From contig NC_092670.1 in the NCBI RefSeq assembly GCF_964355755.1, forward strand, positions 39,357,795-39,421,794: a stretch of DNA of 64,000 nucleotides. The letters are read 5' to 3'. The stretch comes from Antedon mediterranea (taxonomy: Eukaryota; Echinodermata; Crinoidea; Comatulida; Antedonidae). Under the pieces are notes generated by a model. The model did no database searches and was not told the origin of the DNA. It saw nothing but the letters and a program-made list of their open reading frames with translations. Shown here piece by piece: positions 1-64,000 of this stretch (position 1 is its first letter; the number at the start of each line of letters is the position of its first letter). Made by a program: the position numbers and the translations under genes.

Positions 1-587
1 CACTTCGTTAAAGCATGATTCCCACTCCAGCGACGAAACGCAGCGCAACCGACGTAACGTAAGAAAATGCCCTTCCAGTAATTGCGTTTGCCCCGCCTGT
101 GTGAAATCAAACCTGTTTGTTGCGCGTCAACGTTAGCATGCCGTAGACTTTGACCTGGTTCACCGCGTACTTTTGAGTACGCGCTTTACTATGTTTTTCG
201 GTGTTCTTTTGCCTTGCGTGAAATCAAAACTTTAAAAGCGATGTTTGCAGCACTGTTGCGTCGTCGATTCCCACTTTGCGTCGCTGCGTGGCGTTCTAGT
301 GGGACCCATGCTTAAGTTGCGTCCAAGTGATAGTAGAACTCATGTCATCGCAATATGAGACTGTTTTTTTTCTAGTATGATGTCAGTATATAATATTTCA
401 AATGTAAATACACCAATTTAGTTTACTTTTATTTATTATATAGTTTTTGAACCTCAAAACCTTTCAATTTAGTACATAGGCTACCTACAGTACAAATGAT
501 TTGTTTATATATTGACTAAGAATTTACACATCTTTTGTTAAAGTCATCGGTTAAAAGTCATCGTTAGTTTGTTTGTTTGACATTCAG
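1..587. other. Intron or spacer before the first visible HYR exon
   Basis: No coding exon seen. Bases 11-314 are a family A foldback element. From about 490 to 587 the sequence is nearly the same as 2320-2421, the intron end before the fourth HYR exon, so the exon at 588 and its upstream flank were duplicated together. Confidence 0.6.
11..314. repeat. Family A foldback element, copy 1
   Basis: Family A elements have ends resembling AAGCGTGGTTCCCACTAG in inverted orientation and are full of short ACGCAACG/CGTTGCGT motifs. They also share an internal TTTGATTTCACGCAGG box. No coding capacity, so a MITE-like non-autonomous element. This copy has both ends (AAGCATGATTCCCACT and AGTGGGACCCATGCTT). 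Confidence 0.75.
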
Positions 588-3500
588 ATCAAGAAAATCC
601 TAATATTATATGTCCTGATAATATAACAGCAGAAACAGCACCTGGGTTAGGGTCAGGTTCTCCAGATTGGATAGTACCTGTACCCACTGACAATGTAGAA
701 CTTATGCCTACAAGTCCAGTAGCAAGTCCTGATGTCACTCCTCCTATAAGTATTGCTATTACAGGTAGTGTGCCATATGAGCAAACCTACACAGCTGAAG
801 ATACTGCAGGGAACACAGCTTTTTGTACATTCTATATCATAATTGAAGGTAAATGTTGTTACTACTAGGTATTAACAAAGTGGCAAAACACAACAACAAT
901 AATATTACCCAAAAAAAAGATGTAAATTGTAAAAGGAAAAAATTTCAGGAGCTGGGGTGAATCCTGATTTTGGTTTTATAATAAAGGGAGATTTTGTTTC
1001 CAACTTTACATTAGGTGATAGGGAAAAAAAATGGCTAGGTAGACTGCATAGCACATGGAATAGCAGTGGTAAATATGGATGTGGCACAACAGATCTCTTT
1101 CCATCTTGCCAAATTGTACATGTTTCATAAATATAAATATGCACAGTATATTAAAATAAAATAAATGATAATAAAATGCACATGTTATTAAATACATTCA
1201 GTGCAATAATTTAGTACTGAACAATTTTATGTATATTTAATAGATTTATTATATATCGCCACTAACAGTGTAAAATTAATTTTACAGACAAGGAACCTCC
1301 TGTTATCAATGACTGTCCTCCTGATCAGAATCTGGCAACGTCTTCTGGTGTGAACTACACTGCTGCCACCTGGACAGAACCCATAGCAATTGATAATGCT
1401 GGAACACCAACCCTTGTCTCAACACACAGTAGTGGTAGTGATTTTTACATTGGTAAAACTTTTGTGACATACACAGCTGAAGACAATTATGAAAATACTG
1501 CAACTTGTAATTTTACAGTAAACGTAGCAGGTTAGCTCGTACAAGATTGATTTTCTATTTCAGTACAAATACAACAAACAAAAAAACAGTGGTAATTCGA
1601 TGAAACATTTTTACCATGATAGGCTAATGCTCTTAGAATACATTAATGTTCTCATGGAATTTTGAAGTCTGATTTAGCAACTAGTTTACACAATCATTAG
1701 TAACTTACAAATGATTGTGTAAATAACACTATTAGGACTACCATACTAGGTTTGTACAGATGTGATAGGATTTTCAAAACTTTATGAAAACACTGTAACT
1801 AGAATGTTATTGACAGTAATGATCTTTTTAATTAGGTACGCATGCTCAGAATGTAACTGGTTGTCCGGAAGATTTCACATTACCAACTAACTATGGAAAC
1901 CCGAATCGAGTAACTTACTGGATTGAACCAACAGCAACGGATATTTCAGGAGTTGTTTCGACCTCATCGTACTCACACACACCCGGATCAACATTTGATC
2001 TGGGTAACACTATTGTTACGTATAATTTTACCGATACTTTAGGAAACGTAGCGTCATGTGAATTTATAGTAACCATTATTGGTGAGTATATAGGCCTCGT
2101 GTGAACGCACTAAAGTGAACTAAACGTGTAATATTGTAATATGTGGCTAAAGCTTGGTTCCCACTTGGACGCAATTTATTTGACAGAATTACGATCAACT
2201 GTCGCAATTGTGATTGGTAAAGCGTGGTTCCCACTAGAACGAAACGCAGCGACATATCGACGCAATAGTGCTGTAAACATCGTAGGTTTGATTTCACGCA
2301 GGCGGGGGAAAACACAATGAGTACAAATGATTTAAATATTGACTAAGAATTTATACATCTTTTGTTAAAGCCATCGGCGGTTAGTTAGAAGTCATCGTTA
2401 GTTTGTTTGTTTCTCATTCAGATCAAGAAAATCCTAATATTACATGTCCTGGTAATATAACAACAGAAACACTTCTAGGGACTTCATCGGGCTTTCCAGA
2501 TTGGACAGTACCTGTACCTACTGACAATGTAGAACTTATGCCTACAAGTCCAGTAGCAAGTCCTGACGTCACTCCTCCTGTAAATATACCCATTACTGGT
2601 AGTACACCATATGAGCAAACCTACACAGCTGAAGATACTGCAGGGAACACAGCTTCTTGTACATTCTATATCATAATTGAAGGTAATTTACCATTAGTAG
2701 GCCCTACATTGTATCCTAATAACAGTATAAATGAACTTTAAATGGCCTTAAACATACATTTATACGGTAAGATATTAAAAAGGCACAACATGATTATGAA
2801 ACAACTGATTTGGTAACATGGAAATCTGTACACGTAACATCGCTGTTAAAGGTACGTCAATAATAATGTGCAAAACGAAATGTTACAGGTATATAAACAT
2901 GTTTGATTATGATATCATGATCGAACAAGAAAGAATTTAATTTGCAACGCAGTATGTAGCAAACTATTGCAAAACAACTAATCAAAGGCTTCATAAATGG
3001 AATGTGAAAATGAATAATGTATGTGACTTGTGGGGTAATTGAAGACGAAAAACACATGTTTTTTGAATGCATACGAAATAAAACTTTATGGACAAACATA
3101 GATAACATTTTTAAAAATATTGACAATGGCAGAAGCTCTTTTAGAGAACTTCTTTTAGGGTCTGATTGTGAATACAAAAATGACTTATATTCAATTGCTG
3201 TCTTCTCAATATATAACATTAAGATTTTAACTGAATTAAACAAACCAGTGTGTAAAAACTCTTGGATTGTATTTAAGTCTATTGTTAAGGATCTGAACAA
3301 ACTAACGCTCATGTAATGTTAAAAGAGTTACCGGTACCTAATAATTTTTTTTTATTTATTTTTTTTTTTTTTTAAACGTTGTTTTATATCTTTGTATATA
3401 ATGTCTATAAGATGTATATAAATGGTATAAATTAAAAAGGGTATGAAACAATACGGTATGTATATTGTCTGTGTACAATGTGAATAATAACAAACCATGA

Positions 3501-6500
3501 AAGCAGGAGGATAATATTGGAAACAATATGTGAAAAACTAAAATTTACAAAAATTACTGATATTTTTTTTTGAGCAGAAAAATATAAAGAAAAATGTAGA
3601 ATATTAACGGAAAACAATATAATTAAAGAAAGAACATATGAAGACAGATATTACTGATTTATTTGTAATGTATTTAATTATGATATGAAAGAATAAAGGT
3701 GGTGGTTCACGCCACAAAAGAGAAAAAAAACTATTGCAAAACAATCTCTAAATGATGATTTAAAATGATTTGATAGATACTGAGGCCCCGTTTGTGAGTG
3801 ATTGTCCTGAGGATTTCACATTGCCAACAGACAACGGCGAACCACATCGAGTTACCTACTGGACAGAACCAACAGTAACGGATAATTCAGGAAGTGTTTC
3901 TATCTCTCAGTCACACACAACTGGCTCAACATTTGATCTGTATAACACTACAATTACATATAATTTCACAGATTCTTCAGAAAATGTAGCATCATGTACA
4001 TTTACAGTAACAATTATTGGTAAGTAATTATTATGGCTAGCCTAACGTTACTTTTGAATACATTTATTCCATTTTATTATCAATGTGTCAGTATAAAATG
4101 AATAATCATGAAGACAATATTTCGAGTGACATGAATGTTTCCCTTCGGTCCAAGAATCTGTCATAACCATTTCTTGATAATATTCATTATTGCATAGAAG
4201 ATTGTCTTTTCCCTTTGAATCAGTAACTAGGCCTCTATACATTTATACGATTTAAAGAAAATGAAAAACTCTAACTTAGACTTAAACTCGAGTCCTACCA
4301 TAGACTACACTAAGAATTTACAGTACAGTACTGGCACGTTATCAGCGGAACATTAGTAGTTCTGAATTGATACGCCCACATATTTAGTTCTGCATTACAG
4401 CAAAAACAAAATTATGTAAAACTGTTTTAGACCTTTTCTGTTGTAAAGATCAAACGCATTTGTTTATTCATAGATATTGAAGCTCCAGTACCTACTAGCT
4501 GTCCAAGTAATAGCACCTACAGTGCGGATATGGGAGTGAGTACAAAGGGTAATGTCGCATGGACGCCACCAGCATTCAATGATAACGTACCTGGGACAAT
4601 TTCTATTTTTAATAATATTTTTCCTAATACCTATACATTTCAACTCGGAACTACAGAGGTGGAGTATTACGCTACAGATGCAGCAATGAACACTGGATAT
4701 TGTACATTTTTCATAAAAATTGTAGGTAAGAAAACATTATTCAAATTGTATACTGTACTTTCCTCTTCACACCCACCCTGGTAGGTACTTTTGGTGAAAA
4801 AATGTATCTATTTATGAGTGTTCCAAATTCCCTTAATTTCTGGTGCTCTTTGACAATATTAGTTAATGTATAGAAGATTGATTATTTTGAAACATTATAC
4901 AAAATTGTTTAATCTTATATAACATTTTATTATCTTATATAACATTTTATAATCTTATTCTAGACACTGAGAATCCTGTTGTAACTTGCCCGAGTGACAT
5001 CATCACCAACTCAACCCATGGCACCACAACTGCTGGAGTGACATACAACGCAACGTCAACTGACAACGTTAATATAACTTTTGAAAGTTTTAATATTCCT
5101 TCTGGGTCGATGTTTGAATCTGGTGAAACTACTGTGATTTTTATGGCGTTGGATTCATCTGATAATCAAGGAACATGTTCGTTTACTGTCACAGTCGTAG
5201 GTAAGGTGTACGCAACCCGTCTACGGCAAAAACATCAAATCCGTCTACGAAAATGTTGATTTATAAGGACGATGAAGTAAACACTGATGAATCGAACGAG
5301 GGCATGTTTCGTTCTATCTATTGCATATTATATGTATTGTATCTTAAGCAAACGTAGGCTAAATCATGAAGGCAATCCTACATTATACAACTTGTGTCTT
5401 ACAGGACCACTTTGTACTAAGCAATGTAGTAATGGTGGGACATGTACACTCAAAAACGACATAGAAGAATGCAAGTGTGAGAGCGATTTTGAGGGTGATA
5501 ATTGTGAAAACAGAAAAAAAGGTAATTGCACGTTTTTAAATCAACCGAATATTTCAAAAAAAATATCACAACACTAATAGCAGATATTTTAGACATCTGT
5601 GTCTCTTCATTGACAGTGCAATGGAGCAATTATTCGATCATGGGGACAAATTCACCGCCAATCACATCAGATCATTTTTGGTTTAATAGTAGTTCAACTT
5701 CCAAAAAAGATTACAACAGTTATCATGTTTTTATAGCTTCCTCTTCAATTTGGCTCAAGATTGCAATAGGATTGTTCTTTGCCGGTGTTGTTATTGGGGC
5801 GTTGGTTGCTGCTGGAGTCGCACTTCATTATAAAAAGTCTACAAAGGTCTGTAAGATACTATTAGTATTGGAGAATGTTTGCTTGTAAGACAAGCGAATT
5901 TCACGTTACCTTTCGCATGCACCGTATTTAAAATAAATTGTAGGCCTACGTCGGATTATTACTCGTTATAATTTGAGAACATGCGCTATAACTAACGCAT
6001 TTAAAAATCTACGTCGGGTTGGGAACAAAACTATATAGGCCTATAATACAACCATATACTGTAGTATAATAGGCTACTGAACATTCAAGCTTAAACTGTA
6101 ACTAATACAGCAGTTTATATCAAACGATGTTTTCAATACTAATACACATTATAAAAATATAGTGTTTATTGAATTTATTTGTTAATACTGTAGTTATTTT
6201 GATGATAAATTCGTTATTCACAGACAACACCGGCTGAAAACGGAACTATTGATTTACGACAACCTGATGTAAGTTTGATAACTATACAAAATATCATCAA
6301 AATTACCATACATCACTACTTATTTCTGTAATTTTCTAAACTTTTTTTGTTTGCATTTTTTGCAACAGACACATACAGAAACTCGAGAATTGCACGAATA
6401 CATGACAAGTATAGAGCCAGAGGGAATAGGCAATGACACACAGCATACGTATGCGACTATTGAAGACGCGGTGGTTGAAGAAACAACCGAAAATGAAACG

Positions 6501-6533
6501 ATGTACATTAATGTTAAATCCAAAAAGAAATGA
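588..6533 (+). CDS. Receptor gene 1 (5' partial): HYR-rich, EGF, TM, tyrosine-tail membrane protein
   Basis: Eleven exons: 588-848, 1288-1530, 1836-2081, 2422-2682, 3777-4019, 4474-4725, 4964-5200 (seven HYR domains), 5405-5521 (EGF), 5737-5846 (TM), 6224-6268 and 6369-6533 (tail, stop TGA). Every HYR exon starts and ends in phase 1 and carries the family pattern: CP near the start, a W[TI].P..TDN stretch, and a final (S/N)xxxCxFxxx strand. The EGF exon has six cysteines with the CSNGGTC core. The TM exon gives about 23 hydrophobic residues followed by HYKKSTK, a stop-transfer sequence, so the tail is cytoplasmic. The tail holds HTYATI and TMYINV. No signal peptide or lectin exon lies in the first 587 bases, so the 5' part is presumably upstream, as in genes 2 and 3. 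The ligand is unknown; the receptor role is inferred from architecture. Confidence 0.8.
2147..2320. repeat. Family A element, rearranged copy in gene 1 intron
   Basis: Two left-end-like starts occur in a row (AAGCTTGGTTCCCACTTGG at about 2150 and AAGCGTGGTTCCCACTAG at about 2219), then the TTTGATTTCACGCAGGCG box. It ends without a right terminus, next to the duplicated pre-exon flank. Confidence 0.65.
2860..3740 (+). mobile_element. Non-LTR retrotransposon 3' remnant
   Basis: Lies in the large intron between the fourth and fifth HYR exons of gene 1. Positions 3017-3316 read as 99 codons with a C...EDEKHMFFEC..NKTLW pattern, the cysteine/histidine box found at the C-terminus of many LINE reverse-transcriptase proteins. 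The upstream part is closed by stops in every frame, so only the tail of ORF2 survives. A T-rich stretch and an AATAAAGG-containing end follow. I see no target-site duplication. Confidence 0.55.
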
Positions 6534-7602
6534 ACGTACACAATTTGCTGTAAAAGAATGAATTATGAAAACTTCTTCCGCAGTCACAAACTGATATTGC
6601 AGCTGTATTATTGTTTTTATTTGTAAACCATACATTATTAAGTTGTCAAACTAAATTAGAACTATAAATAATTGTATTGTATTATATATTTATATTAGTA
6701 ATTGTATAGTTTACTAAAAGTAGGCCTATACTGAACGCATGGTCGATTGGCAGAAGAAATGAATACACATGTGATATCGTCAATGTAAAACTTTTTAAAT
6801 GGATTCTTCAGTTGTTTTAAATATAATAATAATTTATAAGATATGTGATATTATTTACATATAAAATATGTGATATTGTTTAAAGTTTTTATAATGTTTT
6901 AATATATTTTATATACAGTAGTTTTAAATATTGTAATCCATTCTATTAGTGACGGGTTTCCCGCTCTCGATGATGGCCCCTAGGCCTATACTATAAAACC
7001 AAAGTCAAATTACTGAAAATTGGCAATGCTGTGGGTATCATTAGCTGAATCAGCCACTGATAGTTGATATAAATATATTGATATAACGTGATACCGATTG
7101 AGCCAATGAAACAAGAATCATCGTGCCCATTTCATCACCTATATCAAAATTATTATTACTTATCAGTTATTTGTAATTGTACATCAATTCGAGCGATAAT
7201 GATAACTTCTTAATCAAGTTTACAATAGTTATCACAAAGTTGAATTGCATACTTACCATCATAAATACTCATCAACATTATTGTGATTGAATTATTATTG
7301 GACCACTGATGTCATTATAACAATTCTAAACGAGGGGAGAAGTAAACATTTATATATCTGACATAATAAAGTGACCATCCATGCATATTAGATAGTTCTG
7401 CAGCATTTTAAACTTGTACAATAAGAATTAGTTTAACAAAAATAAAATCACAAGGTTCGAATTAAAAGGACATAATCATGTGTAGGCCTGTGTAATGTTT
7501 CTGTTATTTCCAATCACTGGTGTTTATAAAACTAATAAGAATATAAGTATAATATTTTGTAGCCCCTTGCATTTAAGCATTAGATTCTATTCGGCAAAAG
7601 TT
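6534..7602. other. Spacer between receptor genes 1 and 2
   Basis: AT-rich 3' flank of gene 1 and 5' flank of gene 2, with no exon recognised. Near 7183-7226 it holds a short match, TCAATTCGAG followed by ACTTCTTAATCAAGTTTA, to the fossil of the NDUFV1 3' end that follows gene 2 (see 15500-15840). Confidence 0.5.
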
Positions 7603-10600
7603 ATGCTGACTTTGGTAAATTACATTATTTTAAGCCTAACTTTAGGCGTTGTTTATGCAGGTAAGTTTACTATTCGTTTGTCCGTTTGTTACCTGTCTTA
7701 TGTGTTTTAAATTTCACAAAATTATCTAAGAATCTCATGTTCTTCTGAGATAAATTTTCCTAAAGAATTAGATAGTTACATAAACTGATTCAATAGTGTG
7801 ATGGTCACATGAATGATTAACTGTAACTGAGGACACTCAACAACACTGTAAGCTAATTAATTTAGTTGATACAACTAAAAAAAATTTTTTTCTATTGAAA
7901 TGAATAACTTTTTTTCTACTAAAGTGAATAACTGTATTAAAACTACAAAATAACCTATTCAAAATCTGATTTAATTAATCTTCTGATTGACTCATTCATG
8001 ATCCATTAATTTAAATACTGTTTACTCTTTTTGTTAATGTTTTTTGAGGAACTGAGCCTCGATATGCTAAGGTTTACACTGCGATGCGCTTCACCTGTAC
8101 AAGATATTTTATAATAATACAAATCATCTGGAGACCAGGTGATTTAGTGTATGTAAAGACAAAATGACTGTTTGAAACATTCGATTGTATTTTGCAGGGC
8201 ACTGAACGGAAATATCATTGACTTATGTTCTTCTCTTTTTCTACTTATTTATTGCAAGTAGGTTGCCCACCTGATTGGACAACATACGATGGAAGCTGTT
8301 ATTTATTCGGTACTGCCGGTAGCCAAAATTGGCAAACAGCTAGAACTAACTGTCAGAGTCTTGGAGCTGATCTTGTTGTGATAAGCAATCGAGCAGAAAA
8401 TGATTTTGTCGGTTCACTTATTTCCACAAAAGCATGGATTGGCTATAGAGATATAGATGAAGAAGGTGAATTTATTTGGGTAGACACCTATGGTGAATGC
8501 TCCACTTATGAAAGTAATAACTTTTTTACTTTATATTTTTAAATATTGTAGCAACAACATAGCCTACAGTGTTTATAAAATAAAGGGACATAATATGGGT
8601 ATAGGGATACGTAGGTACGTAGTAATGTAATTGTTACCACCTATACATGACGTCATTTCATATAGGTCTAAGCAGCAAATAATCAAACAGCTATTAAATA
8701 ATTACCAGATTTTCGTGCCGGTGAGCCAAATGACTTTGTCTATGAAGATTGTGTTATGATGCACATGGATACCCACGAATGGAATGATGTATGGTGTAAT
8801 GGCACGGGTAATTTTATTGGTTATGTATGTGAAATATGTAAGTAGTTGTACAATTTGTTATTTTTGGTTTTTTTTTATACGTTTGGTTGTGGTATAACTT
8901 AAATAAATGATTTTTTTTTTCATGGAGGAGAAAAAATGTGTTTGTCCATATACCACCCACTCATCTTAAAACCAAATTACTTAATTATCTCAATATTTAT
9001 TTTTTAAATAATTTTGATATTCAAAATGTGTGTAGTTGGTCGCTTTCTTGTCGATGCTTTTATTGTAGAACGTAATTTATTTATTTTTCTCTGTTCTGGG
9101 TTGACCAACTAGAGCATAGGTGTTTAGCACCTGTTTGGTCTTTCCGTGCCTCCTTTTATAATTGTTTTGTCTTCTTTGTTTATGTATATGGCAGAAATTG
9201 AATAAATTAAAAAAATAAATTAAAAAAAATAAACCTATATATAAATATTGCATAATACTGCATGAAGATAAAAAGCTGTCTGTCTATGAAAGTGTGCTGC
9301 CAAAGACAACTAAATTGTTGGAAATTAAGAAGTAGGGTTCACTCGGCAAAATAAAATTGTATTGAACTCGAATAGGGGAGTAATTGCAAACGTCAACATC
9401 GTTCATAATTTGTCTGTAAAGTATGTAAAACGGACTTACGGTGTTTCACTATCATCACTTATTATATTTTGTGTTTTTTCAGTTGATGATTCGGACAATC
9501 CGATGTTCACTTACTGTCCACCGCATCAAACTGTTGCAACAGATCCCAATGTAAACTTTGCAACGCTATCATGGGATCTACCCACGGTTGATTTGGACAA
9601 CCAATGTGGCATAGCATTGACCTCAAACTATGACATTGGAAATCAAGTTGCTTTGGTTTCTGGTCTTACTACTACTATTACTAATACATACGTGGCAACA
9701 GATCCTAGTGGAAATACTGGAACGTGTACATTTTCTATAACAGTTACAGGTAAGGAATTTTTGTTTTATTACAATAATTAGTTTATCGGCAGTACTGTAA
9801 AATATTAATTAACTGAAGTAACCTATTTCTGCAGTTGTGTTTGCAAACTATTGTCTCATTGTTGGAACACGTGTCTAAATACCATTTTTAACGGCTTGCG
9901 ACTTCAATTTGATTGAAATCTCTGAATATTTTAAAGAAACATAAAGATTGCTACATTCAAACTTTGTATCAGTAATACAAAGTAAAATCTAAAAATAAAA
10001 GTGTTATACCACACTATTGAATCGAATTATATTAGATATTGAAGATCCCAATGTATTCGATTGTCCGGAAGAAGACTTTATATTACCAACAGACGATGGC
10101 GAACCTAATCGAGTAGCCTACTGGGCAGAACCAACAGCAACAGATAATTCAGGATATGTTCATTTGTCTCAGTCACATAGGCTCGGTTCAACATTTGATC
10201 TGGGTGAGACGACTACACTTACATACAATTTCACAGACCCTTCAGGAAATGTGGCATCATGTAAATTCAAAGTAAAAATTATTGGTAAGTATCAATAAAG
10301 GACACCGGCTTTAAGTATAAATGTGTTCCTGTTCATTTTAAAGCATCATTGTTTGACTACTGCAGGATTGTACTGTAGTCACAAAAGCTTGGTTCCCGCT
10401 AGCGACGCAAAGCAACGCATCGATATATTGACGCAAAATGCAGCACTGTAAGCTTGGTTCCCACTAGCGACGCAAACTACGCAACGTAAGAAAATGCCCT
10501 TACAATACTTGTGTTTCCCTCGCCTGTGTGAAATCAAACCTGTGATGTTTGCAACACTGTTGCGTAGTCGGTTCCCACTTGTGATTACGCAATCCAGCAC

Positions 10601-12483
10601 GTTGCGTCAATACGTTGCTGCGTTGCGTCGCTAGTGGGAACCACACTTTATTGGGAACCGACGAAACAACACAGTGCTGCTGCAGACCTCACAGATTTGA
10701 TTTCACACCAGGCGCAGGAAAACAACAATAAACAATAATAATTTCTATTATTATTTATATGATAATAGACAAATAAAGCTTTTCAGTATTCAGTATTCTT
10801 TATCAACATGGTTGGAAATTCTACACTAAATTATCTAATGAATAGATACGTATGTTCCTAATGTAATCGGTTGTCCTCAAGACTTCTCATTGTCAACTGA
10901 CGATGGTGAACCAAGAGTAACCTATTGGACGGAACCAACAGTAACTGATAATTCAGGAGTTGTGTATGCCTCTCAGTCACACACAAATGGCTCAACATTT
11001 GATCTGGGTGAAACTACAGTTACGTACACGTTCACTGATTCTTCAGGAAACGTGGCGTCATGTGAATTCACAGTAACAATTATTGGTAAGTATCCATGTA
11101 CAATGTGGCATTGATATCACTAAAGCTTTGTCTACACTATCAAACTAGTTTGACAAAAAAAAAGTGTGATGTGCCCAAATATGGTAGTGATATGCACAAA
11201 TATGGAAGTGATATTACATCATCATGTCCATATGTGGGCACATCACTTTTTTTTTGTCACATAAATGTTGATAGTGTAGACAAGGCTTTAGATGAAGAAA
11301 ATGACATTACAAACAATTTGATTCAAGCGGATATATGCCGTTTCTAATCAACTGAATTGAAAAAACTCGTTACTTTCATTGCAAATGTGTTGTATTGTGA
11401 ATATAGCTAGCACTCATACTGCATTTATGACCGAATACAATTTTGTAAGTTCGCTCCTCTCAATTGACTTGCGCATAAATATGATCACTAGAAACCAGGC
11501 TCTTCTCCGGGATTGTGTATTTTGCCGAACTTCGTTTTACAGGACCAATGTGTGATAAGCAATGCAGTAATGGTGGAACGTGTAAGGTAAACAATGACGT
11601 AGAAGAATGCAAATGTCTGGATAATTTTAAGGGTGATAATTGTGAAACAAATAAAGGTAATTTTACGTTTATACAACAAAAAAATAATTATGGTATACAG
11701 AAGAACAATTATTCGCTCACGGGTGGCGATTACATCACCTAGTCCCTCCGTCACAGATGCTACGCGGCGGTCAAAATTGTTTGTTGGGCCTAGACGTAAT
11801 ATAAAAATAATCGTTGGTTTTTTTTTTATAGCTTTTTCCTTCAGTTATCTTGAGATTGCAATAGCACTGTTGGTTACTGCCGTTATTGTTATTGTAGTGG
11901 TGGTTGCTGCCGGATTCGCATTTAAATACAAACAGGTTTGTGTGATCACAGTTTGCCAGCAAGTAGTTTTGCGACACAACATACGCCAATTGTTTTAATT
12001 TAAATTAGTGTGACGTAGGCCTAATAGTATGACGTAAATTAATATATAATAATAATAATTACCGTATTCACTATAGGCCTACCATCAGATTGGGAACAAT
12101 ACATTATCAGTATATAGGACTACATTACGGTATCAAGCATACGACGAATTATCTTATCAATAACTATATATTCTAATCTTAATAAGAAAGTATTGTGAAA
12201 TTTAAGTTATTTTATAATTAACTCTACATTCACAGACGACACCTGATTCGGGACAATCTGATGTAAGTTTATTTGCTAAAATATTCTTCCATGTTATATA
12301 ATTTTCTATTCAATGCTATATCCGTCATCCTTTGCGCAATTCTTGTTACATTTCTAAAACGTTGAAATTGTTTATTTTAAGGCAAATACGGAGACTGGAG
12401 AAATTCATGAATACTCACAAAACATTAGGCTAGAAGGCGTACCAGTAACCAATGACGTCACACATACGTACACAACTTTGTAA
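7603..12483 (+). CDS. Receptor gene 2: C-type lectin, three HYR, EGF, TM, tyrosine tail
   Basis: Ten exons, 513 aa: 7603-7660 (signal peptide), 8262-8513 and 8709-8837 (C-type lectin), 9483-9749, 10036-10284, 10846-11085 (HYR), 11543-11656 (EGF), 11832-11935 (TM), 12236-12262 and 12382-12483 (tail, TAA). The ATG at 7603 is preferred over one at 7495 because it aligns with the start of gene 3 and gives a compact signal peptide ending VVYA. The lectin fold shows WIGYRDID, then EPN and WND, the calcium and sugar ligands of mannose-type lectins. The second tail exon ends HTYTTL at the C-terminus. The first HYR is of a distinct type (DDSDNPMFTYCPP start) shared only with gene 3. Probably a type I surface lectin; an immune or recognition role is inference. 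Confidence 0.85.
8262..8837 (+). other. C-type lectin domain of gene 2 (two exons)
   Basis: Exons 8262-8513 and 8709-8837 encode about 127 residues. Cysteines start at CPPDW and GSCY, with later ones at EDC, DVWC and YVCEI. The intron falls just before the EPN half, as it does in gene 3 (18452-18727 and 18958-19083). EPN with WND predicts mannose- or GlcNAc-type binding with calcium. An additional cysteine (YGEC in gene 2, TTEC in gene 3) sits between WVD and EPN. Confidence 0.85.
10384..10730. repeat. Family A element, compound copy in gene 2 intron
   Basis: Two left ends (10387 and 10450) and a right end (GCTAGTGGGAACCACACTTT near 10628-10648) are followed by another partial internal segment up to the TTTGATTTCACACCAGG box. 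Appears to be one element inserted into, or recombined with, another. Lies between the second and third HYR exons. Confidence 0.65.
11121..11290. repeat. Family B foldback element, gene 2 intron
   Basis: Family B elements are 110-190 bp with ends like TAAAGCTCTGTCTACACTATCAAAC in inverted orientation. Inside are short direct motifs (ATATGGTAGTGATATG, GATGTGCCCA, GACATCATCATG) and no ORF. This copy is complete and sits between the last HYR exon and the EGF exon. A similar copy lies in the same intron of gene 3. Confidence 0.8.
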
Positions 12484-12634
12484 CTGAAAAAAACGCACAG
12501 AAACAGAACTAGAATACCGAAAAATCGAATCCAATAAGTAGACGGAAGCAACGGTTTCAGTTAAATCACATTTTCGTTTTTAGTATAATTGAATTGATAT
12601 ATTAAGGTTTCGGGTTATTGAAGTTTTGGGGGCA

Positions 12635-12640
12635 AATAAA
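12635..12640 (+). terminator. Probable polyadenylation signal of gene 2
   Basis: AATAAA about 150 bases after the stop, in the context GCAAATAAAGT. Gene 3 has a similar AAATAAAGT context at 24235, about 230 bases after its stop. Confidence 0.4.
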
Positions 12641-12642
12641 GT

Positions 12643-12782
12643 ACTAAAGCGTGGTTCCCACTAGAACGCAACGCAGCGACGTATTGACGCAAAATGATGT
12701 ATTGCGTAATCACAAGTGGGAACCGACGACGCAACAATGTTGCTTTAGAGGCTTTAGAGGCTCTAGACAGCACAGATTTGTA
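12643..12782. repeat. Family A element, left half
   Basis: Left terminus and the ATTGCGTAATCACAAGTGGG centre are present. The right half is missing after about 12780. Confidence 0.65.
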
Positions 12783-14638
12783 GCACACATGTTGTACACA
12801 TACTTGAGTTAGTTTCGAAAACAAATCATTCGATATGTAAAAAGACAAACGTATCTATATATAAATTATGGTTAATTCTGACATAGGCGAGCACAAGAAT
12901 CAGAATATATTGTGGGGAATAGTATTATAAAATTACATAGGGAGATTTGATGATAAGACATTTTTCGAGTGAAATCCCGATAGCTGAGTTTTATTGAGTA
13001 AGCTTGTAGGAATAACTGTAGGCTATCTTCCTGTGTCCCGTTAGGACCGAGATGTCTGCCCATATTGCAAGCCGTAGTGTCTTCTTTCTTGGGCCCACTC
13101 TGTTACGGCAGTTTCAAAAGATGATTAAATTAAATAATGTATTAATAATTATTAGGATGGTATTCATTTGAATAAACGCCTCTCCAATAAAACATCACTT
13201 TGAATAATAAACCACCCCCCCCCCCCAAACCCAACTATCCAATAAACGTCCATCCACATATTTATAATAACACAATTATACTATTTGCTATATATAAATT
13301 TACGTAAGGGCAAAATTCGGTAAATCGCGCGTTATTTCTAGAATGTTTACTCGATGGTATATCAAGTTGGTTCGTACTTTCGGTACTGATTTTAACCACC
13401 TGATGTAACCCTGTTTACTAATTAAATTGAGTTCGATAATTAGTTATTGACAATTAAAACGAATTTAGGTTCAACGATTTGCCCCAGATAGGGGTGTTTT
13501 TAGATCGTGCTATACACAGTCTAATGGATGTCCGTCTTGAAAAATACCCGCACACAATAATACAAGGATGCTTCGCATTTTCCTATCTCCTCCTACGATA
13601 GTTGTTTTTAATGGCTGAAAACCGGTTGAACAGCTCGAGTACAGCATCATAATGTTGAAGACAGGCCGATTTTCTTTAAAAAATTCCATTTTGATAGATT
13701 TAATATATGTTTATACAAATGTATTGATTTGCGATGAATGGAACATTCCAATCTCTGTTCCACAAGTGTCTATTCCCTCAGGCGTCGTAAAGGCAAGTAC
13801 TGTACTCATTTTTTTTTCAATCTGTGCTGCAGAGGTTGGATATACATTTTTTTTAAACGGATAATGAGCTAGCGTTTTCAGTCGCCGTATGTACAACTCT
13901 TTATTTATTGCAGTTAAACCACCCATATCATCACCCTTCCCCCACTGGCATGAGTAGCGTTGTAAAGACAGTAGAGGATAGGCTTACGGTGCATCACATG
14001 CCCTAAACGCAGAACAACTTTGGTGGGTAGGGTAGGAATTGGCTCTAGGAAACAATTGAAACCATTAGGCCTACTAATTAAGTTGAGTTAGATAATTTAA
14101 TATTTATTGACGATTAAATCGAATTTATGATTTTCCCCGAATAGAGGTGGTTTTCCCAAATTGTTTTACATTATATAAACAACACGTCGTAGTGATGTAT
14201 CGTTACATGTACTGTACTATTTCAATCGACTAGGACGGTGATAGTTTCAACAAAGTATTACATCGCAATGTTTTACTGTGTTTAGTGGTATATTATTTGT
14301 AAAACATGAAAACAATTAATATTTCGTTACTAAATGGATAAAGAACATATTTAAAAATTGTTCCTCTTTGCACCCATCCTCTTCCCCATCCCTCAACCCT
14401 AATGTTGCATACAAAACACAAATTAAGTTTATTTAAATTTGACTAACAATTGGTCTCATTTTGTGACAAGTTTCTCTTTCGGAAGTAATTCCCAGGGTGC
14501 TAATTTTAGGTGAGTACATAAATCAGTGTCTATTTATTCGTTCCTGTAAACGACATGGATTATTGTACGTACATTTGAAATCGCCAGTTTTTTAACGCTG
14601 AAATTATTATGTATTCGAGAACCATCTGTGGGCACGAC

Positions 14639-14675
14639 CTAGATGGTACGCGAGCGAAGCGAGCGTACCATCTAG
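14639..14675. repeat. Hairpin 1: 13-bp stem with GAGCGAAGCGA apex
   Basis: Perfect 13-base arms (CTAGATGGTACGC and its reverse complement) flank GAGCGAAGCGA. The apex contains GCGAAGC, a sequence known to form an unusually stable DNA mini-hairpin, flanked on both sides by GA that could form tandem sheared G.A pairs. ATTCGAGAACCATC lies 12 bases upstream. Confidence 0.8.
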
Positions 14676-15138
14676 TCTACAAAATTTACCAAGCATTTGT
14701 TATTCTTTTTTACCACTTTTCATATCTACTGTATTAGAGGATTTCATTTGATTATAAATGTTACCATTATTATTGATCACAACCGCTCTTGACAAGAAAT
14801 TTTTCCGCGCATTCATAACAGTGATGTTATTGTTATTGCATTGTCAGCTTTCCACAGAATATCTGGGATCCACGAGCTTTGGTGGATCGATTGCTTATTA
14901 TTAAAACTAAAAAATTTAACATATATCTCTCGAATAAGCACCTCCCTCAAATGACCTCCGCCTCCCCAAAGGGCCCTACCAAACAATAAAAACTATACTT
15001 TAAAATGTTATTAATCATCTAAAACACTGTGAAACAAAGTAGTTTAGTTTTACGAATGTCAAGCATTTTCAATAATGGTAACCGACAGAAAATGTATAAG
15101 GAGAACATTATCATTCCGAGAACCATCGTCTACACTTC

Positions 15139-15175
15139 CTAGAGGGGGAGCGAGCGAAGCGAGCTCACCCTCTAG
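15139..15175. repeat. Hairpin 2: same apex, different stem
   Basis: Arms CTAGAGGGGGAGC and GCTCACCCTCTAG pair over 13 positions with one mismatch, around the same 11-base apex. Same total length (37) as hairpin 1 and exactly 500 bases from it. ATTCCGAGAACCATC lies 11 bases upstream. Confidence 0.8.
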
Positions 15176-15499
15176 TGGTAAGAAGTATAGTATTGTTGCA
15201 TACGTTTGACAACAGCAATCCATATAATAATAATAATTATAATAAAGAATCAGTCGGTTTGTATTATTCGTGCGACAACGTGAGAAACAGCTATTTGTTT
15301 TATAAATGAACGAATTTGTGTTTTTTAATTTAATATTTCTCCAATTTAAGTAAAGACAATATCGTAAAAATGACGTTTTTGGTTTGGTGATGGGTGATCG
15401 ATAATACAAATTGTTTAATCTGCGTTTGTAGTTTAACATTACAGATTTATAAAAAATGAATTGTTTTTTGTATTTATTATTTCATTTGAGGATGTGTGC

Positions 15500-15840
15500 G
15501 AAAATAATGATGATGCGATATAATAACAATGATGATCACATCGCGTAACGATCATCAAACTGGAAAGTTGTGTAGTCAAGATTTAAAAACTATGTAAAAA
15601 ACGTTTCCGATAAAGTCATAATCTTACCATCTCAGTTTATTAACACAATAAGATGAATGAGATATTATCATATCCATGTGAAGTGGTCACCAAACCAAAC
15701 AACACATTGTGAAACACATCTTTTTAAAGTATATTGCAGACTGTTGTACATTGTACATGTACATTGCCTAGAATATTTTAATTTCTCTAAAAGTTCAATC
15801 AACTCGAGGTTGATGTTGCTTGTGACTTCTTAATCAAGTT
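15500..15840 (-). pseudogene. Fossil of the NDUFV1 last codons and 3' UTR
   Basis: On the minus strand, about 15800-15825 reads AAG TCA CAA GCA ACA TCA and then ACC TCG AGT TGA. The NDUFV1 terminus reads AAG TCA CAT GCA ACA GCA and then ACC TCG AAT TGA. The match continues through the 3' flank: GTGAAACACATCTTTTTAAAGTA, GCCTAGAATATTTTAATTTC and GTCACCAAACCAAACAACAC occur in both places, and weaker similarity runs to about 15500. The coding match is cut off at about 15845, just before a family A element at 15871. It lies after gene 2 as the real NDUFV1 end lies after gene 3. Confidence 0.75.
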
Positions 15841-15870
15841 TACCATACCATTTACCGTAAAAAAAAAACC

Positions 15871-15951
15871 TGTGATGTTCCCACTTGTGATTACGCAATA
15901 CAGCACTTTGGGTCGTCGCTGCGTTGCGTTCTAGTGGGAACCACGCTTTAG
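15871..15951. repeat. Family A element, right half
   Basis: Has TTCCCACTTGTGATTACGCA and the right terminus TAGTGGGAACCACGCTTTA. It borders the NDUFV1 3'-end fossil. Confidence 0.65.
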
Positions 15952-16040
15952 GTTTGAGGTGTTTGAGGACAGAGTAACGCCGAGGAGGTAGGTGGTTTTC
16001 AACGGATTCTAACGTGTGTTCGGCTAACTAACCACTATTA

Positions 16041-16248
16041 ATCGTGGTTCCCACTAGAACGCAACGCAGTGACGTTTTGACGCAAAGTGCTGTATTGTGC
16101 AATCACAAGTGAGAACCGACGACGCAACAGTGCTGAAACATCGCAGATTTGATTTCACGCAGGCGGGGGCAAACACAATTATTGGAAGGGCATTTTTTAA
16201 AGTTGCGTAGGTTGCGTTACGTTGCGTCGCTAGTGGGAACCACCCTTA
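16041..16248. repeat. Family A element, near-complete
   Basis: Both termini are present (TCGTGGTTCCCACTAG and CTAGTGGGAACCACCCTTA), about 365 bases upstream of the start of gene 3. Confidence 0.75.
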
Positions 16249-16612
16249 CTAGACTGTAAGTAAATAATTAATCCGGTGAACATTGTCACTTCACCATACC
16301 TGAGAGAGCGCGGATAGAGAGAGAAATATTGAAATGTTATATTGTGGACAAAGTAATCGTCCATGCATACGTTCATGTATTGGGTATAATTTAAAAAAAA
16401 TTTAAATATGAACATAAATCTAAAATTAATGCAAAAAGAAATTACAATGCTAGGATTAACGTACATGAACCGTACGGCCTATTATTTCTAAACGCCAGTG
16501 GAATGGTTGATGTTATAGTGTAAGCTGATTATATAACAAATAGCCTATGTGTAGCGTCTTTTTTCTTCAATAATTAGTTTGTTATTAGACAAAAGGGAAA
16601 GTAGGCCTAAAG

Positions 16613-19600
16613 ATGCCGACTTTGTTGCATTACATTATGCTAAGCCTAACTGTATGTAATGTGTATGCAGGTAAGATTCTTTTTATTCGTTCAGCTATGT
16701 TTCTATAAATATAATACGAGTATCTACGTTTTTTATGACAAAAATAAACACACTGCTTTTGTAAAACTCCTCCCGTATGGTTAAATTGCTCGTCAGATAT
16801 CGAAAAAAATACAGAACCTAATTCAAATGAAGCGTCGGTCATGTGGACGGTACCAACTGTAACTGATGATAGGCTACTACACCGCTAGAAAGTCTTGTTA
16901 CACACGTAATATACAATCGTTAATCGTTAATATACAGCGTTGGCAATTCAAAATATATTTTTCTTTGATACAGAATCCGATGTAGTCACCCTGGACCAAA
17001 GAATAGACAAACTTGCGCCCGCTCTTCTTCCATTTAATGATTTTCACGCTGCTACTCTAGCCCGCTACGTCACAAGAGATGACTCATTCTTTAGCTGAAA
17101 GCAAGCAGCAGTTTTAGTACTAGACACTGACGTTTTTGCTAAAATGGAAACTCGACTATAATTTATAGGTCCCAGCTGCTGGACCCAAAAAAAACTCTGG
17201 GAAAAGAGTCTATTAGGACATGTCATGCTAAAACTACAAATCCCAAAGCATTTCTGGTATTTATGAGTCCCATTTGACTATAATACTGTTCGCTGTCAGA
17301 TAATCATTGAATTATTATCAAAACAGTCTATTAAAGTTTTTATTTGTAATAGGATACTTCATACTTGAAGTATCTAGGCGTGATGAAGTGACTCCCAGAC
17401 TTGACCTTAGCAAGTGACAGAAATTGAGTCTGTTTTTTATATCAAAGTTAGTCACTTCTGTAACAAAAAAAAATATTTATTCACGTATAAAAAGAGAAAA
17501 GAAACGTTTAATTATAACCCAAAAACCATTGTCTGACAGACAATTTAAGTATTTTTGCTTTAAATTACATTTTTTTTAGGTACAATAACTATTATGTGAC
17601 AATAAAATGACACATTCAAAACAAATTGGAAATAAAAAATATTTTCCAGAGGGATAATGTATCTTTAAAACTGTTACGTCATAAGCGAGCAGCGTTTTTT
17701 GTAAGAAATATTTCTTGTTATTGTTTACGTGGGACTATCGACATTATAAATTATGAATAAAGTGGTGCAAGTTAAGACTTTTAAGCAAGTTTAATTTCAA
17801 ATTTCATCATGTACAGGTCTATTATGGTGTGTCGTTGCATGATCCAAGAACCACGTCAATCCTACTCAAGTTATCACATTACATTGTTACATCTTAATCA
17901 TTAATTCTTGCTATCTCATTCGAACACAATACAAACTAGTATGGCACTCAGAGAGCGCAAATCTCCACCTGGAAATAATGTCTCATATTTAATTATAATT
18001 GTATGTCTTCTGCCATATTTTATTGTTATGCGTGTTTCATTTGTATGTTTATTCTGTTTGTTGTGATTTCATTGGATTTAAGTTGATTTTTCTTTCTACT
18101 TTATGGGCTATCCTTGGTTTCTTATTTAATGGATTTGCTTGTAAATTGTTTGTATTCACATTTTAATCTTGTGTTGAAACCAAATCAAATCACAAATCAC
18201 TGTTATTAAGCTGCGAATGGTTGCATTCGCATCAGATAAATGATTCGCGTTCATAGGTCTAATTTTTGCTTTGTTCAAAAATAATTAACCCGTACTTCTT
18301 TCGTATCTTCGTCATGTGCTAAAAAAGTAGATCCCATACCATTTTTTTAACATAAATAAAAAATAATACTTTTTATTACTGTACTACTATATGCATTTGT
18401 TTTATCAATTCATAGTATTATAGAATCCACTTCTATATTATATGCATTTAGCTTGCCCGGCTGATTGGACACCATATGATGGAAGCTGTTACATATTCGT
18501 TGCCGTTAGGCCTACAAACTGGCAAACATCTAGATCAGCCTGCCAGAATCATGGAGGTGATCTTGTTGTGATAAGCAGTCAAGCAGAAAATGATTTTGTT
18601 GGTTCACTTATTATTGCTCTACCAACAAACGACCATTGGGTTTCAGCGTATATTGGTTATAGAGATATAGATGAAGAAGGAGAATTTATTTGGGTAGACA
18701 CTACTGAATGCATCACCACTTATACAAGTAAGAATGAAGAGGTTTTTACTGTTATCATTGCAAGTTAAAACACACAATTTACATTTGAAAATAAACGATT
18801 TAGGGGAGGCTATACATTAGGAGTAGATCTATAGTACAGCACAAGAATATAAATATGGTAAGACCTGTGACGATGAAGTAATGATGTTTATCTATCGATG
18901 AAGTCATATCATATTTATATAAAATTAAAAACAATAACGTTGTTATAAAATTCGCAGACTTTCGTGATGGTGAACCAAATAACCGAGCCAACGAAGATTG
19001 CGTTGACATGCACGCGGACACGCACGAATGGAATGATATATGGTGTAACGGGACTCATACTGACGGTTATATTTGTGAAATATGTGAGTAATCTGTAGGC
19101 CTAAGTTCTTTATCAGAAAGAACATTTGTAGTGGTGCAATTATTATTTTTTATCTTAAAAACCTGTGCTGCATTGGTTAATGTTGTTAGTTGTCTGAATT
19201 ATTGTTATTATATTGTTAATGTTCTCTACTGAACGACTTTGGAAATCAATGCTAGTAATCAATCAGTAAGACAGATTAGATAAATAAATAAAAAAATAAT
19301 GTACTGGTATACGGTACCGAGTTTTTACTTTACAATTACGTCTTTAATAATTAATATACAACCTACTATTATTTGTTAAGAAAATGTTCCGATATTTACC
19401 ACCTCCGAGATCCTACTTTTTTGGGGGATCGAGGTAGGCCTAATCATGTCAGTAAGACCTGTAGTAGTAGAGTGACGACCCACTTAATGATAGAGGTTAC
19501 CTAAATGTATTCATTGCTAATTTTCAAATAAACTCAAATAGTTGCAAACGTCATCATCATTTTCATTTTCTACAACATTATCTGCTAAAAAATGGAAATA

Positions 19601-22600
19601 CAATAGAACCTCTAAAGACACCTTCGGGACCCCAAACACATGTCCTCTTAATAGGGCCCTCAACAAACTAACATTGTTTTCTCGGAAAAAAGAAGAAGAA
19701 ATAATAACCAAACTGAACAGTAATTGATATTGAATCACGAAATTGAGAATAATTGAAAATTAGCAGCCAATCTTTGAACAATATATATTATTATTATCAT
19801 TTTATTTCACATTTTTTCAGTTGATGATTCGGATAGTCCAACATTTACTTACTGTCCGCCAGATCAAACAGTTCCAACAGATCCTAATGAAAACTTTGCA
19901 ACGCTATCATGGGTTGAACCAACGGTAGATGAGGACAACCAATGTGATATATCGATTGTCTCAAACTATGACATTGGAGATCAAGTTGCTTTGATTTCTG
20001 GCCTTACTACTACTATTACTAATACATACATAGCAACAGATCCTAGTGGAAATACTGGAACGTGTACATTTTCTATAACAGTTACAGGTAAGACGTTTTG
20101 TTTTATTATAATAAATTAGTTTAGTACTTTAATAATTGATTGCAGTAACCTATTATATTTGTAAACTAGCAAACTTTTTGGAAAAACTCTAGGCCTACCT
20201 GGTTTTTGACGACTAGATAATCTAATATTGTGCACAATTAATTAGATGTCAGTGATAATATTTGTTTAATAAAATTTTTAGGTTTAAAAACCTACCGTTA
20301 GTGCTTGAATAGTAGATTAAATAAATTGTATTTCATAGATTTGGAAGCTCCTAATGTATTCAATTGTCCTGGAGATTTCACATTGCCAACAGATGACGGC
20401 GAACCAGATCGAGTAACCTACTGGACAGAACCAACAGCAACGGATAACTCAGGAAGTATTTCTGTCTCTCATTTACACACCTCCGGATCAACATTTGATC
20501 TGGGTGAAACTACAGTTACGTGTAGGTTTATAGACCCTTCAGGAAACCTGGCATTATGTACATTTACAGTAACAATTATAGGTAAGCATTAATAACATCA
20601 AGTATATGTTGTTTTACAACACAGTCAACGGAAGGATTCCGCTGTCAAGTAGTAGTGTCACCTGACATCAAGAGATCCGTCTACTATCATATTTAAATAC
20701 CATTATTAACGAAAACATTGTCTGTGATATGATTATATCGATAACGGAGATCATCAAAACGTTAAAGGATTCAAATTGTTTGTCAGTACGCACTACGTCA
20801 ATAGCTTCTCTTCTCTCAACTTCAATACCGCTAAACACATATAAGTTTTAAATTATATGGCACTGCTCTCAATGTCATTAAATATTAACTAATCACATTC
20901 TTATCTATCATCAGTAATGATAGGCCTATAACAACATTTTAGTGTTTAGTGTTTGCACTGTCACATGACTTTGTAAATCTATGTGACAGAAACTTGTAAA
21001 TTATTTATTGAATAGATACATATGCTCCTGATATAATCGGTTGTCCACTGAGCTTCATATCGCCCACCGGCGTTACCGAACCAGATGGAGTAACCACCTG
21101 GACAGAACCAACAGCAACGGATAATTCAGGAACAGTTCCGATCAGATCACGGTCACACGCACCTGGATCAACATTTGATCTTGGTGAAACTACAGTTACG
21201 TATACGTTCACAGACTTTTCAGGAAACGTGGCATCCTGTACATTTACAGTAACAATTGTTGGTAAGTATATCTTAGGTTCCTGGCATTTATAAAGGTACG
21301 GTACCTCTGTCTTTTTTTACGGCGTGAAATTATTTTGCGAAGGAAGGACATTTGTCCAACTGTCGCGGTTGAGGGTAGGCTTGTATTTGTCAAGCAGTGT
21401 CACTTGACATAGAGATATATCGTTGGTGGTGAGGTACGCGTCAAAGCCGTAAATGAACACGTTGGAGGTGATACGATCATAACGAAGGCAAAGATAGATG
21501 ACAACGTTACAAAATGATTTATGTTATTAATTTCGTATTATAACACCATTATATAGATACATATTTTCCTAATGTTATCGACTGTCCACAAGACCTGACA
21601 TTACCAACCGACGATAACGAACCAAGTCGAGTAACCACCTGGACAGAACCAACAGCAACGGATAATTCAGGAACAGTTCCGGTCAGATCACGGTCACACG
21701 CACCCGGATCAACATTTGATCTTGGTGAAACTACAGTTACGTATACGTTCACAGACTTTTCAGGAAACGTGGCATCGTGTACATTTATAGTAACAATTGT
21801 TGGTAAGTATATCTTAGGTTCCTGGTATTTACAAAGGTACCGGTACGGTACCTCTGTCTTTTTTTACGGCGTTCGATTATTTTGCCAATGAAGGAACATG
21901 TTGGTCCAACTGTCGCAATTGAAAGTAGGGTTGTATTTGTCAAGCAGTGTCACTTGGCATATTTAGAGATATATCGTTGGTGGTAAGGTACGCGTCAAAG
22001 CCGTAATGAACACGTTGGAGGTGATACGATCATAACGAAGGCAAAGATAGATGACAACGTTACAAAATGATTTATGTTATTCTTTTCGTATTATAACACC
22101 ATTATATAGATACGTATTTTCCTAATGTTATCGACTGTTCACAAGACCTGACATTACCAACCGACGATAACGAACCAAGTCGAGTAACAACCTGGACAGA
22201 ACCAACAGCAACGGATAATTCAGGAACAGTTCCAATCAGATCACGGTCACACGCACCTGGATCAACATTTGATCTTGGTGAAACTACAGTTACGTATACG
22301 TTCACAGACTTTTCAGGAAACGTGGCATCGTGTACATTTATAGTAACAATTGTTGGTAAGTTTCTAGTTTGACAATTACAACGACGAAAATGACCGTACA
22401 AAAGAAGATTCAACTGACGATAAACAATTACTTTTTTTTAATAAGGAAGTAAAATAACTCGTACATATTTCTGACGAGTACAATTTTGGAAGCTCGCATT
22501 TGCAATCTCTCCAAGACTGAGAACACCAGGAACCAAATTTACGCATGTACAATCAATATAAACCAAGCCCTAAAGCTCTGTCTACACTATCAAACTTTAT

Positions 22601-24003
22601 GTGACAAAAAAAATGCATATATATGTACATGATGATGTCATATCACTACTATATTTGGTCATATCACTACCATATTTGGCACATCACACTTTTTTTGTCA
22701 AACTAGTTTGAAAGTGTAGACAGAGATTAAGCTTGAATTATCTACAAACTTCTTCTTACAGGATCAATGTGTACTAAGCAATGTAGTAATGGTGGAACGT
22801 GTAAAGTAATCAATGACGTAGAAGAATGCCAATGTGCGAGTAACTTTGAGGGCGATAATTGTGAAAATAAAGATAATTGTACGTAATTCGAAAAAAATAT
22901 TTCGAAAAAAAAATCAAAATATAGGCCTAACTTAAAATTTAGAAAAATGTTAATATAATCCAGGCAATAATTCAGTCATTAAGTCAATGCCTACGTTATT
23001 AATGTTTTAGTAATTAATCAAGCTTTATAATCTCTTTATACTGTATTATGAAAACTACGTTCTTTTGCCCGACTTTAAGAAGAACAAATTATGAAAAAAA
23101 TAAAAATATAATTAAATACTACGATGTTCTAAATATTTAATGTGTTTTATGTCTATTCAATAAAATTGCAAAATATGTTAAAATTATAGTACCTGGTACA
23201 ATTTGTTGTATAGTTTCCTTCCATGCCCAAGACGTAATTATAACAAATCTTTTTTTACAGCTTTTTCGTTAAGTTTGATAGAGCTTATAATAGGAGTTTT
23301 GTTTGCATGCACTGTTACTGGGGTGTTGGTTGGCATCGCATTGAAGTGTAAAAGGGTTTGTAAAATATTTTGGAAATTATTACTCTTTTAACTATTATCA
23401 TACAGTAGGCATATATACCAAACAGATGATCTAGTAAATAATATTAATTCACATCATAGGCCTAACGTAATTGTAGTTTTGTAAATTTCACAAAATAGAA
23501 AATCAAATTAATTACTTACTTTAGAAGACGGTTTTAGCATAACCACGGAAACGTCGACATATTCTCGACTTTATTTATATTTTCTTTGGCAACACGTGTA
23601 CTGCAAATGTTACTTTATTATTACCGTATAATATAGTATGCACATTTTTAAAATAACTCGTTTACTTACCTTTTACTTACAGACACCAGCTGAAATAAGA
23701 ATTACTGATTCAAGACAAACTGATGTAAGTTGCTAAAAATATACCGCATTAATTTATATACACACTCAACTCTTATTATTGAACAATTTCTTATACTGAA
23801 TTTCTAGTAGGCCTACTTCTCATACTCAGACAGTTGTTGTTAGGGCAGAAACGTTGTAAAACGCTAACTGTGTTTTGTTTCATGCAAAGGCACACACGGA
23901 GACTCGAGAATTACACGAATACGCAAGGAGCATCGAGTCAGCGGTCATAGTCCATGACAATCCACATACGTATACAACTTTGCAACTGCCGACGACACGG
24001 TAA
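16613..24003 (+). CDS. Receptor gene 3: C-type lectin, five HYR, EGF, TM, tyrosine tail
   Basis: Twelve exons, 691 aa: 16613-16670 (signal peptide), 18452-18727 and 18958-19083 (C-type lectin with EPN and WND), 19821-20087, 20339-20581, 21016-21261, 21557-21802, 22110-22355 (HYR), 22762-22878 (EGF), 23261-23355 (TM), 23683-23724 and 23890-24003 (tail, TAA). Same order and phases as gene 2, with two extra HYR cassettes from recent duplication. The normal EGF splice donor has changed from GT to AT; I end the exon six bases later, at a GTACGT that keeps phase 1, so that boundary is less certain. The tail ends HTYTTLQLPTTR. Intron 1 is long (1.8 kb) and contains a broken HYR exon. The stop codon faces that of NDUFV1 about 790 bases away. 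Confidence 0.83.
16787..16873 (+). pseudogene. Broken HYR exon in intron 1 of gene 3
   Basis: Reads C-SSDIEKNTEPNSNEASVMWT followed by VPTVTDD, the first half of an HYR domain, and then meets a TAG. There is no second half and no donor. It lies between the signal-peptide exon and the lectin exons, where neither gene 2 nor gene 3 has a working HYR. Confidence 0.55.
16974..17097 (+). other. Unassigned open exon-like stretch in intron 1 of gene 3
   Basis: After a TTCTTTGATACAG acceptor-like site, the frame continuing phase 1 from the signal-peptide exon is open for about 41 codons (starting ESDVVTLDQRIDKLAPALL) and ends at TGA. No family recognised. Joined to exon 1 it would give a secreted peptide of about 60 residues. 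It may equally be transposon debris. Confidence 0.25.
17430..17675. repeat. Family C element, truncated
   Basis: Family C is about 320 bp with ends TATTGTCCCCCAAAA / TTGTGGGGGACAATA and internal boxes AACCATTGTCTGACAGA and AATAACTATTATGTGACA. Both boxes are present here, but the left end is missing. Confidence 0.55.
21016..22360 (+). repeat. Tandem triplication of an HYR exon plus its intron in gene 3
   Basis: Three consecutive units begin at 21016, 21557 and 22110 (periods of 541 and 553 bases). Exon and following intron are both nearly identical between the second and third units, including the intron text after the donor (TATATCTTAGGTTCCTGG). The first unit matches from about residue 28 onward but differs strongly over its first 25 codons. 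This is a recent cassette expansion, possibly with gene conversion. Confidence 0.85.
22571..22730. repeat. Family B element, gene 3 intron
   Basis: Complete copy between the last HYR exon and the EGF exon, the same intron position class as 11121-11290 in gene 2. The centre and orientation of internal motifs differ, so it may be independent. Confidence 0.75.
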
Positions 24004-24790
24004 AAGAGGATTCGGGATTTCCACTCTGTTCGGCGTTTTTCACCACTAAAATGGAGGCAACTCTACACCGAATAAACCAGAGATGTATTTTCATTTTTAG
24101 CAGATAATTAAATTCGGTTTTCAGGTGATTATTTAACTTGGTATATTTTTATTTTATATTTTAACTTTCTTATAATTACTATATAATATTATACGTCTTG
24201 AATTAGTAGGCCTACTTCTATCAAATTACTCGGAAATAAAGTGCACGCTAACTAACGCATTTAAAAATGGTAGCTGATAGTAGATATCAAAACAATTCTT
24301 ATACAGTACTGTATCTACCGTTCTGTATCTACCGTTCTGTATTATTCGTGTGACGCGTGATATGACAGTACAGAACTTTGTGTTATACACTACAGTACGG
24401 TATTCACGGTTTTGTTTTACTGAAAGATGAGCTAATACAAATAGTTTTATATGCATTAGCAGTCTATAATAGTTTATCGTAAAAAAAGGGCGTTTATATT
24501 TTAATTATAAAGTCTTCCATTTTAAAGAAAGACTTTGAAGATAACCACAATGACAATAACAACAAACCACAGCGTCACGTAACGATCGTTGAACTCGAGT
24601 TTTGTAAGATTTCAAAACTATACAACGAATGTCATCAAATAATCTTTTAATTAATGAGATATACAGTATTACCCAATCAATGTGAAGAGGTCACCAAACC
24701 AAACAACACACCGTGAAACACATCTTTTTAAAGTAATTGCAGACTATGTACATTGCCTAGAATATTTTAATTTCTCTAAAAGTTCAAAGA
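24004..24790. other. Convergent spacer between receptor gene 3 and NDUFV1
   Basis: Contains the 3' flanks of both genes, a probable poly(A) signal AATAAA at 24235-24240 for gene 3, and a short tandem (TATCTACCGTTCTG twice near 24310). The right part from about 24540 is the template matched by the fossil at 15500-15840. Confidence 0.6.
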
Positions 24791-31293
<6,503 letters not shown>

Positions 31294-31830
31294 TGCCTCT
31301 AATAATGATTATACTATAGTTTTCAATATATTTTGCTTGACTAAACAACACAATTATAATTTAGGCCTCTCGTATTAATTGCGGCCATTTTATTCTAGCA
31401 GCTTTGCTTTGCTGGAGAACTATAGGTGGCGCTCATTATTGTTATTTACTGTATTTTCCTTTATCACCCCCAAAATAAAACTTTCAATACAATGAAATCA
31501 ATTTAGACATAGTTTAAAAGGATTGTTTAATACACAAAATAAGAACAGTGTAGAGATTACTTGAAATAATTTTTTTAATAAATTAATAAAATAATAATGG
31601 GTTTGCGGGTGACTTACGTTTATGGCGTTATTTGTTGAAAATTGTATTGTTGTAAATAGAAATGAAAATTGTGGATAAAAAAAATAGTATTTAATACTTT
31701 ATATTGTTAATAATGCAGCCGATTATTATAGACCAACATCTGCCATTTGAAATACAGCCGAATATTTTTCTGTCAGATATCAAGTTTAAGCTTGTGGGTA
31801 TACTCGTCATCGATTTTTATTAGCGGCATT

Positions 31831-31950
31831 AAATACACTATCAAACTTTATGTGACAACAAAATGTGATGTCATACCACTACTATATTTTGGCATATCAC
31901 TACCATATTTGGTCACATCTAACTAGTTTAACAGTGTAGACAAAGCTTTA
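31831..31950. repeat. Family B element
   Basis: Right end GTGTAGACAAAGCTTTA intact; left end shortened to ATACACTATCAAACTTTATG. About 540 bases upstream of the NDUFV1 start codon. Confidence 0.7.
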
Positions 31951-32257
31951 TAAACCTTTTTTAGTTATTTTAATTTAGTATACTAAATTAGACCAACTAC
32001 AAGTTGCACTTTCTAGGTTGGACAGTTTTAAAACATTGACACGTTTTTCGTACGAAACTCCATCTCAAATATCCTTTTTGTCTGTCCGCCGTATAACAAG
32101 TTTATAATATGTTATATTATTTGTTTGTTTGATATTCATCATAACAGGATCGATTCATTAACCACACGGGACAGAGAAGAACGGATCTATTCTAGAGACA
32201 TAATAGTCGCGCCTTTCATCATGATCATGGTTCAGAGGTGTAAGTGGCAAAACTCTA

Positions 32258-32453
32258 AAGCTTGGTTCCCACTAGCGATGCAACGTAACGCAACCGATGC
32301 AACGTAAGAATATTCCCCTTCCAATAATTGTTTGCCCCCCCCCCCCCCAGAGCCTGCGTGAAATCAAATCTGTTGCGTCATCGGTTCCCACTTGTGATTA
32401 CGCAATACAGCACTTCGATACGTCGTTGCGTCCTAGTGGGAACCAAGCTTTAC
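32258..32453. repeat. Family A element, complete, with C-run
   Basis: Both termini present (AAGCTTGGTTCCCACTAG and TAGTGGGAACCAAGCTTTA). A run of C near 32335-32349 interrupts the interior. Confidence 0.75.
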
Positions 32454-32911
32454 CAAACGTATTGTATACCATAATATTAGTAGCCTATATGCCATAAGTT
32501 TATAGCTGTTAATGGAAAAAACTTTCAAATACTAATAGGGCCTATAAAATTATTATTATTTTATTCATGATGTCGAGTTGATTTCATTGCTATTTTCAAT
32601 TATTAAGCTCAATGTTCCGACATTGATTCGTTATTTTGTCATAAAAATACTTCCGACGTTATGTAGTCTAGAATACAGTAAATACTGTACATTTGTTGCT
32701 AATAATAGACTTTAAAGTAAAAGTACGAATAAAATGTTTTACAAAACATTCAGTATGGGGGGTCAAAAGAACATTTATTGGATGAGATGAATATTATGAG
32801 CCGGTCCCGAAATGATACATCACGGCTAGTGAATAATACCCCGTATTTTATAAACTTATGTATCTATAGAAGAACTGTTATAATAAATAAATCCAGTACA
32901 GACGATGTACT

Positions 32912-33125
32912 AAAGCTTGGTTTCCACTGGCGACGCAATGTAACGCAACCTACGCAACTGCCTTTCCAATAATTGTGTTTACCCCGCCTGCGTGAAATCA
33001 AAACTGCGATATTTGCAGCAATGTTGCGTCGTCGGTTCCCACTTTTGTTTACGCAATACCGCACTTTGCGTCAATACGTCGCTGCGTTGCGTTACGTTGC
33101 GTTTGCTAGAGGAAACCACGCTTTA
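32912..33125. repeat. Family A element, complete
   Basis: Both termini present but diverged (AAGCTTGGTTTCCACTGG and CTAGAGGAAACCACGCTTTA). The matching changes at both ends keep them complementary. Confidence 0.75.
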
Positions 33126-33547
33126 CGTCATGAGAGCGCGTGGGTACGGTCATTTTTGAGGAAAAATACAGAAAGTAATGAAAACATAACACAATTTCTA
33201 GTCAAAATAAGGATGTATCTGAGGTGTTAACGTAGGCCTACGTACTATTCCTCGAGAGATATGTTACACGATGATGTATTAGTTCCTCTGTTATCATAAA
33301 GAGAACATCCTATTGGAACTTTAGACTTGCAAACCATCAAGATTAAGAACCTGGCATTTTTATTACCTACATACAAAACTACACTAATCGTATTATTTCT
33401 TGATATTATAATTAGTAGTGTACGTGTGTATAGCCTATATTATTCAATAACAACACTTTTATAGGCCTATTGGTCTACTTTATACCTTACTCATCAATTA
33501 ATTTATTACATTATATCCTGTTAGAGAATCAAACAACGGGTTTTTTC

Positions 33548-33836
33548 TAAAGCTCTGTCTCTACATTGAATTATATAGTTTGACAAAAGTGGTAGTGATA
33601 TGCCCAAATATGGTAGTGACATAACATCACTATGTCCACATATGGGCACATCACATATTTTGTCACATAAAATTGGGATGAAATATTACAGTACTTTGTA
33701 CTCAATTTATTATTAACATTTAAAAAAAAAATTATTTTATTTTATAGTTGTTTATTTATAATTTAATTTAGCATTTACATATATAAACTATAGGCTTAAT
33801 ATAATTTATTTTTTTTAAGATATTACTTTATCATCA

Positions 33837-33868
<32 letters not shown>

Positions 33869-34092
33869 TATTTGTAATAATTAGTCACTGGTTGGAGGTA
33901 GACACCTAATTGGTGACAGTGGCTTAGGCTGCTTTTGTGCTTTCCTGGCAGCTAGTGACTATAATTTTATATTTCTTTTTCGTTGTGTTTGTTTAATTTG
34001 TTGATTTGTATTATATTTTGTAAAATGTATCTTTTGCCTGAATAAATAATAATAAAATAGTAATAAAGTTTGGTAGTGTAGACAGAGCTTGA
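33548..34092. repeat. Family B element split by a LINE/SINE-like insertion
   Basis: The left part runs from TAAAGCTCTGTCTCTACA to TTTGTCACATAAAA (about 33548-33674). The right part AAAGTTTGGTAGTGTAGACAG begins at about 34065. The roughly 390 bases between include a tail also found at 57259-57410, so this is a nested insertion. Confidence 0.65.
33890..34055 (+). mobile_element. Retroelement 3' tail, copy 1
   Basis: Shares ACACCTAATTGGTGACAGTG, GGCAGCTAGTGACTAT and a terminal TTGCCTGAATAAATAATAAT with 57259-57410. The AATAAATAATAA end suggests the 3' end of a LINE or a LINE-tailed SINE. Confidence 0.55.
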
Positions 34093-34447
34093 CTTGTAAT
34101 TTTTATTTTGTAAGAACCCCTATTAATAATTATATATAGCCTACATTTTGTTTATTCATATTCCCAATTTTTTTTTATTTCGGTTCTTATTATTAAAGTT
34201 AAGATCAATCATTTTCGGATCCGCCGGCGGCCTAATATAATACAAAAGTATTTTACGCTTTACACAAAGAACTTAAGTTCTTTGCCTTACCCTATTACAA
34301 TGTACGCCCTACAGTACAGTTCTTCCGATCCATTGTATAGTACAGTAAGGGTAAATATGAATATTTTTACTGCTAAACAAAAATAACAGATTTAAGACGT
34401 CAGAGGTATGATGGTGTTTTATACAAATACATATGCCTCAGCTTTAA

Positions 34448-34489
34448 CAAAACAAAGTTCAGAATGTATACATTCTGAAATTTGTTTTG
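34448..34489. repeat. Perfect 22-bp palindrome with extended arms
   Basis: TTCAGAATGTATACATTCTGAA (34458-34479) is exactly self-complementary. The flanks CAAAACAAA and TTTGTTTTG continue the symmetry after one unpaired base on each side. Confidence 0.75.
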
Positions 34490-35207
34490 TTTGGTACTTT
34501 CGTATTGACACTAATAATTGAACAAATAAACTAATAAAAACTAGGATATACGTCCTTGTTATTCCAAAGTTGTTTTGATCAATAAACAATATTTTACAAT
34601 CTTTATTTCGAGTTTAAAATATTATGTGGCATTATAAAATTACACATTCAGCCCAATACAGTAATAATTAATTAAAAATAAATGGTGACACTCACACCTT
34701 GCAAAACGTATTGTCATATTATATAATAATTGAAGATGTTATTATTAGCAATATCAAAATATTCTGTGTGGGAGTATGTTTTGTATCATAAAAAACTTTT
34801 TTTAAACAAAATAAATAAAATAATAATAGTATTTTCGCTCTTTGCACTTCTGGTGGTAGTTTTTAATGTGAATGAAATACTATTTCCAGTAGCCACACAC
34901 AGGATGGTATAAATATTAAAAGATAAAACATACGGTAATGATAGATATATTATATATAGGGCCTACAATACACAAACAAAATTACAAAACACCTTATAAT
35001 ATATGATAATTAATAGTATTATAATACAATAAATGAATAATGATTATAACAATTATGTTTTAAGCAATAAAAAAACAAATATTATAGATAAATTAGAAGC
35101 GTTAGAATATTTTTATTGCAAAAACAGCCAGAATATTAACTTTGGGAGTTTTTTCCTCTCTCTCTTCGTCTCATCTCTTTCTGCCTCATCCCAAAGATGT
35201 TAGACAG

Positions 35208-36120
35208 CAGTGACGTAACGGCTATGAGCGCTCAATGGTTCTAAACCAAGGGACTCTGGAGCTTATGGAGCCACAGAGCAGTGCTCAGAGGAAACAAGGC
35301 CAACAGCCATTAAGTCGCGTGCTACAATGCATAGTGATACCGGACCGACAGACAGACCGACCGACCGACATAGTGAACTATACTGACCGAAATTACTGAA
35401 CATGTTTAAAATTGTTGAAATGTTTAAAAACATTTATATTTTTTTAATTTACACGTGCGTAGCCTGTCACTTTTGACGTGCTCGTATAACGTAATTTCAA
35501 GTTGAAAAGTAAGTCAAGAAAACAGAAATCGGGCAAAAAGAGTGCGCAATGACAATTAACGCGCAGTGCGCGCACAAAAATATGCGCACTCATGGCAATT
35601 TTGTAAACGGTTAAAATTTCCTGAAACGTACTCTTATCTCATCGAAAATAAATTTTGAACATTTTAAGCGCGTGTACGCATGCGTTACATGCGCTACGCA
35701 CGTAATTGTATTGCCATATGATGATTTATGCTCTGAAATTTATGAGTACCAAATTTTATTTAATTGTGACTCATGGTTGTGAAGATATGATTACAAACGT
35801 GATTTCGTTAAATCGTGCGTAGACCGCGTAATTTTTTATTGCGCACCGTGAAAACATAACCACATCGATTCCTGGCCATAAGGAATATACTGTGAAAAAA
35901 TGACCTAGCTAGATTAAACTGATATCAAGATAAGGTCAGAAAGCGATAAAACGCATAGTGATACCGGACCGACAGACCGACCGACCGACATAGTGAACTA
36001 TAGAGTCGCTTCCACGCGACTAAAAACAGGCATTACAATAATTATTATATGTCGAAAAAGGCTAAAAACGCCCGAGGCCTCCGGAGGGCCGCTTTGGGTT
36101 CATAAACCATGGGCCTGAGC
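35208..36120. repeat. Family D element split by the AGTCGCGTG element
   Basis: The left part 35208-35312 (CAGTGACGTAACGGCTATGAG start) and the right part 36022-36120 (GGCTAAAAACGCCCGAGGCC, GGGTTCATAAACCATGGGCC) match the reverse complement of 25796-25980. The right end decays into the sequence just beyond the stop codon of the first zinc transporter. Confidence 0.6.
35313..36021. mobile_element. 709-bp element with AGTCGCGTG / CACGCGACT ends
   Basis: Short perfect terminal inverted repeats. A subterminal block GCATAGTGATACCGGACCGA, ending in ACATAGTGAACTATA, is directly repeated near both ends (35329 and 35953). Between them the sequence is rich in CGCATGCG-like motifs. No ORF seen. Confidence 0.55.
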
Positions 36121-36132
36121 AGCCTATCATGC

Positions 36133-39100
36133 CTACTTCTTTTCCCCTGGCAGTACACATTGGTCGCAGCTATCCATACTATTCTTATGTTCTTCGATCT
36201 GCACCGTACAGTCGCTGATGCCGTACTTGTGTCGCATAAGACCACGTACATCGTTAAGTAGCGTTTGTTGATTTACGTTTGCATCATCTAAAATTTAAAA
36301 ATATCACATTATAAGTTTTTTGATTGACAAACCAGTGGTATAAAAGATCAGTGGCACAAAAGCAGACATATTATTATCATAGGCAGTGGCGTAACGCAGA
36401 GGCCTGAGTTTCCTGGTTTAGGGACTCTAAAGTGGCACTCCAATTAACGCTGGACGCCTCGGGCGTTTTTAGCGAAAACCCTATATAAAACAATACATGA
36501 ACAGGAGTAGAGTGTGGGGATGAATTTTCTTACCAATTGTAACGTGAACGGAGCAAGCAACTACTTCAGTCGTGATCATCCATATTCTAAGGTCATGGAG
36601 TGACCTTACCCCCCTCATTTTTCTAATTGAACTAGACACCTCTGGAAAATCTATTCCTTCTGGTTTTGCTGAAAAACAAAATATCGACTACTGATAAACT
36701 AGTAGTTCGCATCCGATTTGTTTTCTAATGTAAAAAGAATTCTGAGTAGGCCTACATTGTATTACACAATAATCGGGGTCGTAAGCGAGGTCGTCGCTTT
36801 CTACACACCCTTTACGTCTGACATTAAATTAAAAATATCATGCATACATAAATTGAAATCTTTTGGCTACAAATGAAATAAACGTACGTACACGCATGCG
36901 CACGTAATTGATTAGATTTTTTTAAGTTGATCACACACGTTCATAACGCGCTCATTATGTCTATACGCATGCGCATTCCAGTAAACATTACCTTCCATTA
37001 AAACGTTGACTATATCTTTACTGATAGTTATTGTCGTTCCAAGTACAAGTATCGAGAATACAAAGGTACATATTGGATCTGCAAGTTTGTATTCAGGCTA
37101 TAAGAACAGATTAAAATGTCATCAATATCAATAAGCAGTATACAAACAAAATAATAAATAAATAAATATCATAGAAGACAGACTTACATTATAAAAAGGT
37201 GATAAAAGCTGATATAATGACAGTGTAAACAATGATGTGAGTAAAGGCCAATTTACACGGACGAACGGTAACGGGAAACGGTAACCGATAACGATAAGCG
37301 GTAACGGTAAGCGGTAAACCGCGTAGTTTGTCCCACGTAGAACTGGTAGGAATATCATGAGCGGAAACCAGCTGTTCGCTTCGATCCGCGTTGTATTGTG
37401 TGTGTGAATGGTCATAAGGAATAACATACAGTACATACATATTTTTATTACTGTCTCACCGGTCGTCTGTGTAAATTGGACTTAATAGTGGAATTTTTAT
37501 ATAAATAAAATAGACAAAATTCAAAACAAAAAAGCCAGATGATGAGAGAAAACACTAATTTCGTTCTCTCCTTTCTGCGAAAAAAAACTTCAGATTTTCC
37601 AGTCTGACGCATTTGCATGTAGACGTCATACCTGTGTTTATTCGTAGCCACTGGTGACTTATTGAGTAATTTTAATTAAGGAGACATTATCCAATATTCA
37701 AACATCGAACAATACCAACTTGTTACTTCACCATGTAGAGGTGATCCAACAGCTGTTTCAATTCCAACGTAAAGCACACATACAACGCTTCAATTTAAAG
37801 TTGGTAAATTTGAACAGAATTCTTAAGTCGAGGCTAAATTACTCAGGCCTGCTGTTGACCACCAAAAGGCAGTTTGTATCCAGAATAAATTAATCTTAAA
37901 ATATATGTTGTAAAAAGGTTGCATAAGCCACGTACGTAACGTAACGCACCTTGAAGCAGATTGCCTTTTTTTATGCTATGGTAATAATTTTATCAAAACT
38001 ACCAAATCATTATTTTTAAAATAGCATGCATTGTGAAGTAAATATACATTAGTTTACCTTGACATATATAATAACAGCAGCAATAAAAACTGCTAAACTT
38101 TGGAAGAAGTCACCAATGACGTGTAATATTGCAGCTCGGACATTCACGTTATTTGATACAGTGTGTCCTTTTTTTCCATTCCCTTCCTCTTGATCTATAA
38201 GATTGTGTTTGTCCCCCGTGTCGTGTCTTCCATGTGAATGCCCGTGACCCCCATGCGAGTGCCCGTGACCACTGCAAGGATTGTGTAAAACTAAAAGCAT
38301 ACTGGAAATAAAGAAGAAAACATTTAGGCTACTCTTGTATATACTCGGCTGAAATAAACAATGTTCAAACTTTCAACAAACTTCATCCAAATCCAAACTC
38401 ACCTCTTCTATATGTACAATTATACCAGCTGCATTACATAACCGTTTTACCATTGAATTAAATTAATATTATACTATTAGAGATAGAAATTATTTTAGAC
38501 TAGAAATTGAAAGGACTACAACAAGATCAAATTGTATTTCATCAGTAGGAATTATACTCGGAAATGCGTCTAATGTTGCTTTAAAAATGTAAATCTCTTG
38601 TTTGAGTTTAATTTAAACGATTGTATAAAAAAAAACATCTTCGTCTTTAATGTAGTTTAAGTTTTTATACTAAATTATTATTATTATTATATATTGCCTT
38701 ACGTCTTAGCTAAATAGTACACAATATGTGTTTTATAAAGGGGGAAATGATCTGTAAACTTCTTCTTTCCTCCTCCTTACCCTAGACTTTGTTGATAAAG
38801 CGTGGTTCCCACTAGAACGCAACGCAACGTAACGCAGCGACGTATCAACGCAAAGTGCTGTATTGCGTAATCACAAGTGGGAACCGACGACGCAATAGTG
38901 CTGCAAACATCGCAGGTTTGAAGTACCGATAATTAATTATTTTAAATCATTTTCAAGAAATGACTAATGAAAGATGTCCATAACTGGACCTATATAAGTT
39001 TGTTAGGTTTCTTTGTAAACGTTTTGATGTTGTTAATTGTCTTGAAGTTTAGAAGAAGTGTGTCTGATTTAATGTTTCTTTATAAGAGTGTCAATTTGTT

Positions 39101-42100
39101 TGTTTAGTTGCGACTGTTGCTCTCTTTTTATTTACATGCTCCTTCTCGTAAAACTATCATCAAGTCCACTTTTTATGTTCCGTTTAATAGAGTAAATGTC
39201 TCGAAAAGGGGTTTCAGAAACGCTTGCCTTCTTTGTATAACTATTTAAGTGAGTCTAAAGTAAATGTTGATATTTTTTCAATAGTTATTCTTCATTCAAG
39301 ACTCATTGTATTATTTTTGTAAATAATCGTGCTCAATAGGCTAATTTTTACTATTTACATATTTATTTAAGTTTGCTTCATATATTGAGTATTAGATTGT
39401 ATTTGTTTTCTGTTTCATACCTTTAAGTGGCAACCTTCGTTGCTGTTGGTTTTGAGGAAATAAAATAAAATAAACATAATATATCAATACTCACACAACA
39501 TTGGCAAAGATAGCAAAGCCTGCTGTTATCATCATTATCTTAGCATTTATGGAATAAGTGTTTTTAACTATCTTGAAAATGGCCAATACGACTAATACTG
39601 CGGTGATTGCCCAAATCATCATTACAGAAAGCAGGGCCCCGAGAATCTCTGAAAGAAGTAAAATCGGTGAAAATAGTTTATACATCTCACGTATCACCCT
39701 AAACAAGGAAGAAAGGATCTGCATGATGCACCAGTAATTTGTGAGAATCCCAAGGAGAGTGAGACCACTCTATGGATTCAGTCAATTTGGGCAAAGGATT
39801 CATTTGTCTTACATAATATGGAAGGAAGGAGCTACATGATGTACCAGTAATTTTTGAGAATCCCAAGGAGTGTGAGACCAGTCTATAGATCCAGTCAATT
39901 TGGGCAAAGGATTAATTTGTCTTACATATAATATGGAAGGAAGGAGCTACATGATGTACCAGTAATTTGTGAGAATCCCAAAGAGTGTGAGACCAGTCTA
40001 CGGATCCAGTCAATTTGGGCAAAGGATTCATTTGTCCTACATATAATATGGAAGGAAGAGCTACATGATGTACCAGTAATTTGTGAGAATCACAAGAAGA
40101 TTGAGACCACTCTTTGGATCCAGTCAATTTGGGCAAAGGATTTATTTGTCCTACATATAATATGGAAGGAAGGAGTTACATGATGTACCAGTAATTTGTG
40201 AGAATCCCAAAGAGAGTAAAACCACTGTTTTGATCCAGTCAATTAATTCGGTAAAAGATTTATTTTTCCTATACATTAATGTTCTATCTATTACTAATGT
40301 AAACCTATAGAAACTTGAAATATAGAGAAGAATCCCTGTGTCTACAAAGGTGAACCTGCACATTGTACAGACAAACTAGTTTGTTTGCTTAGCTATCTGA
40401 TATCTTTAAAAGATAAATATTTTCACCACAGATACAGTTAAGCAAATAAAATGAAAGTGGGTGTGCTGGGTAAGTCAGCCTACGACTCTTCAGATATTGG
40501 TATTGTTTGTATCGTTCATCCGATTTTAGATGTATTGACATTAGGAATATTATCATTATTATTTTATACATTGATGATTATGATATTAAGAAACAGTATC
40601 GAGCTCTAATACATTATGCAGGACATTCTCCAAATATTCCGTTGAAGTGAAATGTCAGTTATTTAAAAAGTATTGCGTTAATATATACTGTATGACTCTA
40701 TGGAGTAAATTCAGTGAAGGTACTGTGAACTCATTGACAGTTTGCTTTAATAACGGGTTACGTAAGCTACTGAAATTGCCTAGAATAGCGCAAGTATGAT
40801 GTTTGTAACGAATAACGTTCCCGCATTCTATGAATTTTGGAGGAACTCTTATACATAGTTGTTTTAATAACAGAATTCATGACAGTTGTAATAGTCTGAT
40901 TCAAACCATAGTACTTCCACAATCCAACCTACGTTGCGTTGGTGCAAATTGGTATTGTAAAATATTGTAGGTTGGTTTTGTGGAAGTTGCTTATATTGTT
41001 TTCTGGTGAAATTGTTTCTCTTTTTGTTTTCGTATGTTGTATATGGATGTACTACCCAAAATAAAGAAAATGAATGAATGACGAATTGTATTGTCATACA
41101 CAGCACAATGCATAGAGTTGATTCTATATATGCATATATTATTATCTTACCCTAAACACTGTATGCAAATAAATCCTTAATTAATGCTTTCATTCGTTTA
41201 GAGACATTGTAATTCATTATTTGCATCCACTGTATAACTCTATCTTATTTTCGCGTAGGTTGATCAGGGAAGAGTTTGAATACTTTTCACGTAAACGTCT
41301 AGTTTCGGTTCCAGACGGAGTTTTGACTTAATATTAGTAAAAAGATAAATATTTTGACATATGGCGTTTCATACAAATATCAAAATTAAAAAAAATAAAT
41401 AAAAAATACAATAAATACAGACTTAAGTAAAGGTAAACATCATTTGAAATTCAGGTTGTGCTTGAATTAATTGTCATTTTGTTGTTGTCAACTTCTTTTG
41501 CACACGGATATCTTCTTACTTTACTTATATAAATATCGTTTTGTACGTTATTGAATGTGGAAAATAACGAACAAAAACAAAACCGCCTTTTCGTATTTCA
41601 ATCTGATAATGATGATTTTCTGTGAGAATTTTGTTCAATTTCGAAATTGTATTGACGATAACAAATTTGATTGCATCTAATATTTACCATATGTGGTGAT
41701 GCGATGTGTCAAAGGTATGCCTAAAGTTATGTAAATTAAGTCTTGATAGCAATTTTACTCCAACCTATAAAAGTGGAGATTACTCGATATCGGTTTAGTT
41801 AAAAATCAAGTTATGTAGACCTATTGTTATCTCTATTGAATAATTTATAATGATAACAGTAGATTACAGAAATATTACATGCCCTTCATCCAGCTCAGAC
41901 ATTGGTATATCATTTTAGTTAACTATTTTAATTGAAAAAATATATATTGATTTTATATTACGATAGCCTATACTTATTGTTGTTGCCACATTCCTTGACG
42001 TATTTCTAAATGCTTTTAAGGGGAGAGTGTCTCTTCAATCATATAACTTTGGTGAATTACAAAGAAACTGCAAACTCACCTGCTCGATGCCAACCCCATG

Positions 42101-42840
42101 TCAAACGTTTACTGGGGCGTTTGTCAGCAAGAATTAATGCGAAATAGCTGATAAGAAAACTTGAGAAGTCTGACAGTAAATGTGCAGCATCTGTTAATAT
42201 AGCTAGACTTCCAGCTAATATTCCACCTGTAAATAGATAGACGTGTGTCGTAACATTCTTGGTACCCACGTGGACGCAATGTAACGACGTAGACCCAATG
42301 CAAGTACTACGGCGTTTGATTGGCCTACACTTGGTAAAGAAATACGCATTATATACCAGTCTTCTTGCCTAAAGCTCTGTCGAACACTATTGTTTGAAAA
42401 GTGTGATGTCCCCAAATATTCTAGTGAATGACGTCATTTTTTCACATAAAAATTGATAGTGTAGTAAAGCTTTAAATGTAATGTAAATGACCCGAAGGTG
42501 AACGCACGCGATCCAGCATTCTTGTTTTGTTTAGTTTTAGTTAAAGCCCTGTTGTTACTTGATACTATTTGTCCATACCTGTTACTTCTATGGCAATAAA
42601 TAATATGCATACAATTGAAGCATATATGAGCTTTTTTCTAGCTGTTTTTCTACTAATTGAATCCAATTCCAATGCTATGCTACTATGGCAATGGTCTTCT
42701 AATCCATCAGAATGGACTTTGGCGGTTTCCGAGCCATTTTCAATAACTGAGCCTGGTGGACTATTCGACCCATATTTGGTATGATTTACCACGCCATTTA
42801 CTTCTTCCAACTCTATATAACCATCTTTCTTTGTTGACAT
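36133..42840 (-). CDS. SLC30A2-like: Zinc transporter, SLC30A2/3/8 (ZnT2/3/8) type, copy 1
   Basis: Seven exons in transcript order: 42579-42840, 42080-42226, 39495-39648, 38058-38301, 36992-37097, 36534-36668, 36133-36287 (TAG). Product 400 aa. The cytosolic N-terminus has HCH at residues 50-52. Six membrane helices follow, with H103/D107 (HLLSD) in TM2 and H248/D252 (HVIGD) in TM5, the zinc site of cation-diffusion-facilitator transporters. The TM4-TM5 loop is histidine-rich ([15 protein letters not shown], residues 200-214). The C-terminal domain keeps DLRIWM and ends with DSCDQC. Expected to move zinc out of the cytosol into vesicles in exchange for protons. Which vertebrate paralogue it matches best cannot be settled by eye. 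Confidence 0.93.
36384..36474. repeat. Family D element, truncated
   Basis: Left end CAGTGGCGTAACG plus the CCTGAGTTTCCTGGTTTA and GGGCGTTTTTAGC boxes. The right end is absent. Lies in the last intron of transporter copy 1. Confidence 0.65.
38797..38920. repeat. Family A element, left half
   Basis: AAGCGTGGTTCCCACTAGAA start and ATCACAAGTGGGAACC centre, ending at CGCAGGTTTGA. In intron 3 of transporter copy 1. Confidence 0.7.
39711..40275. repeat. Minisatellite, about 115-bp unit, five copies
   Basis: Units carry CATGATGTACCAGTAATTTG, GTGAGACCA and CCAGTCAATTTGGGCAAAGG. Starts are spaced 113-115 bases apart. It begins about 60 bases on the intron side of exon 3 of transporter copy 1. Open frames read through it are artefacts of the repeat. 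Confidence 0.85.
42256..42300. repeat. Family A end fragment
   Basis: TTCTTGGTACCCACGTGGACGC followed by AATGTAACGACG. Only a left end remains, in intron 1 of transporter copy 1. Confidence 0.4.
42370..42474. repeat. Family B element, short
   Basis: Both ends present (TAAAGCTCTGTCGAACACTA and GATAGTGTAGTAAAGCTTTA) but only 105 bases long. Confidence 0.65.
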
Positions 42841-42892
42841 CTTTTCTATAATATATAAAAATGAATTAATTTGTGGTTGGTAAAGTTTTAGA

Positions 42893-43560
42893 GATGGTAC
42901 ATTCTGAGATCAAGTGTACACTTTGAGCGATTGGTGTACATTTTGAGATAAAATGCACAATTTAAGATGGTGTACATTTTGAGATCAAGTGTACACTTTA
43001 AGATGGTGTACATTTTGAGATAAAATGTACACTTTAAGGCATGGTGTACATTTTGAGATCAAATGCACACTTTAAGATGGTGTACATTTTGATATAAAAT
43101 GTACACTTTAAGATGGTGTACATTTTGAGATCAAATGTACACTTTAAGATGGTGTACATTTTGAGATAAAATGTACACTTTAAGACATGGTGTACATTTT
43201 GAGATCAAGTGTACACTTTAAGGCATGGTGTACATTTTGAGATCAAGTGTACACTTTAAGATGGTGTACATTTTGAGATCAAATGCACACTTTAAGATGG
43301 TGTACATTTTGAGATAAAATGTACACTTTAAGGCATGGTGTACATTTTGAGATAAAATGTACACTTTAAGGCATGGTGTACATTTTGAGATCAAATGCAC
43401 ACTTTAAGATGGTGTACATTTTGATATAAAATGTACACTTTAAGGCATGGTGTACATTTTGAGATCAAATGTACACTTTAACATATGGTGTACATTTTGA
43501 GATCAATGTAAACTTTAAGATAAGGTGTACATTTTTTTTAATCAAAGGCACACTTTGAGA
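42893..43560. repeat. Hairpin minisatellite just upstream of zinc-transporter copy 1
   Basis: About 17 units of 36-39 bases. The core is GTGTACATTTTGAGATAAAA followed by TGTACAC, so GTGTACATTTT and AAAATGTACAC pair perfectly around a GAGAT loop. Linkers are TTTAAGAT or TTTAAGGC. Some units have CAAGTGTACAC or CAAATGCACAC as the second arm. It starts about 50 bases upstream of the start codon, in the 5' UTR, promoter or a 5' intron. Confidence 0.9.
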
Positions 43561-44635
43561 GGTGTAAAGATCAAAGTACACTGTAGAGGTGTGGACAATT
43601 TGAAATCACGGGTACTTCAGCATGTGGGTGTACATTATAAAATGAAAGGCAGAAGCTATATATATTTTTAATTTATTTATTTGTGAACACATGACAAATA
43701 ACAGTCAGAAATGATGTTAACTTCAACGACACATTATTTTCATTCGATTTGGAACTATAATCGTGACCACCCAAACAACGATTTTGACCAGAAAATAAAT
43801 TTCAATTGATAGGGAGTCACTAGACATGAATACATTAGGTTAAATTACCTAACTACTAAGAAAAAGTCTATCTGATTATTTTTATTTTACCATTTTAAAA
43901 AGGAAATTTGTGTTTTTTTTTTGTCATGATATAATATGTTGCACATTTTTAATTTATGTACAATTAACTAAATATTATATTTAAAATTCATGCCTGTACC
44001 AAAGAAAACAATACTTAATACGACCTTGGCGCGGCGTACGTGTATTTATACAATATGCAACGCCAGGGTTAATAGACCATGGTATGACTGTAAATACTGT
44101 TTTTTTTTGTTTTTTTTTTGTATCTTTTTTATTATATTATTATATTTTTTTGTGTCCTGTCTTGTTTGAGTTCCAAACATCATTGATCTTATTCATTCCA
44201 GAATAAAGAATGATTGAACACACCTATCTGTAAGTTATTTATCTTTTTTTAAATATAATATTATTCAATTGTGACTTGTTGAACTGGTCAAATTACTATA
44301 AGTATTAATACCAACAACGTTAAATAATTACAGCGGAATATCCTAGTTATGATTGTACCACCACCAGTACCGCATACCAGTATACAACTTGCTTTACCTA
44401 GCTTTCAAGTGTTTATGAAACAAATATATCAACAAAACCGACTGTGTACATTACTACAAGACTGGTTAACACTATCAAACACTATTATCAAACAACTTTA
44501 TTGAATAGATTAAGGTTATGTCCATATAAATATGCATCTATAAACTATGTCTATCTCAGTTGAAGTCCTTCTCCCAAAACCATAACAAAATCTCTCTTAC
44601 TTAAAATGCATTCTTAAAATTGACGTTTTAGAATG

Positions 44636-44765
44636 GTGTGGGAATGGACAGTTGTAATACATGATGGTATCTGAAGTAGGGATAGTGTGTGTCGCTAGTA
44701 GACGTTCTAGAAACACAATGGTGTGTGAATGGGCAGTTGTAGTATGAAGGTATCTGATAATGTGT
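44636..44765. repeat. Tandem pair, about 75-bp unit
   Basis: Two units share AATGGTGTG, ATGGGCAGTTGTA-like text, GGTATCTGA and GTGTGTGTCGCTAGT. Confidence 0.65.
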
Positions 44766-45959
44766 GTCGCTAGTCGACAGCATGCCTTAACTTTGTTGTT
44801 CCGTAGGTGTAAGTAAACATTGCAGAATATTTAAAAGGGTTAGTTTATGATGATAAAGATAAGATAATTGTTGTCATGAAAACTGTTGCCAAAGTGTTTA
44901 CAACATCAATGATAATCAAACAAACCTCTGTATCTGTTAATATTCCCCACATTAGTTTTAATCCAAAATAAGGAGATTTTAAGTATTATTGAGCGAAAGA
45001 ATAAATAATTCTGTAGATAATTCAACTCGCGCGCGTAATAAATACGTCATGAACAACATAATCGTATTATTGATGTTTAATTAAGTATTGAAACTTACTA
45101 TATAGGCTTATAGGGGTAAATATAAATAACGTAAATGAATGAAAATACAATATTGTTTGTCTTAATAATCTAATCTTAAATACGCTTGTTTGTAGGATAG
45201 GAAGCAATTCCTGTGATATACCATAAGGTAGGCATACATGGCCGGCTACAAATAATGTTTATCAGGGAGATATGAGCTAAATGTCATTGTTAGTACTTAG
45301 ACCTACTAGGTACTTACCTCCAGTTAGTTGATGATGATAAAACGTTCCTATCGTAAGAATGGATGTCTTGCACACCATGGGTTATTTAAACTTTAACATA
45401 ACTTCTCTGATAATCATACCTTTATAATAATACAATATTTGTGTAAGTGCCGTGTGCACATTCATTGTCGGGACTGCATCCATAATATTCATTCGTTCAT
45501 GAAGTACTCAGTGTGTACAGTACTATATATTGTAACAACTTTGACAGAGGAGGGCGCTACTTTAGTCACTCAAATCCTGATCCTTATAACTCAATTCAAA
45601 TTTAAATGAGTTAAATTCATAGGGACACGACATTTGATGCACTCTCTAACGATGAAAATTGTAGGGCCCGTTATACGCGCACGTACCAATGTAAGCGTTT
45701 CAACGATCAAGACAAAGTACTCACTGTAAAGCTTGGTTCCAACAAGTACATAAACACAAAGTAGCTCAATATTGATTACCCTCGCTGCATTTTTTCTCAA
45801 CATGATATAGATTTGTTGTCTAATTAGAATATTTGTCTAAAACGTTGCAATCCCCTGTTGGGTTACTGAACGGCTTGAAACACTTGTTGGATAGGCTATA
45901 TATATATATTTTTTTTTTTTCTGTCAACGATTTTAACTTTTATATGAATTTTATATAAT

Positions 45960-46126
45960 CATTGTCAATTTTTAAGCCTTTAATATATTTTATGTCATTT
46001 TAATATTTAATATTTTATGTGTTGTACTGTATGTTTGTTTTATCGAGGGCCCTGAATGATCAGTTCTATTAGGAACTGGATAGGCTACCCTCAGTAAATA
46101 TGGTAATAAATAAATAAATAAATAGG
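45960..46126 (+). mobile_element. Possible retroelement 3' tail
   Basis: Has TTATCGAGGGCCCTGAATGA, then CAGTAAATATGGTAATAAATA and a run of AATA repeats, the style of non-LTR 3' ends. No coding part. Confidence 0.35.
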
Positions 46127-46169
46127 TCTACACATGCTCAGTTCGCGTATGCATGGGTTAGACAAAAGT

Positions 46170-47100
46170 AATATAAAGTAGGAAGTGCTGCCTGGGTAGA
46201 AACTGCTGAATAATAAGAGAACGTACAATTACAATGGAGTCACAGGCTGGTGGAGATGATAAGAGAATGTATAATATCATTGTAAACAATTATAAACCAA
46301 AATCAGCTCTCTACTCTACGTCAAACATTTACTGAAAATATAGTAAACATTTATTCAATTTGTCAAACGTCAATAATCACACTTTTGCACCTTTTTACCA
46401 CATTATATCAAGCGAGTTCTATTAAACTAAATCATTGTTGCGCCTATTAATTGTTCTGAAAAATGAAAATGCTGTGAGTATGAGACGTGACTTAGGAAAA
46501 AAAGGAAGTAGCTGCCTGAGTGGGTGGACTGGATAATAAAGGGGGAAGTAGGCATAGACTGCGAAGGAGGTGTCACAGGCTGGTGGAGATGAACGATAGA
46601 AAAACAAGCACGAATGTGCGATACTCGGGGTACAGCAGCAAAAGAAGCTGTAATGACGTCATAAGACCGGATGTAACGTCACATACACATCGCCTCGCTA
46701 CCAAATACGGTTATACGGTACCATCTTCGAGACGTGATATGGCTGCATCCGGTTTGAAATTTAAAAATCCTACTCTATAGCTTTGATAGCAGTATATTCA
46801 TGCCAAATCCCAGCTCTATACTACAACGAATAAGGGAGGAGTAGTACTTTATAAATCGCACTTTTTACTCAATAGTGTCCAGATGGAAGGAGAAGAGGAG
46901 GAGAAGATGAGAAAGTACTAGACTCGGGTAGCCCGAGTAAAAACCATATACGATGTGCACTCTATAAACCAAAATCGGCTCTCTTACGTCCCATTTATTT
47001 AATTATGTCGAATGTCAATATACTCACTATTTCGGTCATTACCAAGCGAGCTCTTTTATCAAACTGAATTTAATAATTGTTATTAAATTTAATAATTGTT
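46170..47100. repeat. Imperfect local duplication
   Basis: CACAGGCTGGTGGAGATGA occurs at about 46241 and 46573. ATAAACCAAAATC(A/G)GCTCTC followed by AAGCGAG(T/C)TC occurs at about 46292-46420 and 46972-47060. Points to an old tandem copy in the inter-transporter spacer. Confidence 0.55.
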
Positions 47101-47402
47101 ATTAATAAATTACTACTTTCAATTTATTTCATGTATGGCCTATACGACCTTATACATTAAATCAGGTCAATTACCATTTTAGTATGCTAATTATTCAATC
47201 GGTCAATGCTGACAACCGTCCAGTAAAAAAAATCCATTCTGAAGGTTGGACAATAAACCATTTAAATAAACAATAGAAACAAAAGAAAAGTTATGGTAAA
47301 GAAGGCGTTTGACTGCAGTACTAATTAGTTATGCAAATATCATGAATTTGAAAAACACGACACCTGTACAGAATGGTTACTCATAGGTGGTAAGATCATT
47401 TA

Positions 47403-47403
47403 A

Positions 47404-47435
<32 letters not shown>

Positions 47436-47500
47436 CACTAATAACACTAATAATAATAATAATAATAATAATAACACAATAATAATAATAATAATAATAA
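47403..47500. repeat. (AAT)n microsatellite
   Basis: Nearly continuous ATA/AAT trinucleotide repeat broken by a few AAC units. Confidence 0.9.
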
Positions 47501-47541
47501 ATGAAATTTCTCCCAATCTTTGGATCCGCCTATGATTATAC

Positions 47542-47655
47542 TTAAAGCTCTGTCCACATTATCAAACTAGTTTGACAAAAAGTGTGATGTGACCAAATGT
47601 GTTAGTGATATGACATCATTTGTCACATAAACGCAATAGTGTAGAAAAAGAATTT
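47542..47655. repeat. Family B element, short
   Basis: Left end TTAAAGCTCTGTCCACATTA, right end GCAATAGTGTAGAAAAAG, both decayed. Confidence 0.6.
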
Positions 47656-48897
47656 AGAAAGAAATAGACAAAGTTTTTTTATTTCATTTGGCTGGGGGAT
47701 GTTTCATGAAAGTTTTTTGTTTTTTTGGGTGTTTCGATACGCTTAGGTTTTGCTTGGGCTGAAAATAACTGGTTCGAGTCATCCATGGTCTTCTTTTATT
47801 TATTTTTTTTTTTATTTTTGCAATACAATTCTTTCAGATATGTTGAGCAATCGAAATGATTTTTTTAAATTTCATTTACAAGTCTGTCTAAAATTCAAAC
47901 AAAAACAATAAATCATAATAATTATGTTTATTAAACACAGCTAACTATAGAAATACGTCATATAAATAATCATTAATAACCATAAAATATTAATTAGTAA
48001 AACCTTGGTCCCATTTCTGCGCGCGCGCGTCAGTACAGGATGTACGCGCTTGACAGTGACCTAAATAAACTTTTTAGACTTGAATCGAATTTAAGCAACC
48101 TTACATGTTCCAGTGTTTCAAGGCCGTCTACGTTATAATAATGAACGTATAACTCCAAAACAAGTTGGTCGGTTCGTAACAGACTAGACAGATTTGTCAG
48201 CTTACATTATTAACCATTCACACTGAATGGATTCACGGTAGGTCCATTACAGAATTAACGCTATCCTATCGACACACTATGTGTTAATATAATCGATTTG
48301 CCTATTATGTCATTACAAACAACACATATTTCTACCAAGCCTACAAACAAAATTAATAATAAATTTAAATTTCGATTTGCATACAATACGTAAGCGTAGT
48401 TATGAATTTCTAACAAATTTACTTTCTCAATTGTATCTATTGAGGTCATTCATCATTCAATCAGCATATATTTTATTATTTATACACAACACTGGGTTTA
48501 TTATACATATAAAAGGACAATGGAGAGATGAACACCCCATTTCCTCCACATTATCTACACTACTAATTCAGGCTTCATAGAATTTGGGCCACATTTTCGT
48601 TACGTTCCCAGATTATACTCCCTCCAGATCCCCTCCTCGTTGATTTACGGGGGAGTGGACATGCCAGAAGCTTAGGCCTCTCTGATTCGGTTTCCTTTTG
48701 CTGTAAAAATAGTAATCATATGGAGGTATAGATGTGGCATTTTTGCGTGATCACCCTCTTTTCAATTTTCTTTCAAAATGATATTGAAAATAAGAGGGCG
48801 CTCTGGTTATATTATTAGGGCGCTCTCATCCTCAAGTTTTAAATACATATAAGAGGACGAGCAAAAACATGATTGATTTGTTTTCTTGTTTGTAGTA

Positions 48898-51800
48898 TCA
48901 TTTATCAGCGGGCAATGTGCATAGTTCACAGTTTATCATACTTCTACGGTGTTTCTCTATTTGTATTGTTGAATCCGATATGTTGAATTTTACCCGAAGT
49001 ATTCGACGAATATCACTCAAAAGCGTTTCCTGGTTTATATCTTCATTTGAATCTGAAAAAAAAAGTTATTTTAGGAAGACTGTTGTTTATTCTGTTTATT
49101 GAATCTAGGATTTATATTAAGCTCTATCTACACTATCAAACTTCATGTGACAAATGTCATGTGCCCATACATGGACATTATGATGTCGTATCACTACCAT
49201 ATTTGGCCATATCACTACCATGGGCACATCACACTTTTTTTGTTGATAGTGTAGGGAGTGATTCTTACAAACTGTACATAAGTGCCCCTTAAGTTACCAA
49301 CTGTACAAAAATGCCCCTTTTTAAGTTAACAACTGTACAAAAATGCCCCTTAAGTTACCAACTGTACATAAGTGCCCTCTTACCAACTGTTAAATGTACT
49401 GAACAGACAACATGGTCTGTTGTGATCATCCATATTCGTAGATCATGCAATGACGTCACACCCTTCAACTCCAGGATCGAGTTAGACACTTCACCAAAGT
49501 TGATGGCGTCTGGTTTAGCTGCATTTAAAAATAAATATATATACAGATAAAGCCACTTGTGAAATGTGTTATCTCGTAAATCAGTGACGTTACGCACAAG
49601 GCAAAGAGCCCTGGTTAGCACTCTAACGCTGAGTAGTTGCATTGGCCTGCTCACGCTCTGGGTTTTAGTCAGTGAGCGCTAATAGCTGTTACGCGCCACT
49701 GCACACAAAATCCCACGCTTCCTACTCTTGCTGCTGTTGTTTGCTTACCTTCCATAAGTACGTTTATTATTTCTTTGCTTATTTGTATCGTTGTTGCTAG
49801 AACTAGTCCGGAAAATATAAACGTGCATATTGGATCTGCTATTTTATATTTAGGCTGAAAGAAAGTAGGATAAAGTAATATAAGAAAGCGTACCTTCAAA
49901 ATATGCGCAGAATAAAATGTTTTACTCGACAACTGCGCTGCTTGTTGGTGTTATTCGCGTCGTAAAAACGAGATGTCGCTAATGCTTTGAAACACAGCAC
50001 GCGTTTTCAAAGTGGACGTACGCGCGCGTCAAAACTCTATACCAATATTAACACAATTTGAACGCGCGCTTTAAATTATGTCTTTTCGTGTGGAGTCTAG
50101 TCAAATACGTACCTGAATGTATATTATTAGAGCAGCGATGAAAACAGCTATGCTTTGGATAAAGTCACCAACAACGTGCAATATGGCTGCACGTATGTTA
50201 ACGTTGTTGTTAGAAGTTTCGTTACCACGATTCGCTGTATCGTCACTCTCCGAGTTCAAGTTATGCAAATGAATATGTCCATGACTGCCGCCATGCGCAT
50301 GCCTGCCCTTACACTGATTATGCAAAACTACTAGCATACTGAAATTATACAAATTTGATCAATTGTATAGCTATCATACTTAAGCTGTATTTATAGTTCT
50401 AAACTATTCTATATAATAGAATAGAACAATAAAATAAATTCATTCCAAACTTTAAAGAATGGACGAAAAACAACTTACATAACATTCACAAAGATTGCAA
50501 ACGCGGCTGTGATCATCATTATTGTAGCGTTTATTTCGTAGTTGTTTTTCATAATTTTGATGACGGCAAGAGTGACCAGTATCGCTGTAATCGACCACAT
50601 CATCAGTACGGAGAGAAACGCACCAAGTACCTCTAAAAAATAAACATTCAACAACATCTAGCAACAACATCTAGCAATAACAGTCACACTTTTAAAGATA
50701 CAATTCCCTACAGATTTCAATCAGGCAGTGTGATACTCTAAACTCTTTCAAGACACAGTTGAAGAAGTCTTTCATTTTCAAACAAGCTTTCATTAATTTA
50801 AATTATTGCCACTTGCGCTATATAAGAATGAACTATTATTATTATAGATATGTGACTCAATTATTATTATTATGGCGTCACTTATTACCACCGTATATCT
50901 ATTAAAAACAATGTCTGACTTATTTTTACTTTTTTGTATGTGTGTGTTTTATTATAACTAACAATAATAATGTATGATTACATTTCTATTTGTTTATTAA
51001 TTTGTACTATTGTAAAAAATGATTGATAAAAACATAAAACGAATATCTGACAATGGAGCATCCCTTTAAGATTGTTGAGCATGAAACTCAGTGCTAATTT
51101 GTATGGAATCAATTATTTTATGTCTACCTCCCTCTATATATGAAGTTTAGTTTTGTTTGAGCTGCTGGGTTTTATGTCTATCCCCCCTCTGTCGTCACAT
51201 GGCTTCTAAACTTCAGTAATCATTCGATTCCTCGGATGGTATTAAAGTTAGTAGGCCGACTTTTGCATTCTTGTTTTGTTGCTTGTAGGGAGGCATATTA
51301 TATGTTTCTAGGCCTAGGCCTACATTATTGTATATTGCATATTTTACCTGCCCTGTGCCATCCCCACGTCAATCGTCGTGTGGGACCCTTTTCTGCAACC
51401 ACCAGCGCAAAATAACTGATTACAAAACTAGCAAAGTCCGAGAAAAGATGAGCAGCGTCTGTCAAAATTGATAAGCTACCCGCTAACAAACCACCTATTA
51501 TAACAAGAATAAGAAGGGCTATATTATTATTAGGTTAATGAGACAGGTGTAAAACTAAAGCGCGTATGATCACCATTTGAGCGCGCGCGTCAAATACCGT
51601 CGTGTGTGATGACTACGCGCAGAGACGGGAAGGTTTTTTGAAGGTCGTGATTAGTCAAATAACTTGCGTTCTAAGTACGTCCTAGCGTTGCGTCTAGGCC
51701 TAGACCATATACGTACCTATGATTTCGATGACAATGAATGATAAACATACAACAGATGCATAGATAAGTTTACGTCTGACAGTTCGCCTTTGTACTGCAT

Positions 51801-51975
51801 GGTCACGCCCTGCTGTCATGTTAGAATGGCAATGTGCCGATAGTTCCCGTTTCAATCCATTATTACCATTTTCTCCTGCTTCATATCTGACATGTCCGTT
51901 CTCTGTTGCCCCATATGTTGTGTAACCATTCTGGTCTTCTTGTTTGATAATCATGATTGGCGTTCTTGTTGGCAT
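48898..51975 (-). CDS. SLC30A2-like: Zinc transporter, SLC30A2/3/8 (ZnT2/3/8) type, copy 2
   Basis: Seven exons in transcript order: 51717-51975, 51348-51494, 50479-50632, 50113-50338, 49749-49854, 49384-49518, 48898-49052 (TGA). Product 393 aa. Five exons (147, 154, 106, 135 and 155 bases) have exactly the same length as in copy 1; only exons 1 and 4 differ. It keeps HCH in the N-terminus (SAHCHSN), HLFSD in TM2 and HVVGD in TM5, so it should transport zinc. The histidine loop is shorter and less regular ([16 protein letters not shown]), and the C-terminal cysteine pair is NCELC. The start codon is 742 bases from that of SDHA on the other strand. Confidence 0.93.
49119..49256. repeat. Family B element, last intron of transporter copy 2
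   Basis: TAAGCTCTATCTACACTATC start and GTTGATAGTGTAG end. It abuts the donor-site minisatellite at 49262. Confidence 0.7.
49262..49391. repeat. Minisatellite containing the splice donor of transporter copy 2 exon 6
   Basis: About four to five units of 25-35 bases. On the minus strand each contains TACAGTTGGTAAC or a variant, which repeats the real exon 6 junction ACAGTTG|GTAAG (exon end 49384). So several donor look-alikes follow the genuine one. Confidence 0.75.
49582..49701. repeat. Family D element, short
   Basis: Ends CAGTGACGTTACGC and GTTACGCGCCACTG are inverted, 120 bases. In intron 5 of transporter copy 2. Confidence 0.65.
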
Positions 51976-52717
51976 TATGAATTCTGAAGTAGGTAGGTAT
52001 TTTAATCAATAGGCCTATTAATACTTTGACATGCCTAACTAAAAAAGTAGCATTAAGCCTATTTATTTATTTATTTCTTCAACAATATTTTTCGAGGATG
52101 GTCCATCTGAAGCCGAAGCTGATCATTAGAGACCCTCACAAAAATACATCATGACGAGACATAAACATTGTAACAATAAAAATCAAATTAAAATAAATTT
52201 AATTTATAAATAAAGCACAAAATATTTAGGCCTAGGCTAGGCCTAGGCCTAGAATCAAAATACTATTAAAACAGAAAGACAGAAGGATTCTCACAAAAAC
52301 GATCAGTAAAACAAAATCACAAATAAAAAAACACTGCTGCTGAGAAACAATAATGAGAAAAATAAAATAATGCATTGAATTGTGTGTTTGTCAAAGAACT
52401 TATTATAAGTTCTTTGGTGTTTGGTAGAATTCGTAGAAAGTAAAACGCGCGCGTAAACGTACACCCACCACCACCACACACCACCAACCACCACACCACA
52501 TTCCCCGTCGCCTTTATTTTCATTCATATAAACAAAAAGGCAATAAAGTTGTTAATATAAAACATAGATATGTATACATTGATTTGTGATTTGTAAACAT
52601 ATACTAGTGACCAATTTAATATTAAATTCATTCTTGGTTGTGTGACGATTTATCAAAAAGTTATGTAACAAGTTGTACAGCGCCCTCATAATTTAATGTT
52701 AAAAGAAAAAAATTGTA
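51976..52717. promoter_or_regulatory. Shared head-to-head upstream region of transporter copy 2 and SDHA
   Basis: The two start codons diverge across 742 bases. The stretch holds repeated AGGCCTAGGCCTAGG near 52235, a CACC-rich run at 52466-52500 and GCGCGCG at 52447. No TATA box can be assigned. A bidirectional promoter is inferred only from the arrangement. Confidence 0.35.
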
Positions 52718-55700
52718 ATGGCTTCAATTGGAGTTCTTGCTAAAAATGCCCTGCAAAAGTCGGCAGTTTCAAAGTTGGTCAGTTATAAGCAAAATACTTT
52801 TAAATAGTTGAATATTACAAAGTTATTAGTTTCATCATTTATGTTATTTTATGTTATAGTAAATTAATAATGTAACTGTAGCCTAGGCCAAGTAAAAAGT
52901 AGGACTGGCTGGAGGAGGTAGTACGGCGAGCGCCAAGCGACTGCATGATGAACGGCCAACCCAATCTGGATCGTTTAGTGCAGGCCTAGGCTAAGTGATT
53001 GATATTTATTTTTCTAGGCCTTAATGAGTGTGTTAAGAAGTATCTTTATACCAGGCAGGCATTGCCATTGTTGCCAATTACCATTGATATTGTGTTTTTA
53101 TTTATATAATGCTTATTCATGTTGACAATTGTATTGATTGACATCATTATTATTTGAATGTTACTGTATTATTAATTATCTAAAAACAGGGACAAGCCAG
53201 TGGTGCAGCGGCAGGGACTCGTTTCTTTCATTTCAACGTGAATGGCAGTCTTTCATCATCCACAGGGACTACAGCTGATAAAGTAAGACATGACGGTGAA
53301 CTCAAAATATTTAATTTCATCTTTTGCATTACAAATTTAGTGGTGGCTGCCCCCCCCCCCCCCCTTGGGTCCGCCTCTGGACTATTCTTGCCTTCTCAAT
53401 GCCCTTCTGACAGTAAAGTTTCACAGGCTCTTCTTCAATTATTATATTTATTCTACATTGTATTTTAATGTTTTTAAATGGCCTCACTCGCCCAGTCTTG
53501 CAAATCCAACATGTTTACAGTTTATCTCTAACAAAAATTACTCTTTAAAAACTGGAAATTTCCACAAAATAAGAATCCCAAATTCATAAATAATTCTATC
53601 TATTTTTAATATTGTTGCTAATGTATTTTTAGGAAATGCACATCACAATACATTTTGCTTTTAAGTCCGTACCAAGGGAAGTGATTATAAATATGACTAA
53701 ATCATGTTGATTAGACGATCCACTAGGATGGAATGCAAGGACGAGTTGACCAATGACAATCGACAGTTTGAATAATTCATAGCTTGTGATTTAGTCACAT
53801 CTCTTGCATTGCATTATGTCGTTGTGTTGCGTCTCTAGTGGGAACCAAGCATTACCTCTCTGTGTTGAAAAATGAACCCCACTATATAACCTTGGTTATG
53901 GGCTTTTTTAGCCGTCTAGCGGAGTCTAGTAGTTGTAGAGTTTAATAGTTCTTGAATAGTTTATTGTATAAAACTATAAATATATATAGTATAGTATAAT
54001 TTGTTTTTTATAATTTAAAGATATCAAGGGATTACCCTGTGGTTGATCATACATATGATGCAGTAGTAGTAGGTGCTGGAGGAGCAGGATTACGTGCTGC
54101 ATTTGGCCTAGCACATGAGGGTTTCAAGACGGCTTGTATTAGTAAATTATTCCCAACAAGGTCACACACAGTAGCAGCACAAGTAAGTCTGTTGATGTGT
54201 GTTACTTAAGCTCTGTCTACACTATCAACCTAGTTTGACAAAAAAAGTGTTATGTGCCCAAATATGGTAGTGATATGCCAAAATATGGTAGTGATATGCC
54301 AAAATATGGTAGTGATATGACATCACCATGTCCATATATGAGCACATCACATTTTTTTGTCACATAAAATTTGATAGTTTAGACAAAGCTTTAGTGAATA
54401 ATAAATTGTTATTGAATTCATTTCACTTTATTTTGGACATCAAATTCATAGAAGCATACATACAGTATTATTAATAAGTTAATCCACAAACTAAATAGGA
54501 GTTGATTTTACTAAATAAAACAACAGCTTGTTCCATTTTAATTTGTTTTTTGTTTGTTTTCGTGGAGATTGGTTGATTGAGATAAGTGTATTAAGTCTAC
54601 TGTATAAGTCTAAGCTTATAATAACAAAATACTGTCATTCATTTTATGCTACCAACGCTCATTGTATTAGTTAGTCAATTTTGACACCATAAAAAAATGT
54701 ACATTTTGTACCACAGTAGGTAGGAACACCTTATAGATACGTCACTATGCAACATTTTAAGCTATGATATTAAATATTCAATAATTCAATTCTTTATTTA
54801 TACATCAAAACAAATTTTCAAATTAATATATAATTATCAAATTAATAAGAAGTGAATGTGTTCTTTTGATTCCAGGGTGGAATAAATGCCGCTTTAGGAA
54901 ATATGGAACCAGACGACTGGAGGTGGCATATGTAAGTAGACAGACAAGTACCTGGATTAGGATACCTACCTGGATAAAACAGAAAATGCCATTGCTTTCA
55001 AACTACTCAACCTCTCAACAATAAATACTACCAGCCTTCAAAATTCATACACCATCATTTTATTTGTTGTACAATTTACTGTATGTTTTTTACTGAATTT
55101 TTTTAAAGCTCTGTCTACATTATCAAACTAGTTCGACAAAAAAAAGTGTGATGTGTCCAAACATGGTAGTGATATGACATCATCATTTCCATATATGGGA
55201 ATATCACATTTTTTGTCACATAAAGTTTTATAGTGTAGATAGAGCTTTAAACACATAAGAGAGCATCTCAAATTTGAGTACTAACTAATTGTATTTTCTA
55301 AAACATGGTCTACACTATCAAACTGTTTTGATGTGATCATCCCAAATATGGTAGTGACATGTCATCATCATGTCCATGTGCACATCACATTTTTTGTTTG
55401 ATAGTGTAGTGATAGTTGATTGTTGTTTGTTAGGTATGACACCGTGAAGGGTTCTGATTGGTTGGGTGATCAAGATGCTATACATTACATGACAGAAGAA
55501 GCTCCAAAAGCTGTTATTGAGGTACTGTACAAATATTGTGATTTGGGCCACGTTCAAAGATAAATATTTTAAAGCATGTCTACACTATCAAAGTAGTTTG
55601 ACAAAAAAAAGTGTCAAAATATTGTAGTGATATGACATCATCATGTCCATATATGGGCATATCACATTTTTTGTCACATCAAGTTTGACAGTGTAGACAG

Positions 55701-58700
55701 ATCTTACTGTTTGTTATAATTATTTCCTTTGAAACTTTGATGTGTTTTGTACATTATAGGATTTTTTTAATTTAGTGATAATGATATATGACTGTACCTC
55801 TGCTCTTTGATGGTAAAATGAAAAGCAACCTCAATTTTTTTTCAACAGCTGGAAAACTATGGGATGCCATTCAGCCGGACTGAAGAAGGTTTGATATACC
55901 AAAGAGCATTTGGAGGTGGTAGCTATGACTACGGTAAGGGTGGACAGGCTCACAGATGCTGTTGTGTTGCAGACAGGACTGGACATTCACTGCTACACAC
56001 ACTATATGGTCAGGTATGTTAAGCTCTGTCTACACTATTAAACAGTATGTGACAAAAAAAATATGATGTGCCCATATATTGGGCATATCACTACCATGTG
56101 TAGGCATATCACTACTATATTTGGGCACATCACTAACAAAACGAACAACGACTAATATATGTTTTTACACAATGACCAAGCCCTATTCAGGGGACACCCC
56201 TATTGTACTATTGTAGGGACACTATGTTGGGTCCACAGTGACGAAAATGGGATTACTCTATCTACGAAAACAATTAAAATAAATTTTTGTTTTTTCAAAC
56301 ATTTAATTTCTTAAAATCCATAATAATCAAACATATACTATTTAAATAATATAGTGACTATTTTATTTAAAAACGTTACATTTTTTAAAAAAAGAAAATT
56401 TGTATTATATTTACAGTTATATTTTCATCTAATATTTGATTAAGAAGTTGATATATAAATATGACTTACCTTTTCCTAAACAAACAGCTACAGTAGTTGT
56501 GTGTGTATACAACTGCTGGTTTAGTAATTATGTACACATAGAATTGACACTTTACTCATCATTATAATAAGAGTTCTTCTTCCAACAGCTTATGTAAACT
56601 AATTAAAGTTACACACGACATGTATTGTTATTTACGCGTTTTGTATGTTTGTGGTCATAGTAACTAAAAAGGTAACAATAGCGAGGTATCTCAAAGACTA
56701 TAATGAATGTATAGTATTAATAATAATCAGCTCTATTGCTTGAATTAATATCAATTGTAACAGGAAATAATAATAATAAAGAATTACATAAAAACACCTT
56801 ATTAATATTCTATTTTTTAGTTTGTCATAAATAATAATAAAATAATAAGAATAAAGTTGTGAGTTAATTTAACCACTGTCGGTACAATTGTCTTGTAGAC
56901 GATAATGAGAAATTTTCTTTTTTTAAATTGTAATTTGATTGGCGTATATTTATTTCTACTTTTATAATAATGGGATAAAATTACAATGCGATGATGAGGA
57001 TGATATTAATGAGAATTTTAATTTGTTTTCAGTCGTTGAGATACGATACCAACTACTTTATAGAGTACTTTGCCTTGGACCTTCTGTTTGAGAAAGGAGA
57101 ATGTGTTGGGGTCATTGCACTGTGTTTGGAGGACGGATCCATTCATCGTTTCCGCTCAAAGAGCACAATTATAGCGACAGGGTGAGATTTATTTATTTTG
57201 AATAATTAGGCAAAATAAAAAAAAACATTTGCCTTTTTCACAAAAGGAAAAATAAGGTACACACCTAATTGGTGACAGTGGCTTAGGCTGCTTTTGTGCT
57301 TTACTGGCAGCTAGTGACTATGATTTTATATTTTCTCTTTGCGTCGTGTTTGTTTTTTTATTTGTATTATATTTTGTAAAATGTATCTTTTGCCTGAATA
57401 AATAATAATACTAATTGGATTTTTCTTTATTGTTTTAGTGGATACGGTAGGTCATATTTCAGTTGTACCTCAGCCCATACCTGCACGGGTGATGGTACAG
57501 CAATGGTCAGTCGGGCTGGTCTGCCTAACCAGGACATGGAGTTTGTCCAGTTTCATCCCACAGGTAAGGATATTATTAAAATGTTTACAATTATGACATT
57601 TCAGAATTGCGAATGTTAAAAGGAGATTGATATCAAATCTAAATCCTAACTGTTGAAAGGAACTTTAGATGCAATGCTGTCTGAATGCATTATTGGAAAG
57701 CATTTTTTTTTTATTAAAGTGTGCATCAAAACGTCTTAATTAAAGATGTATTGTCTAAAAACATGAAAAATGAAAATTAATAAAATCAGACTTTAAATAG
57801 GTTATTTTGTAGTTTAAATAAACTTCAGTAAAAAAAAACAACAAAAAATGTTTTCTCATATAAAATGACAAAATAAATGGTAAAATTCAACCAAAACCCA
57901 ATTGGCTGACAGCCAATTTGACTATTTTTTCTTTAAATTACAGTTTTTTTCAGGTAAATAAATTTGTTTTCGATTCAATTTGTGTTCAAAGTGGATAATT
58001 ATTATGTGACATTAAAATGGCATGTTCGACAAAAAGTGTGAAAAAAACATAAAAGGAGATTGATATAAAATATAAATCATAAGTGTGAAAACAACTCTAG
58101 ATAGTGATAAAATGCTGTCTATGGTTTGAATCCTGTGTGAACGCATCATTGGAATACGATGGAAAAAAAGTGTGCATCAAAGTGTCTTAATGTAATGTTA
58201 GTGTTAATGCAGCCTTCACAATGTTAATTATAATGAATGGTGTAAGGACGCGTATTATGAAGCTTATTAGCCACAAAAAGACAATATGTATTCAATTGAT
58301 GATACCAAGTTATTGTATTAGATAGCCTCAGGCGTTCATCATTATACACACTTATTCTTCTGTTCTTGTTAATAATACCCAAGGATAATTATTAGAAGAG
58401 AAAAAAATTATGTTTAACCCAACTTGTACTCTTTTAAAACATAATTAGATATTCATTTTTTTGCCCATAAAAAGAACTACACATGTTTTTTGTTTTTATT
58501 AAAGCATAAAGTATATTCTTTTCATAAAAAAGTATATAATTACCAGTGGTGAGTGAGTGAAAGAATATTAGAGGGAGCTATTTACCATCTGTGTACTTCC
58601 ATTCTAATCATTTGATATTTAAATAAGCGTCAATTACCTGTAGTGAGTTTAGATTATACTGTATAGAGGGAGCTATTTAGCATCTGTGTACTTCCATTTG

Positions 58701-61700
58701 ATATTTTGCTGAGTGTCAATTGTCACTTTGTCTTAAAAGGTATATATGGAGCTGGTTGCTTAATAACTGAGGGTTGCCGAGGTGAGGGCGGCATATTGAT
58801 TAATAGCGAAGGTGAGCGGTTTATGGAGCGCTACGCCCCGACTGCGAAGGATTTAGCTTCAAGGGACGTGGTCTCAAGATCAATGACAATTGAAATTAGG
58901 GAAGGCCGGTAAGAAATATGTATTGTCCCCCAAAAACATGAAAAATAAATATTTAAAAAATCAGACTTTGAATATGCCATTTTGCAGTTTTAATTAAGTT
59001 ATTCACTAATGTAAAAAACGAGAAAAAAATTATTATTTCACTTCAAAAACAAAAAGAAACGTTTAATTTTAACCAAAAACCATTGTCTGACAGATTTTTT
59101 ATTTTTTTAATTTTTTGCTTAAAAGAATAAATTTTTTTCATGTAAATCTTTTTTTTTCAATCCAGTTTTTGGTCAAAGTGAATAACTATTACATGACATT
59201 AAAATGGCATATTCAAAAAAAATTGTGGGGGACAATACATCTTTGAAGAAATATTAAAGAAAAAATAACCACAATTTAATTATTATTTTTGGCTAAGTTG
59301 CAATGGTTGGCAAATTATAATATACAATATTCAAATAAGATTGTACTGTATAAAGCCCTGTCTACACTATTAAAACAGTTAGACAAAAAGTATGATGTGC
59401 CTAAATATGGTAATGATATGCCTAAATTATTATATGGTTGTGATATGCCTAAATTATTATATGGTTGTGATATGACATCATGTCCATATATTATGGGCAC
59501 ATCACATAAAGTTTGATAGTGGAGACAGAGATTTGGTTGCAATGCTTGGCTACTCATAATATACAATATTCAAATGAGATATTGTACTGTATTACAATGG
59601 TGAATTATTTTAGTCAGATGTATTGTATTATTCTGAATTATTTTCTTATAGTGGTGTCGGTCCGAAGAAAGACCATGTATACCTACAACTGTATCATCTG
59701 TCACCAGAACAGCTTAAAACTAGACTACCAGGCATCTCAGAGACTGCTATGATCTTTGCTGGTGTAGACGTCACAAAAGAACCAATCCCTGTGCTACCTA
59801 CTGTCCACTACAACATGGGTGGAGTTCCTACCAACCGCAAAGGAGAGGTTCGTGCGAATTTAACTTTTGAAGCAATAGGTTTAATGAATGTACTAGTGGC
59901 TTAAGCTGAGATAACTAGTCATGGGTTTTATAAACAGGCCTAAAGCCTTGTCTACAGAATCAAACGTTATGTGACAACAAAATGTGATGTGCCTATAGAC
60001 ATGATGATGTCATATTACTACCATATTGGGTACTAGTTTTGTCAAACTACTTTGATAGTATAGACAGAGATTTACTGATTTCTTCCAAAAAATCATATTT
60101 AAGTTTTCTGACTGTATCTTCTGTTTTAATTGATAGGTTATTTACTATGAGAATGGAGAAGATAAAGTCGTGCCAGGATTGTATTCGTGTGGAGAGGCAG
60201 CGTGCGCGTCCGTTCACGGTGCCAACCGTCTCGGTGCCAATTCACTTCTGGATCTAGTTGTCTTTGGCAGAGCCTGTGCCTTGACCATCGCTGAAAACCA
60301 CAAGCCTGGAGAGAGTATTCCAGATATTAAAGCGGTATTTAAACGCTATTTTAATTTTCAAATGAACTATCAAAATATGAACTGTTAATTAATAATAAAA
60401 ATAATTCAGGCGGTACTGTATCTATTTCCAAAGTATAGGATGTACGTGATGTAAATGAGATGCTGTATTACCAAATATTCCTATGATACTGCTGGAATAG
60501 ATAGTATGTCGAGATACAGCACTGGGAATCGCATGCATTTTATGCAGTGGTTGTATTTGACTGAAAAAAATAAATTATAATTATTATTTTAATTTTAGAA
60601 TTCTGGTGAAGAATCAGTAGCCAATCTTGATAAGCTGCGACACGCTGATGGCAACCTACCAGTGGCAGAAGTACGTGCCAACATGCAGTGGGTAAGCAAA
60701 CTCTTTCAAAAACGCCTTAAGCTCTATCTACACTATCAAACTTTATGCGACAAAAAAATGTGATGTGCCCATATATGGACATGATGATGTCATATCACTA
60801 CCATTTTTTGGCATGTCACCACCATGTTTGGGCACATCACACTTTTGTTGTCGAACTCGTTTGATAGTGTAGACAGAGCTTTACATTACCATCAGTTCAT
60901 CATGCATTGCTCACATTATTTGCGATAATAACATGCCTATTAAGCTGTTGAATGAATCATTACATTTCGATTTCTTTTCAACCAGGTAATGCAAAATAAT
61001 GCTGCAGTGTTCCGTACTGGAGAGATCCTAAAAGAGGGCGTCAAGAAAATCGATGATGTTTACCAACAATTAAATGACGTCAAGGTAAACCATTTTTTTT
61101 TTCTATCTTAGAGTAAAATCCGTCCCATGTTATTGCAGTTTTTTAATTTATTATTTTTACCATACTTTTTGTATAAAAAATGTGTGTAGTGTTTAAGAAT
61201 AGAATGCATTCTGCATTTGAATTGAAAATGTAAAGCTCTGTCTACACTATCAAACCAGTTTGACAAAAAAGTGTGATGTGCCCAAATATGGTAGTGATAT
61301 GCCAAAATATGATAACATCATGTCCATATATGGGTACATCACATTTTTTTGTCACTTAAAGTGAACTATTCTGTACCAAGCAAGCCTGGTTACTTCCATA
61401 TAATGTTACTAATGTGTATTACATGTGTTGTTTTTCAGTTGTACGACCGAGGAATTGTGTGGAACACGGATCTAGTTGAAGCGCTGGAACTACAAAATCT
61501 ACTTTTAAATTCTGCTCAAACCATGCATTCAGCTGAGAACCGAGAGGAGAGTCGTGGCGCCCATGCACGAGAGGACTTTCCTGTAAGAGCTTTAGGAATT
61601 ACTCTATGACTTACAAATCTTTCTTTTTAACGACCCTATTCTCTGTACTGTATATCCACATATGGCATATTCTGTAATTCAGTGTAACATATGTATCACA

Positions 61701-62902
61701 TGTTATACCTGCTTATTTATTGTTACTTCTTTGAAGGTAGGATACAGTAAAAGAAAGCATAGATACGTAGACAGATACATTTTTTTTTCTGGATCTCAGC
61801 ACCCCCAATAATCTTATTCAGTACTTAAGTATTTTTTTAAAAATTTATCAATTATTTTAAGTATAAAATCCATGCTTAAGCATAATGTTGTTTACATTTC
61901 TACTGTATGTTAGAACATTGTTGGAATTTTGTTGTTTATCGCAGGATCGCATTGATGAGTATGAATATTCTAAACCATTAGAAGGTCAACAAAGAAGATC
62001 GTATGAGGAACATTGGCGAAAACACACATTAGCATATATGGATAAAGAATCGGGAAAAGTAAGTACACAAACACATTCCAGCACATATTTAGACAGTGTC
62101 TGTATTCTTTGGTGAATCAGGGGTCAACAACTTCAGTGACATGAACTGTGTGGAATATACTGCTGGGCTGCATGTCTTATGGTTAATTTTGTATGTATAA
62201 AGGTCTATCTATGAATAAAAAAAAAACTGGTAATATTAAAAGTGCTTTTTATAAAAGCCTAGTGTATTTCATTGCAATATCTTCATTGTAATATGTTCAT
62301 TTTAATACTGTATGTTCATTGTGATATGTTCATTGTAAGTATGTTTATTGTAATATGTTCATTTTAATACTGTAGGATCATTTTAATACGTTCATTGTAA
62401 TATGTTCATTTTTTATATGTATATTGTAATATGTTCATTGTAATATGTTCATTTTGATACTGTATGTTCACTTTAATACTGTATGTTCATTGTAATATGT
62501 TAATTGTTTATATGTTCATTGTAATATGTTCACTTTAATACTATATGTTCATTGTGATATGTTCATTGTGATATGTTCATTGTAAGTATGTTTATTGTAA
62601 TATGTTCATTTTAATACTGTATGTTCATTTTAATACGTTCATTGTAATATGTTCATTTTTTATATGTATATTGTAATATGTTCATTGTAATATGTTCATT
62701 TTGATACTGTATGTTCATTTTAATATGTTCATTGTTATATGTTCATTGTGATATTTTCATTGTAAATACGTTATATGTTTAATGTAATACATTCACATCA
62801 TTGTTTTCTTTTCAGGTTAAATTAGATTATAGGCCAGTAATTGATGAGACGTTAGATCAAGAAGATTGTGCAACGGTTCCACCAGCAGTTAGATCGTACT
62901 AA
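52718..62902 (+). CDS. SDHA: Succinate dehydrogenase flavoprotein subunit, mitochondrial (complex II)
   Basis: Sixteen exons: 52718-52777, 53190-53282, 54021-54182, 54876-54931, 55434-55521, 55849-56013, 57033-57181, 57439-57563, 58740-58908, 59652-59847, 60137-60334, 60599-60691, 60986-61084, 61439-61582, 61945-62058, 62816-62902 (TAA). Product 665 aa, the usual length. The first ~45 residues are a targeting peptide. [13 protein letters not shown] (residues 69-81) is the FAD-binding loop and H100 in [10 protein letters not shown] is the covalent FAD histidine. HPTG, HYNMGG and [10 protein letters not shown] match conserved active-site segments. It oxidises succinate to fumarate in the TCA cycle and passes electrons into complex II. 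Exon 1 uses a weak GTCAGT donor, the least certain junction. Confidence 0.96.
53800..53856. repeat. Family A right-end fragment in SDHA intron 2
   Basis: TGTTGCGTCTCTAGTGGGAA followed by CCAAGCATTA; the left part is missing. Confidence 0.5.
54207..54393. repeat. Family B element, SDHA intron 3
   Basis: Complete, 187 bases, with the internal unit ATATGGTAGTGATATGCC(C/A)AA repeated three times. That explains the size range of the family. Confidence 0.8.
55104..55250. repeat. Family B element, SDHA intron 4, first of two
   Basis: Complete ends (TTAAAGCTCTGTCTACATTA and GTGTAGATAGAGCTTTAA). Confidence 0.8.
55306..55415. repeat. Family B element, SDHA intron 4, second
   Basis: Shorter copy starting TGGTCTACACTATCAAACTG and ending GTTTGATAGTGTAGTGA, only about 20 bases before the acceptor of exon 5 (55434). 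It may overlap the branch-point region. Confidence 0.7.
55570..55706. repeat. Family B element, SDHA intron 5
   Basis: TAAAGCATGTCTACACTATC to GTGTAGACAGATCTTA, complete, about 50 bases after the exon 5 donor. Confidence 0.75.
56020..56135. repeat. Family B element, SDHA intron 6, right end lost
   Basis: Begins TAAGCTCTGTCTACACTATT seven bases after the exon 6 donor and stops at GGGCACATCACTAAC. Confidence 0.65.
57259..57410 (+). mobile_element. Retroelement 3' tail, copy 2, SDHA intron 7
   Basis: Matches 33890-34055 over its full length, including the GAATAAATAATAATA end. Finding the same 3' end at two loci supports a mobile retroelement. Confidence 0.55.
57744..58050. repeat. Family C element, decayed, SDHA intron 8
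   Basis: GATGTATTGTCTAAAAACATG start, CAATTTGACTATTTTTTC in place of the usual box, and TAATTATTATGTGACATTAA near the end. The right terminus is lost. Confidence 0.6.
58919..59242. repeat. Family C element, intact, SDHA intron 9
   Basis: Ends TGTATTGTCCCCCAAAAACA and TTGTGGGGGACAATACA are perfect inverted repeats over about 15 bases. No ORF. It is the reference copy for the family in this window and starts ten bases after the exon 9 donor. Confidence 0.8.
59352..59533. repeat. Family B element, SDHA intron 9
   Basis: TAAAGCCCTGTCTACACTAT to GATAGTGGAGACAGAGATTT. It contains a duplicated internal CCTAAATTATTATATGGTTG unit. Confidence 0.75.
59940..60074. repeat. Family B element, SDHA intron 10
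   Basis: TAAAGCCTTGTCTACAGAAT to GATAGTATAGACAGAGATTT. It ends about 60 bases before exon 11. Confidence 0.75.
60718..60884. repeat. Family B element, SDHA intron 12
   Basis: Complete: TTAAGCTCTATCTACACTAT to TAGTGTAGACAGAGCTTTA. Confidence 0.8.
61232..61362. repeat. Family B element, SDHA intron 13, right end lost
   Basis: TAAAGCTCTGTCTACACTAT start; stops after TTTGTCACTTAAAGTG. Confidence 0.7.
62270..62790. repeat. Degenerate minisatellite in SDHA last intron
   Basis: More than 30 imperfect units of ATGTTCATTGTAAT or ATGTTCATTTTAATACTGT. A block of about 200 bases recurs once (62330-62480 and 62580-62730), so there is higher-order duplication. Confidence 0.85.
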
Positions 62903-63523
62903 TTGCAGCATATAAATATCATAACGGTTCCACCAGCAGTTAGATTGTATTAATCTCAGCAGATCGACAACACAAGCATGCACTCCCTATGATATGGTAG
63001 CGTTTTCATTGTTAGATATTAATGACCTTTTTGTTTTCACGTCATGCCACTAGACTATGCCGCTATTGAGTCTAAAATCATATGGTCCTAGATGTCTGCA
63101 GTGTGACCTTTTGACTCAACAGCTGTGTAGTCATGGCACATGAAAGCAAAAGGTTGTTATATGTTATGGCAACCAATTTACTGTTTCCTTCTTATTTGTG
63201 TGTGGGTGGGGCGGGGTTGAGGAAGGGATAGTTTGTTGTGATTTGATCAATTATCAGGAAAAAATTTGATTTATTTTGTGTTTATCAGGTTTCAATACAA
63301 CAATAATGTTAGATTGAATATTTTGCTTATAAATTAACTAATGTTAAAAACAGAATAGTAGATTTCACAAAATATAATAATTATTATGTACATAATATGA
63401 GTATCATAGGGGGGAAATATCTGTTTTTAGTCGCTGTGGGTGTGAAATGTACAGTATATACAATTACTTTATGAATAAATTAAGACGTTAAATATTATTT
63501 CTTCCTTCCTCAATCAGCCTTGT

Positions 63524-63690
63524 TTGTCTACACTATCAAACTTTATGTGACAAAAAAATGTGATGTGCCCATATATGGACATGATGTCATATCACTACCA
63601 TATTTGAGCATATCACTACCATATTTGAGCATATCACTACCATATTTGGGCACATCACACTGTTTTTGTCAAACTAGTTTAATAGTGTTT
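63524..63690. repeat. Family B element downstream of SDHA
   Basis: TTGTCTACACTATCAAACTT start with three ATCACTACCATATTTG(A/G)G units, ending CTAGTTTAATAGTG. Confidence 0.7.
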
Positions 63691-63794
63691 GTCATGATTT
63701 ATACTTTGTTTCTAAACCATCAACATACAAAATATAAAGTATTTCTGAAAATGAACAAGTTGAATGGTTAATTGACACCAAACCATCGTGTTAT

Positions 63795-63912
63795 GCTATG
63801 TCTACACTATCAAACTTTACGTGACAAAAATGTTGATGTGCCCATATATGATCATATTTTGGCATATCAGTACAATATTTGGGCACATGAAGTGATAGTT
63901 TAGACAGAGCTT
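63795..63912. repeat. Family B element, window end
   Basis: TATGCTATGTCTACACTATC to GATAGTTTAGACAGAGCTTA, short copy. Confidence 0.7.
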
Positions 63913-64000
63913 AACAGCGGTAGTAACGCGTTTCATATCGTGTAGAAAACACGAAAAATGTTACTACAAAAATGGAAATTATTGAAAATAGTTGATATAG

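What the first reader, a model, noticed from the sequence alone, without database searches (positions are those of the whole stretch)
588..24003. Tandem cluster of lectin-HYR-EGF membrane receptors with an expandable stalk
Three paralogues lie head-to-tail. The two complete ones share the order signal peptide, C-type lectin (EPN/WND), a special first HYR, n further HYR, EGF, TM helix, short tail. HYR number differs (at least 7, 4-like order with 3, and 5), and every extracellular junction is phase 1, so exon shuffling is frame-neutral. HYR, EGF and lectin domains are known separately. I know of no named family with this exact architecture and tail, but I cannot search. A recognition or immune receptor system is inferred.
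Basis: partly seen in the sequence, partly recalled or inferred. Interest (0 to 1): 0.85.

Follow-up and report, generated by a model that had tools for sequence, protein, structure and literature searches.

The report
Lectin receptors patched from GPCR exons
An animal genome carries a tandem row of small cell-surface receptors, two of them tipped with a sugar-binding lectin domain, whose outer parts are assembled from exons shared with giant neighbouring receptors, one of them an adhesion GPCR, and joined to their own membrane anchor and tyrosine-containing tail.

Summary
Window genes B and C splice into open 513- and 691-aa proteins (signal peptide, EPN/WND C-type lectin, 3 or 5 HYR, EGF, one TM helix, short tail) with GT-AG sites. 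All extracellular junctions are phase 1. A conserved juxtamembrane micro-exon was missed. Three corrections follow. (1) The cluster has at least six head-to-tail units over ~56 kb. Gene A has 12 HYR and no lectin, another unit carries an LDLa module, and some units look degenerate. (2) The HYR and lectin exons are not private. HYR1 of B and C matches HYRs beside lectins in a giant gene 200 kb away (81-95% aa). A's later HYRs match that gene's HYRs 14, 15, 19, 20, 21, and A's first four match the first four of a second giant HYR-SEA-TM gene. The first giant is an adhesion GPCR (GPS plus 7TM). A distant GPCR paralogue has HYR 14, 15 and 20 in the same order, so the GPCR context is older. (3) The tail exon is found only in this cluster. 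Best reading: compact glycan-binding type I receptors made by exon shuffling and conversion, selectin-like in layout, signalling inferred. No expression data and no sign of positive selection, so an immune role is unproven.

The parts
588..5200 (+). Gene A, HYR exons 6-12 (588-848, 1288-1530, 1836-2081, 2422-2682, 3777-4019, 4474-4725, 4964-5200); HYR 1-5 and the signal-peptide exon lie upstream of the window (-3673 to -158)
   Evidence: Own HYR HMM, splice phases and spliced translation; gene A is open only if frameshifted HYR2 is skipped
5405..5521 (+). Gene A EGF exon
5737..5846 (+). Gene A transmembrane exon
   Evidence: Kyte-Doolittle peak 2.46; phase 1 in, phase 0 out
6224..6268 (+). Gene A juxtamembrane micro-exon (TTPAENGTIDLRQPD)
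   Evidence: Homologous phase-0 exon in A, B and C
6369..6533 (+). Gene A tail exon, tyrosines EYMTSI, TYATI, MYINV (YxN)
   Evidence: relatives of this exon found only in this cluster
7603..7660 (+). Gene B signal-peptide exon
   Evidence: Paralogous exons at -32120, -24310, -19127, -5130, -3673 and 16613
8262..8837 (+). Gene B C-type lectin, two exons (8262-8513, 8709-8837), EPN and WND motifs
   Evidence: Pfam Lectin_C on the spliced domain
9483..11085 (+). Gene B HYR1-3 exons (9483-9749, 10036-10284, 10846-11085)
11543..12483 (+). Gene B EGF (11543-11656), TM (11832-11935), micro-exon (12236-12262) and tail (12382-12483, ends HTYTTL)
16613..16670 (+). Gene C signal-peptide exon
16763..16882 (+). 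Relic of an N-terminal 'PVW-type' HYR exon between the signal peptide and lectin exons of gene C
   Evidence: HMM hit over positions 3-37 of 83 only
18452..19083 (+). Gene C C-type lectin, two exons (18452-18727, 18958-19083), EPN and WND motifs
19821..22355 (+). Gene C HYR1-5 exons (19821-20087, 20339-20581, 21016-21261, 21557-21802, 22110-22355); HYR3-5 are tandem duplicates
22762..24003 (+). Gene C EGF (22762-22878), TM (23261-23355), micro-exon (23683-23724) and tail (23890-24003, HTYTTLQLPTTR)

Best explanation
The cluster encodes type I single-pass receptors whose ectodomains are mosaics of phase-1 exons shared with two giant neighbouring receptor families. Shown by sequence: a signal-peptide exon and an EGF-TM-micro-exon-tail end unit shared by A, B and C; between them either lectin + special HYR (B, C), or an N-terminal HYR series (A), or an LDLa module (upstream unit), followed by a variable HYR stalk. 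The lectin, HYR1 and stalk HYR exons match an adhesion GPCR ~200 kb away on the opposite strand. A's first four HYRs match a HYR-SEA-EGF-TM gene ~250 kb away. Inferred: the lectin binds a mannose/fucose-class glycan with Ca2+, the HYR stack sets its reach, and clustering leads to phosphorylation of tail tyrosines. So a GPCR's recognition head was re-mounted on a single-pass signalling end, giving a selectin-like layout. The likely role is glycan recognition or adhesion (microbe, cell or gamete).
For: Complete spliced frames for B and C. Lectin and HYR called by Pfam. Best outside matches of cluster HYRs: B/C HYR1 to GPCR HYR1/3 (81-95% aa); A HYR6, 7, 10, 11, 12 to GPCR HYR14, 15, 19, 20, 21 (91, 83, 80, 89, 58%); A HYR1-4 to HYR1-4 of the second giant gene (44-57%, in order). 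DNA identity of 78-93% for the best pairs runs past the exon edges into introns. The giant gene has GPS (E 5e-15), 7tm_2 (1e-13) and an Ig domain. A distant HYR-GPCR at C1:6.555-6.597 Mb has HYR 14, 15 and 20 in the same order (59-72% to the near GPCR), and relatives of HYR14 occur at four more C1/C8 places, so the GPCR context is older. The tail and TM exons find relatives only in this cluster. The spliced lectin hits CD23, DC-SIGN and mannose receptor chains.
Against: No transcript data. B and C lack the YxN motif that A has. None of the A-C tails matches a strict ITAM or ITIM. Gene A has a frameshifted HYR2 exon, and one upstream tail has stops. Synonymous divergence differs by exon (lectin exon 1 dS ~0.2, exon 2 ~1.1 against the GPCR), so repeated exchange or conversion is as likely as one founding event, and its direction is not shown for every exon (HYR19 is absent from the distant GPCR). 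Tail signalling is inference.
Confidence: 0.6

Rival explanations
1. The cluster is mainly a decaying by-product of unequal exchange between two giant HYR gene families: truncated or mosaic copies, mostly not functional.
For: Frameshifted HYR2 exon and a broken second signal-peptide exon in A, a relic HYR in C, an upstream tail with stops, isolated tail copies at -25704 and -25187, a unit without a detected EGF.
Against: B and C are fully open over 10 and 12 exons with intact splice sites. dN/dS is mostly 0.15-0.5. Lectin residues, TM, micro-exon and tail are conserved.
Confidence: 0.2
2. A diversified immune or allorecognition receptor repertoire, with copy number, HYR count and N-terminal module varying between individuals.
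For: Tandem paralogues, variable modules, EPN/WND lectin, tail tyrosines (TLYMTV, TYATI, MYINV), recent duplications.
Against: No polymorphism or expression data. No sign of positive selection in the lectin, with loop-exon dN/dS 0.2-0.5 for comparisons that involve the cluster. Strict ITAM/ITIM not met in A-C.
Confidence: 0.25
3. Structural adhesion or extracellular-coat proteins related to hyalin-like HYR proteins, with no signalling role.
For: HYR arrays are typical of extracellular matrix proteins (general knowledge); the neighbouring family has HYR, SEA and EGF domains.
Against: A conserved cytoplasmic tail with a shared tyrosine framework and a juxtamembrane micro-exon.
Confidence: 0.15

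Closest known systems
Selectins
   Same: N-terminal C-type lectin, EGF, variable number of small repeats, single TM, short tail (selectin features from general knowledge)
   Different: Stalk repeats are HYR, not CCP/sushi; EGF sits next to the membrane, not beside the lectin; tail unrelated as far as seen
Adhesion GPCRs with HYR ectodomain (same genome, C1:39.567-39.602 Mb and 12 further GPS loci beside HYR arrays)
   Same: Lectin, HYR1 and stalk HYR exons closely related to cluster exons
   Different: Ig, GPS and seven TM helices instead of the cluster's EGF and one TM with its tail
HYR-SEA-EGF-TM giant genes (same genome, C1:39.04-39.15 Mb)
   Same: First four HYRs match gene A HYR1-4 in order; EGF next to the membrane, single TM, tail tyrosines
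   Different: SEA and Ca-EGF domains; that membrane-proximal EGF is split by an intron; no similar tail
SVEP1/Polydom proteins
   Same: Contain HYR and EGF domains (PMC12549020)
   Different: Sushi, vWFA and pentraxin domains, secreted; no C-type lectin or TM tail

Membership tests
Adhesion GPCR | GPS motif | tested here: not met
   No GPS hit in the cluster; nearest good one at C1:39569554
Adhesion GPCR | Seven TM helices | tested here: not met
   One strong hydrophobic helix besides the signal peptide in the A, B and C models
Selectin | C-type lectin domain at the N-terminus | tested here: met
   Genes B and C only
Selectin | EGF adjacent to lectin followed by CCP repeats | tested here: not met
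   HYR follows the lectin; EGF is membrane-proximal; no CCP hit in Pfam
C-type lectin with Ca2+-dependent mannose-class binding | EPN and WND motifs | tested here: met
   GEPND...EWND (B), GEPNN...EWND (C); binding itself not tested
ITAM or ITIM immunoreceptors | ITAM (two YxxL/I, spacing 6-12) or ITIM (S/I/V/L at -2 of YxxI/V/L) | tested here: not met
   HTYTTL (B, C) and HTYATI (A) have H at -2; no ITAM spacing (read by eye)
Grb2 SH2 docking (YxN) | pYxN in the tail | tested here: inconclusive
   MYINV in A and YINV in two orphan tails, not in B or C
HYR protein family | HYR domains above Pfam cut-off | tested here: met

The most novel reading that the evidence does not exclude
The locus is a working exchange system in which HYR and lectin exons move between giant 7TM adhesion GPCRs, a HYR-SEA receptor family and compact single-pass receptors, so that one ligand-binding head is read out by G proteins in one gene and by tyrosine phosphorylation in another, producing a diversified recognition repertoire.
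Probability: 0.25. Interest if true: 0.8.

Novelty: new variant of a known kind. Interest (0 to 1): 0.5.

Why it matters
It gives a case, traceable in DNA, where the sensing head of an adhesion GPCR appears on single-pass receptors with a different tail, using phase-1 exons. Exon pairs with DNA similarity that reaches into introns make the steps datable in sister species. It also points to a HYR/lectin adhesion-GPCR family for which the papers searched gave no description.

Tried and rejected
Organism: no hit for a tunicate marker (GH6), sea-anemone actinoporin or COX1. These are exon-wise searches; for GH6 and actinoporin no control genome rang either, so they are not proof of absence. let-7 places it in Bilateria. 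Positive selection in the lectin sugar-binding loop looked possible from GPCR lectin copies a/b (15 nonsynonymous and 3 synonymous changes in exon 2), but Fisher tests between exons were not significant and cluster comparisons gave dN/dS below 1 in exon 2, so it was dropped. The propeller-like exons of the upstream LDLa unit did not reach the Pfam cut-off (Ldl_recept_b E 0.08). Rfam found nothing in the window. Paper searches for HYR with lectin, EGF and TM returned none; HYR domain with adhesion GPCR returned one paper on choanoflagellates whose main text did not show the term.

Full report
What is there. The window lies at C1:39357795-39421794 of a 354 Mb animal genome. At 588-24003 there are three head-to-tail units on the + strand. 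I rebuilt the genes exon by exon. Gene B (7603-12483) gives 513 aa and gene C (16613-24003) gives 691 aa, both open over 10 and 12 exons with GT-AG splice sites. The order is signal peptide, C-type lectin in two exons, a special first HYR, 2 or 4 further HYR, EGF, TM, a micro-exon and tail. Pfam confirms lectin and HYR. Extracellular junctions are phase 1; the TM, micro-exon and tail junctions are phase 0.

Gene A is not a lectin gene. It starts upstream of the window (signal-peptide exon at -3673) and has 12 HYR, EGF, TM and a 54-aa tail exon with three tyrosines. Its second HYR exon carries a perfect 27-bp palindrome plus a short flanking repeat, a 34-nt insertion that shifts the frame. Skipping this phase-1 exon gives an open 1081-aa frame. 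Whether A is a pseudogene, an allele or a spliced-around gene is open.

The cluster is larger than the window. Upstream lie at least three further units with related signal-peptide, TM and tail exons, back to -32120. One has a HYR, an LDLa module (Pfam E 2e-6), exons that resemble but do not reach a propeller family, HYR, EGF, TM and tail. Others look degenerate. A search with gene A's tail found significant matches only in this cluster, and the TM search likewise.

The stalk does expand. C HYR3-5 come from tandem copies of exon plus intron (810 bp at 92%; HYR4 and HYR5 98% in protein), and A carries 671- and 371-bp repeated blocks.

Where the exons come from. I took HYR hits from the cluster, from C1:39.565-39.605 Mb, from parts of C1:39.04-39.16 Mb and from C10, and compared all with all. 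The gene at 39.567-39.602 Mb (minus strand) has two lectin-HYR-HYR blocks, 47 HYR in all by this model, an EGF, an Ig domain, GPS and 7tm_2: an adhesion GPCR. The first HYR of B and C is 81-95% identical to its HYR1/3 next to the lectins. A HYR5-12 match its HYR 19, 14, 15, 19, 14, 19, 20, 21, and the remaining HYRs of B and C match HYR19. A HYR1-4 match HYR 1-4 of a second giant gene at 39.098 Mb, in order (44-57%). For the GPCR pairs DNA similarity runs past exon edges, so these were copied as genomic DNA.

Direction. HYR14, 15 and 20 also occur in order in a HYR-GPCR on the same chromosome 33 Mb away at 59-72% identity to the near GPCR. Relatives of HYR14 at 61-65% occur at four more places on C1 and C8, and at 92% in the neighbouring HYR gene at C1:39.069 Mb. 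The simplest history is that these HYRs are old in the GPCR family and entered the cluster later. HYR19 is absent from that distant copy, so its direction is unknown. Lectin exon 1 has dS about 0.2-0.3 to the GPCR copies, exon 2 about 0.9-1.3, and HYR1 of C 0.15. That is what repeated exon-scale exchange or gene conversion would leave; a single founding event is not required.

How it most likely works. Shown: signal peptide, EPN/WND lectin, HYR stalk of variable length, one strong TM helix and a short tail. Inferred: Ca2+-dependent glycan binding, tyrosine phosphorylation on clustering and SH2 docking. Gene A's MYINV fits a Grb2-type YxN site; B and C carry HTYTTL near the end and lack it. The layout resembles a selectin but fails selectin membership because the repeats are HYR, the EGF is membrane-proximal and there is no CCP.

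What is not shown. There is no expression, polymorphism or binding evidence. Lectin dN/dS gives no sign of diversifying selection. The immune reading is therefore one option among recognition roles.

Novelty. No paper in the searched library combines HYR domain, C-type lectin, EGF and transmembrane, and HYR domain with adhesion GPCR gave one paper without a usable passage. The library is not complete, so this is absence in that library only. I rate it a new variant of a known kind: receptors made by phase-1 exon shuffling, with an unusual GPCR-related ectodomain.

Noticed in passing
C1 6.597, 6.660, 6.788, 6.921, 7.117, 7.187, 7.243, 7.295, 39.570, 39.643 Mb; C3 27.762; C4 22.197; C8 18.646 Mb: Thirteen GPS hits lie just downstream of HYR arrays on the same strand, suggesting a family of HYR adhesion GPCRs
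   Followed up: partly
C10:11862001-11912000 (L028-L032): Giant minus-strand gene or genes with several lectins, about 60 HYR, EGF and a TM with tail
   Followed up: partly
C7:2285068-2320980: Eleven near-identical GPS matches spaced about 3-6 kb apart
   Followed up: no
window about -2565 (upstream of the window, in L009): 27-bp perfect palindrome CAGGGAGTTGTTATTAACAACTCCCTG with repeated GTCCTAC flanks inside a HYR exon, like a small mobile-element footprint
   Followed up: partly
window 25028-25117: Two-copy 44-bp tandem repeat at 97%
   Followed up: no
window 27785-29400 (-): NDUFV1-like complex I gene (Pfam Complex1_51K); downstream ORFs look like zinc transporters (38049-42909, 49355-52005, -) and SDHA (59614-59904, +), by eye
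   Followed up: no
window -35512 to -34310 (upstream of the window): Single 401-aa frame with a weak Sulfotransfer_2 match upstream of the cluster
   Followed up: no
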